Source: an uncultured Bacteroidales bacterium
GTDB lineage: Bacteria > Bacteroidota > Bacteroidia > Bacteroidales > P3
Direction of reading: 5' to 3'
DNA length: 57,734 nt
NCBI GenBank assembly: GCA_900318835.1
Contig: ONLW01000015.1
Coordinates: 1-57,734 of the forward strand
Shown here piece after piece: positions 1-57,734 of the stretch. Position 1 is the stretch's first letter. Each line of letters starts with the position of its first letter. The position numbers and the translations under genes are program-made. Below the pieces are notes generated by a model. The model did not search any database, was not told where the DNA came from, and saw only the letters and a list, made by a program, of their open reading frames with translations.

Positions 1-1
1 G

Positions 2-130
2 TGGCGGCGGACAGGCTCCGCGCAGCTGACGCTGCCCGAACGCTGGCAGGGGAAGGAGGTCCATCTCTACGGCTTCGCGGTTGACTATGAGGGCAATGCC
101 AGCGAAACAGTGTATATCGGGGCACTTTTA
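2..130 (+). CDS. DUF6266-like protein, C-terminal end (partial)
   Basis: The first 40 or so codons in frame 2 read ...LTLPERWQGKEVHLYG... and ...ETVYIGAL, which resembles the C-terminal end of the Bacteroidota DUF6266 family (function unknown), whose members finish shortly after a YxG motif. The start lies before the window. The frame does not stop at the expected place: it stays open to a TGA at 548-550, deep inside the antisense subtilase gene. Removing one T from TTTT at 126-129 would give Gly-Ala-Leu-stop. The true end is therefore uncertain and I stop the call at the family-like part. The gene is convergent with the subtilase. Confidence 0.45.
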
Positions 131-2425
131 GAAGGTAAGGAGCAGGCCGACGGTGAGGCGCGGAAGGAGCACCTTGCCAGCTTCGACCTCCTTGCCGATG
201 CCATTGAGGCGGTAGCGGGCGTAGATGCCGTACCAGTCGTTGACGAGGCGGGTAACGACACCGTAGTTCCACTCGTAAGCATCAAGGGCATCAATACCGA
301 TATAGGTGGTGGACACCTCACTGGATACGGCAGGAGAAGGCATCTTGCCGGAGAGGGTGTAAGAGGTGCTGCCGTAGCTTCCGTAGACGCCGAGATCCCA
401 ATGGAGACCGTTTCCGCAGATGCCACCGGGCACCAGGCGCACGCGCTGGAAGAGTTCGAGACCCATCTCTTTATGGGTGAGGCTACGGGTATTAACCTTA
501 TCCATGGTGGTGGGATTGACGCCAAGGGCCGTCTCCATATCGTTGACTGAAGCGTTGTTGAAGCGGTAGTGGGTAAAGTTGAAGTCTATACTCATACCGA
601 GGCAGTAGGCCTTGCTGAAAGCCCGAAGGAAGCGGACACCAAAGCTCCAGCTGGGTGACCAGATATTGGTATTCATTTCGGCATTGTCGAACTTGACAGG
701 CAAGCCGAGGCCAACGTAGAGGTTGAAACGCCAGGTGCTGTTGCTGCCCCATTGCGAGGTGGTAAGGTTGGCCTCGGGAGTACGGAAGTCTTGGAGGGCT
801 CCCTGATAGTAGTTATCGGAGGTGATATAGCCGAAGCCGTATTTCTCGGTGGGTTTCTGGGCGTTATAGGTGTCGGTGTAGCCGTCGAGGTGAACAACGA
901 GGGTGCGGCCAGACTGGACACCAAAGTGAATGACACCGGTGGTATCGAGGAGGGTGATTTCAAGTTTGGCATAGCGGTAGATATGACCATCGGCGGACTG
1001 TTCCTTGATGAAAATAGGCTTATTGACGATGGGCATCAACGGTCGCACAAGGACTTCACCATCCTTCTCTTCGAAGCGGAAGGTGGCGGTCGCGGTAGTC
1101 CGCGTTCCGACGAAGAAATTGGCCTGGGGCACACCGTATCCGTAAGTGTAGTCATAATAGGGATAGAGGTCGGCACTTTGCTCAATCATGTGGAACATCT
1201 CCATGACGCTCTTGCCAGGAGAGGCCTGCCAGGCACAAGCGGCGAAACCGGCCACCAACGGACAGGAGAATGAGGTTCCGGGAACATAGTGATAGGCATG
1301 GTCACTGCCGACATTGGCGGTGCGGGCATTCCCGAAGGCGCAGACATTGGGTTTCAGACGACCATCGGCGGAGGGGCCATAGGAGGAGAAGTCGATGTGG
1401 TTGTAGGAGGTGAGGCTATTCACAATGCCACCCACACACATCACGCTGTCGGCATCAGCCGGGGTGATGATGGTCCTCCATTGCTTGTCGTCGCCCTCGT
1501 TACCGGCCGAGTTGCAGACAAGCATACCCTTGCGCGCTGCGAGATTGCCAGCTTTAGCCACATAGGAAGTGCCATCCATGTCGCGGGTGTAGTGGCGTTC
1601 TTTACCATAGCCAAGGGAACTGCTAATGATATTGGCGCCATTCTTGTCGGCCCATTCCACAGCCATCTGCCACCAGACCTCTTCTTTGAACGGCTCGGTC
1701 TCAATCTCAGTGCGGGCAAGGAGGAACTCGGCGCCTGTGGCGAGGCCAAGGTCCTTGTCATCGGCACGGCCGGCGATGCAACTGAGGGTCATGGTGCCAT
1801 GAGAGTTCCATCCATAGACGTTCTCCTTCTTGTTGCAGAAGTTCCAAGTTTTGAGAATCTGGTGATTGTCACGCAAATGCTTGAAGGCATCGTGGGTATT
1901 GACCTGCGGAAAGCCACCGTCGAACACGGCAATGCGGATGCCCTTGCCGTCGATACCCTTGTCGCGGAAAGCCTTACCGCCCATACGGACAAGCTGAGCC
2001 TCAAGGGGTCCCTCGACGGTGGCGTGGCCATAGGGGTTGTACTCGATATCAGCGGGAGCCGACGCCCCCAGCATTCCGTTGCCTTCAATCATCTGCACGC
2101 GGAGGACATAGGGCAATGCCTCAATGGCGGCAATCTGCTCGGAAGTAGCCATGACGCCGAGGGCGTTCATCCAGCGGCTGGCACCGATTTCCTCGGTAGC
2201 AAGAGCGCTGACGCCCTGCTCGTAGACAGGAGTGACGGGATAATTGGTGATGTCATAAAGGTCGGCGCCGCACTGGTGGTAGCGCTCAATGGCTTTGGCA
2301 TCGAAATAGGTGTAGGGATCGAAGTTCGAGCCCTGCTTGTCGGTCAAAAAGACCCAATAGGCCTGCTGAGCCTGCACTCCGCAGAGCATGAGGACAAAGG
2401 CCACAAGTGTCAATGTTCTTTTCAT
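128..2425 (-). CDS. S8 subtilisin-like protease with C-terminal outer-membrane beta-barrel
   Basis: This 765-residue exported serine protease starts at the ATG at 2425, where a signal peptide (MKRTLTLVAFVLMLCG, cleavage near AQ-QA) begins; an upstream in-frame start would place 50 non-signal residues before it. The subtilase triad is visible: Asp169 in VFDGG, His209 in NSHGT, Ser385 in GTSFSCP, with the oxyanion Asn309 in SAGNEG. After about residue 500 the sequence changes to alternating aromatic/polar strands and ends in LLLTF, which fits a small outer-membrane beta-barrel closing on a terminal Phe. No T9SS sorting domain is seen. I infer that the barrel anchors the protease in the outer membrane. 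It lies 8 bp after recO and is the last gene of the run. Confidence 0.85.
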   Translation of the reverse strand: MKRTLTLVAFVLMLCGVQAQQAYWVFLTDKQGSNFDPYTYFDAKAIERYHQCGADLYDITNYPVTPVYEQGVSALATEEIGASRWMNALGVMATSEQIAAIEALPYVLRVQMIEGNGMLGASAPADIEYNPYGHATVEGPLEAQLVRMGGKAFRDKGIDGKGIRIAVFDGGFPQVNTHDAFKHLRDNHQILKTWNFCNKKENVYGWNSHGTMTLSCIAGRADDKDLGLATGAEFLLARTEIETEPFKEEVWWQMAVEWADKNGANIISSSLGYGKERHYTRDMDGTSYVAKAGNLAARKGMLVCNSAGNEGDDKQWRTIITPADADSVMCVGGIVNSLTSYNHIDFSSYGPSADGRLKPNVCAFGNARTANVGSDHAYHYVPGTSFSCPLVAGFAACAWQASPGKSVMEMFHMIEQSADLYPYYDYTYGYGVPQANFFVGTRTTATATFRFEEKDGEVLVRPLMPIVNKPIFIKEQSADGHIYRYAKLEITLLDTTGVIHFGVQSGRTLVVHLDGYTDTYNAQKPTEKYGFGYITSDNYYQGALQDFRTPEANLTTSQWGSNSTWRFNLYVGLGLPVKFDNAEMNTNIWSPSWSFGVRFLRAFSKAYCLGMSIDFNFTHYRFNNASVNDMETALGVNPTTMDKVNTRSLTHKEMGLELFQRVRLVPGGICGNGLHWDLGVYGSYGSTSYTLSGKMPSPAVSSEVSTTYIGIDALDAYEWNYGVVTRLVNDWYGIYARYRLNGIGKEVEAGKVLLPRLTVGLLLTF

Positions 2426-2433
2426 GATGTTGG

Positions 2434-3114
2434 CTATTTTAATAATGCATGTAATATTTCGTGACTGTGGAAGTTGGAGAAGCCCGAGAGATGAAGATGG
2501 AAGTAGGAGATGAGGGTGTCGATGAGGGCGGTACGTTCTTCGAGTGGAAAGTGGGAAGTGGGAAGAGAAGTGCAAAGGTAGACGTGAAGCATGGAAGAGA
2601 GGTTTTGCGGGAGAGTTGTTGCATTGGCTGCAGAAACAAAGCGGCCTTCTTCGAGGCAGAAATAGGGATCACGCGAACAGTAGTTGTCCAAGGGTTCGAT
2701 GCCGAGGTGGCGGGCAACGGTGAGGAGGAAGGAAATGGGTAAATGAGGACTGGTGTTGGGGGATTGGGAATTGATAGCGTCGACGTAGTCGAAAAGGGCA
2801 GGCACGGGCTCGGCCTCACGGAGGGCTTTGTAAAGCACTTCCGTCATAAAGAAACGCAGGGCGTTTTCTATTGACACGTTGACACGTTGACAAGCTGATA
2901 TGTTGCGGGGGGAGATTTCTTTAATGTAGTTGAGGTCGGTTTTTTCATTGTTGTAGACAACCATATCGAGGTTCGATAAGGGCTGAAACATATTTTGCTT
3001 GACCCTGCCGCCACGTCCACGTACACCTTTAATTATATAGGAACGGAGACCCAACTGACGAGTGAACACCTTGACCACAAGGGAGGACTCGGAGTAGGGC
3101 GTGGTGTGGAGCAC
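2434..3114 (-). CDS. recO: DNA repair protein RecO
   Basis: RecO binds single-stranded DNA and RecR and helps load RecA during gap repair. The N-terminal OB-fold signature is clear (LHTTPYSESS, TRQLGLRSYIIKG), as is the helical region (EVLYKALREAEP). The usual start motif (KTxGIVL) is present upstream as HTPGLVL but has no ATG, GTG or TTG before an in-frame stop; the annotated start is the GTG at 3114, with an ATT at 3144 as the only alternative giving the full motif. A 4 x 8-bp tandem repeat (3127-3158) occupies exactly that place. Two more short tandem arrays lie inside the gene (2544-2571 and 2871-2894). About 226 residues, normal for the family. It follows porZ. Confidence 0.93.
   Translation of the reverse strand: MLHTTPYSESSLVVKVFTRQLGLRSYIIKGVRGRGGRVKQNMFQPLSNLDMVVYNNEKTDLNYIKEISPRNISACQRVNVSIENALRFFMTEVLYKALREAEPVPALFDYVDAINSQSPNTSPHLPISFLLTVARHLGIEPLDNYCSRDPYFCLEEGRFVSAANATTLPQNLSSMLHVYLCTSLPTSHFPLEERTALIDTLISYFHLHLSGFSNFHSHEILHALLK
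2544..2571. repeat. 7-bp tandem array inside recO
   Basis: On the plus strand the units are GTGGAAA, GTGGGAA, GTGGGAA and the degenerate GAGAAGT. In recO they encode part of the C-terminal segment around SLPTSHFPLEE. A related 7-bp array (GTGAGAG/GTGAAAG) sits in the transglutaminase gene at 36325-36352. Confidence 0.6.
2871..2894. repeat. 8-bp tandem array inside recO
   Basis: Three units, TTGACACG, TTGACACG and TTGACAAG, encode part of the stretch SACQRVNVSIEN in the RecO region between KEISP and the conserved helix EVLYKALRE. This is a low-conservation linker in the family. Confidence 0.65.
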
Positions 3115-3126
3115 GAGACCCGGAGT

Positions 3127-3158
3127 ATGTATTAATGTACTAATGTGTTAATGTATTA
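3127..3158. repeat. 8-bp tandem array between porZ and recO
   Basis: Four units in a row: ATGTATTA, ATGTACTA, ATGTGTTA and ATGTATTA. The array begins 3 bp beyond the porZ stop codon and overlaps the place where RecO translation would normally begin. Confidence 0.8.
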
Positions 3159-3161
3159 GTA

Positions 3162-5462
3162 TTATCTCACTATGAGGATTTTGGCAACGGCGCGATTGTC
3201 ACCTTGGCTGTCGGAAGCAAAGACATAGTAGACCCCACTGGCGACCTTGTCGCCCTGCAGAGTGCGGCCATCCCAAATGGCCTGACCCCCATTGGCTGTA
3301 GTGGTAAAGAGGGTATGACCCGAAGCATCGGTGATATGCACGAGGCCGTTGCGCGTGAAACCCTTGATGGCGATAGGTCCATCATAATCAGGCTTTACGG
3401 GATTGGGAAAAGCGTAAACTTCGTCAAGAGGTTCCGTAGTAGCGTAGGTGGCGGTGCCTCGATAGACCTGTAGACCGCGGTCGGTGCCGACATAGACTTC
3501 ACCAGTACGCTCGTTGATTCCAAGGGCGATGATTTTGTCAGAGAAGAGAGGGCTATTGGCCACGGTGAAATGCTCGAGTTGGTCGATGCCGTTGGCGGAG
3601 AGAAGATAGAGTCCACCATTGGCAGTGCCCACCCATTTGCGGTTGGCGCCATCGACAACAATGGCGGTAATGCTTTCATAAGCCATGAGGTATTCCGAGA
3701 ATTCGCCGTTGGTAATCGTAATGTTGCTGCAAGAGACGGGAGACACTTCACCATTGCCGCCATTTTGGAAGGCTTTGTATCCGTCGTAGATGACCTTGAG
3801 GCCCTTGTTGGTACCGAGCCAGAGATTCCCGTTCTGATCCTGGACAATGGCGGTGACAGTTTGAGTTTCGAGCTTGCTGCCGTGGTTGGGATTAACACGC
3901 GCCATCTTGCTTTTTCCGTCATGGACATAGATGACATTGCTACGGCCGAGAAACCATTTATAGCCTGTAATGCTATCAAGGAGGAGTTTGTCGACCTCAA
4001 GGCTATTTCCGAGAGGCATGGTGGAGAAAGACTTCCAAGAGCCATTGGGTTGTCGAAGGGCGAGGGCGTTGGTTGAGTGTGAGACGAGAGTCCAGAGATT
4101 ACCTTGGCGGTCGAATTCCACAGCGCCGGTATTGAGGCGGGAATAGGACCCTGAGGAGTAAGGGACCAAGGCTCCACCGGTATTGGAGGCATCGTAGAAA
4201 GTTTGGACGCTGTTGTTTCGGATTGAAGCCACGCCGTAACCCCAGAGAGCGATGACAATCTCGTTGGTGTCGAGGGGGTTGACAGCGGCATCGACGACAT
4301 CGTATTTGTTGGCAAGCAATCCATTACTTTTGTCGAGGAAAGTCCATCGATGACCGTTGGCCGTAAGGAGATTAGGGGTGAGATAGGCGCTGGCATAGGT
4401 CTCGGTATGACCTCCGGGGCAGAGCATCATACGGTAATTGAAAGGGACGAGGGAATAGACGTGGTCGTTACTATATGGGCCATCGGGGCAATGGTATTCT
4501 TCGGTGCCATCGGCATGTTGACCAATAAGGCCCTCCCACGGATGCGCCACCCAGAGGGTGCCAGCAGCGTCCATAACGGCATCGTTGGGAGCCAAATCAC
4601 CCCAAAGGAAAGAAACACGCGGCTCATAAAAGGTGAGACTGGTATCGAAAATATAAACTGCGTCGTCGAGGCATACTGTCAAGCGGTTGCCTGAGGATTG
4701 CATAGAATGGAACTCGCCACTAAGCATCTCGACAATCCCGGAGTCTGTCAAGTAATAGAGGCTGCTGTAAATTGGGGAAGCTGCATAACCGGTAGCAAGA
4801 AGATGACTACCGGAGACACAGAGATGGCTGACAGTGAGACTGTCAAGCCGATGGTCCACGATCCAACGATCGCTGACAGAAGGGTATCGCTCGGCACGGG
4901 AGAGACGTTTGAGACCTTCTCCGGTGGCGGCATAAAGGCTGTCGGGCATGAAAGCCAAGTCATAAACAGGTGTATATACACCACCTGCGCCCAGATACCA
5001 AGTCTCCTTAATCTCCATACGTGACAAATCTACTACGACGACACCGAAACCGGTAGTCAGGTAGGCATTGCCATTGGCGAAACGGATATGGTATATATTT
5101 TTGTCACCGGAGATTTCGCTGCGCTTGATGTCGGAAATGTTGTAAGTATGATTACCCTTGACGATGTCGATATTGGAGTTATTGTAGGCCACTATAAGAC
5201 AATGCGAGGCGAGGTCGCAGGCCATTGTTGCAACACCGACGTCATTGAGGCCAAAGCCTTTGCTCATCGGAGTCAAGGTGTAGTCATCAAGGTCGTAACA
5301 GAAGACACCACCGTTAGTGGCGGCATAGATACAATCACCGGCGTATGCAACATGGTTGGCGCATGAATGGTCGAGGCAGGGTCGCCATTTCCCCACTGCG
5401 GTCTGGGCGCTGACGGCATGGATGCACATACTTACGATTACGGCGACTGCAAACTTCTTCAT
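3162..5462 (-). CDS. porZ: T9SS accessory protein PorZ (two beta-propellers plus C-terminal domain)
   Basis: PorZ is the outer-membrane-associated T9SS protein that, in Porphyromonas gingivalis, delivers anionic LPS to the PorU sortase complex. This 766-residue protein has a signal peptide (MKKFAVAVIVSMCIHAVSAQ), the PorZ-like opening VGKWRPCLDH...YAATNGGVFCYDLDD, repeated propeller blades with two-component-regulator-type signatures (GNLWLGTNKG, RKWVGTANGG, GEVYVGTDRG) and a C-terminal sorting-type domain (FPNPV...GVYYVFA...KILIVR). Length and order match the family (about 770 residues). Its ATG overlaps the mreD stop by 4 bp, so it is translationally coupled to cell-shape genes. It implies a T9SS elsewhere in the genome; no other por gene is in the window. 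Confidence 0.9.
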   Translation of the reverse strand: MKKFAVAVIVSMCIHAVSAQTAVGKWRPCLDHSCANHVAYAGDCIYAATNGGVFCYDLDDYTLTPMSKGFGLNDVGVATMACDLASHCLIVAYNNSNIDIVKGNHTYNISDIKRSEISGDKNIYHIRFANGNAYLTTGFGVVVVDLSRMEIKETWYLGAGGVYTPVYDLAFMPDSLYAATGEGLKRLSRAERYPSVSDRWIVDHRLDSLTVSHLCVSGSHLLATGYAASPIYSSLYYLTDSGIVEMLSGEFHSMQSSGNRLTVCLDDAVYIFDTSLTFYEPRVSFLWGDLAPNDAVMDAAGTLWVAHPWEGLIGQHADGTEEYHCPDGPYSNDHVYSLVPFNYRMMLCPGGHTETYASAYLTPNLLTANGHRWTFLDKSNGLLANKYDVVDAAVNPLDTNEIVIALWGYGVASIRNNSVQTFYDASNTGGALVPYSSGSYSRLNTGAVEFDRQGNLWTLVSHSTNALALRQPNGSWKSFSTMPLGNSLEVDKLLLDSITGYKWFLGRSNVIYVHDGKSKMARVNPNHGSKLETQTVTAIVQDQNGNLWLGTNKGLKVIYDGYKAFQNGGNGEVSPVSCSNITITNGEFSEYLMAYESITAIVVDGANRKWVGTANGGLYLLSANGIDQLEHFTVANSPLFSDKIIALGINERTGEVYVGTDRGLQVYRGTATYATTEPLDEVYAFPNPVKPDYDGPIAIKGFTRNGLVHITDASGHTLFTTTANGGQAIWDGRTLQGDKVASGVYYVFASDSQGDNRAVAKILIVR

Positions 5463-5974
5463 ACTGTCTCTTTCTTTAAGAAAATGTATTGATAAAGCAC
5501 GGCCATAAGGGTGGTAACAACTGTGCTGGCCAAAGTAGCTAGGAGCACACTTCCAAGGCTACGGAAGCCGAAGATTTCCAAAGTATAGAACACAAGGAAA
5601 AACGCCCCCACCATAAGCATGAGATAGCTAATGAAATACTGCGGCGTAACGCTATAGATACTGGGGGTCTCTATAGACACAGGCTCGCCGCGGGTCAAAA
5701 TACGATTGGCAAAGAGGATACGTAGCATAGCAACAATAGTGCAGGCCAATGCGTGGAATCCCAGCATATTGCTCATCACGTCGACCAAAAAGCCCGTACC
5801 AAATGCTATCAACAACAAGGGAATACGTCCCGTATTTGTGGGCAGCATGAGGACAAAGAGCACATAAAGCATCGGCATGACGTAGCCTCCTAGGTAGACG
5901 TGGTTGAGCACTAGCAGCTGCAGTGCCATCAAAAGGACAAAACGCCCAATAATACGCCAAACTCCTTTGTTCAT
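5459..5974 (-). CDS. mreD: Rod shape-determining protein MreD
   Basis: MreD is an integral inner-membrane component of the elongasome. The 171-residue sequence is almost entirely hydrophobic, with about five predicted membrane segments (LLMALQLLVLNHVYL, VLFVLML, LLLIAFGTGFLVDVMS, the YFISYLMLMVGAFFLVFY region, and a C-terminal segment). The motif LVDVMS before the second half is typical. It overlaps the upstream TraB-like gene and the downstream porZ by 4 bp each, so all three are probably translated from one mRNA. Confidence 0.88.
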   Translation of the reverse strand: MNKGVWRIIGRFVLLMALQLLVLNHVYLGGYVMPMLYVLFVLMLPTNTGRIPLLLIAFGTGFLVDVMSNMLGFHALACTIVAMLRILFANRILTRGEPVSIETPSIYSVTPQYFISYLMLMVGAFFLVFYTLEIFGFRSLGSVLLATLASTVVTTLMAVLYQYIFLKKETV

Positions 5975-6882
5975 TTTTTTACGCCTTCAATCTTATAGCC
6001 TTTATCCTCTAGCATTTTCAGCACACCTCGCTCGCCACAAAGATGAAATGCACCGACAACGAAAAAAGTAGGCTTATCCCTCATAATGTCAGGCATTGCG
6101 TTCACCCAGTTGACATTTCGGTCATAAAGCAATTTATCGTTATCCTCGGGATTGGATGCGCATGAGCCTTCCTGCTCTTCCAGATTCAGCTCCCCAAGTT
6201 GCTCCAAATCCTGTGAAAAATAGGCAGCTGTGATGAAATCCGCCATCTCCACCTGCTCTTGAAAATGATCAACAAAACACATCAAACCTTCTACTTGCTT
6301 TTCCACAGGGGCTCCATAGAGAATCTCCATCTGGAATTCAACAGTTTCAAAGCCAATGACCGCCTTGTCGTTTTTCATCGCCTCCCGTTGAAAATAAGTA
6401 TCAATCAGGTCATACGGATTCAAACCTTCAATATTTCTCATATAAATCATTAGCGTGAGCGTGGTCTCCAAGACCATCGGAGTCACCTTATCCAATTGCT
6501 CCGCCATAGCGGGATTTGTCAAATCCGTACCCATAACCTCTCGCAATAATGCATTCAGGCGATCCAACTGCTCGGCAGTGAGCAGCGATGACAGCGTGGT
6601 GCCTTCGGGAAGCATCTGTGCCGCTTGCATCTTAGCCATATTCTCGGGTTTGAGAGCCTCAATCATATCCACCTCACCACAGATCTGCTCAGTAGCATCG
6701 AAAGCGGTACGAATACCAGGAAGACTGTCGGCAAACGACGCTGGAGCCAGATGATAGGTGCCAACAATGTAGCTCGGCATCTTTAGCCCATTGCCCGAAA
6801 TCCTGTAGAGCAACTGTGCTTGCAATACATTGCCCAAGAGCCCCATTAGGCCCAAAAATCCTAACAAAATGATTTTTTTCAT
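5971..6882 (-). CDS. TraB/GumN family protein, exported
   Basis: TraB/GumN (PF01963) proteins are predicted metalloprotease-like enzymes of uncertain role. The two family motifs are present: GTYHLAP near the N-terminus and VVGAFHLCGERG near the C-terminus, each with the conserved His, plus the acidic CGEVDM. I choose the ATG at 6882, which begins a signal peptide (MKKIILLGFLGLMGLLG) and lies just beyond the mreC stop; an ATG at 6903 inside mreC is also possible. About 303 residues. The gene sits between mreC and mreD, which are normally adjacent. The signal peptide is encoded by a 9-bp quasi-repeat. Confidence 0.85.
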   Translation of the reverse strand: MKKIILLGFLGLMGLLGNVLQAQLLYRISGNGLKMPSYIVGTYHLAPASFADSLPGIRTAFDATEQICGEVDMIEALKPENMAKMQAAQMLPEGTTLSSLLTAEQLDRLNALLREVMGTDLTNPAMAEQLDKVTPMVLETTLTLMIYMRNIEGLNPYDLIDTYFQREAMKNDKAVIGFETVEFQMEILYGAPVEKQVEGLMCFVDHFQEQVEMADFITAAYFSQDLEQLGELNLEEQEGSCASNPEDNDKLLYDRNVNWVNAMPDIMRDKPTFFVVGAFHLCGERGVLKMLEDKGYKIEGVKK

Positions 6883-6892
6883 AATTTCTTTA

Positions 6893-7732
6893 TTATTTTT
6901 CATTCAACGTTTTTTCCAATAGTTTCTCCTGCTCGTCGCGGAAGCGGTTGTTGATTATATACACATGATCCAACTTGTTAAAATCGGTCGCCAACCGTAT
7001 CCTTACCTTATAGAAACCACTTCCGGAAAGGGGAATAGCCTCTACCACATAACCTACTGGCACCCCCTCCGGGAAATCGTTGGCGAGACCCGAAGTAACA
7101 ATAGTGTCATTATCCTCGAACTGGTGGGTCGCCGGCACATCAATAACCTGTGCATAGCGGTAATCCTTACCGTCCCACACCAATGAGCCACTGATACCCG
7201 TACGCCTGACTTTCACACTATTGCGGCTATCGCCATGCAGAACAGGCATAATGGTGGCAAAATTCTCCGACACCGACATCACTACACCCACAATACCATC
7301 AGGCGAGATGACAGCCTGATCCGGTTTGATCCCATGACGGCTACCCTTGTTAATCATGATATAGTTGTTCTGCTGACTCCATGAGTTTTTGATGACTCGT
7401 GCCTCCGTATAACTGTAGCGCTGGTGATACGTCGTGTCATTGACCGTGAAAACGCTATCGGTATAGCTGATATACGACGACGCTAACTGGGCTTTGAGTT
7501 GTGCGTTCTCTGCGGCAAGACGGTTATTCTCCGTCTTCAAATCGAAGTAACCCCCGATGCTGTGCACCCCCTCATACCAGCCTCCTGCCACACCATTGGC
7601 CCACGACACAATCTTAGAACTCTGGTAGTAGCTCGTGCGCGACATCAGCACCACACTCACCACCACCAGCAGTAGGAAGACCACCACATAGTCGTACTTC
7701 TTCAGCAGATTTATCAGTCGATTCCTATTCAT
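6893..7732 (-). CDS. mreC: Rod shape-determining protein MreC
   Basis: MreC is a bitopic periplasmic scaffold of the elongasome. The sequence has one N-terminal membrane segment (VVFLLLVVVSVVLM, residues about 17-30), a coiled-coil (FDLKTENNRLAAENAQLKAQ) and the beta-rich MreC domain with the diagnostic NKGSRHGIKPDQAVISPDG. It has 279 residues, normal for Bacteroidota. The first codons overlap the end of gmk by 8 bp. mreB is not in the window. Confidence 0.94.
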   Translation of the reverse strand: MNRNRLINLLKKYDYVVVFLLLVVVSVVLMSRTSYYQSSKIVSWANGVAGGWYEGVHSIGGYFDLKTENNRLAAENAQLKAQLASSYISYTDSVFTVNDTTYHQRYSYTEARVIKNSWSQQNNYIMINKGSRHGIKPDQAVISPDGIVGVVMSVSENFATIMPVLHGDSRNSVKVRRTGISGSLVWDGKDYRYAQVIDVPATHQFEDNDTIVTSGLANDFPEGVPVGYVVEAIPLSGSGFYKVRIRLATDFNKLDHVYIINNRFRDEQEKLLEKTLNEK

Positions 7733-8288
7733 TGATAAACTTCTCTATCACATTGCGAGTTTCCTGCACCGCACGCTGCAGGTTATCATTAACAATTGTA
7801 ACGTCAAACTGCGGAGCCTGCTTCAACTCCTCGGCACTCCGCGCAAGACGTTTCACAATAGCTTCCTCACTGTCGGTACCACGGCTACGCAAACGCTGCT
7901 CAAGCACTTCCACACTCGGCGGCAGCACAAAGATAGACAACGCATCCTCGCCAAAATATTTCTTGATGTTGCGGCCTCCATTGACATCAACATCGAAAAC
8001 TATCACCTTACCGGCATCCCAAATGCGTTGAATCTCACTCTTCAGGGTACCATAGCATGTACCACTATACACCTCCTCCCATTCCAAGAACTCGTCGCGT
8101 TCCACTCGAGCCTTGAACTCCTCGCGACTGAGGAAATAATAATCTCTGCCATTCTCTTCCTCTCCCCGAGGAGCACGCGAAGTGGCCGAAATACTGAAGT
8201 CAAAGCAATCAAAGTACTGCATCAGTTCTTTGATAATCGTAGTCTTCCCACAGCCCGACGGCGCCGAAAACAATATCGCTTTACCCAT
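7725..8288 (-). CDS. gmk: Guanylate kinase
   Basis: Guanylate kinase phosphorylates GMP to GDP with ATP. The P-loop APSGCGKTT is at residues about 8-16, followed by SISATSRAPRGEEENGRDY (GMP binding) and the lid region RLRSRGTDSEE. I use the ATG at 8288 (MGKAILFSAPSG), giving 187 residues; the longer open frame adds 29 residues lacking homology and overlapping the upstream gene. It starts 4 bp after the upstream stop and overlaps mreC, so nucleotide metabolism and cell shape share a transcript. Confidence 0.95.
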   Translation of the reverse strand: MGKAILFSAPSGCGKTTIIKELMQYFDCFDFSISATSRAPRGEEENGRDYYFLSREEFKARVERDEFLEWEEVYSGTCYGTLKSEIQRIWDAGKVIVFDVDVNGGRNIKKYFGEDALSIFVLPPSVEVLEQRLRSRGTDSEEAIVKRLARSAEELKQAPQFDVTIVNDNLQRAVQETRNVIEKFINE

Positions 8289-8292
8289 AAAT

Positions 8293-9150
8293 CTAGAATT
8301 TCTTGTCAAACACCTTATAGAACGTCTGTACAGCAGGAGACGACTCATCCCACTTGTATTGCGCTGAAGTTTCATTCACACACATCAAGGCCTCATCGCG
8401 GGTATCAATAGCATTAAGACGGAGAATAAAGTCGTTGTAAGCCTTCATGTTATTATGGAAAAGTTCGTTCATAAAGCTGAACTTATCGTTAATATTAATG
8501 ACCGTACGCAAATCGGAAACCTTATTGCCCAATCGCTCACCAAGAGTGGGAGCTGCTGGTTTCAACTGGTCACCCAGGGTGTCGCCTTGAGTCTGGGGAG
8601 CATGCAGGTAGTCAAGGAGTGAGGCTTGTGTGCCAGCAGCAGCATGATGTTCGGGCTCGGGAGAGGGATCCGGCTCAGGTTCTGGTTCCAGAACCACTGG
8701 ATTTTCTGGTTCTGGCTCAATAATCACTTCGTCAAACAACAAGCTGTTGCCGTTATCCTCAATCTCTTCCATCGGGGGTTGTTCCACAAACTTAGCTTCA
8801 GTTTCAGGCTCCAGTTCAGGCTCCGGTTCGGGTTCCGACTCATGCGAAGACTCCACTTGCGCTTCTACCACAGGAGCCATCGCAGCCATCGTAGCCATCA
8901 CAGTTGACGACAGCATCTCCTCGTCAGGCTTCATTACCCCACATCCCTCTTTCTCTACCTCTTTCTCCTCTTTCATCTTTTCGCCCCCCTCTTCGCCCAT
9001 ACGCAGGGCCACGTCATACAACCGCCGCAAATCCTCCAAAAGCAGATCCCGTTCTATCCGACTCACCTCCCCTTCGTGGGACACAATCTTGTTCGCAATC
9101 GCACACAGACGCTGCATGCCTTCGGTCAGTTCTTTAACACTGTTCTTCAT
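8293..9150 (-). CDS. Conserved Bacteroidales hypothetical with Glu/Pro-rich linker
   Basis: I do not recognise a characterised family. The 285-residue protein starts at the ATG at 9150 (MKNSVKELTEGM). It has an N-terminal helical part (residues about 1-60), a long acidic linker rich in Glu-Pro pairs (roughly residues 95-190), and a C-terminal folded segment of about 80 residues beginning VSDLRTVININDKF and ending FYKVFDKKF. The C-terminal segment looks well conserved and probably carries the function. No signal peptide. It is the first gene of the gmk-mreC-mreD-porZ run, so a cytoplasmic role in growth is plausible but unproven. The linker codes MATMAAMAP from a 9-bp tandem (8876-8902). Confidence 0.75.
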   Translation of the reverse strand: MKNSVKELTEGMQRLCAIANKIVSHEGEVSRIERDLLLEDLRRLYDVALRMGEEGGEKMKEEKEVEKEGCGVMKPDEEMLSSTVMATMAAMAPVVEAQVESSHESEPEPEPELEPETEAKFVEQPPMEEIEDNGNSLLFDEVIIEPEPENPVVLEPEPEPDPSPEPEHHAAAGTQASLLDYLHAPQTQGDTLGDQLKPAAPTLGERLGNKVSDLRTVININDKFSFMNELFHNNMKAYNDFILRLNAIDTRDEALMCVNETSAQYKWDESSPAVQTFYKVFDKKF

Positions 9151-9255
9151 TATGCTATACTTATTTATCTTATTAATTACAAAACAATTACACCTCCCAC
9201 AAAACACTTTTTCCAGTTGTAAAAATACCATATTTTTTATAATCACACACGCAAA

Positions 9256-9291
9256 ACAAAAAAAAGTTATCAAACCCTGCGGTTGATAACT
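9256..9291 (-). terminator. Intrinsic terminator after the DUF4956 gene
   Basis: On the minus strand a 9-bp stem AGTTATCAA / TTGATAACT (arms at 9283-9291 and 9265-9273) is followed by an uninterrupted run of Ts. It lies about 30 bp past the DUF4956 stop and ends the five-gene envelope cluster before the next operon begins at 9150. Confidence 0.85.
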
Positions 9292-9318
9292 CTTTACATT
9301 TTGACCTCTAGACCATTA

Positions 9319-10026
9319 CTATCTCTTAAATTTTGTCACCATATCAATGTCGTTGGGTTCCAGATCATCGGGGATATAAGTCACTTTCAAGAAAGCCGTA
9401 TCTTTCAAGAAATCAATGCTTCCCACCTGCACTTTGACAATCTCCAAGCCCGTCCTCTCACGCAGGTCTGACAGCAGTTCTTCTCTCCGTTCCGGCTTGA
9501 TGAGCGCAATCCTCTCGTACCTGATAATCTTCTGCGCCCTACCCTTCGACATACCTGCCGCCTCCAGCACCCACACCAGCAGAATGAATATCACATTCGT
9601 CGCAACAAACGAGGCATAGCTTGCCGCCATCCCTGCACCATTGATAATGCTGATGGCAATAAGTACAAACAAATAGGTCATCTCACGAATCGGCAACTGC
9701 TCGGTGCGGTAACGTATCATGCTGAAAATACCAAACAGTCCCAATGCGACACCCACCTCCACTGACATATTCCGCAACTGATAAAGGATAAAGAAAATCG
9801 CCGTGCTGAATAACATATAAGTGAAGTAATACTCACGGCGACGGCTCTTCCTGTAATAAAAGAAGTGGGTAATAATCCAGCATACCAGCAAGTTGATACC
9901 AAACAAGATAAGCAACTTGCCCAATGCGGGGCCATCAAAAAGTTGTATATTCAAAAAGTCTACGGTCTGCTCTTCGGCATCGCCGAAACGTGCCGCAACG
10001 TCAGGATTGAATTCTTCCGGTTCCAT
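9319..10026 (-). CDS. DUF4956 family membrane protein
   Basis: This 235-residue protein has an N-terminal cytoplasmic stretch, three to four membrane segments between about residues 30 and 150 (LLILFGINLLVCWIITHFFY, MLFSTAIFFILYQL, VALGLFGIFSMIRYR, LFVLIAISIINGAG) and a C-terminal soluble domain (about residues 160-235, ...LEIVKVQVGSIDFLKDTAFLKV). The motif GLFGIFSMIRYRTEQ is characteristic of DUF4956. The family is repeatedly found beside VTC-domain proteins, as here (1 bp after the VTC gene). The function is unknown; a membrane partner of a polyphosphate-related enzyme is an inference from context. Confidence 0.85.
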   Translation of the reverse strand: MEPEEFNPDVAARFGDAEEQTVDFLNIQLFDGPALGKLLILFGINLLVCWIITHFFYYRKSRRREYYFTYMLFSTAIFFILYQLRNMSVEVGVALGLFGIFSMIRYRTEQLPIREMTYLFVLIAISIINGAGMAASYASFVATNVIFILLVWVLEAAGMSKGRAQKIIRYERIALIKPERREELLSDLRERTGLEIVKVQVGSIDFLKDTAFLKVTYIPDDLEPNDIDMVTKFKR

Positions 10027-10027
10027 A

Positions 10028-10777
10028 TTATTTTAATTTTTCAATATACAATAGTTTCTCTTTAAATTGATTGCTTTTGGCGCCAGGATCAGTCAACGCC
10101 GTGCCGATGCAATATTTGCTCATTCTCCGTGGTAGGATGTGCATTTCGTGCAATGTTCGCTCAATTTCCGACATGGGGGCGTCGGCCTGATGCTTCACCT
10201 CAATGACGAGCAGGTGACTTATATCGGAATTGAACTGGGTAGCATGATTATGGAATAGGATGCGACTGTCGATGGTGACCCTCTGATTCATTTCTTTATC
10301 AACAAGGGTAATACGTTGGAAACGATTTTCAAGACAGGAATGTAGGGAGGCGACGGGATAGGGGGTATTGGCATTGAGGAACTGCCTAACTCGGTCAACT
10401 TCAAGTGCACAGTCGAACATGGCGGGATCGATGGGTATCCTCACTTTATGGGTCTTTCCCCGGTTGTCTTTATTTTTGATTTCAAAAAAAGTTGTGTCGG
10501 TAGAGCGGTAGGTGCGCACACGCAGTTTCTGCCGGTTGAGCTTTTTATTGTGATGCATGGTATACATCGCCAAGTCGGCAGTGTCAAAATAAAGTGTCCT
10601 GTATGGTGCCACACGTTCTCCCCCTGTCTCCTGCACATAATACCCCCCTGCCACCCGTCCGAGTAGTTCCTCAAGCTGGTGGGCAGGAACAATGTATTTC
10701 TGGTCGACACGGTTCATGAGCCGCACCGCCTTCATTGCCTCGAGTCCGATGGCTTCCATCTGATAGAGGACATTCAT
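10028..10777 (-). CDS. VTC-domain (polyphosphate polymerase-like) protein
   Basis: The VTC fold is a triphosphate-tunnel enzyme; in yeast Vtc4 it polymerises polyphosphate from ATP. In this 249-residue protein the tunnel-type signatures are in order: RVDQKYIV (residues 23-30), TLYFDT (61-66), alternating basics KLRVRTY (84-90), FFEIKNK (97-103), KVRIP, then LVIEVKHQ and RMSKYCIG. The acidic and basic residues expected on tunnel strands are present, so the enzyme is probably active. No membrane segment; the DUF4956 neighbour could supply one. Start ATG at 10777, 2 bp after the upstream gene's stop. Confidence 0.85.
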   Translation of the reverse strand: MNVLYQMEAIGLEAMKAVRLMNRVDQKYIVPAHQLEELLGRVAGGYYVQETGGERVAPYRTLYFDTADLAMYTMHHNKKLNRQKLRVRTYRSTDTTFFEIKNKDNRGKTHKVRIPIDPAMFDCALEVDRVRQFLNANTPYPVASLHSCLENRFQRITLVDKEMNQRVTIDSRILFHNHATQFNSDISHLLVIEVKHQADAPMSEIERTLHEMHILPRRMSKYCIGTALTDPGAKSNQFKEKLLYIEKLK

Positions 10778-10779
10778 TT

Positions 10780-11199
10780 CTACTTGTAGCTATATTCAAA
10801 CACTTTTGTGGATTCCAGTTTCCCGCTGGGGCTATAATTGAGTTGCCGTTTTTTTGTCCCATCGTCGTTGTATTCAAACTGTTTCACCCGCACGACTTTG
10901 TTTTTGTCGTTATATTCCACCTGTTCTTTGCATCTGGAGGAAGAACCGTCATAGCTGTATGTGGTTCGCCTCTTCTGCCCGTAGGAGGCATACTCTACCT
11001 CCTCCACCTTGCGGCCGAGGTCGTCGTAGGTGACGATGTTGTCGAGATAGGGTGTGGACGAACCCGCACGGGTGTTCCACTCCTTCACCACAAGGTTTTT
11101 CTTCCGTTCGCGTTTGGGGGTTGTCTGCCCCTGCACATCCGCAAATCCCATTAAACCCATCAAACCCATTAAACTTATTACTAAAATCTTCTTCATCAT
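10780..11199 (-). CDS. Small exported protein with YD-like repeats
   Basis: I do not recognise a named family. The protein (139 residues; a second in-frame ATG follows at 11196) has a signal peptide containing the repeat LMGLMGLMG, cleavage near VQGQ, then about 110 residues with recurrent Tyr-Asp/Asn motifs (VTYDDLGRK, YSYDGSS, VEYNDKNK, FEYNDDGTK, NYSPSGK, FEYSYK). Such short YD/RHS-type hairpin repeats also occur in the exported protein at 31915-32838. Probably periplasmic or surface located. It sits inside the VTC/DUF4956 cluster. Confidence 0.7.
   Translation of the reverse strand: MMKKILVISLMGLMGLMGFADVQGQTTPKRERKKNLVVKEWNTRAGSSTPYLDNIVTYDDLGRKVEEVEYASYGQKRRTTYSYDGSSSRCKEQVEYNDKNKVVRVKQFEYNDDGTKKRQLNYSPSGKLESTKVFEYSYK
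11147..11173. repeat. 9-bp tandem in signal-peptide codons
   Basis: Three units CCCATTAAA, CCCATCAAA, CCCATTAAA (plus strand) encode the MGL repeats of the signal peptide of the small exported protein. A comparable 9-bp tandem (TCAAACTCA twice, 11994-12011) encodes LMSLMSL in the signal peptide of the next gene upstream. Confidence 0.7.
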
Positions 11200-11208
11200 T
11201 CTTTTCTA

Positions 11209-12039
11209 CTAAAACATATAACTGTATTCAACCGCCAGCCACCCCACAAAGTTGGTCTCGCGGGTATATGCCTTCAGTTTGGTCCCTTTCGCATTGGCGT
11301 CGACTTTCTTCTCTGTCATGAAGTCGCCCATCAGACAGACATCTATCACGCTCCCGCGGTTGATGCGATAGCTCACGCCCAGTGTACCCCGCAGACGATT
11401 AACATAAACCGAGTTGAATCCATCAAGGAACCACCCTGCCTCATTCGCGGCAAGACCCGTCTCGGAGGAGACCCAAATGCCGGTAGTCTCGTTATAAGTA
11501 GCCTTGACGACAGGCGCATTGAGCGTGTTGCGCACCTCGAAGGTGCCATAAGGTTCCCAGCGGCGGAAGGCCTTGTAGGTCACTTTTAGTCGACTTTTCA
11601 GCATCCACGCATTCCCAGGAGTCTGCCATTCATTGTACGAGTCTGTCCTATGTGTCATCTGCACACGCTCGCGCAGTGAGAACTGCCAGTCACCCACCTG
11701 GTAGCTGCCTGTCACATCGGCCATCAGCCGGTGGCGGGGGGGATTGAAGGAGGAGCCTTCATAGCCGTTGATGAGCGAGTACCCCACCCCCACTTTCAGC
11801 CAGGGAAGCACTTTGTAGCGCACGGACAGGGTCGACTGCAAACGGTCGAACGAAGAGAGATTCCCATCGAACCACACAGCCTCTTCCCAACAGACATGCA
11901 GTCCCTTCGACACGCGCTTGTTCAAACCGAAGGTCAAGCGACCACCCACCTCATCATCCACCCTCACGTCGGTCTGCCCGCACACTTCTCCGGTCAAACT
12001 CATCAAACTCATCAAGCATATGATCACAAACCCTTTCAT
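11209..12039 (-). CDS. DUF2490-like outer-membrane protein
   Basis: The 276-residue protein begins at the ATG at 12039 with a signal peptide (MKGFVIICLMSLMSLTGEV); the open frame also contains a TTG two codons earlier. The mature part consists of alternating amphipathic strands with aromatic girdles (RYKVLPWLKVGVGYSL, WQFSLRERVQMTH, LKVTYKAFRRWEPYGTFEVR, LRGTLGVSYRIN) and ends in EYSYMF, a terminal Phe typical of outer-membrane beta-barrels. The pattern matches DUF2490. The start overlaps the stop of the upstream beta-helix gene (TGATG), so the two are coupled. A route or anchor for a surface polymer is a possible role, by context only. Confidence 0.75.
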   Translation of the reverse strand: MKGFVIICLMSLMSLTGEVCGQTDVRVDDEVGGRLTFGLNKRVSKGLHVCWEEAVWFDGNLSSFDRLQSTLSVRYKVLPWLKVGVGYSLINGYEGSSFNPPRHRLMADVTGSYQVGDWQFSLRERVQMTHRTDSYNEWQTPGNAWMLKSRLKVTYKAFRRWEPYGTFEVRNTLNAPVVKATYNETTGIWVSSETGLAANEAGWFLDGFNSVYVNRLRGTLGVSYRINRGSVIDVCLMGDFMTEKKVDANAKGTKLKAYTRETNFVGWLAVEYSYMF

Positions 12040-13733
12040 CACCAACGTCCTCCACCGGTATAGGAAGTCAACGTCACACTGTTGCCACCGCTCACTTGGG
12101 GATTATCCAAAAATATGCCGCCGAAACGTTCTGTACCACCCTCTAGGGTAACCCCACTCTTCAATGTGGGCTCCGAAGGGGTGGAGAGAACAAGTTTTGT
12201 GCCGCCAGTGGTCGGGGTCTTGAAGGCGAGTGTTCTATCTCCCACGTTGATTGAATACCACGCATTCCTCGTCCACGACGAGGCTTGATAACAATCCTGA
12301 GAGAGCTGGGCGCCGTTTTCCAATCCGCCAATAGCGATGACGGTCCCCCCTTGGATGTAGAGTTTGCAACCCCCTTCTGTGTTGGCGTCGATAGCCACCT
12401 CTGGCGAGGTCTTTCCGACGGCATAAACGACACCTCCTTGGATGTAGCAGTTGCCGTTGGCATCGAGGCCGTCGTTACCCGTCGAGAGGGCGCAAAGGTA
12501 GCCGCCGCTGATGGTCATGGTGGAAGCCGAGTTGATGGCGTCGTCGCTGGACTGGCTGTAGACCTCGCCCCCGGTAACGGTCAGCATGCCCTTGGTCTCA
12601 ATGCCTTCATCATTTGTAGCCTTCACGGTAATCTTGCCTCCGGAAATCTCGATATTGCCGTCGCACTTGATGCCTTTGGCGCCAACGCTGTTGTCGCTGC
12701 CATGTTGACCGGGGCCCGGCCTGCCACCGGAGCCACCGCCGCTGTTGGTGGAGCCGAAGTTGGTTCCGGTGACGGTGATGTCGACAATGCCACCGCGGAA
12801 GTACCCCTCGCCGTCACAGCTGATACCCTTACCGCCCTTGCCACTGTTGGTGATGGTCAGACTACCGGCGTTCATCTCGAACACATGGTCGGCCTTCACG
12901 CCGTTGCTACGGTTGGTGTCGCCGCTCTCCACCACGGTATTGCCCGTGAGGACGATGGTGGTAGCGCCGCCCTCAAAGCGTATCAGCGAGTCGCTGCTGA
13001 TACCTTTCTTTCCGTTGGCGGAAACGGTGATATCCAGTGTTCCACCGCTGACGAGGACGTAATCCTTGCCCCTCACGCCATTGCCTGCCGAAGAGGTGAC
13101 TTTCACAGTAACGCCGGGGGTAAACTGCAGCCAGTCGTCGCTGGTGATGCCGCTGTTGCCGGTGGCGTTAACGGAGAGGGAGCCGCTGCCGCTGAGGACT
13201 ATTTGCCCTTCGCTGAAGATGACGCCTTTCTCGTCCTCACCCTCTGGAGTGAGGGTATAGCTGCTGCCGTCAGCCAAAGAGCTGCTGCCACCCAGGACGA
13301 GGTCCACACGCTTGCCTTTGTTGGGCGTCTCCTCCAACCCCTGAACATTGATGGCCGAGCCACGCATATTGGTGATACTGACGCCATTCAAGGCAATTGC
13401 CTGCTTTTTTCCACTGTAAATTTTAAAGAAACCGTCGGAGGTGGAACCGGAAAGGAGGTACATCACTTTTTCGTTGCCTGTGTTGCGAACAGTGACATCG
13501 TTTCCGCTGACGGTAGCAGTGACATTTCCTCCAGCGCCGCTGACGGTTGCCTCTCCGGTAGCAGAGAAGACGACAGTAACGGTACGGTCATAGTCCGTCG
13601 TATCCACTGCCGTCGTATCGGAGCCGCCATGCGTGGCCCCGGAGGTGGTGTCGGTAGTGGTGGCGATATCGTCTTTACCACACCCCACAAAGAGCAGCAC
13701 GCCTGCCAAGAGGCTGAGAATGATTCGTTTCAT
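12039..13733 (-). CDS. Cthe_2159-type (DUF4353) beta-helix lipoprotein
   Basis: This 564-residue lipoprotein has a lipobox LFVGC (Cys18) and a Ser/Thr/Asp linker. The remainder is a long parallel beta-helix with repeated turns such as IALNGVSITN, LRFEGGATTI, GYFRGGIVDITV, IEISGGKITVKA, MLTVTGGEVYSQ and MTISGGYLCALSTGNDGLDANG. This is the PF14262 family, whose founding member Cthe_2159 binds cellulose and acidic sugars with bound calcium. A Gly/Asn-rich loop interrupts the helix near residue 320. First gene of the VTC/DUF4956 cluster. I infer surface exposure and carbohydrate binding. Confidence 0.85.
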   Translation of the reverse strand: MKRIILSLLAGVLLFVGCGKDDIATTTDTTSGATHGGSDTTAVDTTDYDRTVTVVFSATGEATVSGAGGNVTATVSGNDVTVRNTGNEKVMYLLSGSTSDGFFKIYSGKKQAIALNGVSITNMRGSAINVQGLEETPNKGKRVDLVLGGSSSLADGSSYTLTPEGEDEKGVIFSEGQIVLSGSGSLSVNATGNSGITSDDWLQFTPGVTVKVTSSAGNGVRGKDYVLVSGGTLDITVSANGKKGISSDSLIRFEGGATTIVLTGNTVVESGDTNRSNGVKADHVFEMNAGSLTITNSGKGGKGISCDGEGYFRGGIVDITVTGTNFGSTNSGGGSGGRPGPGQHGSDNSVGAKGIKCDGNIEISGGKITVKATNDEGIETKGMLTVTGGEVYSQSSDDAINSASTMTISGGYLCALSTGNDGLDANGNCYIQGGVVYAVGKTSPEVAIDANTEGGCKLYIQGGTVIAIGGLENGAQLSQDCYQASSWTRNAWYSINVGDRTLAFKTPTTGGTKLVLSTPSEPTLKSGVTLEGGTERFGGIFLDNPQVSGGNSVTLTSYTGGGRW

Positions 13734-13772
13734 TGACTATCGTTTTAAATGTATATAATACATTTGGTACTG

Positions 13773-13780
13773 CAAAGATA
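13773..13780 (-). promoter_or_regulatory. -7 element (TATCTTTG) of the beta-helix/VTC operon
   Basis: On the minus strand TATCTTTG matches the Bacteroidales TAnnTTTG element and lies about 40 bp before the ATG at 13733. No clear TTTG box is seen 19 bp upstream. Confidence 0.6.
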
Positions 13781-13801
13781 CAAAAACTTTCGATGACGCG
13801 A

Positions 13802-13836
13802 GAAAAAAAAATCCCTCCCCATGGAGTGGGGAGGGA
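13802..13836 (-). terminator. Intrinsic terminator after the PKD surface-protein gene
   Basis: Arms TCCCTCCCC (13812-13820) and GGGGAGGGA (13828-13836) form a perfect 9-bp stem with a 7-nt loop; on the minus strand it is followed by about ten Ts, interrupted by one C. It separates the 1622-residue gene from the beta-helix operon. Confidence 0.9.
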
Positions 13837-13863
13837 CAACCATATTCCCTTTGTTAAGTTGAT

Positions 13864-16800
13864 TTATTTCTTAATCAGCTTCAGATACTCATATTTGTCG
13901 GTGTCGGTGACGACTCTGACAATATAGGCACCGGTGGGGAGGTTGGAGACGTCGAACTGGCTCATGCCTTCGACTGACAGCACTTTCTTTCCCTGCATGG
14001 AGATAACCTCGATGGAGACAATGCCGTCAACGGGAGCGTTGTTCTCGGCGTCGCGCACATCGACGATATCCGTCGCGGGGTTGGGCTGCAGGATGAAGGT
14101 GTGGGGTTTGGACTCTGGACTGGAATTGCTGTTGCCGTTTGCGTACTGGATGAAGCCGCCATTTTGTTCAGCATTCCAAATCTTATCGTAGGGAATGCAG
14201 ATGTTGGCCATGCAGATTTTACCGCCATCGCAAACAAGCACATGGAAACAGAGCTCCGCATTCTCTGCGGTGAGCTGGGAAGTGAGTCCATTGTCAAGCA
14301 CAAGGAGTCCTTTGTAGGCATGACCATCGTAGCCGGGATAGTAGATCTCGCCCTCGTCGCTCCAGACGGCAATGATATCATCTTGATAAAGCTCGAAGTC
14401 GAAGAATGCCGACTGATTATGTTCGCTGTAAACCAAATTGAGGTCACCACGGAGATCGAAACCGCAGTCGTCGAAGCACTCGGTCCACTCGGAGAGGTCG
14501 ACGGCCAGAATTCCCGCTTTATCTCCATTCTCATCAATGAAATAGAACTGGATTCCTGTCGGTGTAATCTCCTCGTATTCGATAGTGCCACTCACATCCC
14601 GATAGCTTCCCGGGTCAATGACGATAGGGGCGGGGGTAAAGCTGACAACATGAGAGCTAGAGAGTTCAACATGGTTGATTCTGACAACATCATTGGTGTT
14701 GTTCACGACTCTGGCATAGACATGGTAGAAGAGCGCGCACCCTTGAGGATCGCATTTAACATAGACATCCTGGAAGTCTACAGCATGGCACTCCGCATCA
14801 TCAAATCTTACGCTAAATATCGGAGACTCCGCCGTGCATCCAGCACCATAGTTGACTCTGAGCTGATAGTCGCCCTGGTCAGGAATGGGAAGCATATCGG
14901 GGCTGGGGGGCAGGTTGCCGTTATAAATCTTCTGTCCATCCCAATACCAACCATAGTTGAAGTTGCCGCCCAGATTATAGAGCGGTATCCGCCCGTCAAG
15001 CTGATCCTTGCAAAGGCTGTAGCATCCCGTAAGAAGGCCGTCGAAGTCGGGAGCCTCTGGAATGGTTATAGTAGCTGTTTCCGAGGGGCAACCTGTCGCA
15101 GGGGCGATGCGGTAAACGCTAATCTGTCCACCGGTGTAATATTGGGTGGAGGTGCCACGGACGCCGTTGCTCCAAAGGTAACTGTTGGACGAGGGGCTAA
15201 CGGAGGCTGTCACAGGGCCATCGCCGATACAGGCAGGATTGCTCAAAATAATCGTAGGAGCGGGCTCTTGCGAGAAGACCTGAATGGTAGTGGTGGCCGT
15301 CACAGGCGGGCAGCTGTTATTGTCGGGGTTAGAGACTGCGAGAGTAACAGTGTAGGTGCCCGCTTGGTCGAGTTTGATATTACGCGGATTTCTTTGGGTG
15401 GAATACTTATGAGAGTTATCCGGAAATTCAACATCCCAATGGTAAGAGAAGTTTCTTCCCATGTCGCCGTTCAACTCTGCATATTCACCCAAGCAGTAAG
15501 TCCTTCTGGCAAGGATGGTGGGGGTAGGACGAGTAGTGCCGTTGGGGTACGTCAACTTCGTACTCAGCAGTCTGTGGCATTTGTTGGGAGTCGTAACATC
15601 GACATAATAGTAACCCGATGCGGTAACATAGGCCGTGTTGTTGGGCGAAGTGTAGACGTTGGGATGCCAGGTATAGGTAGCGTCAGCGGGCAAGACTTCC
15701 AACACGGCACCAGGATCATTGGGATCGGGGCAATCCGGAACAACTTGTGTAAGAGTATAATGAGCGCCATCATAAGAATTTATATGGAAATTGGTGCTTC
15801 TTGTGGCGGTACAACCGATGGCGTCGGTAACGGTAAGGGTAACCGTCTTATTTCCAGTAGTACTATACACATGCGAGATATTGTTGCCATTATACGTAGA
15901 ACCGTCGCCGAAGTTCCAGCTATAGCTCAACGGAGCATAGCCGCCATGAACACTAGCAGAGAAAAGGAGCGAGTTGTTCACGCACATGTCATCCACGATG
16001 ATGGGATCGATAGTAGGTGCCCCCTTGTGGAAATAGAAAACCGTATCGAGATAGCAATTGAGGCCGAATTCGAGATGCACATTATAGTTTCCAGTTCTCG
16101 TTATCGGAAAACTCACGTTCACGTATCTCGTTTCAAATGACTCCCTTACGCCATTTACAGTCACAGAATTGATTTGCCTGCCAATAATGATAAGGTTTCC
16201 TCTGCAGTCATTTATCAAAGCAAACTGGGGGATCGGGCCGGTCATGTTCACCGCGCTGGTGTAGCGGAAGCAGTGACCGCCATTTTCCCAGCGGGCGGAA
16301 ACAACGCAATTACCCGTCTCGGGGACAAGGATACGCTGTGCAGCGTTCTGGACTGTACACTGATAGATTGTGCGACCATTCTTGGAAATGGTGATGGGCA
16401 ACGGATAGTATACACTGTTCTCAATGCCAATGGTATTGTTGCAGTATTGTACCACCTGGAAAGCATTATTCGGTCTGGTGCAACCATCATCGAACTCTAT
16501 CGCAGGCTCGCAATACTGGGTTGTAACCGTAATCTGGGTATCGGCAACGCATCCTCCTTTGGTGACATAGTGCAGATGCACAACATGTGTACTGGTGAGG
16601 TGCATATAGTTAGGGCCATTATCGCCGACCAACATAAGGTCGACCGTCTCACCATACTCTTTTTGGTTGACATTGTTGTCCACATACCAGTAAGTCGAAT
16701 CCTCCAAGGCATCGGCGGGAGCAGAAGTGCTAAAGGTATTCCACCACCCTTCGCAGAGCGTGCCAGGAATAATCTGCGGAGCGGCAATCTGACCGATATG

Positions 16801-18732
16801 TACCGTCATCTGATTTGTCACGGAGCTACCGCAGTAGGAGCGTTTCAGCGTAACAGTGGCCGTCATCGGGCCCTCGTTACCGTTTTTGTTTCTCGCCAAC
16901 AGTGTCACCGTGGCGCCATTGTTGGAGCCCTGCACAGAAAGGGCATTTGCCGGCGAAACCGACCACTCGTAAAACACACCATCATCCGACTGATCCACGA
17001 GGCTGGCAAGCGTCATTTGCTCTCCCCAGCAAATGTTGACAGAATTGTTGTAGGGCCAGGGATACAGCTGGAGCGGAGCAACGGGATAGTTGACAGGTTC
17101 CGACCAGCAACCCGTGACACGGTCTACCGTATGAACAGTCATACCGCTGAAAGTGTTGCCAAAAGAAACATCGATATGATCGTTTCCTTGCTCATAATAC
17201 CGACCATTGTTTGTCCATCTCCATAAGGTATAATGGCGGGGACCATTGCCATTCGTAATATAATAGTGAGCGCTGCTGTTGGGGCAGACAACGTGCGGGC
17301 CTCCAATGTTCTCGGGAGGCTGCGGCAAGTCGTGAACGGTTACCACCGTCGACACACGGTTGCAGTAATTGTCGCTCTCGGCATAAATCACATACACACC
17401 GCTCTCAGTGAACGTGTAATCGATATCATCGGCAACCACAGTGTAGACCACCTGGTTGTTTTTCATAATGGTCCAGCGGCAGTTATGATCCCCCGCAGAC
17501 AAAGTAACAGAATTGCCCTTACACACCTCCTCCTCTATCGGTTTGATTAGCAGTTCGGGCTTCACTACCACTTTCTTCCGAATCTTGATCGGACCACAAT
17601 GGAGAAACTTATTTTCAACAACTGCTTCCAAATAATATGTACCAGACTGCGATGCCCTCACCTGCACTTTATTACTATTGGGGCCATTCAACGGTGTAAC
17701 AGTCATCAATGAGCTGGAAGAACTCCAGTTATATTCTGTCGCGCCCCACAAAGGAAGGCTGTATTCATACTGTTCACGCGGGCAAATGGTATCGGGACCG
17801 CTAATGGGCACTCTATCAGAAATGACAGGCACCTGGAAACTCTTTCTCGATACACATTCACACTCATCTTTCGTACTTGCAAGCGTCAGTGTTCCAAAGC
17901 CGCTCTCTGGAGCGCCCCACAGCACCGTCACACTCCGGCCGTCTTTCGGCTCCATCAGCGTGCCATTCTCCACAGTCCAGTAATATTTATCATGCAAAGG
18001 ATTCTCCACTGCGTAGGTCCCCTGCGTATGGGCACACACTGCCCCGAAGCAGGAAAGCTTCAACGGACATCCTTCTTTCACCCTGATGGTAATCACCTCC
18101 TCACTGTAGCAACCACACTCATTATACACACGGTGAACGACATCAAATTCACCGGTACCATGAGTCTCAAACCTGTAGGTACGGGCGTTGGAAGTCCCGA
18201 AAAGCGATTTCCAATAGTAACCGCTGATGGAAGCCCCGTCGGCCGTGCTGTTGTCGGTAAGCACAACAGTTTCGCCGTCGCACACCTCTATCACCTTGTG
18301 ATTTGAGTTATCCGGATCTTCCAGCACATAATTCGGCGCCGACACCAACCCGATGGTGGGCAGGTCAACCAAATCAACCTGAAGATATCTATAGCAAGTT
18401 GGATACCAATTGGCGGTCACCGATACCATGCCCTCATCACCATAACCCCACTCCACGGTGCACTCCGTAGAATAGAAATTCGAAGTCTGACTGACAATTG
18501 TTCCACCCTCCACAGTCCACGTGAAGCCATAATAAGCCGTCAATGACCCCGGCGAGAACGCACGGTAAGTCACACTGGCTCCTCGACAAGCCTTCACATG
18601 GTCATCATTTACCGTCATGCAAACATTGTTGCCACGCGGTTCAAGCCTCAAATCGCACAGAGGCCCCTGCGCCTGCGCGCCGACCCAGAAGGTCGACAGC
18701 AGTAGCGCCAATAAAATAAATTTTCCTTTCAT
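13864..18732 (-). CDS. Giant PKD/Ig-like surface protein with T9SS sorting domain
   Basis: The 1622-residue protein has a signal peptide (MKGKFILLALLLSTFWVGA) and a string of Ig-like/PKD domains of about 80-90 residues, recognisable by GSVTY or YSWNFGDGSTYNGNN...HVYSTTGNKTVTLTVTD (a canonical PKD WDFGDG-type motif) and repeated Cys pairs (VCDGETV, CPREQY, CKGNSV, CPNSSAHY). It ends in a type A T9SS sorting domain (ILQPNPATDIVDV...GKKVL...LPTGAYIVRV...YLKLIKK). It should be exported by the T9SS and attached to the surface. Likely adhesive or structural. Monocistronic, with its own terminator. Confidence 0.88.
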   Translation of the reverse strand: MKGKFILLALLLSTFWVGAQAQGPLCDLRLEPRGNNVCMTVNDDHVKACRGASVTYRAFSPGSLTAYYGFTWTVEGGTIVSQTSNFYSTECTVEWGYGDEGMVSVTANWYPTCYRYLQVDLVDLPTIGLVSAPNYVLEDPDNSNHKVIEVCDGETVVLTDNSTADGASISGYYWKSLFGTSNARTYRFETHGTGEFDVVHRVYNECGCYSEEVITIRVKEGCPLKLSCFGAVCAHTQGTYAVENPLHDKYYWTVENGTLMEPKDGRSVTVLWGAPESGFGTLTLASTKDECECVSRKSFQVPVISDRVPISGPDTICPREQYEYSLPLWGATEYNWSSSSSLMTVTPLNGPNSNKVQVRASQSGTYYLEAVVENKFLHCGPIKIRKKVVVKPELLIKPIEEEVCKGNSVTLSAGDHNCRWTIMKNNQVVYTVVADDIDYTFTESGVYVIYAESDNYCNRVSTVVTVHDLPQPPENIGGPHVVCPNSSAHYYITNGNGPRHYTLWRWTNNGRYYEQGNDHIDVSFGNTFSGMTVHTVDRVTGCWSEPVNYPVAPLQLYPWPYNNSVNICWGEQMTLASLVDQSDDGVFYEWSVSPANALSVQGSNNGATVTLLARNKNGNEGPMTATVTLKRSYCGSSVTNQMTVHIGQIAAPQIIPGTLCEGWWNTFSTSAPADALEDSTYWYVDNNVNQKEYGETVDLMLVGDNGPNYMHLTSTHVVHLHYVTKGGCVADTQITVTTQYCEPAIEFDDGCTRPNNAFQVVQYCNNTIGIENSVYYPLPITISKNGRTIYQCTVQNAAQRILVPETGNCVVSARWENGGHCFRYTSAVNMTGPIPQFALINDCRGNLIIIGRQINSVTVNGVRESFETRYVNVSFPITRTGNYNVHLEFGLNCYLDTVFYFHKGAPTIDPIIVDDMCVNNSLLFSASVHGGYAPLSYSWNFGDGSTYNGNNISHVYSTTGNKTVTLTVTDAIGCTATRSTNFHINSYDGAHYTLTQVVPDCPDPNDPGAVLEVLPADATYTWHPNVYTSPNNTAYVTASGYYYVDVTTPNKCHRLLSTKLTYPNGTTRPTPTILARRTYCLGEYAELNGDMGRNFSYHWDVEFPDNSHKYSTQRNPRNIKLDQAGTYTVTLAVSNPDNNSCPPVTATTTIQVFSQEPAPTIILSNPACIGDGPVTASVSPSSNSYLWSNGVRGTSTQYYTGGQISVYRIAPATGCPSETATITIPEAPDFDGLLTGCYSLCKDQLDGRIPLYNLGGNFNYGWYWDGQKIYNGNLPPSPDMLPIPDQGDYQLRVNYGAGCTAESPIFSVRFDDAECHAVDFQDVYVKCDPQGCALFYHVYARVVNNTNDVVRINHVELSSSHVVSFTPAPIVIDPGSYRDVSGTIEYEEITPTGIQFYFIDENGDKAGILAVDLSEWTECFDDCGFDLRGDLNLVYSEHNQSAFFDFELYQDDIIAVWSDEGEIYYPGYDGHAYKGLLVLDNGLTSQLTAENAELCFHVLVCDGGKICMANICIPYDKIWNAEQNGGFIQYANGNSNSSPESKPHTFILQPNPATDIVDVRDAENNAPVDGIVSIEVISMQGKKVLSVEGMSQFDVSNLPTGAYIVRVVTDTDKYEYLKLIKK

Positions 18733-18760
18733 TGTGTTATAAGGAATTAATTAATATAAT

Positions 18761-18795
18761 AGGCCCCATTCTAAAAGCAGGCGGAACAGGGGCCT
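18761..18795. other. GC-rich hairpin in the leader of the PKD gene
   Basis: AGGCCCC (18761-18767) pairs with GGGGCCT (18789-18795), followed on the plus strand by TTTTAT. It lies 29-63 bp before the start of the minus-strand PKD gene and would form in either transcript. It could act as an attenuator or mRNA-stability hairpin; undecided. Confidence 0.45.
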
Positions 18796-18969
18796 TTTAT
18801 GCCCCGCCCTCTATAGTTTTGATGGACATAAAAACATGCCCCTCTACTTATATAATAACCACCCAATGGGCGAAATAGGACATTTGCGGGTCATTATTTA
18901 TGTTTTTTTAACATTTGTTGAATATTTTTAACATTTTTTATGTTAAAATTCTAACCCGTGAAACCACCG

Positions 18970-19001
18970 AGGCACCTGTTTCCACAACAGGTGCCTTTTT
19001 T
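18970..19001 (+). terminator. Perfect intrinsic terminator with no plus-strand gene upstream
   Basis: An 11-bp perfect stem AGGCACCTGTT / AACAGGTGCCT with a 5-nt loop is followed by six Ts on the plus strand only. The nearest upstream plus-strand protein gene is absent (the PKD gene is on the minus strand), so it may end a small RNA transcribed from about 18830. Confidence 0.75.
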
Positions 19002-19037
19002 CACACTCAACCCTCTGTATTCCATAGCAATAAAACA

Positions 19038-19113
19038 CTTACCATCTCCTTACCAACTCCTTACCAACTCCTACCACAGTAGGTGTTGATAGAGTGTCGG
19101 CAGGATGTTGGTA
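19038..19113. repeat. GGTAGG-family intergenic element, copy 1
   Basis: The left side holds tandem 11-bp units (CTTACCATCTC, CTTACCAACTC, CTTACCAACTC) followed by CTACCA; the right side holds degenerate inverted units (TAGGTGTTGATAG, GGCAGGATGTTGG). The centre (CCACAGTAGG) departs from the CCATGG of other copies. It lies between the divergent PKD and M16 genes. Confidence 0.8.
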
Positions 19114-19193
19114 TTTAACATCTGTTAACAAAACCATTCCCCATGGCAAAAAAATAAAAAACACTCTCCACTATCTTAATTCAGAAAAAATTG

Positions 19194-19201
19194 TATATTT
19201 G
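19194..19201 (+). promoter_or_regulatory. -7 element (TATATTTG) for the M16 peptidase gene
   Basis: TATATTTG matches TAnnTTTG and is 56 bp before the ATG. A clear -33 TTTG box is not visible. The leader that follows is AT-rich. Confidence 0.55.
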
Positions 19202-19257
19202 CATCTTAACTAAGGATATGATAATTAATATAAAATATTCAAAAACAATAAGAAAAA

Positions 19258-22188
19258 ATGAAAAAGGCTACCGTAATGTTGTGTTTTGTGGCAGCGATGC
19301 TCTTCGTGGGTGTCAGCGCACAAAAGTATGAGTACAAGACCTATGACAACGACCCCCTGAATGTCCGCGAGTATACCCTGAAGAACGGTCTCAAGGTGTT
19401 CATGAGTGTCTACCGCGACGCGCCCCGCATCCAGACCTACATTGCCGTGCGGGCAGGCTCAAAAAACGACCCCAGCGAAACCACCGGCCTCGCCCACTAT
19501 CTGGAGCACATGCTCTTCAAGGGCAGCCACCAGCTCGGCACCACCGACTGGGAGCGCGAGAAAGTGGAGCTTGCCAAAATCGAGGCCCTCTATGAGGTCT
19601 ACCGCAAGACCACCGACGACCATCGCCGCACCGAAATCTACCACCAGATCGACTCCATCAGCTACCTCGCTTCCACCATCGCCATCGCCAACGAGTACGA
19701 CAAGAGCATGAGCGCCATCGGTAGCGAGGGCACCAACGCCTTCACATCCAACGACTACACCATGTATGTGGAGAACATCCCCAGCAACCAGCTCGAAGCC
19801 TGGGCCAAGGTGGAAGGCGACCGCTTCCCCAACCTGGTGCTGCGCCTCTTCCACACCGAGCTTGAAGCCGTCTACGAGGAGAAGAACATCGGAATGGCAC
19901 AGGACAACCGCCGCGTCAACGAGACCATGATGGCCGCCCTCTTCCCCCACCACCCCTACGGCCAGCAGACCACCATCGGCACCATCGAGCACCTCAAGAA
20001 CCCCTCGATGAAGAACATCCGCGAATACCACGCCGCCTACTATGTGCCCAACAACATGTGCATTGCCATGGCCGGTGACTTCAACCCCGACGAGGCCATC
20101 AAGATTATCGACAAATACTTCGGCAGCTGGGTACCCGGCACCGTGCCCGGATTCACCAAGGTGAAAGAAGAGCCCATCACCAGCCCCATCATCCGCCTCG
20201 TCAACGGTCAGGACCCCGAGAGCCTCACCATAGCCTTCCGCATCGAAGAGGGCAACGGCAGCCGCGACGCCTTTCTGGCCCGGGCTATGAAGATGGTGCT
20301 CTACAACGGCAGATGCGGTCTCATCGACCTCAACCTCAACCAAAAGCAGCTCTGCCTGGGCGCCTATGCCGGCCCCTACACCTTAAATGACTACGCTGCC
20401 CTCATGCTCGTCGGACGTCCCACCCAGGGCCAGACCCTCGGCCAGCTGCGCGACCTGCTGCTCGAGCAGGTTGACCTGGTGAAGCAGGGTAAGTTCGACG
20501 AGAGCCTTATCGAGGCCAGCATCAACCAGCTGAAGCTCGAAATCATGGAGGATGCCGAGAGCAACGACAGCCGCGCACGCCAGATGGCCTACGCCTTCGT
20601 GCAACACCAGTCGTGGGACAAGGTGTGCAACGAAGTCAACGAGCTCGCCAAGATCACCAAGCAGGACATAGTCGACTTCGCCAACCGCATCTGCAAGGAC
20701 AACAACTACGTCATCGTCTACAAGCACCAGGACACCCCCGACCCAGTGGCCAAGGTTGTCAAGCCCGCCATCACGCCCATCAGTGTGAGCCGCGACAATG
20801 AGAGCCCCTTCCTGGCCCAGGTGAAGGCCGACGCCGCCAAAGCCAAGCCCATCCAGCCCGTCTTCGTCAACTTCGCCAAAGACCTCCAGAAAGGCAAGAC
20901 TGCCAACGGCAGCGATGTGCTCTACGTGAAGAACATGGAGAACGGCACCTTCAACCTGCAGTATCGCTTCGAGTTCGGCAGCCGAGCCGACAAGACCATC
21001 GCAATGGCCGCCAACCTGATGGAATACCTGAACACCAACAAGCACACCGCCGAACAGCTTCAGGAAGAATTCTACAAAATGGCCTGCAGCTACAATGTCC
21101 GTGTGGGCGATGAAAGCATTACCGTGGGCGTGAGCGGCCTGGCCGAAAACATGGAGAAAGCCATGCAGCTGCTCGAAGAAGTGATGTCCTCCTGCCAGCC
21201 CAACGACGAGGCCCTCAACACCCTCGTCGACCGCCTCATCAAGAGCCGCACCGACAACAAGACCAACCAGCGCGCTGCCTTCCGCGCCCTCAACACATAC
21301 GGCATCTACGGTGAGGATTATGTGAAAGAAGTCACCGAGAGCGACGCCCAGCTGCGCACCTACACCGCCCAGCAGCTCACCGACGCCCTCCATAACCTCT
21401 TCCAGTACAAACACCGCGTGCTCTACTACGGCCCGCTGAGCCTCAAGGAGGTCACCGACGCCGTCAACCGCATCCACACTCAAGCAATCAAGCAATCAGG
21501 CATTCAAGCATTACAAGATGTCCCTGCCAACAAAGTATATCAACCCCTGGCCACCGACGAAAACCAAGTGCTCTTCGTCAACTACGACGCCAAAAACACC
21601 TACGTCACCGAATACTTCCGCGGTGAGCATATCAACACCCCGCTGATGCCCAAGGTGAACCTCTTCAACGAGTACTTCGGCGGCTCGATGAACGCCATCG
21701 TCTTCCAAGAGATGCGCGAGAAACGCAGCCTCGCTTACAGCGCCAGCAGCTACTACACCAACACCGGACGCAAAGACGGCTACTTCTACAATAGCGCTAA
21801 CATCATCACCCAGAACGACAAGCTCATGGACGCCCTCGACGCCTACGAGGAACTCTTCAACGACATGCCGCAGGCCGAAGCCAACTTCAAGCTGGCCAAG
21901 GACGCCCTGCTGGCCGGCAGCCGCACCGCCCGCACCACCAAGATGGGCATCATCAACGCCTACCTCCAGTGTGAGCGTATGGGATGGAAGGAACCCCTGC
22001 GCAAGCAGAACTTCCAAGCCTACCAAAAGCTGACGATGAACGACCTGACAAACTTCCAGCAGCAGTACATCAAAGGCCAGAAAAAGACCTACCTCATCCT
22101 CGGCAAAGAGAGTGAAATGGACTTCAACGCTCTCGCCAAGTTCGGCAAAGTGAAAAAACTGACGCTGGATGAGATCTTCGGCTATTAA
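19258..22188 (+). CDS. M16 family zinc metallopeptidase (two-domain, exported)
   Basis: This 976-residue insulinase-family protease has a signal peptide (MKKATVMLCFVAAMLFVGVSA). The inverted zinc motif HYLEH is at residues 80-84 (His80, Glu83, His84), and the downstream acidic ligand lies in ELEAVYEEKN near 201-210. The C-terminal half repeats the fold without a zinc motif and has the M16 signature RSLAYSASSYY. It probably degrades peptides in the periplasm or at the surface. Codon use is strongly biased to C-ending codons, which suggests high expression. An 8-bp tandem array (21481-21512) encodes the linker QAIKQSGIQALQ between two M16 domains. The last 20 bp overlap the next gene. Confidence 0.93.
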   Translation: MKKATVMLCFVAAMLFVGVSAQKYEYKTYDNDPLNVREYTLKNGLKVFMSVYRDAPRIQTYIAVRAGSKNDPSETTGLAHYLEHMLFKGSHQLGTTDWEREKVELAKIEALYEVYRKTTDDHRRTEIYHQIDSISYLASTIAIANEYDKSMSAIGSEGTNAFTSNDYTMYVENIPSNQLEAWAKVEGDRFPNLVLRLFHTELEAVYEEKNIGMAQDNRRVNETMMAALFPHHPYGQQTTIGTIEHLKNPSMKNIREYHAAYYVPNNMCIAMAGDFNPDEAIKIIDKYFGSWVPGTVPGFTKVKEEPITSPIIRLVNGQDPESLTIAFRIEEGNGSRDAFLARAMKMVLYNGRCGLIDLNLNQKQLCLGAYAGPYTLNDYAALMLVGRPTQGQTLGQLRDLLLEQVDLVKQGKFDESLIEASINQLKLEIMEDAESNDSRARQMAYAFVQHQSWDKVCNEVNELAKITKQDIVDFANRICKDNNYVIVYKHQDTPDPVAKVVKPAITPISVSRDNESPFLAQVKADAAKAKPIQPVFVNFAKDLQKGKTANGSDVLYVKNMENGTFNLQYRFEFGSRADKTIAMAANLMEYLNTNKHTAEQLQEEFYKMACSYNVRVGDESITVGVSGLAENMEKAMQLLEEVMSSCQPNDEALNTLVDRLIKSRTDNKTNQRAAFRALNTYGIYGEDYVKEVTESDAQLRTYTAQQLTDALHNLFQYKHRVLYYGPLSLKEVTDAVNRIHTQAIKQSGIQALQDVPANKVYQPLATDENQVLFVNYDAKNTYVTEYFRGEHINTPLMPKVNLFNEYFGGSMNAIVFQEMREKRSLAYSASSYYTNTGRKDGYFYNSANIITQNDKLMDALDAYEELFNDMPQAEANFKLAKDALLAGSRTARTTKMGIINAYLQCERMGWKEPLRKQNFQAYQKLTMNDLTNFQQQYIKGQKKTYLILGKESEMDFNALAKFGKVKKLTLDEIFGY
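21481..21512. repeat. 8-bp tandem array inside the M16 gene
   Basis: Units CAAGCAAT, CAAGCAAT, CAGGCATT, CAAGCATT. Because three units equal 24 bp, the array reads in frame as eight codons per cycle. It stands out against the GC-rich, C-ending codon use around it. Confidence 0.75.
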
Positions 22189-23635
22189 AATAGTCCTTTT
22201 CCTCACCGCAATCCTGCTTGTCGGCTGCAAAGGCAAGCAGGATTGCGTCTGTCTTGTCTGCGACGAAACCCCGGCCCTCGCCGCTTCAGGATACGTCTCC
22301 CTAGAGAACGGCCACTTCAGCATTGACGGGGAAACGTGGTTCCCCATGATGCTCAACTACAAAGCTTTCATCAAAGACGGTCGCGTGGTGCCCGCCCCTT
22401 GGTACACCGGCGGCGACATCCGCGAGCACTTCGACACCATCGCCTCGTGGGGATTCAACACCGTGCGCGTATGTCTCGACGTGATGGAACCCGGTGGCGA
22501 TACCGCAGCCATGTACCGCGCCACACGCCGTATGGTACAGCAGGCTGACAGCGCCGGACTCCATGTCATGCTCCTCATCAAGGCACCTATCGACGACTAT
22601 TGGGAACACTACACCATAGGCCTGATGCACCGTCTAGCCGACCAGCCAGCACTCTGGGCCTACGACCTGATGAACGAACCCCTCTATTTCGACACCGTTC
22701 AGAACCGCGAGAAGTGCGACGCCTACAACCTCGTATGCCACTGGCGCCAACTGGTACGCACCCACGCACCCCACCAGCTCTTCACCGTGGCCACAGCCGA
22801 ACCCATCGAGGTTTTCGAGTGGGACCCCGCCATGCTGCCCGTCGACTTTTTGGAGATGCACACCTATCACCCGCTGCGTGCGCAAGCCGAGATGTGGTGG
22901 TACAGCCACTATACCGGCCGCCCCTGGATGGTGGGCGAGACCGGTCTCCCAGCCGACGGTGATTCGGTGCCCTACACGGCGCAAGTAGGATTCATGTGCG
23001 AGACCTACAGCTATGCCAAGTCCCACGGCGCCATAGGCTACGGCTGGTGGGAGTTCCAGGACTATCCCGATGGTGTCAATTTCGAGGCGCAATACACGGG
23101 CCTGCGCGACCATAACGGACAGCGCAAACCAGCCGCCGACTTGCCCAACATCTTCAAATACCTGTGCCTCGGCCATGAAACCAGCGAAGAACTGTTGCCA
23201 CCCGCAAACTACTACAATATGCTAGCCTACAACAACGTGGCAGTAACCGGACGCGTGGTCGACAGCAGCGGACACCCCATCGAGGGCGCCGTCATACGCG
23301 GATGGAACGCCGACTGGAGCGTAGGCATGAACACCTTCAGCGACAGCTCAGGACACTTCCGGCTGGTGAGCAACGACACCTGCAGTCACTTCGAAGTTAG
23401 TGCACCACACTACAGCAAAGTCAAACTCGACAGCATCCTTCCCTATCCTACCGGCATCCCCCTTCCTGACCGCCACCGCGAATACCAGCAGATACCTCTC
23501 CTCGGATGGGGAGCAAGCATTCCCACCCCAAACGGAGGCAAACAAAACATGCTCCTTCCCGGCAACGCAAAACTATTCGAGGCTTCCAGCGCCGTGGAAG
23601 TCCCAATAGGAGACATCATTTTGAAGAAAATTTAG
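22169..23635 (+). CDS. GH5-like (cellulase-type TIM barrel) lipoprotein
   Basis: The 488-residue lipoprotein begins at an ATG inside the end of the M16 gene (20-bp overlap), giving a lipobox LLVGC (Cys20). The GH-A barrel has YDLMNEP with the acid/base Glu170 and MVGETGLP with the nucleophile Glu257, and FNTVRVCLDV in an early strand. The C-terminal part from about residue 350 (VTGRVVDSSGHPIEGAVIRG) is a carboxypeptidase-regulatory-like beta-sandwich. The substrate cannot be told; beta-mannan or beta-glucan hydrolysis is typical. Coupled to M16. Convergent with the next gene, sharing 4 bp. Confidence 0.8.
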   Translation: MRSSAIKIVLFLTAILLVGCKGKQDCVCLVCDETPALAASGYVSLENGHFSIDGETWFPMMLNYKAFIKDGRVVPAPWYTGGDIREHFDTIASWGFNTVRVCLDVMEPGGDTAAMYRATRRMVQQADSAGLHVMLLIKAPIDDYWEHYTIGLMHRLADQPALWAYDLMNEPLYFDTVQNREKCDAYNLVCHWRQLVRTHAPHQLFTVATAEPIEVFEWDPAMLPVDFLEMHTYHPLRAQAEMWWYSHYTGRPWMVGETGLPADGDSVPYTAQVGFMCETYSYAKSHGAIGYGWWEFQDYPDGVNFEAQYTGLRDHNGQRKPAADLPNIFKYLCLGHETSEELLPPANYYNMLAYNNVAVTGRVVDSSGHPIEGAVIRGWNADWSVGMNTFSDSSGHFRLVSNDTCSHFEVSAPHYSKVKLDSILPYPTGIPLPDRHREYQQIPLLGWGASIPTPNGGKQNMLLPGNAKLFEASSAVEVPIGDIILKKI

Positions 23636-24843
23636 TTCGTTCGCTGTACAATCTTTATTCTTTTCCAGTCCACCATCTGCATCAGAGCCAGAATGATAGC
23701 AGCTACAGAAACTGCCTGTGCACGGAATGTAAACCAGCTATGCCAATACGAGTGGTTAGCGGCAAGGAAATACCATACCCACGGCAACACAGCGATAGGC
23801 AATAGCTGCACCGCTCGGCGCCATCCTTTGACATTGAACCATATGATCGCCAGAAACGCTACAGCCAGCACCGCCACAACAATATATTTCCACGGCAACA
23901 AATCAATATTGACCATCACGGCATCCCACCGGCTGAAATCGTCAACACCCGAACGGTTGATGATATTTTCTATTCCTTCATGAATAACATTCTCGGACGT
24001 GAACAATGTAGCAATGATCCATTTTGCCACCCACGTGCCCGCATAGCCTATTGTCCACAGCAACACGCCGTAAATACCTTGCTTCCAACCTTGCCACATC
24101 TCCCTGTCTGACATCAATGCAATATGCACCACAAGCATCATTCCAAGAGTGAGCATCGGGGCGGTGAGAAGATCAAAGAAGCAAACCAGCGATCCAATAA
24201 CAAAAAACGGCATCAATGATTTGCGAGCATTTGCAATCGCAATCATACCTGCCAATGTCAGTATAAGCACCATGGCAAATTGCATGGAGAACTGCATCAC
24301 AAAGGCGTAGCAGACAAAGAGGCCGAACATCACCGCCGCAACTGTCTGCCATCCACTTTTGCGGCACAATAGCGTGCCGCACCACACCAACAGCATCGAT
24401 GATACAATATACAGCAAGAACCGGATATTCACATAATCGCAAAAAGCCAACAGATAGCGGGTAAGGAATGTATTTCCATGCCAATAGCGGGCGTAGTGCC
24501 TTATCTCCATCTGTTGTCCATCAACTCCAGCACGCAGCACCTCGAAGGGCAGTAAAGGGGCCCACCACCGAGGCACGGACAGGACACCTGCCGAGAATCC
24601 CTCCACACGCATCACGTCGGCTTGATTGAGGATGATGGCGTCAGTGTAGTTATCCATACGGGTCTGGAGCAGCGATGGCAACACGGCCCGCGGCTGATCG
24701 CTACAGAGGTCACCATGCTCCAACGTCTGCTTTACATGATGATGCACAGCCTTATCTGGCATCAGGTAGGCGCCAGCCCCAAAAAACAAATAGGTTACAA
24801 TAAGAGACACTAAGACAAACAGGTATTTGAAGACAGTCTTCAT
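23632..24843 (-). CDS. Multi-pass inner-membrane protein, unknown function
   Basis: I do not recognise a family with confidence. The 403-residue protein has one N-terminal membrane segment (YLFVLVSLIVTYLFFGAGA), a soluble loop of about 100 residues with DNYTDAI and IRHYARYWHG, then about eight to nine further membrane segments. The layout (an extracytoplasmic loop with acidic residues followed by a hydrophobic core) is reminiscent of GT-C-type glycosyltransferases, but no decisive motif is seen. It starts 1 bp after the stop of the GreA-like gene, so it belongs to the same transcript. Confidence 0.7.
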   Translation of the reverse strand: MKTVFKYLFVLVSLIVTYLFFGAGAYLMPDKAVHHHVKQTLEHGDLCSDQPRAVLPSLLQTRMDNYTDAIILNQADVMRVEGFSAGVLSVPRWWAPLLPFEVLRAGVDGQQMEIRHYARYWHGNTFLTRYLLAFCDYVNIRFLLYIVSSMLLVWCGTLLCRKSGWQTVAAVMFGLFVCYAFVMQFSMQFAMVLILTLAGMIAIANARKSLMPFFVIGSLVCFFDLLTAPMLTLGMMLVVHIALMSDREMWQGWKQGIYGVLLWTIGYAGTWVAKWIIATLFTSENVIHEGIENIINRSGVDDFSRWDAVMVNIDLLPWKYIVVAVLAVAFLAIIWFNVKGWRRAVQLLPIAVLPWVWYFLAANHSYWHSWFTFRAQAVSVAAIILALMQMVDWKRIKIVQRTN

Positions 24844-24844
24844 C

Positions 24845-25327
24845 TCAGAAAATCTCTTTAACCACTTGGCTTTGACCGTTGAAAACTATACTATCCCCGA
24901 CCCTCTTGCCTTTGAGGGCAAGATAGATGGGGGTCTGTGCCGAGATGGCGAACCACACTTCTGGTGGCCGTGGTTCACCGTGAACACAACCGCCTGAGAC
25001 TGTAAACTTGCCCGCACCGATGGAGAGAAAGAACTTCTGGCGATCAGTCACCACACAGGCACCATGCTCAATGATGTCGAAAGGCGGCAACTTGAGCAAA
25101 TCCTGCAGATAACGCACACCCGTCTGCGCATTGCTGTACTGTTTGGCGTACATGTCGCGCGACCGCATCATTTTGGTACGGTAGCTGTCATAGCGGTCCA
25201 CGTTGGCGCCGTAATCGTTGCTCTGCTGCTGAGCCGAGTCCATCTCCTGTTTGGCTACAGTAGCAATATGCTCCTGCTGTTGGATGCAGGAGCATATTAC
25301 TTGTTGCCTATGTTCTTCGCGAGACAT
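24845..25327 (-). CDS. GreA/GreB C-terminal-domain-like protein
   Basis: The 160-residue protein has an N-terminal helical hairpin (about residues 1-80, many Gln, Lys and Glu) and a C-terminal domain ending SAQTPIYLALKGKRVGDSIVFNG, which resembles the GreA family end (SPLGRALLGKKVGD). The coiled-coil plus FKBP-like arrangement is that of transcript-cleavage factors, but the acidic tip of GreA is not obvious, so it may be a Gre-like RNA polymerase regulator and not a true GreA. A four-residue run of conserved KGKRVGDS supports the call. Confidence 0.7.
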   Translation of the reverse strand: MSREEHRQQVICSCIQQQEHIATVAKQEMDSAQQQSNDYGANVDRYDSYRTKMMRSRDMYAKQYSNAQTGVRYLQDLLKLPPFDIIEHGACVVTDRQKFFLSIGAGKFTVSGGCVHGEPRPPEVWFAISAQTPIYLALKGKRVGDSIVFNGQSQVVKEIF

Positions 25328-25373
25328 AATTTGAGTCAGCTGAGCTCAGTCCCCTTTCGGGGTTCTTCCCGTG

Positions 25374-26648
25374 TCATTTTTTCTTGGCAACGGGTTTCTT
25401 GGTAGCAGGTTTCTTGGTGACCTTGGGGGCGGCATCTGTTCTGCCGGGATAGACCTTCAGGGCCTCTTCGAGGCATTTCATGGCAGCCTTCAAGTCCTCA
25501 ATGCAGAGGCAGTAGGTGATGCGGGCCTGATGGCGACCCTGCTCTGGATTCACATAGAAACCCGTGGCGGGAGCCAGCATAACGGTAGCACCCTTGTAGC
25601 TAAAATCGGTCAAGAGCCATTGGCAGAAGCGGTCACTGTCGTCGATAGGCAAGTCAATGACGGTATAGAAGGCACCCTTGGGCATCGGGCAGAAACAACC
25701 GGGAATCTTGTTGACACCCTCGACCACCACGTTGCGGCGGGCCACATACTCTGCCTGCACGGCATCGAAATACTCCTGCGGAGTGTCGACAGCTGCCTCA
25801 CCGAAGAACTGGCCGAACGACGGGGGGGACAAACGGGCTTGGGCCAGACGCATGGCGATGGCATAGACCTCGCTGTTGCGAGTCACCATGCAACCCACGC
25901 GGGCGCCACAGGCGCTGTAGCGCTTCGAGACGGAGTCGAACAGGATGGTGTTACGCTCCAAACCCTCGAGCTGCATGACACTGAAGTGCTTGTTTCCATC
26001 GTAGCAGAACTCGCGGTACACCTCGTCGGCGAAGAGGTAAAGGTCGTACTTTTTCACCAGACCAGCCACCTTGAGCAACTCCTCGTGGGTGTAGAGGTAA
26101 CCCGTGGGGTTGTTGGGGTTACAAATCATGATGGCGCGCGTGTAAGGCGTGATAACCTTCTCGAACTCCTCGATGGGAGGCAGGGCGAAGCCAGTCTTGA
26201 TATCACTGGGAATGGTAACAATCTTGGCGTCACACAACTTAGCAAAAGTATTATAATTGGTATAGTAAGGTTCGGGAATGATGATCTCGTCGCCGGGGTT
26301 GAAGCAGACGGTGAATGCCATCTGCAGGGCCTCGCTACCACCATTGGTGACGATGACCTGATTGGGGGTCACGTCGATACCATGGCGATGGTAGTAGTTG
26401 CAGAGGGCACGGCGATAGGTGGGAATACCGGCCGAATGGCTGTATTCCAGCACACCCTTGTTCTCAGCCATCTCATGGGCTTTCACCGACAGAGCCTCTA
26501 GGGCACCTGCGGGAGTCTCAATGTCGGGTTGGCCGATATTCAAGTGGTACACATGTACACCACGTTCCTTGGCGGCGTCGGCGAAGGGGACGAGTTTACG
26601 GATGGCACTCTGCGGCAGTTCCAGTCCTTTATGAGAAATATGCGGCAT
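25374..26648 (-). CDS. Pyridoxal-phosphate aminotransferase (class I/II) with basic tail
   Basis: A fold-type I aminotransferase of 424 residues. Visible motifs are NGGSEALQMAF (cofactor phosphate region), NPNNPTGYLYT, YLFADEVYREF, SVSKRYSACGARVGCM with the PLP-binding Lys, and a C-terminal QARITYCL with the substrate-carboxylate Arg. Family members are annotated as aspartate or aromatic aminotransferases; substrate not determinable. After the fold ends (about residue 400) comes an unusual low-complexity tail (KVTKKPATKKPVAKKK). It shares a direction with DUF1573 11 bp upstream. Confidence 0.9.
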   Translation of the reverse strand: MPHISHKGLELPQSAIRKLVPFADAAKERGVHVYHLNIGQPDIETPAGALEALSVKAHEMAENKGVLEYSHSAGIPTYRRALCNYYHRHGIDVTPNQVIVTNGGSEALQMAFTVCFNPGDEIIIPEPYYTNYNTFAKLCDAKIVTIPSDIKTGFALPPIEEFEKVITPYTRAIMICNPNNPTGYLYTHEELLKVAGLVKKYDLYLFADEVYREFCYDGNKHFSVMQLEGLERNTILFDSVSKRYSACGARVGCMVTRNSEVYAIAMRLAQARLSPPSFGQFFGEAAVDTPQEYFDAVQAEYVARRNVVVEGVNKIPGCFCPMPKGAFYTVIDLPIDDSDRFCQWLLTDFSYKGATVMLAPATGFYVNPEQGRHQARITYCLCIEDLKAAMKCLEEALKVYPGRTDAAPKVTKKPATKKPVAKKK

Positions 26649-26659
26649 GACTTCAGCTA

Positions 26660-27214
26660 TTATTTCTTTTCAACCTTGGCGGGGACAGCCTTTTCTTCAG
26701 CGGTCTTCAGCACGGGCTTAACCTTGGGCTGGGGTTTCAACTCGGCAGGCTCGTTCTTGGCAGGTTTCTTCTCCTCGCTCTTCATCTCGGGTTTCTCCTC
26801 GGAAGCGACATCCTGCTTCACATTGCCCTTGATGCGCAGCACCACACGGGGATTGTCGACAGCGTTGCTGGTGACGGTGACCGTCTTCGAAAAACCACCC
26901 ACATTGTTGGTGTTGTAGTGAACCTTGATGGTGCCGGTCTCACCGGGCATGACGGGCTTCTGAGTGTAGCTGGGAGTGGTGCAACCGCAAGAAGCTTTCA
27001 CATTGGAGAGAATCAAGGGCTCATTGCCCTCGTTCTTGAAAGAGAACTCGCAGTCACCGTTGCCACCTTTCATGATGGTGCCATAGTTGTGCTCCATCTC
27101 GGTGAAGGTGATTTTAGCGCCGTTGGCGGGCACTTCTTTCTTTTCAGTTTCCTGTGCGTTGGCAAAGCCGAATGCCATCGTGGCGAAGAGGCAGATTAAT
27201 GCAAACTTTTTCAT
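26660..27214 (-). CDS. DUF1573 exported protein with Lys/Pro-rich tail
   Basis: The 184-residue protein has a signal peptide (MKKFALICLFATMAFGFANA) and one DUF1573 domain: FTEMEHNYGTIMKGG, CEFSFKNEGNEPLILSNVKASCGCT, and VTSNAVDNPRVVLRIKG. The CGCT motif and the Ig/ASH-like fold are characteristic. Function unknown; the family is abundant in Bacteroidota. The last 55 residues are an alternating Lys/Glu/Pro tail that continues far past the domain. It has its own promoter (27261-27290). Confidence 0.88.
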   Translation of the reverse strand: MKKFALICLFATMAFGFANAQETEKKEVPANGAKITFTEMEHNYGTIMKGGNGDCEFSFKNEGNEPLILSNVKASCGCTTPSYTQKPVMPGETGTIKVHYNTNNVGGFSKTVTVTSNAVDNPRVVLRIKGNVKQDVASEEKPEMKSEEKKPAKNEPAELKPQPKVKPVLKTAEEKAVPAKVEKK

Positions 27215-27260
27215 ATTGTTTAAAAAATTTAAAAGGTTTCTGTGTTTTATTATTGGGCTG

Positions 27261-27290
27261 CAAAATTACTAAATTTTTAGTACATGCAAA
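27261..27290 (-). promoter_or_regulatory. Promoter of the DUF1573-aminotransferase unit
   Basis: On the minus strand TTTG (27287-27290), an 18-bp spacer and TAATTTTG (27261-27268) match the Bacteroidales promoter consensus, about 47 bp before the ATG at 27214. Confidence 0.7.
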
Positions 27291-27379
27291 TAAAAATTTA
27301 TTGCAAAAAAACCAAAACGGAAACAACTAACTATAAAACAATGCAATGCAAAATATTTAATTATTATTAAAACGCCTCA

Positions 27380-28675
27380 TCATTTAATAATAATCTCCAA
27401 TTTCCTTTCCTGAATACGGGTACGGAGCCATGCTTCCAGCCTCTCACGGTTTGCAGTCGCCAGTTGTCGACCACCATGGCACGTCACCACCGCCACCGGA
27501 TTGCCGCCGAGTTTCCCCACGGCAACACCCTCCACCTCCGGGAAAAGCGTCTGCACCTCGTTAGTGACATGCACCGAGAGGGTATCGAAAGCCGAATAGA
27601 CGGCCAACTGGTGCTGCAATTCGGCCACTTGGCTGCTGAGAAGCGTGTTGGTCTGCTCGGCTGTGCTAAGCTGCGAGGCGGCCAGTGCGAAACTTTCCTC
27701 ACTGGAAGCCTGGATGACAACCAACTGCAAATCGGAAAGACCATAGAACTTCATCCGCTCGCGTGCTTCTTCAATCTCGCCATCGGTAATCTCCTTACCC
27801 ACTGCCACCACACGTAGCGTATCGCCCTCGGCATGCGAGGAAAGTATCTGGGTACCACTTCGGTTGAGCTCGGAACGCACAAAATCGTTCACCTTGGTCT
27901 CGAAAACATTCTGGCGCACAATATTCACCGTCAGCACCGCCGCCGGAATCAGCGTCAGCAGTACTACGAGGGTCATCACATTGCGTCCGCGATTGGCCGC
28001 CCCCTGATCCACATGCCGCGCCGTATGGAACCGCAGGAGCTTCACTCCCAAAAAGGTAGCCGTGGCGATGAAAACCGTATTGATAAAGAACAAATAGAAC
28101 GCACCGAAGAAATAGTTCCACTGTGCCGTAGCCAGACCGTAGCCGGCAGTGCAAAGCGGCGGCATCAAAGCCGTGGCAATAGCCACGCCGGGGATAACCT
28201 GACCTTTGCTTTTGCAAGTTAGCGCCAGCACACCGGCGGCACCGCCGAAGAAAGCTATCAGCACATCGTAAAGCGATGGCGATGTACGCGCAAGCAACTC
28301 GCTCTGCGCCTCACTCAACGGCGAGACGAAAAAATAGACCGTCGCCGTCACCACCGAGATGAGTGTCGCCACACAGTAGTTCTTCAGGGCCAGCTTCAAC
28401 ATCCCCATATCACTGATTCCCACCGAGAATCCCATCCCGATGATGGGGCCCATGAGCGGTGAGATGAGCATGGCGCCAATAATGACGGCCGTCGAATTGA
28501 CATTCAGCCCCAGCGAGGCGATGAGGATGGCGAACATCAGAATCCACAGGTTCGTCCCGCGGAACACACTGCTATTCTTCACCTGCTCGACAACCGAACG
28601 CTCATCCTCCTTGTCGTGCAACAGATTGAAATATTCGCTTAATGTTTTTTTCAAAAAATGGTAACCCAACTTCAT
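27380..28675 (-). CDS. DUF389 family membrane protein
   Basis: The 431-residue protein has the DUF389 membrane core (about residues 35-220: ILIASLGLNVNSTAVIIGAMLISPLMGPI, GFSVGISDMG, IPGVAIATALMPPLCTAGYGLA) followed by a C-terminal soluble region with two to three alpha/beta segments (EILSSHAEG-like region, PVAVVTCHGG). The motif GAMLISPLMGPI is diagnostic. The family function is unknown. Divergent from the oxidoreductase operon; the shared upstream region holds GGTAGG element copy 2. Confidence 0.88.
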   Translation of the reverse strand: MKLGYHFLKKTLSEYFNLLHDKEDERSVVEQVKNSSVFRGTNLWILMFAILIASLGLNVNSTAVIIGAMLISPLMGPIIGMGFSVGISDMGMLKLALKNYCVATLISVVTATVYFFVSPLSEAQSELLARTSPSLYDVLIAFFGGAAGVLALTCKSKGQVIPGVAIATALMPPLCTAGYGLATAQWNYFFGAFYLFFINTVFIATATFLGVKLLRFHTARHVDQGAANRGRNVMTLVVLLTLIPAAVLTVNIVRQNVFETKVNDFVRSELNRSGTQILSSHAEGDTLRVVAVGKEITDGEIEEARERMKFYGLSDLQLVVIQASSEESFALAASQLSTAEQTNTLLSSQVAELQHQLAVYSAFDTLSVHVTNEVQTLFPEVEGVAVGKLGGNPVAVVTCHGGRQLATANRERLEAWLRTRIQERKLEIIIK

Positions 28676-28761
28676 GTCGAAAGCATTGTTTTTTTGACAT
28701 ATAACGCGCCAAATCCGGTTTTATTGTATTCCATTGACTCACCCCATCTGCGTACCGACAA

Positions 28762-28850
28762 CCTACCCCCACCCTATCATCACCTACCAAGGTAAGGGAT
28801 GGGTAGGGGTTGGGTAGGAGTTGATAAAGAGTTGGGTAAGACTTGACAGG
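28762..28850. repeat. GGTAGG-family intergenic element, copy 2
   Basis: A left arm (CCTACCCCCACC, CACCTACC) meets a centre CCAAGG; the right side holds 10-11 bp units AGGTAAGGGAT, GGGTAGGGGTT, GGGTAGGAGTT, GATAAAGAGTT, GGGTAAGACTT, ending GACAGGTACAT. The same end sequence (GGGTAAGACTTGA...GGTACAT) appears in inverted orientation at copy 4. Between divergent DUF389 and ferredoxin genes. Confidence 0.85.
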
Positions 28851-28980
28851 TACATAGTACTAATTATCAACAAGTTGAAAAGTAGTAAAAAACGGGCAAA
28901 ATTGCACTTACGCGGAAAGTTCCCCCACACACATATTCCACATTATCAATCAGCAAGTTACAAGGTAATTGAAAATATTT

Positions 28981-28996
28981 TCACCATTTTTGGTGA
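28981..28996. promoter_or_regulatory. Candidate operator (TCACCA/TGGTGA inverted repeat)
   Basis: TCACCATTTTTGGTGA is a near-perfect inverted repeat located where a -33 box would be expected for the promoter at 29016-29023. It could be a regulator-binding site for the oxidoreductase operon. Confidence 0.45.
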
Positions 28997-29015
28997 TGGT
29001 ATAGTTTTTTTTTCG

Positions 29016-29023
29016 TATCTTTG
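29016..29023 (+). promoter_or_regulatory. -7 element (TATCTTTG) of the 2-oxoacid oxidoreductase operon
   Basis: TATCTTTG followed by CA is the standard Bacteroidales -7 element; the first ATG is 56 bp downstream. The best TTTG upstream is at 28989-28992, a spacing slightly longer than usual. Confidence 0.75.
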
Positions 29024-29079
29024 CACTCAATTCTTGTTTGAAGCAATTTATATTATATTAATCTTATAACATTAGAATT

Positions 29080-29298
29080 ATGGCATTTAAAGGACAAATC
29101 ATCATCGATACCGAGCGCTGCAAAGGCTGCGGAGTCTGCGTACCCGTGTGCCCGATGAAGTGCATCGCGTTGTCGAAAAATGTAAACGGTAAGGGTTACA
29201 ACTATACCGAGACCGTGAATGACAGTTGTATCGGCTGCGCCAGCTGCGCCATGGTGTGCCCCGACGGCGTAATCTCCGTTTACAAGAAGAAAATCTAA
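29080..29298 (+). CDS. 2-oxoacid:ferredoxin oxidoreductase, ferredoxin (delta) subunit
   Basis: A 72-residue 2[4Fe-4S] ferredoxin with two complete motifs, CKGCGVCVPVCP and CIGCASCAMVCP. In this enzyme class it passes electrons from the thiamine-diphosphate subunit to the soluble ferredoxin. First gene of the four-gene operon, 25 bp before the alpha subunit. Confidence 0.93.
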   Translation: MAFKGQIIIDTERCKGCGVCVPVCPMKCIALSKNVNGKGYNYTETVNDSCIGCASCAMVCPDGVISVYKKKI

Positions 29299-29323
29299 AC
29301 GAAAAAAGAAAGAAAGGAATACT

Positions 29324-30406
29324 ATGGCAAGAGAACTTCAACTGATGAAGGGCAATGAAGCTATTGCCCGCGCAATGATTGCCAGCGGTTGTGACGGATA
29401 CTTCGGCTATCCCATCACCCCGCAGAGCGAAGTTATGGAAACCCTTATGGCCGAGAAACCGTGGGAGACCACCGGTATGACCGTGCTGCAGGCCGAGTCG
29501 GAAGTCGCCTCCATCAACATGGTCTACGGCGGTGCCGCCACCGGCAAGAAAGTCGCCACCTCGAGCTCCAGCCCCGGAATCTCGCTGATGCAGGAAGGTC
29601 TGACCTACCTGGCCGGCGCAGAGATTCCCTGCCTGGTGGTCAACGTCATGCGCGGCGGCCCCGGTCTGGGTACCATCCAGCCCTCGCAGAGCGACTATTT
29701 CCAGAGCGTGAAGGGCGGTGGTCACGGTGACTACCAACTCTACACCCTCGCCCCCGCTTCGGTGCAGGAGATGTACGACTTCGTGTTCGACGCTTGGGAC
29801 ATCGCCTTCAAGTATCGCAACCCCGTCCTCATCCTCTCCGACGGCGCTATCGGACAGTGCATGGAGAAACTCTACACCCGCGACAACGTGGCCCGTTGGA
29901 CCGAGGAAGAGCGCCGCAAGAACGCCCCTTGGGGCACCTGGGGCAAGCCTGCCACCCGTCCGCACAACATCATCACCTCTCTCGAACTTGAGAGCGCCCG
30001 CCAGGAAGTCTTTAACCTGAAGCTGCAGGCCAAATACGCCGAGATGAAAGAGAAAGAGGTACGTTACGAGATGCTGAACTGCGAGGATGCCGACTACATC
30101 ATCGTTGCCTATGGTTCGAGCAGCCGTATCGCCATGAAGGCCATGCAGATGGCCCGCGAGAAAGGCATCAAGGTGGGTCTGTTCCGCCTGATCACCCTCT
30201 TCCCCTTCCCGACCAAACAGCTGGCCGAGGTTGCCGCCCACGTGAAGGGTATCCTTTGCGTTGAAATGAGCGCCGGTCAGATGATCGAGGATGTGAAGCT
30301 GGCCACCAAGTGCGGTGTGAAGACCGAGCACTTCGGCCGCTTCGGCGGTATCATCCCCACTCCCGGCGAGGTCCTGGAGGCTCTTGAAAACAAGATTATC
30401 AAATAA
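29324..30406 (+). CDS. vorB: 2-oxoacid:ferredoxin oxidoreductase, alpha subunit (VorB-like)
   Basis: The 360-residue pyrimidine-binding/transketolase-like subunit begins MARELQLMKGNEAIARAMIASGCDGYFGYPITPQSE, typical of VorB/KorA. Typical elements are TSSSSPGISLMQEG and MRGGPGLGT. Together with the beta, gamma and delta subunits it oxidatively decarboxylates a 2-oxoacid (branched-chain 2-oxoacids or 2-oxoglutarate) to the acyl-CoA with reduction of ferredoxin. The substrate cannot be assigned from sequence alone; vorB is the usual name of this family. Confidence 0.9.
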   Translation: MARELQLMKGNEAIARAMIASGCDGYFGYPITPQSEVMETLMAEKPWETTGMTVLQAESEVASINMVYGGAATGKKVATSSSSPGISLMQEGLTYLAGAEIPCLVVNVMRGGPGLGTIQPSQSDYFQSVKGGGHGDYQLYTLAPASVQEMYDFVFDAWDIAFKYRNPVLILSDGAIGQCMEKLYTRDNVARWTEEERRKNAPWGTWGKPATRPHNIITSLELESARQEVFNLKLQAKYAEMKEKEVRYEMLNCEDADYIIVAYGSSSRIAMKAMQMAREKGIKVGLFRLITLFPFPTKQLAEVAAHVKGILCVEMSAGQMIEDVKLATKCGVKTEHFGRFGGIIPTPGEVLEALENKIIK

Positions 30407-30420
30407 AGAAAGGAACAACA

Positions 30421-31269
30421 ATGAATCAAGATATTGAAGCTCGCAAACAAGCGCTGTTGAAAGAGGGTTACGAGGAGGTTTACACCCGTACCAAGGTGCT
30501 CACCGACGCCGTCATGCACTACTGCCCCGGTTGCGGTCACGGCACCACCCACCGCCTCATCGCCGAGGTTATCGACGAGATGGGTATTCAGGACAACGTC
30601 GTCGGCGTGAGCCCCGTCGGATGCTCTGTGCTCGCCTACAACTATTTCGATGTCGACTTCCAGGAGGCCGCCCACGGCCGCGCTCCCGCAGTCGCCACCG
30701 CCATCAAGCGCCTCAACCCCGACACCTACGTGTTCACCTATCAGGGTGACGGTGACTTGGCCGCTATCGGTACCGCCGAGACTATCCATGCCGCCAACCG
30801 TGGCGAGAACATGACCATGATCTTCGTCAACAACGGTATCTACGGTATGACCGGTGGCCAGATGGCTCCCACCACGCTGGTCGGCATGCGTAGCGCCACC
30901 ACTCCTTATGGCCGCCGCGTTGACCTCAACGGTTATCCCCTCCGCATGACGGAGCTCCTGTCCACCCTGCCCGGCACCTACTATGTGACCCGCCAGAGCG
31001 TGCAGAACCCCGCCGCCGTGCGCAAGGCCAAAGCCGCTATCCGCAAAGCCTTCGAGAACCAGAAACTGAAGAAAGGCCTCAGCTTCGTCGAGATCCTCTC
31101 CAACTGCAACAGCGGCTGGAAGATGACCCCCGTAGCCGCCAACAAGTGGATGGAAGACAACATGATGCCCAACTACCCCATCGGCGACATCAAAGTCGAC
31201 GGCAAAATTGTCGAGGGCATCGACGCCAACCGTCTCGTTCTGGATCACCCGCTGACCGTTCAGCAATAA
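30421..31269 (+). CDS. 2-oxoacid:ferredoxin oxidoreductase, beta (ThDP) subunit
   Basis: The 282-residue subunit binds thiamine diphosphate: the motif GDGDLAAIG starts the GDG...NN element (GDGDLAAIGTAETIHAANR...MIFVNNGIYGMTGGQ). Conserved CPGCGHGTTHRL binds cofactor or cluster in related enzymes. Located 14 bp after the alpha gene; stop then 24 bp to the gamma gene. Very strong C-ending codon bias, as in the whole operon, suggests high expression. Confidence 0.92.
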   Translation: MNQDIEARKQALLKEGYEEVYTRTKVLTDAVMHYCPGCGHGTTHRLIAEVIDEMGIQDNVVGVSPVGCSVLAYNYFDVDFQEAAHGRAPAVATAIKRLNPDTYVFTYQGDGDLAAIGTAETIHAANRGENMTMIFVNNGIYGMTGGQMAPTTLVGMRSATTPYGRRVDLNGYPLRMTELLSTLPGTYYVTRQSVQNPAAVRKAKAAIRKAFENQKLKKGLSFVEILSNCNSGWKMTPVAANKWMEDNMMPNYPIGDIKVDGKIVEGIDANRLVLDHPLTVQQ

Positions 31270-31293
31270 TTAACAATTAAAAACGAAGAAACA

Positions 31294-31845
31294 ATGACTG
31301 AAGAAATCATCATAGCCGGTTTCGGTGGACAGGGTGTCCTCTCGATGGGTAAAATCCTTGCCTACTCCGGAGTTATGCAGGACAAAGAGGTCAGCTGGAT
31401 GCCCAGCTACGGCCCCGAGATGCGTGGTGGTACCGCCAACGTCTCCGTCATCATCAGCGACGAGCGCATCAGCTCGCCCATCATCAACCAGTTTGACACC
31501 GCTATCATCCTCAACCAGCAGTCGCTGGATAAGTTTGAGAGCGCTGTGAAGCCCGGTGGTTACCTCATCTATGACCCCAACGGCATCACCCACGAGCCCA
31601 CCCGCAAGGACATCAACATCTACAAGATCGCCGCTACCGCCAAAGCTCAGGAGCTCGGCATCAGCAAGGTCTTCAACATGGTGGTCCTCGGTGGCTTCCT
31701 CAAGCTGAAACCCATCGTCGACAAGCAGTACATCCACGAGGGTCTGGAGCACTCCCTGCCCCAGCGCCACTGGAACCTCATTCCCCAGAACGAGGAAGCT
31801 ATCGAGATCGGTAAAGGTATCATTGAAGCCGTCCAGGTGCTGTAA
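31294..31845 (+). CDS. 2-oxoacid:ferredoxin oxidoreductase, gamma subunit
   Basis: A 183-residue POR gamma-domain protein opening MTEEIIIAGFGGQGVLSMGKILA (the glycine-rich signature) with SYGPEMRGGTANVSV and NMVVLGGFL. It completes the four-subunit enzyme. Followed by a palindromic terminator shared with the convergent gene. Confidence 0.92.
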   Translation: MTEEIIIAGFGGQGVLSMGKILAYSGVMQDKEVSWMPSYGPEMRGGTANVSVIISDERISSPIINQFDTAIILNQQSLDKFESAVKPGGYLIYDPNGITHEPTRKDINIYKIAATAKAQELGISKVFNMVVLGGFLKLKPIVDKQYIHEGLEHSLPQRHWNLIPQNEEAIEIGKGIIEAVQVL

Positions 31846-31883
31846 GCAATGGATCGTCGGCATCCTGCCGGCACATACCAAGA

Positions 31884-31911
31884 AAGAGCCGCTGCAATTG
31901 CAGCGGCTCTT
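31884..31911. terminator. Bidirectional palindromic terminator
   Basis: AAGAGCCGCTGCA and TGCAGCGGCTCTT form a perfect 28-bp palindrome (centre AATT) between the convergent oxidoreductase operon and the exported YD-repeat gene. T-rich sequence follows on both strands, more clearly on the minus strand (TTTCTT). Confidence 0.8.
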
Positions 31912-31914
31912 CCG

Positions 31915-32838
31915 TTATTCCCAGTAATCTATCTCACGGTCAAAATAGGGTATCTTGCTGCCTCTGATGCGGCTGCGCAACAGGAGGCCATGGCTGTCGT
32001 ATTCGTGTATTTCGATTGATTCCCCCTCCTGCTCGTATACACGCCACACCTGGCGTTCCTCTATCCTGCGACCGTCAGGCTGGCAACGTATGGTGATGTC
32101 GGCCTCCATGTCGAGGTTGTATTCCTTGCCTGTCATGTGGGTGAGCGCACCGTTGGTGTCGTAGTGATAGGAGAGTGAATCCCAGCTTTCATAGTAATAC
32201 CCTACACGGTAGTCCACACGCCCATCAGAACGGTAGTGGTAGTTGATGTCTTCGCGGGTATCACCATAGTTTGTATACTGACGCAGCAAGCGTCCCTTGT
32301 CGTCATACTCGCGACGATAATAGAATGTGTCACAATAGAAAAGCTCGCCATCGTCAATAAAGCAACCACAGAAAGTATAATCCAGTAGGCCATAAACAGG
32401 ATGTGTCTTGTGGGCGATTAATTCATAGTCTGCACGATTAGTGTCGTGACCAGGATTATGATAATACCCATACCATTCATTTTTCACACGCAGTACCACC
32501 CCGTCGGCAGAATAGTAGATGTCCCATATCTCAGCGGTGTCAATCCAGCCCATAGGGTTGGTGGCAGAAAATCTTTCTCGAAGACCCACACATCGTGTGA
32601 GCTGTCCCTGGTCGTTGTAGGTAAGTTTGGTGAGTGGGTGTGTCTGGTAGCCATGACGGTCATAGTTCTCTGTGTAATTTAATGCCCGCTCCAGCGTCAC
32701 GGTATCATACTTATAATATCGGATGGCCTTGATGTGGTTGGTGTCGCGTGTAGGCATCCACGGCAGATCCACTGACGGTCCTTGCGCCATGGCAGAAAGA
32801 CCGCTGAGAATCATAAAAATAAAAGAGAACTTCTTCAT
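31915..32838 (-). CDS. Exported YD-repeat-like protein
   Basis: A 307-residue protein with a signal peptide (MKKFSFIFMILSGLSAMA; start ATG at 32838, chosen over one 9 codons upstream) and no lipobox. The mature protein carries several Tyr-Asp motifs of the RHS/YD type: YNDQGQLTRC, YSADGVVLRV, YDDKGRLLRQ, YRSDGRVDY, YDTNGALTHM, CQPDGRRIEE, YDSHGLLLRS. Such repeats form beta-hairpins. No catalytic motif is seen. It resembles the small protein at 10780-11199 in repeat type but is longer. Transcribed divergently from glmS. Confidence 0.7.
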   Translation of the reverse strand: MKKFSFIFMILSGLSAMAQGPSVDLPWMPTRDTNHIKAIRYYKYDTVTLERALNYTENYDRHGYQTHPLTKLTYNDQGQLTRCVGLRERFSATNPMGWIDTAEIWDIYYSADGVVLRVKNEWYGYYHNPGHDTNRADYELIAHKTHPVYGLLDYTFCGCFIDDGELFYCDTFYYRREYDDKGRLLRQYTNYGDTREDINYHYRSDGRVDYRVGYYYESWDSLSYHYDTNGALTHMTGKEYNLDMEADITIRCQPDGRRIEERQVWRVYEQEGESIEIHEYDSHGLLLRSRIRGSKIPYFDREIDYWE

Positions 32839-32862
32839 CCTATTCTGTTTTTTTTCAAGGTG

Positions 32863-32894
32863 CAAAAATACATATTTTTTTGTCAGTTTCCAAA
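32863..32894 (-). promoter_or_regulatory. Promoter of the exported YD-repeat-like gene
   Basis: On the minus strand TTTG (32891-32894), a 20-bp spacer and TATTTTTG (32863-32870) match the consensus, about 25 bp before the ATG at 32838. It overlaps the glmS promoter on the other strand. Confidence 0.7.
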
Positions 32895-32909
32895 ATATTC
32901 GTATTTTTG
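32879..32909 (+). promoter_or_regulatory. Promoter of glmS
   Basis: TTTG (32879-32882), a 19-bp spacer and TATTTTTG (32902-32909) match the Bacteroidales promoter exactly, 31 bp before the ATG. No glmS ribozyme core is recognisable in the short leader. Confidence 0.85.
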
Positions 32910-32940
32910 CAAATTAATTTAATCTCAAAACAGAAAAGAT

Positions 32941-34800
32941 ATGTGCGGAATAGTAGGATACATTGGTGAGCAAGAAGCTTACCCCATCCTGATAAAGGGT
33001 CTTCATCGACTGGAATATCGCGGCTACGACTCGGCCGGAGTAAGTATGATCAACGCCAAGGGCGAACTTAACATCTACAAGGCCACTGGAAAAGTGGCGG
33101 CATTGGAAGACAAATGCGCCAGCGAGGACGTTACCGGCAGCATCGGCATCGCCCACACCCGCTGGGCTACCCATGGTGAGCCCAACACGGTCAACGCCCA
33201 CCCCCACCTCTCACAGAGCAAGAACCTCTCGCTGGTGCACAACGGCATCATCGAGAACTACAAGGTGCTGCGCGCCAAGCTGGAGAAGGAGGGCTACGAT
33301 TTCTGTAGCGACACCGACACCGAGGTGCTGGTGCAGCTCATCGAGTACACGCAGAAGCAGCATAAGTGCGACCTTTTCACCGCCGTGCAGCGCGCCCTGA
33401 AGAACGTCGTAGGCGCCTACGCCATCGCCATCCTGCAAAAGGACCACCCCGACCAGTTGGTCTGTGCCCGCAAGGGCTCGCCGCTGGTCATCGGCGTGGG
33501 GACCGACGCCCGCGGCAAGAAGGAATTCTACCTCGGTAGCGACGCCACGCCCATCGTAGAATACACCAAGCAGGTGGTCTACCTCAAGGACGAGGAGATT
33601 GCCTACATGGACCGCAGCGGCAAGCTCGACATCGCCAATCTGGCCAACGTACACCAGACACCCGAGATGCACACCCTCAGCCTGAGCCTCGACGAGCTGG
33701 AGAAGGGCGGCTTCCCGCACTTCATGCTCAAGGAGATCTGGGAGCAGCCCAACGCCCTGCGCACCTGCATCAAGGGTCGCCTGCACCCCAAACGCAAGGA
33801 CATCACGCTGAGCGGCATCATCGAGCACCGCGACAAGTTCGTCAACGCCCGCCGCATCATCATCTGCGCCTGCGGCACCAGCTGGCACTCGGCCCTCATC
33901 GCCAAATACTTCATCGAAGAAGCGGCGCAGATTCCCGTAGAGGTGGAATATGCAAGCGAGTTCCGCTACCGCAATCCTGTCATCTACTCCGACGACGTGG
34001 TCATCGCTGTATCACAGAGCGGCGAGACGGCCGACACGCTGGCCGCCATCCAGTTGGCCGAGCAGAAGGGCGCCTTCCTCTACGGCATCTGCAACGTCAT
34101 CGGCTCCAGCATCGCCCGCGCCACCCATAGCGGCACATACTTGCACGTGGGTCCCGAAATCGGTGTGGCCTCCACCAAGGCTTTCACCGGACAGGTCATC
34201 ACCCTCTGCCTGCTAGGTCTAGCCATCGCCAAGGAGAAGCACACGCTGAGCGACGATATGTTCCACATGCTGGTCGACGAACTGTACATGATTCCCGACA
34301 AAATGCAGTGGACACTGGAGCACAACAAGGGCATCGACCAGTTCGCCCAGATGTTCACCTACTGCCGCAATTTCATCTTCCTCGGCCGCGGCTATAACTT
34401 CCCCGTGGCCCTCGAGGGCGCGCTGAAACTGAAGGAAATTTCCTACCTCCACGCCGAAGGTTACCCCGCCGCCGAGATGAAGCACGGTCCCATCGCATTG
34501 GTCGATGAGGAGATGCCGGTGGTTTTCATCGCGCCGAAACGCGGTATGTACGACAAGATTGTCAGCAACATACAGGAAATCAAGAGCCGCAAGGGCAAGA
34601 TCATCAGCGTTGTGACGGAAGGCGACACGACGGTGAGCAAGATGAGCGACTATGTCTTCACCATCCCCGACACGCGTGACTGCTTCGTACCCATGCTGGC
34701 GGTCATCCCACTACAGTTGCTGGCCTACTACATTGCCACGGCGAAGGGCCGCAACGTGGACCAGCCGAGGAACCTCGCCAAGAGCGTAACGGTTGAATAA
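32941..34800 (+). CDS. glmS: Glutamine--fructose-6-phosphate aminotransferase
   Basis: GlmS makes glucosamine-6-phosphate from fructose-6-phosphate and glutamine, the first step to UDP-GlcNAc. The 619-residue protein opens MCGIVGYIG, with the nucleophile Cys2 after Met removal, then the amidotransferase domain (GIAHTRWATHG). Two SIS domains follow (ICACGTSWHSAL, VIAVSQSGETADTLA, IFLGRGYNFPVALEGALKLKE). Full length. Single-gene unit with promoter and terminator. Confidence 0.97.
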   Translation: MCGIVGYIGEQEAYPILIKGLHRLEYRGYDSAGVSMINAKGELNIYKATGKVAALEDKCASEDVTGSIGIAHTRWATHGEPNTVNAHPHLSQSKNLSLVHNGIIENYKVLRAKLEKEGYDFCSDTDTEVLVQLIEYTQKQHKCDLFTAVQRALKNVVGAYAIAILQKDHPDQLVCARKGSPLVIGVGTDARGKKEFYLGSDATPIVEYTKQVVYLKDEEIAYMDRSGKLDIANLANVHQTPEMHTLSLSLDELEKGGFPHFMLKEIWEQPNALRTCIKGRLHPKRKDITLSGIIEHRDKFVNARRIIICACGTSWHSALIAKYFIEEAAQIPVEVEYASEFRYRNPVIYSDDVVIAVSQSGETADTLAAIQLAEQKGAFLYGICNVIGSSIARATHSGTYLHVGPEIGVASTKAFTGQVITLCLLGLAIAKEKHTLSDDMFHMLVDELYMIPDKMQWTLEHNKGIDQFAQMFTYCRNFIFLGRGYNFPVALEGALKLKEISYLHAEGYPAAEMKHGPIALVDEEMPVVFIAPKRGMYDKIVSNIQEIKSRKGKIISVVTEGDTTVSKMSDYVFTIPDTRDCFVPMLAVIPLQLLAYYIATAKGRNVDQPRNLAKSVTVE

Positions 34801-34801
34801 T

Positions 34802-34831
34802 AAATAAGCCCGCCAATCGGCGGGCTTATTT
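34802..34831. terminator. Bidirectional terminator between glmS and the transglutaminase gene
   Basis: AAATAAGCCCGCC and GGCGGGCTTATTT form a perfect 13-bp stem with loop AATC; the T-rich arms provide U-runs on both strands. It ends both convergent genes. Confidence 0.93.
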
Positions 34832-37448
34832 ATTTGGCAGCCTTCAATATTTGCTCTATCACGCCAATCTTATACCCTTGGCTATGGTAGAGAATATGGC
34901 CTTCCTTGTCGATGAGCGCCACCAGCGGGTACTGCACGGCGGTGTTCTTGGTCGCCTCGAGGATGCGCTGCTCCAATATACCTTTATTATAGGCGATGTC
35001 GGTGTTCGCCAGCTTCCAGTCGGTCATCTTCACCCTCGCGGGCCCCACCATGAAGGTCATACCGCCCCAACGCTTCATTTCTTTCTGCTGCTGCTTTAAC
35101 TCCACGACGAGGTGCTTAGACGGCTCGCCGTAGTCGCCAAGGTTGATGTACAGCATGCCTGTGTTGCCAGCGTAGTCCCACAACTCGATGCCATCAAAGA
35201 GCTCGAGGTGCGAGTCTATCTTGGCAGACGAGGACGTCTGCGCATCCAGCGGCAGGATAACGATTTCCTTGGTCACCTTCTCCCCAGCCTTCAACTCGAA
35301 GAACTCCATGCGCGAGCGCACGGCCCCATCGGGATAGCGGTTGCCGGTAGAGAGACAGTAAATGCCGGGCTCCAGCTCGATGGTGGCTGGGAACTTGGCC
35401 ATCCGCGGGTCATCCTCAAAGTCGAAGGTCCGCAGGTCGCCGTTCTCTAACTTGGCGAGGGTGAAGTGCGGCCAGTAGACCGGATTCGCAGGTTCCTTGC
35501 CGCGATAGGTGAGGGTGATTCTAGCATTTCTGGTAGCACTAGTTATTCTAGAGAAACTAGTGATATGCCAGCCCGTCTTATCCCAAGTGTAGATATTGTT
35601 TGTGGCATTGTCCAGATAAGTCGGCACCCCGGCAGCACGGCAAACTGCCACGAAGAAGATGTCGCGGCTGTGGCTGTCGGCGCGGCGCAACTTGTAGACG
35701 CCCACCGGCGAGATGGGGCAGTTGTAGTAGTTGCTGCTGTCGTCAATCGTGATGCTGTCCATTACCCACTGCCTGATTTCCTCAGCGGCCATGCCCTTGA
35801 AGCAAGCCAGCTCCTCACGGTAGGGACGCACCATCTCGTTGCTGATGCGGGCCGGGAGGCCGCCCTTCCTGTAGGGGCCATATTCATTTGCCGTCGGATG
35901 CATGGGGGGCACCACCCAATGGGCTTCCAGCACCTCGGCGGTGATGTCTCTTAAATCCTTGTCGCTGAACGAGCAAAGGTAATCATAAAATGCGTTCCAA
36001 CTTATGATAAAATCATCAGAACAGCTAATACAGGTGGCTTTCGTTTCACCAGCTATCGCCGAGTTCTCTTCCGCGTGGTTGTCGAGGAACTTGATTATCT
36101 CGGCGTAGTTGCCCTCGCTCTTGTGGATTATCTCCCAAGCCTGCTCGTCGGTGAGGTTGGGGTTTGGCTTCATAAACAGCTTGTAGTTGTCCTTGGTGGG
36201 AAATGTGGCGGTGTGGGCGTTGCGGAGCGAGTCCTCATAGGCCAAACGCTTAGCGTTGGCGGCGGTCTCCTCCTCGGTGGCTATTACTTTGGGCTCGCCA
36301 GCTACAGGAGGAACCATCTCAAAAGTGAGAGGTGAAAGGTGAGAGGTGGAATTATTGGGGATGGTCAGCGTCATCGTGCTGTCCTGGCGGACGTCCAGTT
36401 TCTCGAAGGTGTAGCGGTCACCGTCGGTGGCCCATATCAATAGGTCGCCGAGACCGGTAGTTAGGCTGGCCTTGCCATCCTTGTCGGTGTTCATAGTGGC
36501 TAAGGTGTAATATTCTGCATAGTTGTAGAGCTTGAACTTCACTTCAGCACCCTGCAAAAACTTTCCGCTCTCATCCTTCACGGTGACGGTGACACGGCGT
36601 GTGGGGGCGTAATGACTCAACAGGTTCAACTCGCTATAGAGACCCGTGCGCTTCACCACCTCCTCGTCGCCTTTGTATTTACCGAAGGCCTTGGTGTGCA
36701 CCATCATGCAGCGGGTGCTTGGCACGGAGAACCATCCCATGTTGAGCCGCGGGTCGGGTTCGCAGGCACCCAGGAACTTCCACTCGCCATCGACATACAC
36801 CTCTACCCAAGCATGGTTATCGTCGCAGTGCGCCCAGCGTGGCGTGTAGCACTGGCGGGCAGGGATACCCACGGCACGCAAGGCGGTAACCGTGAAGGTA
36901 CTCTCCTCGCCGCAACGGCCTAGCGAAGTGCGCATGGTGGCTAGCGGGGCCGACGTGCGGCTGTCCGAGGCGCGGTAGGCCACATACTCGTGGCACCAGT
37001 GGTTCACCTCCAGCGCTGCCTCCTCCATGGTCATATTCTTCACGCGGTCCTTCAATTCTCGATAAAACACCATGCGGGCGGTGTCGAGGTTCTCGTTGTT
37101 CACACGGTAAACCAGCACGAAGTGGCGGAACACATCCTCTGGGATATCCTTGCCCCACGGCATCTCATTGCGGGCGGCGAAAGCCATGCGAACGGTGGCG
37201 AGATAAAAGCTGGGCTCATAATCCGCCAGGTCGCTCAGCGGCATATAGGCATAAAGGAACTCCATGGCCTCGCGCTCCATAGCGGAGAGCGTGTCGAGTT
37301 GCACATCTAGCATCGGGGAGTCACCCATGCGGGCCTCGAAGTCGGCATGCACCTCATTACGGTAGTCCTTGTCGGTGATGAAATGAGGGTCGCGCTGGCA
37401 GGCGACCAACATCAGCACCGCAGCGACCACAAACAATATCTTCTTCAT
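34830..37448 (-). CDS. Transglutaminase-like lipoprotein, large multidomain
   Basis: The 872-residue lipoprotein has a lipobox LMLVAC (Cys17) and a papain-fold transglutaminase core: Cys in GRCGEES, His in DDNHAWVEVY, and Asp in CEPDPRLN; this triad looks intact. A beta-sandwich (VTVTVKDESGKFLQGAEV) follows. A second region around residues 590-620 (DSHSRDIFFVAVCRAAGVPTYL) looks like the same core with the Cys replaced, so it is probably inactive. A C-terminal thioredoxin-like beta/alpha segment is likely (LYINLGDYGEPSKHLVVELK). Two in-frame tandem arrays occur (36325-36352, 35521-35565). Its ATG overlaps the cutC stop by 4 bp. Likely periplasmic or surface peptidase or crosslinking role. Confidence 0.82.
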   Translation of the reverse strand: MKKILFVVAAVLMLVACQRDPHFITDKDYRNEVHADFEARMGDSPMLDVQLDTLSAMEREAMEFLYAYMPLSDLADYEPSFYLATVRMAFAARNEMPWGKDIPEDVFRHFVLVYRVNNENLDTARMVFYRELKDRVKNMTMEEAALEVNHWCHEYVAYRASDSRTSAPLATMRTSLGRCGEESTFTVTALRAVGIPARQCYTPRWAHCDDNHAWVEVYVDGEWKFLGACEPDPRLNMGWFSVPSTRCMMVHTKAFGKYKGDEEVVKRTGLYSELNLLSHYAPTRRVTVTVKDESGKFLQGAEVKFKLYNYAEYYTLATMNTDKDGKASLTTGLGDLLIWATDGDRYTFEKLDVRQDSTMTLTIPNNSTSHLSPLTFEMVPPVAGEPKVIATEEETAANAKRLAYEDSLRNAHTATFPTKDNYKLFMKPNPNLTDEQAWEIIHKSEGNYAEIIKFLDNHAEENSAIAGETKATCISCSDDFIISWNAFYDYLCSFSDKDLRDITAEVLEAHWVVPPMHPTANEYGPYRKGGLPARISNEMVRPYREELACFKGMAAEEIRQWVMDSITIDDSSNYYNCPISPVGVYKLRRADSHSRDIFFVAVCRAAGVPTYLDNATNNIYTWDKTGWHITSFSRITSATRNARITLTYRGKEPANPVYWPHFTLAKLENGDLRTFDFEDDPRMAKFPATIELEPGIYCLSTGNRYPDGAVRSRMEFFELKAGEKVTKEIVILPLDAQTSSSAKIDSHLELFDGIELWDYAGNTGMLYINLGDYGEPSKHLVVELKQQQKEMKRWGGMTFMVGPARVKMTDWKLANTDIAYNKGILEQRILEATKNTAVQYPLVALIDKEGHILYHSQGYKIGVIEQILKAAK
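35521..35565. repeat. 9-bp tandem array inside the transglutaminase gene
   Basis: Five units with period exactly 9: CTAGCATTT, CTGGTAGCA, CTAGTTATT, CTAGAGAAA, CTAGTGATA. In the coding strand it specifies the stretch around SFSRITSATRNAR; 9 bp keeps the frame. Confidence 0.75.
36325..36352. repeat. 7-bp tandem array inside the transglutaminase gene
   Basis: Four units: GTGAGAG, GTGAAAG, GTGAGAG, GTGGAAT. It encodes NNSTSHLSPLTF in a linker between folded parts. The 7-bp units are related to the GTGGGAA array in recO (2544-2571). Confidence 0.75.
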
Positions 37449-38125
37449 AGAGTAAGTGTTTTGTCAATCATCTGGCGGACGGAAGCAGCGTCGGTGACAA
37501 GGATGCCGTCGTCAAGGGTCTTTTTGCAGCTGCCATGCACCTCGCGCACGCCAGTCTTCTGCACCAACTCGCACACATTCATCGGTGTCACCCCTGCACC
37601 GGCAAGAATCTCCACGCCAGTGACGCCTATCAGGCTCTTAATCACCTCGGCGCCCTCGAAGGCTGAAGGTCGTTGACCGGAAGTCAGCAGGCGATGGCAG
37701 CGCGAGGCCGCCACGTCCCACAGTGCCTCAATGGGATCTTGCAACGCCTCGTCGAAGGCGCGGTGGAAAGTCACCTCCATGGGCGACGCCAGCTGCACCA
37801 TACGGCGCGTAATCTCCACGTCTATCTTGCCTTCCTCTGTCAAAAAACCCAGCACCACAGCCTTGGCACCCAGCTCCTTGCAACGCTTGATGGAGGCTAT
37901 CATCTCCATCTGCTCAGCTTCGGTGTAGCAGAAATTGCCCGGCCGCGGGCGGATGAGCACATGGGTGCGAAGTCCCAGATGGTGAACACAGTAAGCGATA
38001 TCTTCGTCCGAGGGGGTGAGTCCGCCGCACTCCAGGTCGCAGCAGAGTTCTATACGATCGGCGCAGCCCTCCTTGGCAGCCACCGCCGACGCTATCGAAT
38101 TACAACAAATTTCAACATCAATCAT
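37445..38125 (-). CDS. cutC: CutC family protein (copper homeostasis, PF03932)
   Basis: CutC is a TIM-barrel protein linked to copper tolerance; its exact activity is unsettled. The 226-residue protein starts at the ATG at 38125 (MIDVEICCNSI), nine codons after an alternative ATG. Family motifs are CADRIELCCDLECGGLTPS, HVLIRPRPGNFCY, TFHRAFDE, LLTSGQRPSAFEG, and ILAGAGVTPMNV. Translationally coupled to the transglutaminase gene. Divergent from the fprA gene; the shared region has GGTAGG element copy 3. Confidence 0.92.
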   Translation of the reverse strand: MIDVEICCNSIASAVAAKEGCADRIELCCDLECGGLTPSDEDIAYCVHHLGLRTHVLIRPRPGNFCYTEAEQMEMIASIKRCKELGAKAVVLGFLTEEGKIDVEITRRMVQLASPMEVTFHRAFDEALQDPIEALWDVAASRCHRLLTSGQRPSAFEGAEVIKSLIGVTGVEILAGAGVTPMNVCELVQKTGVREVHGSCKKTLDDGILVTDAASVRQMIDKTLTL

Positions 38126-38187
38126 GCTGCAAAAATACGACTTTTTTAACAATTGACGAAAAATAAGTACAAAGTAGGCACAATCAA

Positions 38188-38270
38188 CCTATTAACCACC
38201 TACCAACACCCTACCAACTCCTACCATGGTAGGAGTTGGTAGGGTGTTGGTAGGATCTTCGTAGGGAGGT
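38188..38270. repeat. GGTAGG-family intergenic element, copy 3 (perfect palindrome)
   Basis: 38199-38254 is a perfect 56-bp palindrome: the left arm is CCTACCAACACC, CTACCAACTC, CTACCA and the right arm is its exact reverse complement (centre CCATGG). Degenerate units extend it on both sides. Confidence 0.95.
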
Positions 38271-38303
38271 CTGCCCTACCCTATGGCAGGCAGTTTTTAT
38301 TTT
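38271..38303 (+). terminator. Hairpin plus T-run upstream of fprA
   Basis: CTGCC (38271-38275) can pair with GGCAG (38285-38289), followed by TTTTTATTTTT. It resembles a weak intrinsic terminator on the plus strand just after the palindromic element; its role in the leader of fprA is uncertain. Confidence 0.35.
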
Positions 38304-38367
38304 TCCCGAAGGACATACTACGAGATGAATTTTCACGTTATTTAATAAATCTGAAATACCAAACATT

Positions 38368-39570
38368 ATGAATAACATCCAACCCATTAACCAAGACCTT
38401 ATCTATGTCGGCATCAGCGACCGCCGTACCGCCCTTTTCGAGAACGTCTACCCCATTCCACGGGGAGTGTCGTACAATAGCTATGTACTTCTGGACAAGA
38501 AGACTGCGCTCCTGGACACTGCCGACGTGACCGTCAGTGAGCAGTTCTTCGAGAACGTGTCGGCTGCTTTGGGCGGCCGCCCCCTCGACTACTTGATAGT
38601 AAACCACATGGAACCCGACCATGCGGCGCTGATAGCGCCACTCCTGCTGCGCTACCCGCAGGCCACAGTGGTCTGCACCGCCAAAGCGGCACTGATGCTG
38701 GAGCAGTTCCTAGGTACGCAGGCGTCTCGCCTGCAAACGGTGAAAGAGGGCAACACCCTCTCGCTGGGCCGTCACAACCTCGTCTTCACCATGGCTCCCA
38801 TGGTGCACTGGCCCGAGGTGATGATGACCTATGACCAGACCGACAAGGTACTCTTCTCGGCCGATGCCTTCGGCACCTTCGGTGCATTGAGCGGCAACCT
38901 TTATGCCGACGAGGTCAACTTCGAGACAGAATGGCTCGACGACGCCCGACGGTACTATATTAATATTGTAGGGAAATATGGTCAGCCCGTTCAGACGGTC
39001 CTCAAGAAGGCCGCAGCACTGGATATCAAGATGATATGCCCCCTCCACGGACCAGTGTGGCGTTCCAATTTAGAATGGTTTATCGGCAAGCACGATGTGT
39101 GGAGCCGCTACGAGCCTGAAGAGAAAGGTGTGATAATCATCTACGGCAGCATTTACGGCCACACCGAGAGCGCCGCCCTGCGGCTGGGCACCCTGCTCGG
39201 CCAGCGTGGCGTGAAGGGCATCAAGGCCTACGACGCCAGCCGTACACATGTCAGCAAGCTGGTCAGCGAGTGCTTCCGCGCCAGCCACGTGGTTTTAGCC
39301 TCCAGCACCTACAACAACGGCATCTTCACCCCGATGGAGAACCTCCTGCTTGACCTCAAGGCCCACGCCTGGCAGCGCCGCACGGTGGCCCTCATCGAGA
39401 ACGGCAGCTGGGCCGCACAGAGCGGCAAGCTGATGCGCGCCGAGCTGGAGCAGATGAAGGACATCACCATCGTCGGCGAAACGGTCTCTCTCAAGAGCGC
39501 CGCCACCGCCGCCCAGGAAGAACAACTCGCCGCATTGGCCGACGAGATTGTTACCTCCCTTAACATTTAA
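38368..39570 (+). CDS. fprA: Flavodiiron protein (FprA, A-type flavoprotein)
   Basis: Flavodiiron proteins reduce oxygen (or nitric oxide) to water using electrons from rubredoxin. The 400-residue protein has the diiron-binding lactamase-like domain with HMEPDH (His80, Glu82, Asp84, His85) and downstream ligands in FTMAPMVHWPE and CPLHGPVWR, then a flavodoxin domain (IIYGSIYGHTESA) that binds FMN. No C-terminal rubredoxin; the next gene supplies one. It starts an oxygen/iron stress cluster. Confidence 0.95.
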   Translation: MNNIQPINQDLIYVGISDRRTALFENVYPIPRGVSYNSYVLLDKKTALLDTADVTVSEQFFENVSAALGGRPLDYLIVNHMEPDHAALIAPLLLRYPQATVVCTAKAALMLEQFLGTQASRLQTVKEGNTLSLGRHNLVFTMAPMVHWPEVMMTYDQTDKVLFSADAFGTFGALSGNLYADEVNFETEWLDDARRYYINIVGKYGQPVQTVLKKAAALDIKMICPLHGPVWRSNLEWFIGKHDVWSRYEPEEKGVIIIYGSIYGHTESAALRLGTLLGQRGVKGIKAYDASRTHVSKLVSECFRASHVVLASSTYNNGIFTPMENLLLDLKAHAWQRRTVALIENGSWAAQSGKLMRAELEQMKDITIVGETVSLKSAATAAQEEQLAALADEIVTSLNI

Positions 39571-39584
39571 ACCTTAAACCAGAT

Positions 39585-40205
39585 ATGATTGACAACAAAG
39601 CGATCTTCAATATCAGCTACGGATTGTTTGTTTTAGTGGCACGTCAGGGCGACAAAGACAACGCATGCATCATTAATGTGGCACAACAGGTCACCAGCGA
39701 CCCGCTGCAGCTGATGATATGCGTCAACAAGCAGAACCTCACGCACGACATGATTCTGCGGACGCTGAAGTTCAACCTCTGCCCCCTCAGCGAGGAGGCC
39801 ACCATGAAGCCATTCCAGCACTTCGGCTTCCAGAGTGGCAAAACGGTCGACAAGTTCGCCGAGTGCGAGGTGGAACTCCGCACGGAGAATGGCTTGCGCT
39901 ACCTGCCCAAGTTCATCAACAGCGTCATTAGCTGTGTCGTCACCAAAAGCATCGACCTCGGCACCCACACCATGTTCATCGCCATGCCTATGGAGGCCAA
40001 GGTGCTCAGCGACAGCCCCAGCATCACCTACGCCTACTATCAGCAGCATATCAAGCCCAAGCCCGCCACTGCTCCCGCCGCAGGCGGCAAGAAGAAATGG
40101 GTCTGCGAGGTCTGCGGCTACGTCTACGAAGGCGACGAACTCCCCGCCGACTTCATCTGCCCCTGGTGCAAACATTCCGCCAGAGACTTCAAACTGGAAG
40201 AATGA
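39585..40205 (+). CDS. Flavin reductase-rubredoxin fusion (high-molecular-weight rubredoxin)
   Basis: The 206-residue protein has an FMN-binding flavin-reductase domain (residues about 1-155: NISYGLFVLVARQGDKDNACIIN, MKPFQHFGFQSGK) and a C-terminal rubredoxin ([12 protein letters not shown]...FICPWCK; both Cys pairs present). Homologues in acetogens deliver NADH electrons to FprA; the adjacency (14 bp) supports that role. The stop codon is directly followed by the 37-bp promoter repeat at 40206-40242. Confidence 0.93.
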   Translation: MIDNKAIFNISYGLFVLVARQGDKDNACIINVAQQVTSDPLQLMICVNKQNLTHDMILRTLKFNLCPLSEEATMKPFQHFGFQSGKTVDKFAECEVELRTENGLRYLPKFINSVISCVVTKSIDLGTHTMFIAMPMEAKVLSDSPSITYAYYQQHIKPKPATAPAAGGKKKWVCEVCGYVYEGDELPADFICPWCKHSARDFKLEE

Positions 40206-40242
40206 TTTTGCCATACAAGAAAAATGTTGTATCTTTGCACCG
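40206..40242 (+). promoter_or_regulatory. Promoter, copy A of a 37-bp direct repeat
   Basis: TTTG (40207-40210), a 19-bp spacer and TATCTTTG (40230-40237) form a strong consensus promoter. The surrounding 37 bp match 42551-42587 at 33 positions. Copy A begins right after the stop codon of the flavin reductase-rubredoxin gene and is the probable promoter of the HEPN/LRR island. Confidence 0.85.
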
Positions 40243-40575
40243 ACAAATAAATGAATAAAATTATGTAGAAAGACAGAAATAGTTAAAGCAATTATATTGA
40301 GCAAACCGCCCATTGTTCTCGTCGTAGGAATCTGGACAATTCCAATGTGTATGAGAATAAGCTCCGCGGGGGTTCACGCTTGGGCGTGAATTATTCGCAC
40401 CTTATTAAAATCACAGGCTGGTCAGAGCCTTAACAGCAAATAAGGAGCAACAAAAGAATAATTCCACGTCCTTTTTCTTTTGCTCTTATTTCAAGAATAT
40501 CGATGGCTTCGCTCGCAATGATAAATGGGGATGCCGAAAACCATATTTAGAGTAGGCTGAATAAAAAAAACAATT
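40243..40575. other. 333-bp AT-rich leader with fragments of a dispersed repeat
   Basis: No protein gene is seen. A small hairpin TTCACGC TTGG GCGTGAA lies near 40374-40392 (approximate). At 40506-40522 the sequence GCTTCGCTCGCAATGAT (minus strand ATTGCGAGCGAAGC) matches the core of a repeat seen in many bacterial genomes and metagenomes. The stretch probably represents decayed mobile or repeat DNA in front of the HEPN gene. Confidence 0.4.
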
Positions 40576-41184
40576 ATGATTGCAAAAGGTCGAACAATTT
40601 TTCATGCAATGGTTGATGACAAATCAGCATCGTTGCATTTGTTGCTCTCTGTTGTGCCAAAACAGATTGAAGCAATGAAGAAAGAAGTTGAAGATGAGGC
40701 TAACTCTGTATCGGAAGAGTATAAGGAATGGGACGAGGATGCCAAAAAAGAAATCGTCAGGACATGGCATCCTACTGTGGATACGGCGATCTTTGACGAT
40801 ATGCTGTGTGATTTTTATGCGTCAATGATACAACGGGTTTATTCTTATGCGGAAATCTGCATACTGGAACTCTGCAAAGACAAGGAATCTGCAGAGAAAG
40901 AGCGCTCTGCATACATGGATAATCCGGAGAAAGAGAAGGTATCCAATCTCACTTTCTATTATAGAATGATACAGCGCGAGAACGGAATCACTCTACCAGC
41001 CATCAAACGTATATGGACAAGTTATAGAGAATTCCATGACATCAGGAATGAAATCACCCATGAAGAATTGACCAAACGGTTGTCACTGGACTTCTTGGAA
41101 AAAAATATTGAAGAGGTTTGTAATTTCCTTATCAGCACAGAACAAGCAATATTGGCAAACAATAAAAAATCACAAGCATTATGA
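40576..41184 (+). CDS. HEPN-like protein (Rx4H motif)
   Basis: I do not recognise a specific family. The 202-residue all-helical protein carries FHDIRNEITHEE, with Arg157 and His162 in the R-N-x3-H (Rx4-6H) arrangement that marks HEPN-type RNases and related folds (many toxins, CRISPR and abortive-infection effectors). Upstream helices carry VYSYAEICILELC and FDDMLCDFYASMIQR. Lower GC and different codon choice than its neighbours suggest recent acquisition. Its stop overlaps the start of the LRR gene (ATGA). No partner antitoxin such as an MNT nucleotidyltransferase is adjacent. Confidence 0.55.
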   Translation: MIAKGRTIFHAMVDDKSASLHLLLSVVPKQIEAMKKEVEDEANSVSEEYKEWDEDAKKEIVRTWHPTVDTAIFDDMLCDFYASMIQRVYSYAEICILELCKDKESAEKERSAYMDNPEKEKVSNLTFYYRMIQRENGITLPAIKRIWTSYREFHDIRNEITHEELTKRLSLDFLEKNIEEVCNFLISTEQAILANNKKSQAL

Positions 41185-42452
41185 AAAAAACAATTCTATT
41201 ATTAACCGTGGGAATACTGTTTTCATGCCCAGTAAAAGCATCTTACGAGTTTGTTGTGGACAGTATGGAATACAGTTTGACACACCCTACTGCAGAAGGC
41301 GTCTATGCCATGCAATACTTGGGCGAGTATGGTGATGTTATCATCCCAGACAGTGTCACATGTGATCTAAACGGGCGAAAATATGCAGTAATATGGATTT
41401 ACGATATGTGTTTTGAAGACAAAGAGCACATTACCAGCATAATAATTCCTAATACTGTCAGAAAAATTGGAGCTGTATGTTTTGCAAATTGCAAAAGTTT
41501 GACACATATAGATTTGCCTAACTCAATTACAAATCTGACAACGCAAGAGACAGGAGAGCCTTCTAGTGCAACGTCAGCCTTCGCAGGATGCAGTAATCTT
41601 GTCTCCGTCAATCTCCCCAATTCAATAGAAGGGCTCCCAGAAAAATTCTTCAAAAACTGTATAAATTTGACATCTATTGTTATTCCTAATTCTTGTAGAA
41701 AACTTGGTTGCGGATGTTTTTCTGGGTGTACGAGCTTAAGAAACATCACATTACCCCAAGGAATTATTCTGGATCCAGCGTGTTTTTACAACTGTTCCAG
41801 CCTTGTGTCAATAGAAAATGTTGGTAGAATTACTGAATATTATACCAGTTCCGAATTTTACAATCAGGGGTGTTTCCAGAATTGCACCAGCTTGGTAAGT
41901 GCATCTATCTTTTGTGATTATGAAGGACCGTGGCCAAGTGGTCTGTCCTTCGGTGGGTGCATTAATTTGAGAAAACTGGATTTAGGATATATGTCTAGCA
42001 TTGCAGCTGCCGTTCTTTACGTTGGCTATCAGCAATTAGCAAATCTTGATACACTTATTGTTAAAAGGGAAAATCCCGCAGAATGGCCCCTTTTTTTATG
42101 GGATGGGGATGAGTCTGTTTATCAGTCTCTTGTTATAGTGGTGCCCTGTGGAAGAAAAAGCATATACGAAAATACGCAACCCTGGTGGTGGTTTCAAAAC
42201 ATAATTGAAGATTGTAGTGGAGGTGGTGAAGGGATAGAATCTGACATTACTTCTAATACAATTGATGTTTACTCAACAGACGGGCGAATATTTTTGAATG
42301 GTACTGAGGGGATGGAAGCCTCCGTGTATTCTATAGACGGCCGTCATATTTCAACCCTCCGTGATGGACAACCCTCGCAAGTACTCCCGACCGGAGTCTA
42401 CATAATCAAGGTCGGCACACTGCCAGCCCATAAAGTGGTAGTGATGAAATAG
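41181..42452 (+). CDS. BspA-like leucine-rich-repeat protein with T9SS-type C-terminus
   Basis: The 423-residue protein has a signal peptide (MKKTILLLTVGILFSCPVKA) and irregular LRR_5/BspA repeats (ITSIIIPNTVRKIGAVCFANCKSLTHI, LTSIVIPNSCRKLGCGCFSGCTSL, and others; the third is degenerate). The C-terminus (INVYSTDGRIFL-like, MEASVYSIDGRHI, LPTGVYIIKVG, KVVVMK) is a T9SS-type sorting domain. It should be a surface adhesin. AT-rich compared with flanking genes, overlapping the HEPN gene by 4 bp, so the two form a unit. Confidence 0.85.
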   Translation: MKKTILLLTVGILFSCPVKASYEFVVDSMEYSLTHPTAEGVYAMQYLGEYGDVIIPDSVTCDLNGRKYAVIWIYDMCFEDKEHITSIIIPNTVRKIGAVCFANCKSLTHIDLPNSITNLTTQETGEPSSATSAFAGCSNLVSVNLPNSIEGLPEKFFKNCINLTSIVIPNSCRKLGCGCFSGCTSLRNITLPQGIILDPACFYNCSSLVSIENVGRITEYYTSSEFYNQGCFQNCTSLVSASIFCDYEGPWPSGLSFGGCINLRKLDLGYMSSIAAAVLYVGYQQLANLDTLIVKRENPAEWPLFLWDGDESVYQSLVIVVPCGRKSIYENTQPWWWFQNIIEDCSGGGEGIESDITSNTIDVYSTDGRIFLNGTEGMEASVYSIDGRHISTLRDGQPSQVLPTGVYIIKVGTLPAHKVVVMK

Positions 42453-42484
42453 AGAATACCTCAAAGTACGTATATCTAGTAATC

Positions 42485-42522
42485 ATGCTCATGATTCACC
42501 CATAATCGTGAGCATAATTTTT
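42485..42522 (+). terminator. Intrinsic terminator after the LRR gene
   Basis: ATGCTCATGATT (42485-42496) pairs with AATCGTGAGCAT (42504-42515; one G-T pair), then AATTTTTTTA. It ends the HEPN/LRR transcript before the second promoter. Confidence 0.88.
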
Positions 42523-42550
42523 TTATCGGTATGTGTTTTTAGCAAATAAT

Positions 42551-42587
42551 TTTTGCCATATAAGAAAATAGTTGTATCTTTGCACTG
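42551..42587 (+). promoter_or_regulatory. Promoter of rubredoxin/ferritin, copy B of the 37-bp repeat
   Basis: TTTG (42552-42555), 19 bp, TATCTTTG (42575-42582), i.e. an exact consensus, 35 bp before the rubredoxin ATG. It matches copy A at 33 of 37 positions. Confidence 0.9.
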
Positions 42588-42616
42588 GAAATAGTAATCC
42601 TAAAATCGAAGACAAT

Positions 42617-42775
42617 ATGGAAAAGTATGTTTGCAACGTATGCGGGTATATGTATGATCCCGCGAAGGGTGACCCGGAGCACGGTATCGCTCCCGGCACG
42701 AAGTTTGAAGACCTGCCCGCCGACTGGGTGTGCCCCCTCTGCTCGGTAGATAAGACACATTTTGAAAAACAATAA
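42617..42775 (+). CDS. Rubredoxin
   Basis: A 52-residue rubredoxin with Cys6, Cys9, Cys39 and Cys42 in the two CxxCG/CPLC motifs ([20 protein letters not shown]). It binds one iron and shuttles electrons, here plausibly to FprA or rubrerythrin. The start ATG at 42617 gives the standard length; the longer open frame starts within the promoter. Confidence 0.95.
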
Positions 42776-42797
42776 TCAATTAAAATCCATAAACATT

Positions 42798-43313
42798 ATG
42801 CTGAACAAAAAAGTTTCCGACCTGCTCAACGAGCAAATCAATAAAGAGCTGTACAGCGGCTACCTGTACCTCGACATGAACAACTACTTCGACAAGCGCG
42901 GTCTTGCCGGCTTCGCCAACTGGTACATGATCCAGGCCCAGGAGGAACGCGACCACGCCATGCTCATCTACAAGTACATGCAGAACAACGACTGCCCCAT
43001 CACCCTGGGCGCCATCGCCAAGCCCGACAAGAAGTACAAGAAAGACATGGATGTGCTGAAGGCCGGTCTGGAGCACGAGGAGTATGTCACTGCCAGCATC
43101 CACACCATCTATGACGCCGCCTACAAGGTGAAGGACTTCCGCACCATGCAGTTCCTCGACTGGTTCGTCAAGGAGCAGGGCGAAGAGGAGACCAACGCCC
43201 GCGACATGATCACAAAGATGGAGCTGTTCGGCAGCGACCCCAAGAGCCTCTACATGCTCAACCAGGAGCTCGCCGCCCGCACCTACAGCGCCCCAAGTCT
43301 AGTGCTCGACTAA
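42798..43313 (+). CDS. ftnA: Ferritin
   Basis: A 171-residue non-haem ferritin that stores iron and removes Fe(II) in oxidative stress. The ferroxidase ligands are in LNEQINKELYSGYLY, QEERDHAMLIYKYM, and EQGEEETNARDM. Start chosen at 42798 (MLNKKVSDLLNEQ), 22 bp after the rubredoxin stop; 12 extra residues in the open frame are not typical. Strongly biased codons indicate high expression. Confidence 0.95.
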   Translation: MLNKKVSDLLNEQINKELYSGYLYLDMNNYFDKRGLAGFANWYMIQAQEERDHAMLIYKYMQNNDCPITLGAIAKPDKKYKKDMDVLKAGLEHEEYVTASIHTIYDAAYKVKDFRTMQFLDWFVKEQGEEETNARDMITKMELFGSDPKSLYMLNQELAARTYSAPSLVLD

Positions 43314-43339
43314 TAAGCATCGACTAACACTGAAACGAC

Positions 43340-43370
43340 GGGGTGTGTGGCAATCACGCACCCCTCTCTT
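43340..43370 (+). terminator. Hairpin terminator after ferritin
   Basis: GGGGTGTGTG (43340-43349) pairs with CACGCACCCC (43355-43364; one G-T pair) and is followed by TCTCTTTG. It overlaps an alternative ATG (43347) of the next gene, which is why the later start is preferred. Confidence 0.7.
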
Positions 43371-43376
43371 TGCCCC

Positions 43377-43871
43377 ATGAAACACACCCTTCCACACGAA
43401 AAACCCGTTGCCGTCTATCGCACTACCATCAGCATCATTCTCTTTGAAATATTGTATCTGGCCGCTGCAATAGGTTGTGGATATATCGTCTTCCAGATAG
43501 ATGTACTTTGGGCACAATTGTTGCTTGGTTTTCTGGCGGTGATGATACTCTGGGCATGTGGGCACCTGCTAAAGTATCGAAACGACCGCATTGTCGTCAC
43601 TCCAGACCACCTATCGATCCCTCATGTCGAGACGAAAACGAAGCAGGGGAAAAACATCAGCTCCACCCAAGCCACCCTCCCATGGGTTAAGATTAAAGAC
43701 ATCAGCTCCAACATTGACATACATACTACCAATACCATAAGAGTCGAGAAAAAGATATCCATCATCCTTCACAACGGCACGCGATACACCATTGACTCCG
43801 AATTGTACGATGTAATCTTCCTCGAGCGCAAACTCAAGTCTTTCTGGTTCCAATTCACCAAAAAACACTGA
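43377..43871 (+). CDS. Small membrane protein with PH-like C-terminal domain
   Basis: I do not recognise a named family. From the ATG at 43377 the 164-residue protein has a short N-terminus, two adjacent membrane segments (TISIILFEILYLAAAIGCG, VLWAQLLLGFLAVMILWACG) and a C-terminal beta-rich domain (KYRNDRIVVTPDHLSIPHV...VEKKISIILHNGTRYTIDSELYDV) resembling the bacterial PH-like fold. It lies between ferritin and rubrerythrin but is separated by a terminator on one side and a promoter on the other. Confidence 0.7.
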   Translation: MKHTLPHEKPVAVYRTTISIILFEILYLAAAIGCGYIVFQIDVLWAQLLLGFLAVMILWACGHLLKYRNDRIVVTPDHLSIPHVETKTKQGKNISSTQATLPWVKIKDISSNIDIHTTNTIRVEKKISIILHNGTRYTIDSELYDVIFLERKLKSFWFQFTKKH

Positions 43872-43885
43872 CTCAAAAAAATATT

Positions 43886-43916
43886 TTTACCATATCATAT
43901 TTTATTCGTATCTTTG
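43886..43916 (+). promoter_or_regulatory. Promoter of rubrerythrin-lpxK
   Basis: TTTA (43886-43889), 19 bp, TATCTTTG (43909-43916), 46 bp before the ATG. The segment TTTTTACCATAT is related to TTTTTGCCATAT in the two 37-bp repeat copies, which suggests a shared regulator. Confidence 0.75.
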
Positions 43917-43961
43917 CCCCGATTTTAAACCAATTATTAATCCTAAAAACAAAGCAACATT

Positions 43962-44501
43962 ATGAGCAAAAAATTCATCTGCCCCGTGTGCGGATACGTC
44001 TATGAAGGCGACGAGATGCCCGAGAAATGCCCCATCTGCGGCAAACCCATGCAGGAAGTGAAGGAAGACATCAAGGCTTGGGCCGCCGAGCACATTGTCG
44101 GCGTGGCCAAGGATGCCCCCGAAGATATCAAGATGGACCTCCGTGCCAACTTCGAAGGCGAGTGCAAGGAAGTCGGCATGTACCTGGCTATGGCCCGCGT
44201 GGCTCACCGCGAGGGCTATCCCGAGGTAGGTCTCTACTGGGAGAAAGCCGCCTTTGAAGAGGCTGAGCATGCTGCCAAGTTCGCCGAACTGCTGGGCGAA
44301 GTGCTGACCGACAGCACCGCACAGAACCTCAAGATGCGCGTCGACGCCGAGTACGGTGCCACCGCCGGCAAGACCGACCTCGCCAAACGCGCCAAAGCCC
44401 TCAACCTCGATGCCATCCACGACACTGTCCACGAGATGGCCCGCGACGAGGCCCGCCACGGCAAAGCCCTCGAAGGACTGCTGAATCGCTATTTTAAATA
44501 A
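43962..44501 (+). CDS. Reverse rubrerythrin (N-terminal rubredoxin domain)
   Basis: A 179-residue peroxide reductase. The rubredoxin-like domain is at the N-terminus ([22 protein letters not shown]; Cys7, Cys10, Cys23, Cys26) and the diiron four-helix domain follows, with ligands in [35 protein letters not shown], and [12 protein letters not shown]. This order is reversed relative to classical rubrerythrin and is the form found in anaerobes that uses NADH via a flavoprotein to reduce H2O2. It is directly followed by lpxK (TAAATG, no gap). Confidence 0.93.
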
Positions 44502-45617
44502 ATGTCCTTTCGCAAGAACATCTCCTACGCACTCTTCCCGCTGACCTGCTGGTACGCGGTGGGAGTGCGTTTCCGCAACTTGTTCTATGCGCTAGGCATC
44601 AAGAAACAGGAGGCTCCCCACATCACGACGATTGGTGTGGGGAACCTTTCTACTGGTGGCACCGGCAAAACCCCGCATGTGGAATACCTCCTGCGGCTGC
44701 TAGCCGATAAATATCCCACCGCCATGCTCAGCCGCGGTTACAAGCGCAAGAGCAAAGGCTACGTCCTCGACGACGGCAGTCACGACACTGCCCTCCTCGG
44801 CGACGAGCCCGCCATGATAGCCCGCAAATTCCCCCAAGTGCAGGTAGCCGTTTGCGAGAAGCGCGTGGAGGGGGTGCGACGCCTAATGGCTCCGCCAGCG
44901 GTGGTCCCGGAAAATCCGGAATCTCCGGAAATTCCAGAAAGACCCCAGCTCATCATCCTCGACGATGTCTTCCAGCACCGCGCCATCAAACCCAGTATCA
45001 ACATCCTGCTGACGGAATACGGCCACCCCTACTACAACGACCATATCCTCCCCTACGGCAACCTACGCGAGTTCAAGAACGCCCGCTTCCGCGCCAACAT
45101 CGTCATCGTCACCAAGTGTCCCGCCGTGCTCAATCCCGTGGAGAAACACAATATTCTCCACGACCTCAAACTGCAGAACTATCAGAAGGTATTCTTCTCC
45201 TATTTCCGGTACGGCAACCTGCAGACCCGCAACGGACGGCCTGCCGCAATCGACCTGCGTCGCGTGGACAACGTCCTCGCCGTCACCGGCATTGCTCACC
45301 CTGAGCCCATGATCGCCGAACTGCGCCGTACCACCAAGGTGCAGCACATTGCTTTCGCCGACCACCACAACTTCACGGCACACGACATCGCTCGTATCCA
45401 CGAAGTCTTCGATGCCATGCCGGGTTCACAAAAAATCATTATCACCACTGAGAAAGACGCCATGCGTCTGCATGGCCTCGCCGAGGAGCTGCCCATCCAC
45501 ATCCTCCCCATCGAAGTGGCCTTCCACGAAGAAAACGACAAAGACTTCGATCATCTCATCGAAGCGACCGCCAAAGAAAACATCTCGTTCCTCTCCAAAC
45601 TCAGCATCTGGAGCTGA
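44502..45617 (+). CDS. lpxK: Tetraacyldisaccharide 4'-kinase
   Basis: LpxK phosphorylates the lipid A disaccharide at the 4' position, at the inner membrane. The 371-residue protein has the P-loop IGVGNLSTGGTGKTPHVEYL, the motif MLSRGYKRKSKG and LIILDDVFQHRAIK. After VCEKRVEGVRRL it has an unusual Pro/Glu insertion (ENPESPEIPERP) encoded by a 9-bp tandem array. Converges with the outer-membrane gene downstream, with only 2 bp between. Confidence 0.95.
   Translation: MSFRKNISYALFPLTCWYAVGVRFRNLFYALGIKKQEAPHITTIGVGNLSTGGTGKTPHVEYLLRLLADKYPTAMLSRGYKRKSKGYVLDDGSHDTALLGDEPAMIARKFPQVQVAVCEKRVEGVRRLMAPPAVVPENPESPEIPERPQLIILDDVFQHRAIKPSINILLTEYGHPYYNDHILPYGNLREFKNARFRANIVIVTKCPAVLNPVEKHNILHDLKLQNYQKVFFSYFRYGNLQTRNGRPAAIDLRRVDNVLAVTGIAHPEPMIAELRRTTKVQHIAFADHHNFTAHDIARIHEVFDAMPGSQKIIITTEKDAMRLHGLAEELPIHILPIEVAFHEENDKDFDHLIEATAKENISFLSKLSIWS
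44907..44942. repeat. 9-bp tandem array inside lpxK
   Basis: Four units: CCGGAAAAT, CCGGAATCT, CCGGAAATT, CCAGAAAGA. The array encodes an extra Pro-Glu-rich loop between the conserved KRVEGVRRL and LIILDDVFQH of LpxK, where related enzymes have a short connection. Confidence 0.8.
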
Positions 45618-45619
45618 GC

Positions 45620-46612
45620 CTACTTCTTGATATACGAGAGGAAATCCAAATCAATACTTAAAGAGACAAACGGCTTTATAAGCCAAGCCCGTGCCGTCAC
45701 GTCGTCGATACTCAAGCTGTTGCCGATGATGTCTCCATTAGTGTATCCGTCCTTCAGCACCTGATACTCGGCGATGTTGCATCCCACGGTGAAATAGAAG
45801 AAATCGACAAAACGGAAACTGAGGCCGACATAGAAATTCTTGAAGAAATTGCTTCCGCCAAAGCCCACGTAGAAACCGAGGTCGTAGGCAAAGTCCTGGT
45901 CAAAGCGACGTATCTGGCGTGTCGTGCTGTCGCCTCCGAGAGTGTGGTCCTTATTGAAATACTTGGTCAAATCCCACAACATCACCGAGGCGCCGGTGAC
46001 ATAATCGAACTCCACATCGCCTGCATTGCGATTGGAAATGTAGCGGTCGTAGGTACCCGTGGTCTGACCGGCCTTGAGTCGGATTTCCCAATCGGGAGTG
46101 CGATAAAACCGCATGGCCACACCCTGAATAGGACGTACCTTCTTCTTGCGACTGGAAGCCAAAGCCACCCTCTCCTCAGCAGCCTTAGCTCTCTCCTCCA
46201 GATATTTATTGGCCTCTTCCTTGCGCACATTCTCCAGTTCGGCGATGCGTACCAACACCCGCAACGAGTCGACCATATGGATGTAGTAGTTGCGCTCGGC
46301 CTCGAGTTTTTCCTTGTCGACACCGCTGGCCGAAAGAATTTCACGATAAAACACCTCCTTATCTTGCAACGCCTTAAGGGCGGCAGTGTCGGCCTCACGG
46401 CGGATAACGGTGTCGGTATGGTAAATATGCAGTGTGTCGGTGCGGTAGAGACGAAGAGTGTCGGTGTGGAGCACATAGACGGTGTCAGGCGACATGAAAG
46501 CCGCTTCCCCCGACGACCACACCCCCACCCCGACCTCGGCAACGGAGTCTATCACCTGAGCCGAAAGACCCAGCGGCAGAAGCAGCAATGCTATTAACAG
46601 CAGTCGTTTCAT
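45620..46612 (-). CDS. Outer-membrane protein with coiled-coil N-terminus, unknown
   Basis: I do not recognise the family. The 330-residue protein has a signal peptide ([18 protein letters not shown]), a repeated [16 protein letters not shown] segment near residues 45-72, a charged helical region (residues about 75-150, coiled-coil-like), and a C-terminal beta-rich region ending FLSYIKK with alternating aromatic strands. Probably an outer-membrane or periplasm-spanning protein. It overlaps hisS by 4 bp, so it is co-transcribed with it. Confidence 0.7.
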
Positions 46613-47961
46613 TGAAGGATAGCAACCATTTCGTCAACCGTCATGGTGGTCTGCGTACCGTCGGTCATGTTCTTGAGGGTGACAGTGCCGTTCTGCAACT
46701 CGTTTTCACCGATGAAGGCCACAAAAGGCACACCCTTGCGGTTGGCATAGTCCATCTGTTTCTTCATTTTGGCGGTTTCGGGATAGACCAGCGTGGCCAC
46801 TCCCTCGGCGCGAAGACGTGCGGCAACCTTGACGCAAGCAGCCTGCTCGGCGGGTCCGAAGTTGATAAAAAGCACCGTGGCAGCTTGAGCCAGGTCCTTG
46901 GGGAAGGCGTCGAGTTCGGTGAGCACATCGTAGATGCGGTCGGCACCGAACGAGATGCCCACGCCACTCACATCGGGCATGCCGAAGATGCCGGTGAGGT
47001 TATCGTAACGACCACCACCACAGATGCTTCCAATCTGCACATCCTTGGCCTTGACCTCAAAAATGGCTCCAGTGTAGTAGTTCAAACCGCGTGCAAGCGT
47101 GAGGTCGAGTTCAACCTCGCTTTTCACGCCGACGGCAGCGATATAGCCAAAGAGTTCCTTCAATTCCTCGGCTCCTTTGCGGCCAATCTCCACATTGGCA
47201 AACATGGCTTCAAGGGCGGCAATCTTTTCCTCGGCGGTGCCAGAGAGAGAAAAAACGGGATCGAGAGCTTTGATTTGCTGCTCACCAAGGCCACGCTCGG
47301 CCAGTTCGGCACGAACATTGTCGAGACCAATCTTGTCCAACTTGTCGATAGCCACGGTGATGTCCACCAGCTTGTCGGGAGCACCAATCATGTCGGCAAT
47401 GCCGGCGAGCACCTTGCGGTTGTTGATTTTCACTACCACATTGATTCCTAGCTCCCCGAACACCATGTCAATCATCTGCACCAACTCCAACTCATTGAGT
47501 AGCGAAGTGGAGCCAATCATATCGGCGTCGCACTGGTAAAACTCTCTGTATCTGCCTTTTTGCGGACGGTCGGCACGCCATACAGGCTGCAACTGGTAGC
47601 GACGGAAAGGGAAAGTAATCTGGTCGCGGTGCTGGACAACAAAGCGGGCGAAAGGCACCGTGAGGTCGTAGCGCAGGCCACGGTCGCAAATCTGCGGCGC
47701 CACCTTGTGGTAGTCCTGCTGAAAATCAACACTCTCCATAAAGTTACCCGAATTGAGCACCTTGAAGAGCAACTTGTCACCCTCCTCGCCATACTTACCC
47801 ATGAGCGTGGAGAGGTTCTCCAGCGACGGGGTCTCGATAGGCTCGAAGGCGAAAGCGCGGAACACCTTGCGGATGGTGTCGAAAATATAGTTGCGGCGCG
47901 CCATCTCAACTGGGAGAAAGTCACGCGTACCTTTTGGTATTGAGCATTTTACAGTGGCCAT
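46609..47961 (-). CDS. hisS: Histidyl-tRNA synthetase
   Basis: A 450-residue class II synthetase starting at the ATG at 47961 ([17 protein letters not shown]). Motif 1 lies near [10 protein letters not shown]; motif 2 is [29 protein letters not shown]; the histidine signature reads [14 protein letters not shown], and motif 3 is [13 protein letters not shown]. The C-terminal anticodon-binding domain is present. The upstream frame extension has no homology and is excluded. Housekeeping gene; divergent from the C25 protease. Confidence 0.96.
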
Positions 47962-47981
47962 AGCATTCAAATTTGAGATTA

Positions 47982-48012
47982 CAAAAATACAAAGAATGAC
48001 CGACACTGCAAA
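47982..48012 (-). promoter_or_regulatory. Promoter of hisS
   Basis: On the minus strand TTTG (48009-48012), a 19-bp spacer and TATTTTTG (47982-47989), about 20 bp before the ATG, i.e. a near-leaderless mRNA. Confidence 0.8.
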
Positions 48013-48090
48013 ATTTTTTTTCAAAGCTGAAAACCACCCCTTTTCACCACCAACGCAACATCCTATAAACCAATTACATGTACCCATCAA

Positions 48091-48171
48091 GTCTTACCCA
48101 ACTCTTTACCATCTCCTACCCATCTCCTACCTATCCCTTGCCATGGTAGGAGATGGTAAGGGACAGGTAGG
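48091..48171. repeat. GGTAGG-family intergenic element, copy 4
   Basis: Left side units (CTTACCCAACT, CTTTACCATCT, CCTACCCATCT, CCTACCTATCC) meet CCATGG; the right arm is TAGGAGATGG, TAAGGGACAGGTAGG. The right arm has one extra 10-bp unit relative to the inner left arm. The outer left end shares its sequence with copy 2, inverted. Confidence 0.88.
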
Positions 48172-48200
48172 TTTTTCTTTCGCGGAACAAGTTTTTTTCG

Positions 48201-48208
48201 TATTTTTG
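48201..48208 (+). promoter_or_regulatory. -7 element (TATTTTTG) for the C25 protease operon
   Basis: TATTTTTG followed by CATC lies 23 bp before the ATG. The -33 position reads TTTC, a weak match. Confidence 0.65.
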
Positions 48209-48231
48209 CATCGGTAAATCATTAGTAAAAA

Positions 48232-51200
48232 ATGCGCTTAAAACGCCATATCCTATTGCTACTGTGCCTTTTGTCTGGCACCATAGCCTTTGCCCAGAAG
48301 GCGAAAACACCACCACTGAGCATCCAAGAGGTGGGCAATGGGGAGTTAGAGGTACATTTCCATTTCTCCGGGGTAGGGCTGATGGTTGTCGGCTGGGACT
48401 ATCACGAAATCACAAGCGACTGCCTGTTTTTGGGCAATGGTCCTGTGGGAAACCCCAACCTTCCGACAATCAGCACCTTGATACGCCTTCCCGAAGGCAG
48501 CACCCTAATGGTGAACGATGTAAAGGGCGAGGCGGTGACCACCAAGGGCTTTTTTGTTTTCGGCGACGAGAACTGCCTTGTGGCACCCATCACCGAGGGA
48601 TGGTTCAAAGACCGAGGGTGGCCCGGCTACGAGCCTAATTACAAAGTTTATAACACTGACGACTGGTATCGCGGAGGTGACATGCTGGAGGTTGAGCATG
48701 TGGGTCGCATGGGGAACGAGGAGGTCTATCGCCTGACAGTGAGGCCTGTAGAATACAATCCTGTGAGAGGAGACCTGCGGGAATGGCCCACAATCAGAGC
48801 CACTCTAAAAGTAGGGAACGTTTCTCCGCTCCCCTCAAAGGAGGACAGATTGCTTATTGTCTCGCGACCGGAGTTTGAGGCTGGTTTGCAGCCGTTTGTG
48901 CAGTGGAAACGACAAGAAGGCTACGACGTGGAGGAACTCTACGTCAACACCCATAAGCGCGACAGCATCAAGGAAATGATGCGGCCTTTCTTTGCGAACA
49001 ACAATCCGGTGCATCCTGCGCCAAATTACATCTTATTGGTGGGCGATGCCGCTCAGATACAGGCTTTTATCGGAAACACTTCGCTCCAAAGTGAGGAACA
49101 TATCACCGACCTCTACTATGCCGACTTTTCGGGCGACTACCTGCCCGAGTCCATGTTGGGCCGCTGGCCGGTGAACGACACCACCGAACTGCGCGCCGTG
49201 GTGGAGAAAACGCTTCGTTATGAGCAGTTTGACGGCATCGACACCCTCCAACTGAGACGCATGCTACTGGTGGCAGGAAAAGAGACTGCCACCCCTGCGC
49301 CCTTGACCACTAACGGACAGGTAAACTACCTGAAGCAGGAAATAAAATCATCTCACCCAGAGATAGATACACTCTGCTATTACAATCCACAGTCGGGCGA
49401 GCAGCTCGACTCCGTTGTAGCTGACCTTGGTCTCGGTGTAGGCCTGCTGAACTACACGGCCCACTGCACCGAAGCGGGTTGGAACTCGCCGGCGCTGACC
49501 ATCGGACGTGTGGAAGAAGCCCACGAAACCCAGCCCATGGTCTACGTGAACAACTGTTGCAGAAGCAATTCCTTCGCCGGAACATGCTTCGGAGAACAAC
49601 TGCTGCGACTGCCAGTGGGGGGCGGTGTGGGAGTAATTGGTGCCACTACATCAACCCTTTGGTACGAAGATTATTTCTGGGCCATAGGTCCGAAATACCC
49701 CATCAGTCTCACCGCAGCCTATGACAGCACGGCCAGTGGCGCCTTCGACGCCTTGATTGGTCGCCAGCCCTCCATCACCACCATGGGTGAGTTACTCGCA
49801 GCAGGGAATCTGGCAGTTACAGCATCGGGGTCCTACTATGACAAGTTCTACTGGGAGGTCTACTGCCTCTTCGGTGATCCCACATTGAGACCTTGGGTCG
49901 GTGTTCCCCAAGAGATTGACTTTCACCTTACCAACAATTTTTACAACGGGCAGAACCAAGTGTATGTGGACGGCACTATCGGCGCCACCATCTCCCTCAT
50001 GCAAGGCAATGAGGTACTGGGGCACTCCGTCATCGGGCCTTCAGGCACCGCTACCATCAATCTCAGCCGCACACTCGACACTCTACCAGTAATCCTCACA
50101 GCCTCAGGTGCAAACCTGCGTCCACGCATAGACACTTTCACCGTGGAGACCATGGAACACGGCGTGACTTTGCGCAACGTGGTAGTGACCGACAGTACGG
50201 TGCATTGCATGGTAGAGAATATTGGCAATCTGCGTTACGACAGCCTCCGAGTGGTACTTAGTCAGACTATTGACCAGTCCAACGGCGCACTGATAGCAGA
50301 ACAGCTTTTGGTCATCGACTCGCTGTTGCCGCATTGCCAGAGTGAGGCGACACTGCCGGTGACGGTACTGGAAATCGGTCAGTGGCCATTATGGCAAGCC
50401 ACACTCTCCATCCGGAGCGACAGCATGGAGTGCAGACTTGACCTCGCCCATGCTCTTCCCTCCTCCAATCCCACCCTCAGCCTAAAGCTACTCAACGCCG
50501 ACGGCAGCGAACCTCGACGCATACTTCCAGGACACAGTTACCAACTGACAGCCACCACCACCGGCCATTACGATTCCTTGTGGCTCGAAGTACAAGACCT
50601 GCCCATTGGCAGCAGCCTGGCCTCGGCCGACACCATATTCGACTTCACCACATCCGACAGTCTTAGCGCACTAGCCATTGGCAGCACCCTGCAGTTGGGC
50701 CATTGGACTGACCACCAACTCTATTGGCTCGAGCCCTGCCAGCGCATCGAGAGTTTCGAGCACGGCTTCGACAGTCACCCTTGGCGAAACAGCAACCGTA
50801 TAGCCTGGGTGATAGACAGCGCCGTAAGCCACTCTGGACGTTTCAGCGCCCGTTCGGGAGCCATCGGCGATGGCTTGTCAACACAATTGTGCCTCGAAGT
50901 GGAGATGCTGATGCGCGACACCATAAGCTACTGGGTCAAAACCTCGACCGAGGGCGGTGGCGACAAGATGGTCTTCTCCGTCGACGGCTATGGTTTTATT
51001 CCCGAAGCCTGGGGCGACATGGATTGGGACCACCGTATTCATGTTCTGAACGCCGGTCACCACACCATCTGCTGGCGCTACACCAAGGATGCTTCTGGTA
51101 GCCGCGGTAGCGACTGCGTGTGGATCGACGACCTGCAGATTCCTCTGGCCCTGTGGGATACAGCTTATGTATGGGACTGTCTTGTACCGACAGTGGGGAT

Positions 51201-51456
51201 TGAGCCTCCACAAATGACAGTATTGCCGATGACGATTTTTCCCAATCCCGCCACGGACCAGGTGTGGATTGCCGGGCCACATGACACCGAGGTCCGTATC
51301 TCCGATGCCCTCGGACGCACACTCGCCACCTTCACACTGACCAGGGAAGAAGCATACCGCTGGGACGCCACAGCGCTGCCGACAGGCATCTACTTCGCCA
51401 CCAGCATCATTGACGGACAACATCATACACAGAAAATTATTCTCTTAAACCACTAG
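48232..51456 (+). CDS. Gingipain-type C25 cysteine protease with T9SS sorting domain
   Basis: The 1074-residue secreted protease has a signal peptide (MRLKRHILLLLCLLSGTIAFA), a propeptide, and the C25 catalytic domain: His411 in NYTAHCTEAGW and Cys443 in YVNNCCRSNSFAG, matching YTGHG and GNCC of RgpB in spacing (32 versus 33 residues). TSTLWYEDYFWAIG is typical of gingipains, more than of the sortase PorU. After that come Ig-like regions and a C-terminal domain (IFPNPATDQVWI...SDALGRTLATF...LPTGIYFATSI...KIILLNH). The GH-G of gingipains is replaced by AH-C here. First gene of a five-gene operon containing rnpA. Confidence 0.88.
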   Translation: MRLKRHILLLLCLLSGTIAFAQKAKTPPLSIQEVGNGELEVHFHFSGVGLMVVGWDYHEITSDCLFLGNGPVGNPNLPTISTLIRLPEGSTLMVNDVKGEAVTTKGFFVFGDENCLVAPITEGWFKDRGWPGYEPNYKVYNTDDWYRGGDMLEVEHVGRMGNEEVYRLTVRPVEYNPVRGDLREWPTIRATLKVGNVSPLPSKEDRLLIVSRPEFEAGLQPFVQWKRQEGYDVEELYVNTHKRDSIKEMMRPFFANNNPVHPAPNYILLVGDAAQIQAFIGNTSLQSEEHITDLYYADFSGDYLPESMLGRWPVNDTTELRAVVEKTLRYEQFDGIDTLQLRRMLLVAGKETATPAPLTTNGQVNYLKQEIKSSHPEIDTLCYYNPQSGEQLDSVVADLGLGVGLLNYTAHCTEAGWNSPALTIGRVEEAHETQPMVYVNNCCRSNSFAGTCFGEQLLRLPVGGGVGVIGATTSTLWYEDYFWAIGPKYPISLTAAYDSTASGAFDALIGRQPSITTMGELLAAGNLAVTASGSYYDKFYWEVYCLFGDPTLRPWVGVPQEIDFHLTNNFYNGQNQVYVDGTIGATISLMQGNEVLGHSVIGPSGTATINLSRTLDTLPVILTASGANLRPRIDTFTVETMEHGVTLRNVVVTDSTVHCMVENIGNLRYDSLRVVLSQTIDQSNGALIAEQLLVIDSLLPHCQSEATLPVTVLEIGQWPLWQATLSIRSDSMECRLDLAHALPSSNPTLSLKLLNADGSEPRRILPGHSYQLTATTTGHYDSLWLEVQDLPIGSSLASADTIFDFTTSDSLSALAIGSTLQLGHWTDHQLYWLEPCQRIESFEHGFDSHPWRNSNRIAWVIDSAVSHSGRFSARSGAIGDGLSTQLCLEVEMLMRDTISYWVKTSTEGGGDKMVFSVDGYGFIPEAWGDMDWDHRIHVLNAGHHTICWRYTKDASGSRGSDCVWIDDLQIPLALWDTAYVWDCLVPTVGIEPPQMTVLPMTIFPNPATDQVWIAGPHDTEVRISDALGRTLATFTLTREEAYRWDATALPTGIYFATSIIDGQHHTQKIILLNH

Positions 51457-51460
51457 CACC

Positions 51461-52309
51461 ATGCCGGAAAACCTCAATGACACCTTAAACCTGACAGCAC
51501 TGCCTTTCTGGCAATGGAACCTCCAGGAGAATCCATTGACGGAGGTCGACACGGGTATTCCGTTCGACTCCATCCATCGTCCACGCGAGGTGAAGGACAC
51601 CGTGTTCCGCAAGTCAATGTTCCAACGCCACTCACTGCAGGTACAGCACAGCCATGTTGTGGTGCGCCCCGAAAACCACGAGCCCGCCTGGATTTTCGTC
51701 TCCTTGCTGCTGCTCACGGGACTGATATGTCTCTATTTCCATCTACGGAAAATCAAGCTTTTTACGCTACTTAGAGCACTCATCGACCGTCGTGCGATGG
51801 ATCGCCTAGCGCGTGACTGCAACCTGAATCGCACCACTCTCATGCTACCCATGGGCCTGCTGCTGGTAGCAGCAATAAGCCTACCTATACACCGCATGGC
51901 GCTGCCACAGACAAGCCTCTGGGGATACCTGCTGCTTGCTGCCGGTTTGGGGCTGCTTTACATTCTCCGCAACGCCATCCTGCGACTGCTGGGAAACACC
52001 TTCGAGAACCGCCAAGCAGTGGTGCTCTACATCACCAACAACTATCTCTTCCATATGCTGGAAGCATTGGTAGTCACGGTGATACTCTTCCCCTTCTTCT
52101 ACCTGCCGGGGGCACAAACAACACTGTTTTCCTTCATCGTGGGATTCGTTGCAATTGCCTTCACGGTACGCTTCGTACGAGGGGTAAAAATATTTTTAAC
52201 ACTTCCAAATAGCTCCAGTTTCTATCTTTTTTACTATCTTTGCATTGTCGAAATAATACCAATTTTGGCACTCACAAAATGGATTATATACAATAATTCA
52301 GCAAATTAA
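51461..52309 (+). CDS. DUF4271 membrane protein
   Basis: The 282-residue protein has an N-terminal soluble part (about 70 residues) and roughly six membrane segments (IFVSLLLLTGLICLYFHLR, LMLPMGLLLVAAISL, GYLLLAAGLGLLYIL, LEALVVTVILFPFFYL, IVGFVAIAFTVRF, YLCIVEIIPILALTKW). It matches DUF4271, a Bacteroidota family of unknown function that is commonly next to the HemD-like gene, as it is here (19 bp). Confidence 0.88.
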   Translation: MPENLNDTLNLTALPFWQWNLQENPLTEVDTGIPFDSIHRPREVKDTVFRKSMFQRHSLQVQHSHVVVRPENHEPAWIFVSLLLLTGLICLYFHLRKIKLFTLLRALIDRRAMDRLARDCNLNRTTLMLPMGLLLVAAISLPIHRMALPQTSLWGYLLLAAGLGLLYILRNAILRLLGNTFENRQAVVLYITNNYLFHMLEALVVTVILFPFFYLPGAQTTLFSFIVGFVAIAFTVRFVRGVKIFLTLPNSSSFYLFYYLCIVEIIPILALTKWIIYNNSAN

Positions 52310-52328
52310 GAAGAATACCAGTTAGAGA

Positions 52329-53441
52329 ATGAAGATAAAAAAAATACTCATTTCGCAGCCGGCACCCGCCGATTTAGAGAAATCGCCCTATAGAAATCTC
52401 ATCAACAAGCACAATGTAGACATCACCTTCTTCAAATTTTTTGAAGTCGTCGGCATCCCCGTCTCCGAATTCCGCAAAACACGTATCCACATTAGCGAAT
52501 ACAGCGCCATCATCTTCAACAGCAAGAATTCGATTGACCATTTCTTCCGCATGCTTAAAGAGTTGCGTGAAACTGTCAGCGAAGAGATGAAGTATTTCTG
52601 CTCCACCGAGGCCATCGCACTCTACCTGCAGAACTACATCCAGTACCGCAAGCGCAAGGTATTCTTTGGCAACCAATATTTCTCCGACCTACTGGAGGTG
52701 ATGAGCAAACACCGCGACGAGAAGTTCCTCTTTCCGTGCAGCGACGAAAAACAGACCGAATACACCAAGGCTCTCGACAAGGCCAAGTTCAAATACACCA
52801 AAGCGCCAATGTACACCTCAGCCCCCAAAGACCTCACCAAGTTCAAGCTTGAGGAGTATGACGCCATCGCACTTTTCTCCCCCATCGGAGTGCGCAGTTT
52901 GGTGAAAAGTTTCCCCGACATCAAGAACCGCAACATCACCATCGCCGCCTTCGGCACCTCGACGCATGCCGCCCTCAAGGAGCAAGGCATCAAGCTCACC
53001 ATCGCCGCTCCCACCCAGTCGGCCCCCTCGATGGCCATGGCCATTGAGAACTACATCATGGGCAAAGAACCCGACACCGTCATCGCCTCGAAGGGTGAGT
53101 TGGTGAAACACAGCGTGAAAAACACCATCGGCACAACGGTGAAAAAGGTCAAGCCCGTCATCGCCAACAAGGAGATTTACAAGCAACGCATGGAGGAGAA
53201 GAAAGCCCAAGCCGCTGCACGTCGTGCCGCCCGCGCCGCCGAGCGCGCCAAAGCCGAGGAAGCCAAAGCCAAGGCAGAGAAAGCGAAAGAGGAGAAAGCG
53301 AAAGTCGAGAAGGCCAAGGTCGCCACAACCAAAGTCGTGAAAGCCACCCCTACCAAGCCCAAAGTGGCCGCCACAGCCAAACCCAAGACTGCCGCTGCCA
53401 AGCCCAAGACTGCCACCAAGAAGGCAAGTGCCAAGAAGTAA
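52329..53441 (+). CDS. HemD-like (uroporphyrinogen-III synthase fold) protein with basic tail
   Basis: A 370-residue protein. Residues 1-250 resemble uroporphyrinogen-III synthase (ILISQPAPADLEKSPYRNL, YSAIIFNSKNSIDHFF, EEYDAIALFSPIGVRSLVKSFP, AFGTSTHAALKEQG). The last 95 residues are a low-complexity Lys/Ala/Pro/Thr tail. No other haem gene is in the window, and the genomic context is always rnpA/yidD in Bacteroidota, so a role other than tetrapyrrole synthesis is plausible. The enzyme assignment itself is only by fold. Confidence 0.8.
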   Translation: MKIKKILISQPAPADLEKSPYRNLINKHNVDITFFKFFEVVGIPVSEFRKTRIHISEYSAIIFNSKNSIDHFFRMLKELRETVSEEMKYFCSTEAIALYLQNYIQYRKRKVFFGNQYFSDLLEVMSKHRDEKFLFPCSDEKQTEYTKALDKAKFKYTKAPMYTSAPKDLTKFKLEEYDAIALFSPIGVRSLVKSFPDIKNRNITIAAFGTSTHAALKEQGIKLTIAAPTQSAPSMAMAIENYIMGKEPDTVIASKGELVKHSVKNTIGTTVKKVKPVIANKEIYKQRMEEKKAQAAARRAARAAERAKAEEAKAKAEKAKEEKAKVEKAKVATTKVVKATPTKPKVAATAKPKTAAAKPKTATKKASAKK

Positions 53442-53443
53442 CG

Positions 53444-53827
53444 ATGGCCTTCACATTCAAGAAAGAAGAACGATTGTGCAGCCGTCAGCTGATTGACCAG
53501 CTCTACGAAGAGGGGCACCGGTTGAGGGCTTTCCCTTATAGCGTCCAGTGGCTTATAGTCCCAGACCTTTCACCTTGTCAGGTGATGATTGTGGCTCCAA
53601 AAAGGAAATTCCGCCATGCCGTAGACCGCAACCGTGTGCGACGCCTGACACGTGAATGCTACCGTCTGCGCAAGCACACACTCTATCAATTCCTCAAGGA
53701 ACACGGCATCGGCATCGTCTTCTCGATGGTCTATATCCACAACGAAATCATGTCCTACGAACAGTTGAGCCACAAGATGGACAAACTGCTGGCAGCGTTG
53801 GAGAAAGACATAACCGCCACGCTATGA
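53444..53827 (+). CDS. rnpA: Ribonuclease P protein component
   Basis: The protein subunit that assists the RNase P RNA in tRNA 5'-end maturation. The 127-residue protein has the RNR motif region [23 protein letters not shown] and the N-terminal [11 protein letters not shown]. It starts 2 bp after the HemD-like stop and overlaps yidD by 4 bp (ATGA). Confidence 0.95.
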
Positions 53828-54048
53828 AATTCAAGCCTCTTTCGTGGCTGATGCTGGCCTTGATAGCATTCTACCGCACCTGCATCTCGCCACTCACGCC
53901 ACCTGCCTGCCGCTACACGCCCACCTGCTCCCAATACGCACAAGAGGCCATACGCAAGTACGGCCCCTTCAAAGGTGGATGGCTGGCACTGAAGCGCATC
54001 CTCCGTTGCAACCCATGGGGCGGCTCGGGATACGATCCAGTACCCTAA
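53824..54048 (+). CDS. yidD: Membrane protein insertion efficiency factor YidD
   Basis: The 74-residue protein starts at the ATG at 53824, overlapping rnpA. It has one amphipathic helix ([18 protein letters not shown]) and the signature [41 protein letters not shown]. It assists YidC; the neighbourhood rnpA-yidD is universal. Converges with ribE; 3 bp separate the stops. Confidence 0.96.
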
Positions 54049-54051
54049 TCC

Positions 54052-54663
54052 TTATTTCTGTGCAGCCATATACTGCTCCAGCAGGCGCTGGACATATTTT
54101 CCAAAGACGTCGAACTCGATGTTGACCACCGTGCCGGGACGGAAACCGTGGAAGTTGGTCACCTTATAAGTATAAGGTATGATAGCCACACTGAACATGC
54201 CGGGATCGGAATCCACCACTGTCAGGCTCACTCCATTGATGCTGATGGAACCCTTGGGCACCGTGATGGAGGGTGCGTTCTTGGCATCGTACTCGAAGTA
54301 GAAGCGCCACGAACCGTTGTCGTCCACCACCTTGGTACAAGTAGCAGTCTGGTCGACATGTCCTTGAACAATGTGGCCGTCGAAACGGCCATCCATACGC
54401 ATTGAGCGCTCCACATTGACTTCTGTACCCACCTGCCAGGTGCCAAGGTTGGTCTTGAGCATCGTCTCATCCATGGCGGTGACAACATATTGTTTCTTAA
54501 CCTTGTCGACCTTGACCACCGTCAGGCAGCAGCCGTCGTGGGCCATGCTCTGGTCAATGGCCAACTCGTCGCCAAAAGGCACTTCGAGGGTGAAGTGGTA
54601 GTTGGTATTCTCTTTCTCTATCTTGACGACCTTGGCCGTCGTCTCAATGATTCCTGTAAACAT
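54052..54663 (-). CDS. ribE: Riboflavin synthase, alpha subunit
   Basis: Riboflavin synthase dismutates two 6,7-dimethyl-8-ribityllumazine to riboflavin. The 203-residue protein starts at the ATG at 54663 (MFTGIIETTAK) and contains two lumazine-binding repeats: MFTGIIE...SMAHDGCCLTVV and VQGHVDQTAT...GSISINGVSLTVV. A 19-residue upstream extension is not family-like. Upstream lies GGTAGG element copy 5. Confidence 0.95.
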   Translation of the reverse strand: MFTGIIETTAKVVKIEKENTNYHFTLEVPFGDELAIDQSMAHDGCCLTVVKVDKVKKQYVVTAMDETMLKTNLGTWQVGTEVNVERSMRMDGRFDGHIVQGHVDQTATCTKVVDDNGSWRFYFEYDAKNAPSITVPKGSISINGVSLTVVDSDPGMFSVAIIPYTYKVTNFHGFRPGTVVNIEFDVFGKYVQRLLEQYMAAQK

Positions 54664-54744
54664 AATCAATAGTCTTTTTTCTAGTAACGTCCGACGGGCT
54701 AAAATATTGTTACATGACACAAATAGTTTTCACCCTGCGAAAAA

Positions 54745-54821
54745 CCTACCATCACCCACCATGGTAGGTAATGGGTAGGGGTTGAGTAGGAGATGGGTAA
54801 GAGTTGAGAAAGAGTTGACAG
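54745..54821. repeat. GGTAGG-family intergenic element, copy 5
   Basis: Left arm CCTACCATCACCCA, centre CCATGG, right units GGTAGGTAAT, GGGTAGGGGTT, GAGTAGGAGAT, GGGTAAGAGTT, GAGAAAGAGTT, ending GACAG. The 11-bp unit layout matches copy 2. It lies between codirectional ribE and the DPP IV gene, upstream of ribE. Confidence 0.85.
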
Positions 54822-54869
54822 ATAGACAAATCTAATTCCCAGCCACTTACAGACAGATAATAACGCGCC

Positions 54870-56855
54870 TTATTTCAGAAAATCTTCATAGTATTGGAAC
54901 ATCTTCTGGTAGAGGTGTAAACGCTCACGTCCCAACACGTTATGCTCGTGATGGGGGTAGACGAAGTAGTCGACCTGACGGTAGTTGTTGATGCAACGCT
55001 CGATGAACTCCAACGAGTGTTGCCAGACGACGGTGTTATCCTCGGCACCGTGGATGACGAGCAGACGGCCTTCGAGGTTCTTGGCTTTGTTGAGCAGGCA
55101 GTTGGCCTCATAGCCCTCAGGGTTCTCCTGAGGAGTGTCCATATAACGCTCGCCGTACATAATCTCGTACCACTTCCAATCGATGACGGGGCCACCGGCG
55201 CAACCCACCTTGAAGACCTCGGGATGTGCCAGCTTCATGGTGATGGTCATGAAGCCGCCAAAGCTCCAACCTTCTACACCCATGCGGTCTTGGTCGACAT
55301 AGGGCAGACCCTTGAGGAATTTGACGCCCTCCATCTGGTCGGCCATCTCAATCTCGCCAAGGTGGCGGTGGGTGCAGCTCTCGAACTCGAAGCCTCTGTT
55401 GTCGGTGCCGCGATTATCGACGGTGAACACCACATAGCCCTGCTGGGCAAGGAACATGAAGTAGAGGTTGCCGCCACCCAGCCAGCTGTCAGTCACCAAC
55501 TGCGAGTGCGGGCCGCCATAAACATAAACCAGCGTGGGGTATTTCTTGCCCTTCTCCATATTGGGAGGCGTAATCAAGCGGTAGTAGAGGTCGGTCACAC
55601 CATCGGCAGCCTTGATGGTGCCGAGTTTCACCTCGGGCATAGCATAGTCCTTCAGGGGATTCTCTGAACGGTAGAGCTGATGTCTGCCCACCACCAAATT
55701 CTGCTTATGTTTACCTTCTACATAATCGGCAGCAGCAGGCACATCAACCGACGAATATACATCAATCCAGTACTTGCCAGTCTCGCTGATAACAACCGAG
55801 TGGGTACCTTTTTTGTTTGTGAGGGGATACTTTTTCCCGTCCTTCAGGTTCACGCGGTAAGCGTCGCGCCCAGCGAGGTTGTCCTCATTGGCATAGATGA
55901 AGATGTTCTCGCCTTTCTTGTCGAACTGGATGAATCCTTCGACCTCATATTCGCCTTTAGTCACCTGTTTCACCAGCGTGCCGTCGATATTATATAGGTA
56001 GAGGTGCTTGTAGCCGTCGCGCATCGAATACCAGAGGAACTGGTCGCCCTTGGGGGTGAAAATCATGGGCTCGCAGGGCTCGACGTAGCGGGGGTTGGTC
56101 TCCTCGAAGAGTACCTTCACGAAGGCTCCCGTAACGGCGTCGTACTGTTCGAGCCACATGTGGTTCTGCTCGCGGTTGATTTTGGCGATGAACACATACC
56201 TCTCGTCAGGACTCCAGGCAATATTGGTGAGGTACATCTCGCGCTCGTGGACAGTGGTGTCCTTGCGGGTATTGAGATAGACCAGTTTCTCCGTCTTCGT
56301 ATTCCACACGCCCACCGTCACCTCGTGGCTCTTCATGCCGGCCATGGGGTACTTGATGTTGCGTACCTCGGCCTCACGGGCCTTGGTGTTGACGATGGGG
56401 TAGTCGACCACCATGCTTTGGTCCATGCGGTAGAAAGCCAGACGGGTCTCCTTGGGCGACCAGAAAAGGCCTCCGTCGATGCCGAACTCGTTGCGGTGGA
56501 CACTCTCGCCGAGAACGATGTCATAGCCATCACCGTGCTCCACGAGCTTGCCGTCGACATAGAGGTTGCCCTCCTTCTTCTCCACACGCTCGTCCTTGGC
56601 GGGCTGCATCTTCTCCTTGAACATCTCACGTTCCTTGGCGGTCATCGCGCGCTCCTTCTTCCCGTCGAAAAGCATGTAAGCAGTGTCCTTAAGGTACATC
56701 ACATTGTTGGTGCCCGGAACAAAGGTAAATCCGCGCATCTCGCGCTGGGGGTACAAGCTATGGTCCATCAGCTGATCCCACTGCAGAAGCTTCTCCTGCG
56801 AAAAAGCGGTGCCAGCCATCAGCAGCACCGCAAGAGTCATAAGTACTTTTCTCAT
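54870..56855 (-). CDS. S9B prolyl peptidase (DPP IV-type), exported
   Basis: This 661-residue protein has a signal peptide (MRKVLMTLAVLLMAGTAFS), a DPP IV-type propeller (SPKETRLAFYRMD, NIAWSPDERYVFIA, DQFLWYSMRDGYKHLYLYN) and an alpha/beta-hydrolase domain with the nucleophile Ser in GWSFGGF, Asp in HGAEDNTV and His in PHHEHNVLG. Such enzymes remove Xaa-Pro dipeptides from imported or surface peptides. Begins 1 bp after the stop of the GT2 gene; co-transcribed. Confidence 0.92.
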   Translation of the reverse strand: MRKVLMTLAVLLMAGTAFSQEKLLQWDQLMDHSLYPQREMRGFTFVPGTNNVMYLKDTAYMLFDGKKERAMTAKEREMFKEKMQPAKDERVEKKEGNLYVDGKLVEHGDGYDIVLGESVHRNEFGIDGGLFWSPKETRLAFYRMDQSMVVDYPIVNTKAREAEVRNIKYPMAGMKSHEVTVGVWNTKTEKLVYLNTRKDTTVHEREMYLTNIAWSPDERYVFIAKINREQNHMWLEQYDAVTGAFVKVLFEETNPRYVEPCEPMIFTPKGDQFLWYSMRDGYKHLYLYNIDGTLVKQVTKGEYEVEGFIQFDKKGENIFIYANEDNLAGRDAYRVNLKDGKKYPLTNKKGTHSVVISETGKYWIDVYSSVDVPAAADYVEGKHKQNLVVGRHQLYRSENPLKDYAMPEVKLGTIKAADGVTDLYYRLITPPNMEKGKKYPTLVYVYGGPHSQLVTDSWLGGGNLYFMFLAQQGYVVFTVDNRGTDNRGFEFESCTHRHLGEIEMADQMEGVKFLKGLPYVDQDRMGVEGWSFGGFMTITMKLAHPEVFKVGCAGGPVIDWKWYEIMYGERYMDTPQENPEGYEANCLLNKAKNLEGRLLVIHGAEDNTVVWQHSLEFIERCINNYRQVDYFVYPHHEHNVLGRERLHLYQKMFQYYEDFLK

Positions 56856-56856
56856 A

Positions 56857-57582
56857 TCAATAGTTTCTCCAATTTCTAAATCTCAGGTTGAATACGCCAA
56901 AGAAAGCTTCCTTGAAAATCTTCATGCTCATCTTGCTGACACCGAGGACGCGGTCAGTAAAAATGATGGGCACCTCGTAGACCCTGAAGCCCAGTCGCGT
57001 AGCCGTGTACTTCATCTCAATCTGGAAGGCATAGCCCACGAACTTCACCTTGTCGAACTTCATCTTCTCAAGCACGCGGCGGCTCCAGCAGACGAAGCCG
57101 GCGGTGGCATCGCAGACTTTCATACCGGTAACGATACGAACATATTTCGAGGCATAGTAGCTCATCATCAAACGGCCCATAGGCCAGTTGACCACCGAAA
57201 TCTTGCCACCCACATAGCGCGAGCCCACCACCACATCGCCCTTGCCCGAAGAGCAGGCATCGTAGAGACGGATGAGGTCGTCGGGGTTGTGGCTAAAGTC
57301 GGCATCCATCTCAATCATGTAGTCATAGCCGTGCTCGTTGCCCCAGCGCATGCCGTCGAGGTAAGCGGTGCCGAGACCCAGTTTTCCTTTACGTTCTACA
57401 ATGAAAAGACGTTCGGGAAACTCCCGCATCAGTCGCTTCACGATATCGGCCGTACCATCGGGTGAGTTGTCCTCGATGATAAGCATATCAAACTCTTTTT
57501 CGAGAGAGAAGACCTTGCGGATGATGGCTTCAATATTCTCCTTCTCGTTGTAAGTTGGGGTAATAACCAGTGTGTCTGACAT
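56857..57582 (-). CDS. Family 2 glycosyltransferase, polyprenol-phosphate mannosyl/glucosyltransferase type
   Basis: The 241-residue GT2 has the start ATG at 57582 (MSDTLVITPTYNEKEN) and the signatures IIEDNSPDGTADIV, GKLGLGTAY, MDADFSHNPDDL and a C-terminal RVYEVPIIFTDR. This matches dolichol-phosphate-mannose synthase-like (DPM1) enzymes, which transfer a sugar from the nucleotide to polyprenyl phosphate. No C-terminal membrane segments, so the soluble class. Leading gene of the GT2-DPP IV unit. Confidence 0.92.
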   Translation of the reverse strand: MSDTLVITPTYNEKENIEAIIRKVFSLEKEFDMLIIEDNSPDGTADIVKRLMREFPERLFIVERKGKLGLGTAYLDGMRWGNEHGYDYMIEMDADFSHNPDDLIRLYDACSSGKGDVVVGSRYVGGKISVVNWPMGRLMMSYYASKYVRIVTGMKVCDATAGFVCWSRRVLEKMKFDKVKFVGYAFQIEMKYTATRLGFRVYEVPIIFTDRVLGVSKMSMKIFKEAFFGVFNLRFRNWRNY

Positions 57583-57607
57583 ATCTTTTCCGTTTAGAAT
57601 TGGATTG

Positions 57608-57615
57608 CAAAGATA
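57608..57615 (-). promoter_or_regulatory. -7 element (TATCTTTG) of the GT2-DPP IV unit
   Basis: On the minus strand TATCTTTG, then CAATCC, 26 bp before the ATG at 57582. No clear TTTG 19 bp upstream. Confidence 0.65.
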
Positions 57616-57651
57616 CACATTTTTTTTTAATCGTGAATCATTGCTGTCCAC

Positions 57652-57734
57652 TAAAAATCAGTAAAAGTTCTTTGAAATTATTGTGAATTAATTATTTACA
57701 GAAGTTTTTTGAGAGAACGGATTTGAATTTGTAT
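57652..57734 (+). other. AT-rich window end, possibly an rRNA leader
   Basis: No open reading frame. The segment GTTCTTTGAAA (57668-57678, approximately) resembles the boxA-like sequence that precedes 16S rRNA genes in Bacteroidales. The 16S gene itself would start beyond the window, so this is only a hint. Confidence 0.3.

Follow-up and report, generated by a model that had tools for sequence, protein, structure and literature searches.

Evenly spaced arrays of 11-bp repeats suggest a chromosomal lattice in a group of Bacteroidales

Introduction

What are the arrays of 11-bp repeats that recur between genes in the uncultured, rumen-type Bacteroidales bacterium of assembly GCA_900318835.1, and what determines where they lie? 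Five of them occur in the stretch of 57,734 nt of contig ONLW01000015.1 analyzed here (the window). The initial annotation took them for a dispersed, undescribed family, a view that agrees with our survey of the open-access literature: among the matches listed, no title describes such a lattice, and the string GGTAGGAGTTG retrieved only papers with unrelated titles. Bacterial chromosomes are thought to be split into topological domains of ~10 kb, and we know of no general sequence-encoded borders of these domains. BIMEs have been put forward as domain-border candidates (PMC6907758).

Results

Five related elements in the window

All five copies were found at the positions given in the initial annotation (Table 1). 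Allowing up to three mismatches, GGTAGGAGWTGGTAGG matched the window 12 times, 11 of them within the five copies, compared with a mean of 0.49 and a maximum of 2 in 100 shuffles. Elements 2 and 4, described at the outset as sharing an outer end in opposite orientation, gave an inverted match over 109 nt with 80% identity. Automatic assignment misplaced the symmetry axes of elements 4 and 5, and their CCATGG centers were read directly from the sequence. An exact IHF-like site adjoins only element 2 among the five elements checked. The copies had been said to occupy every long divergent region of the window; four are indeed divergent, but another region called as divergent (32757–32940, 183 bp) carries no copy. 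Searching the window against Rfam 15 yielded nothing above the gathering score on the elements, the only match being DUF805b at 40524–40558.

Table 1. Positions of the repeat arrays and of the adjoining IHF-like site in the window
Feature	Position	Strand	Description
Element 1	19038..19117	.	Inverted 11-bp array, axis ~19076/19077, divergent intergenic region
Element 2	28749..28861	.	Inverted 11-bp array, divergent intergenic region
IHF-like site TATCAACAAGTTG	28865..28877	+	Outward of element 2
Element 3	38188..38270	.	Perfect palindrome about axis 38226/38227, 28 bp per side, divergent intergenic region
Element 4	48087..48171	.	Inverted array around CCATGG 48141–48146, divergent intergenic region
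Element 5	54745..54824	.	Inverted array around CCATGG 54759–54764, flanked by two minus-strand genes

Architecture and gene context in the source genome

The dispersed element family is confirmed as real across the 2.34-Mb source genome (G000), where GGTAGGAGWTG occurs 236 times versus 21 for the reversed pattern. Measured outward from the axis of symmetry, T peaks fall at 11, 22, 33, 44 and 55, a period of 11 bp that corrects the unit length of 10–11 bp proposed initially. Over 73 half-sites, two-fold symmetry and 11-bp phasing extend to ~60 bp on each side, and both conservation and phase are maximal at the element center, conservation decaying outward. These data support the earlier suggestion that the units recur in register with the helix, an arrangement required of a tandem protein-binding array or nucleoid element.

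The G000 set comprised 37 elements: 36 were profile matches, and C18 119535 was added from regular-expression clusters. Positions were entered manually from these lists for the analysis of gene context and spacing, with thresholds chosen by the analyst. Genes were called with a home-made hexamer caller, and intergenic limits are therefore approximate. The elements are mostly intergenic and, contrary to the idea that they are confined to divergent regions, 33 of them divide into 15 divergent, 14 co-directional and 4 convergent locations. The overall interpretation in the initial annotation is partly supported; it missed the main point, which is the lattice described below.

Over-dispersed arrays in six species

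Over 445 kb of G000, no gap out of 32 is shorter than 4.5 kb and 22 fall at 7.5–12.6 kb, whereas none of 5000 random intergenic placements matched either the minimum gap or this band (P 0.017–0.034 for the coefficient of variation, CV). When different units were pooled, the combined lattice had a CV of 0.36 (0 of 10000 null placements). Extrapolation from the 37 elements in 445 kb gives an estimate of ~200 sites per genome.

Placement nulls were run for six species (G000, G009, G016, G028, G012 and G022), leaving out G001, G002, G004, G015, G021 and G035. The five species other than G000 also carry over-dispersed 11-bp arrays, mostly with unrelated units. Against random intergenic placement, P values for the minimum gap and the CV were 0.0006 and 0.0008 in G009, 0.0001 and 0.0001 in G028, and 0.0014 and 0.0015 in G022, while on contig C1 of G016 they were 0 of 5000 and 0.003. 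Over-dispersion was weakest in G012 (minimum gap, P 0.011), and the CV fell short of significance there (0.18) and on the small G016 contig C2 (0.46). Mean gaps were ~8–13 kb in the species tested. Spacing between arrays of different units was likewise non-random (G028, P 0.019; G000, P 0.003); such arrays appear to share one lattice, other units filling the gaps of the main family.

Layout persists while units change

In sister species, arrays are similarly laid out and spaced but spelled with quite different letters. Units elsewhere include CGAAGAACAAT in G028 and the GGAAGAAGAG array of G001, and they lack a GTAG/CGTC tag. One main unit predominates in several genomes, and several unrelated units coexist within G012, G022 and G028. 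Arrays are two-fold symmetric in G000 and G009, and direct rather than inverted in G016 and G004. Lag 11 was not the top period in G002 (8 and 16 higher), G035 (7 and 14 higher) or G028 (22, its double, higher), and 11-bp arrays were absent from four other families. G035 has few elements; of 7 G000 arrays whose intergenic regions were matched there, 6 are missing. Conservation of position across species was not significant in any of eight pairs (P 0.14–1); for G000 and G001, both carried an array at 3 matched regions, one alone at 2 and 2, and neither at 9 (P 0.14; other pairs 0.23–1).

G016 has 8–9 sites inside genes; at ≥12 bits, 9 in-ORF sites were counted compared with 0.1 in 20 codon shuffles. 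Random placement of copies within genes had been named initially as evidence against the family, but the seven copies that fall within ORFs on the larger contig of G016 still conform to the spacing (P 0.00075). Compared with homologues, three of the four readable in-ORF copies show no insertion, and the fourth is shorter than two of the three homologues it was compared with. Where readable, these alignments show in-gene sites written in place.

An IHF-like motif faces outward from some arrays

In some species, a motif resembling the IHF consensus of E. coli faces outward in helical register with the array (Rayleigh R 0.84, P 4e-7 at 11 bp; 10.5 bp nearly equal, R 0.83). With this E. coli consensus, the outward excess was significant in G000, G009 and G016, and in G001 with mismatches allowed; G004 flanks showed no outward excess. 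Exact matches occurred in 14/73 flanks of G000, 7/69 of G016, 0/18 of G001 and 0/12 of G004. A pooled motif search took in 40 of 72 G000 flanks, and searches on single genomes gave different top motifs for G001, G004 and G000. The motif matrix showed no excess in G035 (19 vs 20) and a weak one in other families. Exact WATCARNNNNTTR exceeded its reversed control in every one of the 12 genomes for which counts were made, among them members of other families, so that only the flank comparison counts. HU/IHF-family genes were present in 7/7 genomes.

Discussion

The persistence of layout and spacing in sister species despite different repeat letters suggests that ~100-bp arrays of 11-bp repeats, each one DNA turn long, placed every ~10 kb, form a lattice that folds or anchors the chromosome. 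On balance, we favor architectural sites wrapped by a protein complex, which together would form a chromosome-wide lattice setting borders or controlling supercoiling of ~10-kb domains. Each element would be a putative binding site in which ~100–130 bp of DNA are held or wrapped by a complex touching one helix face once per turn, and in some copies an IHF/HU-type factor may bend the DNA at the array edge. Lattice sites would then act as architectural anchors, most likely marking the borders of topological domains of roughly 10 kb or serving as points at which their supercoiling is controlled. The phase and symmetry of the half-sites, the spacing within and between units, the in-ORF sites of G016, the phased IHF-like sites and the presence of HU/IHF-family genes speak for this reading. 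Weighing against it are the lack of significant positional conservation between species, the scarcity of elements in G035, the non-significant CV values, the many flanks that have no IHF-like site and the near-identical copies in G028.

Several known systems resemble the arrays in part. The parC iterons of plasmid R1 form two arrays of 11-bp repeats bound by ParR on one DNA face, but parC is one plasmid centromere, whereas the arrays occupy many chromosomal sites. RIB/BIME-1 elements join a repeat to an IHF-type site within the element; here the IHF-like site lies outside, in register, and accompanies a subset of copies. The E. coli gyrase motif spans −63 to +66, with flanks periodic at 10.75 bp in GC content (PMC6379681), and the 11-bp phase of G000, reaching ~60 bp per side, agrees with this footprint. 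Strong gyrase sites are, like the arrays, ~130 bp long and roughly symmetric, with a flank period near the helical turn; the motif is described as degenerate, with a 36-bp center between periodic flanks (PMC6379681, PMC12393610). The arrays, in contrast, are literal repeats, phased most strongly at and through the center and evenly spaced along the chromosome. Among known models, DNA gyrase comes nearest in size and period, but a clade-specific protein would fit at least as well. BIMEs, described as candidate topological barriers and gyrase targets in E. coli, share with the arrays the form of dispersed intergenic palindromic repeats, whereas REPs are presented in the same sources as short stem-loops, tied to RAYT or without a known transposase (PMC6907758, PMC3733652). 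The arrays consist of 11-bp tandem units, have no GTAG/CGTC end tag in other species and are RAYT-free in two rich genomes. In our best reading, the sites may act like strong gyrase sites or BIMEs while belonging to neither family.

Mobility offers a different account of the spacing. A MITE-like element inserting between genes would yield evenly spaced copies because it avoids the neighborhood of existing ones (target immunity), with successive families sweeping the species. The main G028 array is present in near-identical copies, which need a copying process; arrays are present or absent at matched intergenic regions, these being much shorter where absent; and copies are mostly intergenic. 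Even so, this is unlikely given the alignments of the readable G016 in-ORF copies, which do not look like insertions, and given that conservation peaks at the center and fades outward; moreover, spacing is kept between arrays of different units, an outcome not expected of sequence-specific immunity. Mobilization of a REP/BIME family by RAYT transposases is highly improbable. Dispersed intergenic palindromes and two Y1_Tnp matches in G000 would suit it, and PF01797 is found in G000 and in 28/37 genomes. A RAYT-like partner, sought on the suggestion of the initial annotation, is nevertheless not needed: the element-rich G009 (231 unit matches, 95% complete) and G016 (100% complete) have no PF01797 match, on which ground a RAYT-driven REP family was rejected.

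Other readings look to what the sites bind or encode. Species-specific operators of a dedicated protein, a global regulator or nucleoid protein of fast-changing specificity with architecture secondary, would explain the single main unit of several genomes and the direct repeats in helical phase; we regard this as improbable, since unrelated units coexist in G012, G022 and G028, apparently on one lattice. DNA uptake sequences, which would spread through biased uptake (molecular drive) and become evenly spaced incidentally, are reported to be species-specific words, evenly spaced and also found in genes, a spacing that Karlin et al. took to point to a function in replication, repair or compaction (PMC1939737). 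Units here also differ among species, some sites lie in ORFs, and ComEC occurs in 10/12 genomes. Uptake sequences are, however, short single words (PMC1939737), whereas the arrays are ~100 bp long and helically phased. The type II/IV secretion ATPase PF00437, which would cover the type IV pilus ATPase, was above cut-off in 0/12 genomes, with weak sub-threshold matches in 4, making competence-pilus uptake sequences unlikely and the whole reading very unlikely. A role as transcribed hairpins (terminators or RNA elements), left open initially, fares unevenly across the five window copies: element 3 folds strongly (z −9.35) and the two arms of one element are alike, but element 5 reaches just −0.72, 15/33 elements lie between divergent genes, and arrays in G016 and G004 are direct. 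We consider it scarcely credible.

Returning to architectural sites, we tentatively extend the proposal, with more doubt than confidence: the genus may divide its chromosome by a ~10-kb lattice of nucleosome- or gyrase-like wrapping sites, read by 11-bp helical phasing and not by a fixed word. If phasing rather than the word is read, units could be replaced between species or mixed, and written into coding sequence, while the lattice persists. The arrays also pose an evolutionary puzzle, in that an estimated ~200 sites per genome swap words between sister species, and a visible ~10-kb lattice whose code is helical and whose units can be exchanged would open the question of domain borders to direct test.

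Anatomy and gene context of the elements

All five dispersed copies that the initial annotation had described in the window were present at their positions (Table). A 16-mer made from the unit, with up to three mismatches allowed, matched the window 12 times, 11 of them within the five copies (0.49 expected from shuffles), and copies 2 and 4 shared 80% identity over 109 nt, inverted relative to each other. Across the whole genome that contains the window (G000; 2.34 Mb, 43 contigs), GGTAGGAGWTG had 109 + 127 matches versus 11 + 10 for the pattern read backwards.

From a 445-kb sample of G000 (C12 1-60000, the whole of C15, C16 and C18 1-120000, plus the window), we took 37 elements, 36 through a half-site profile and one through a regular expression. 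Their 73 half-sites showed T peaks 11, 22, 33, 44 and 55 bp outward of the symmetry axis and TA near 4/5, 14/15, 25/26 and 36/37, with a signal that weakened with distance and was gone near 60 bp on each side. For the first 22 bp in G000, and for 33 bp in G009, another Bacteroidales genome, the two arms of an element were more alike than arms taken from separate elements (permutation P 0.0005 or less); no such likeness was found beyond these limits.

Thirty-three of the 37 elements lay in called intergenic regions, one in a called ORF, and three without two called flanks. Elements occupied 15/37 divergent, 14/220 co-directional and 4/30 convergent regions, so divergent regions are preferred but not required.

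Table. Coordinates of elements, in-gene sites and other repeats
Feature	Source	Position	Remarks
Element 1	window	19038-19117	RNA fold z -2.88
Element 2	window	28749-28861	RNA fold z -2.15
Element 3	window	38188-38270	RNA fold z -9.35
Element 4	window	48087-48171	RNA fold z -3.59
Element 5	window	54745-54824	RNA fold z -0.72
Rfam RF02914 (DUF805b RNA) match	window (+)	40524-40558	37.6 bits; gathering score 35.6
35-nt promoter-like repeat, TTTTGCCATA...TATCTTTGCAC	window	40206-40240	copies lie ahead of several adjacent genes
Same, second copy	window	42551-42585	91% identical to first
Same, third copy	window	43885-43919	66% identical to first
In-ORF sites	G016	46455, 80627, 100973	gapless alignment with homologues
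In-ORF site	G016	85437	4 residues shorter than 2/3 homologues
In-ORF site	G016	67548	poor alignment with homologues
GGTAG-type copies	G028	72.2, 89.2, 137.7 kb	
10-bp-period arrays (CCTAGG + four bases)	G002 C4	~54635-54714, ~120809-120864	near genes
10-bp-period array (CCTAGG + four bases)	G004 C7	~82923-82958	near genes
Long related intergenic repeats	G021 C53	e.g. 33915-34593, 71464-73627, 109084-109986	~500 bp; CCGATTTGGGTTAAA-like ends

Even spacing along the chromosome

The 32 gaps between G000 elements had a minimum of 4546 bp, and 22 of them fell within 7.5-12.6 kb. When elements were placed at random in the 107 intergenic regions that were eligible, with three weightings and 5000 runs, 8.0-8.5 gaps fell below 4.5 kb and 7.3-7.7 in the 7.5-12.6 kb band; no run matched the observed minimum or band count (0/5000). 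A few long gaps weakened the result for gap variation (CV) taken alone, with P at 0.017-0.034. Even spacing recurred in G009 (17 elements over 251 kb; P 0.0006 for the minimum, 0.0008 for CV) and, for its own family, in G016 (C1: 28 elements in 217 kb, 0/5000 and P 0.003; C2: 7 elements in 60 kb, P 0.002 and 0.46). Arrays of 11-bp period detected blind to the unit were likewise spaced in G028 (n = 17, mean gap 9.8 kb, CV 0.30, P 0.0001 for both measures), G022 (n = 9, 9.8 kb, P 0.0014 and 0.0015) and G012 (n = 12, 9.0 kb, P 0.011 for the minimum and 0.18 for CV). Conservation of element positions between species did not reach significance.

Different units on an apparently shared lattice

The GGTAGGAGWTG-type unit was expanded in four of 36 other genomes of the genus (G009, 231 matches; G035, 62; G002, 52; G007, 40) and near background in the remaining 32 and in 24 genomes from other families. 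Scanning a species-genome collection with the palindromic core returned 71 stretches, all titled Bacteroidales or Bacteroidetes MAG, several of them, going by the title, from roe-deer rumen or goat reticulum. Segments with an 11-bp lag in non-coding DNA, whatever the unit, numbered 51 in G000, 14 in G001, 10 in G004, 8 in G002, 7 in G016, 4 in G035, 3 in G021, 28 in G028, 19 in G022, 17 in G012 and 5 in G015, counted in unequal samples of 40 to 445 kb per genome; four other families, sampled at 100 kb each, had none. Elements were few in G035, and lags other than 11 bp were stronger there and in G002; tandem repeats with 7- and 8-bp lags were also common in G002, G000 and G035. Long intergenic repeats stand in place of many 11-bp arrays in G021 (Table).

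The units themselves differed: GGTAGGAGTTG in G000, GGAAGAAGAG arrays in G001, GGTTAAGGTCG in G016, CTGGTAGGTAT in G004, CGAAGAACAAT in G028, CGTAATACTAC, AAAGAACAGT and CAAGTCGAACT in G012, and CTACGGACCCC and GAAGAACTACT in G022. At the locus of window element 3, G035 carries the G000-type unit and G002 an inverted AACGTTAAACT array flanked by the matching two genes. The three GGTAG-type copies in G028 fall into gaps left by the CGAAGAACAAT family (P 0.019). Six G000 arrays with other or degenerate units lay at a median of 11.4 kb from the main elements, and intergenic regions free of elements at 4.4 kb (P 0.003); with the six arrays included, the lattice had 38 gaps (mean 10.2 kb, CV 0.36, minimum 4.1 kb), and none of 10000 random placements was equally even.

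An outer IHF-like motif

De novo searches found TGAtAATCAgcCAgTT in ~36/50 flanks of G016 arrays and tTGAtAATCAGgCAgTTA in ~58/154 pooled flanks; the latter contains WATCARNNNNTTR, the E. coli IHF consensus. Top motifs from G001, G004 and G000 flanks searched singly differed from the pooled one. Exact outward matches exceeded controls in G000 (14/73 flanks vs 5/264, P 8e-7; 1 inward), G009 (10/33 vs 6/144, P 5e-5; 3 inward) and G016 (7/69 vs 5/212, P 0.011; 3 inward), and were absent from 18 flanks in G001 and 12 in G004. The profile window in G001 overlay the IHF-like site; re-searching from 24 bp past the array start found it in 7/9 elements with at most one mismatch and in 2/9 with two (0/20000 control draws). 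Twenty-one exact sites in G000 and G009 begin 32, 44, 54, 65, 68, 74, 76, 78 or 85 bp off the axis, clustering at steps of one helical turn (R 0.84, P 4e-7). Many array flanks lack the motif. The HU/IHF family PF00216 was matched in 7/7 genomes. On G001 C3, an outer-motif matrix gave 40 matches, 15 intergenic and 25 in ORFs, versus 7 in the reversed control.

Origin and possible role

A profile whose training set was restricted to intergenic G016 copies found nine sites inside ORFs at ≥12 bits and eight at ≥15, where 20 codon shuffles averaged 0.1 and 0; the full profile at 12 bits matched nothing in reversed G016 and once in 1.73 Mb of other genomes. By the same comparison, there was no in-ORF excess in G000 (1 site) or G009 (0 sites). 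Of ten G016 in-ORF sites compared with the genome set, five had homologues there (Table) and the other five had none. Seven in-ORF sites on C1 lay at least 3.1 kb from any other element (P 0.00075). Given the gapless alignments and the kept spacing, at least some G016 sites formed in place with spacing respected. The G028 copies are almost identical, so some copying process is needed there.

RAYT-type transposases, whose co-occurrence the initial annotation had raised, were absent from G009 and G016, and we rejected a REP family moved by a RAYT as the identity of the elements. RNA hairpins were likewise rejected as a general identity, as the window copies fold unevenly (z -9.35 to -0.72) and are not all hairpins. 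DNA uptake sequences are an unlikely identity, as PF00437 ATPases stayed below the cut-off in 12/12 genomes, while ComEC was found in 10/12.

The phase, symmetry and length of the elements are like those of a DNA-wrapping complex. For the gyrase motif of E. coli, a span of -63 to +66 with flanks periodic at 10.75 bp has been described (PMC6379681; also PMC12393610), and BIMEs have been proposed as topological barriers (PMC6907758). The sites reported here differ from both as described there: their spacing is even, their units can be exchanged, and they can also be encoded within genes. Results that weigh against an architectural role are the lack of significant conservation of positions between species, the few elements in G035, the different, long repeats of G021, the many flanks without the IHF-like motif and the near-identity of the G028 copies. 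The best reading is that they are architectural sites of a ~10-kb domain lattice, in which gyrase or another protein would act as the wrapper.
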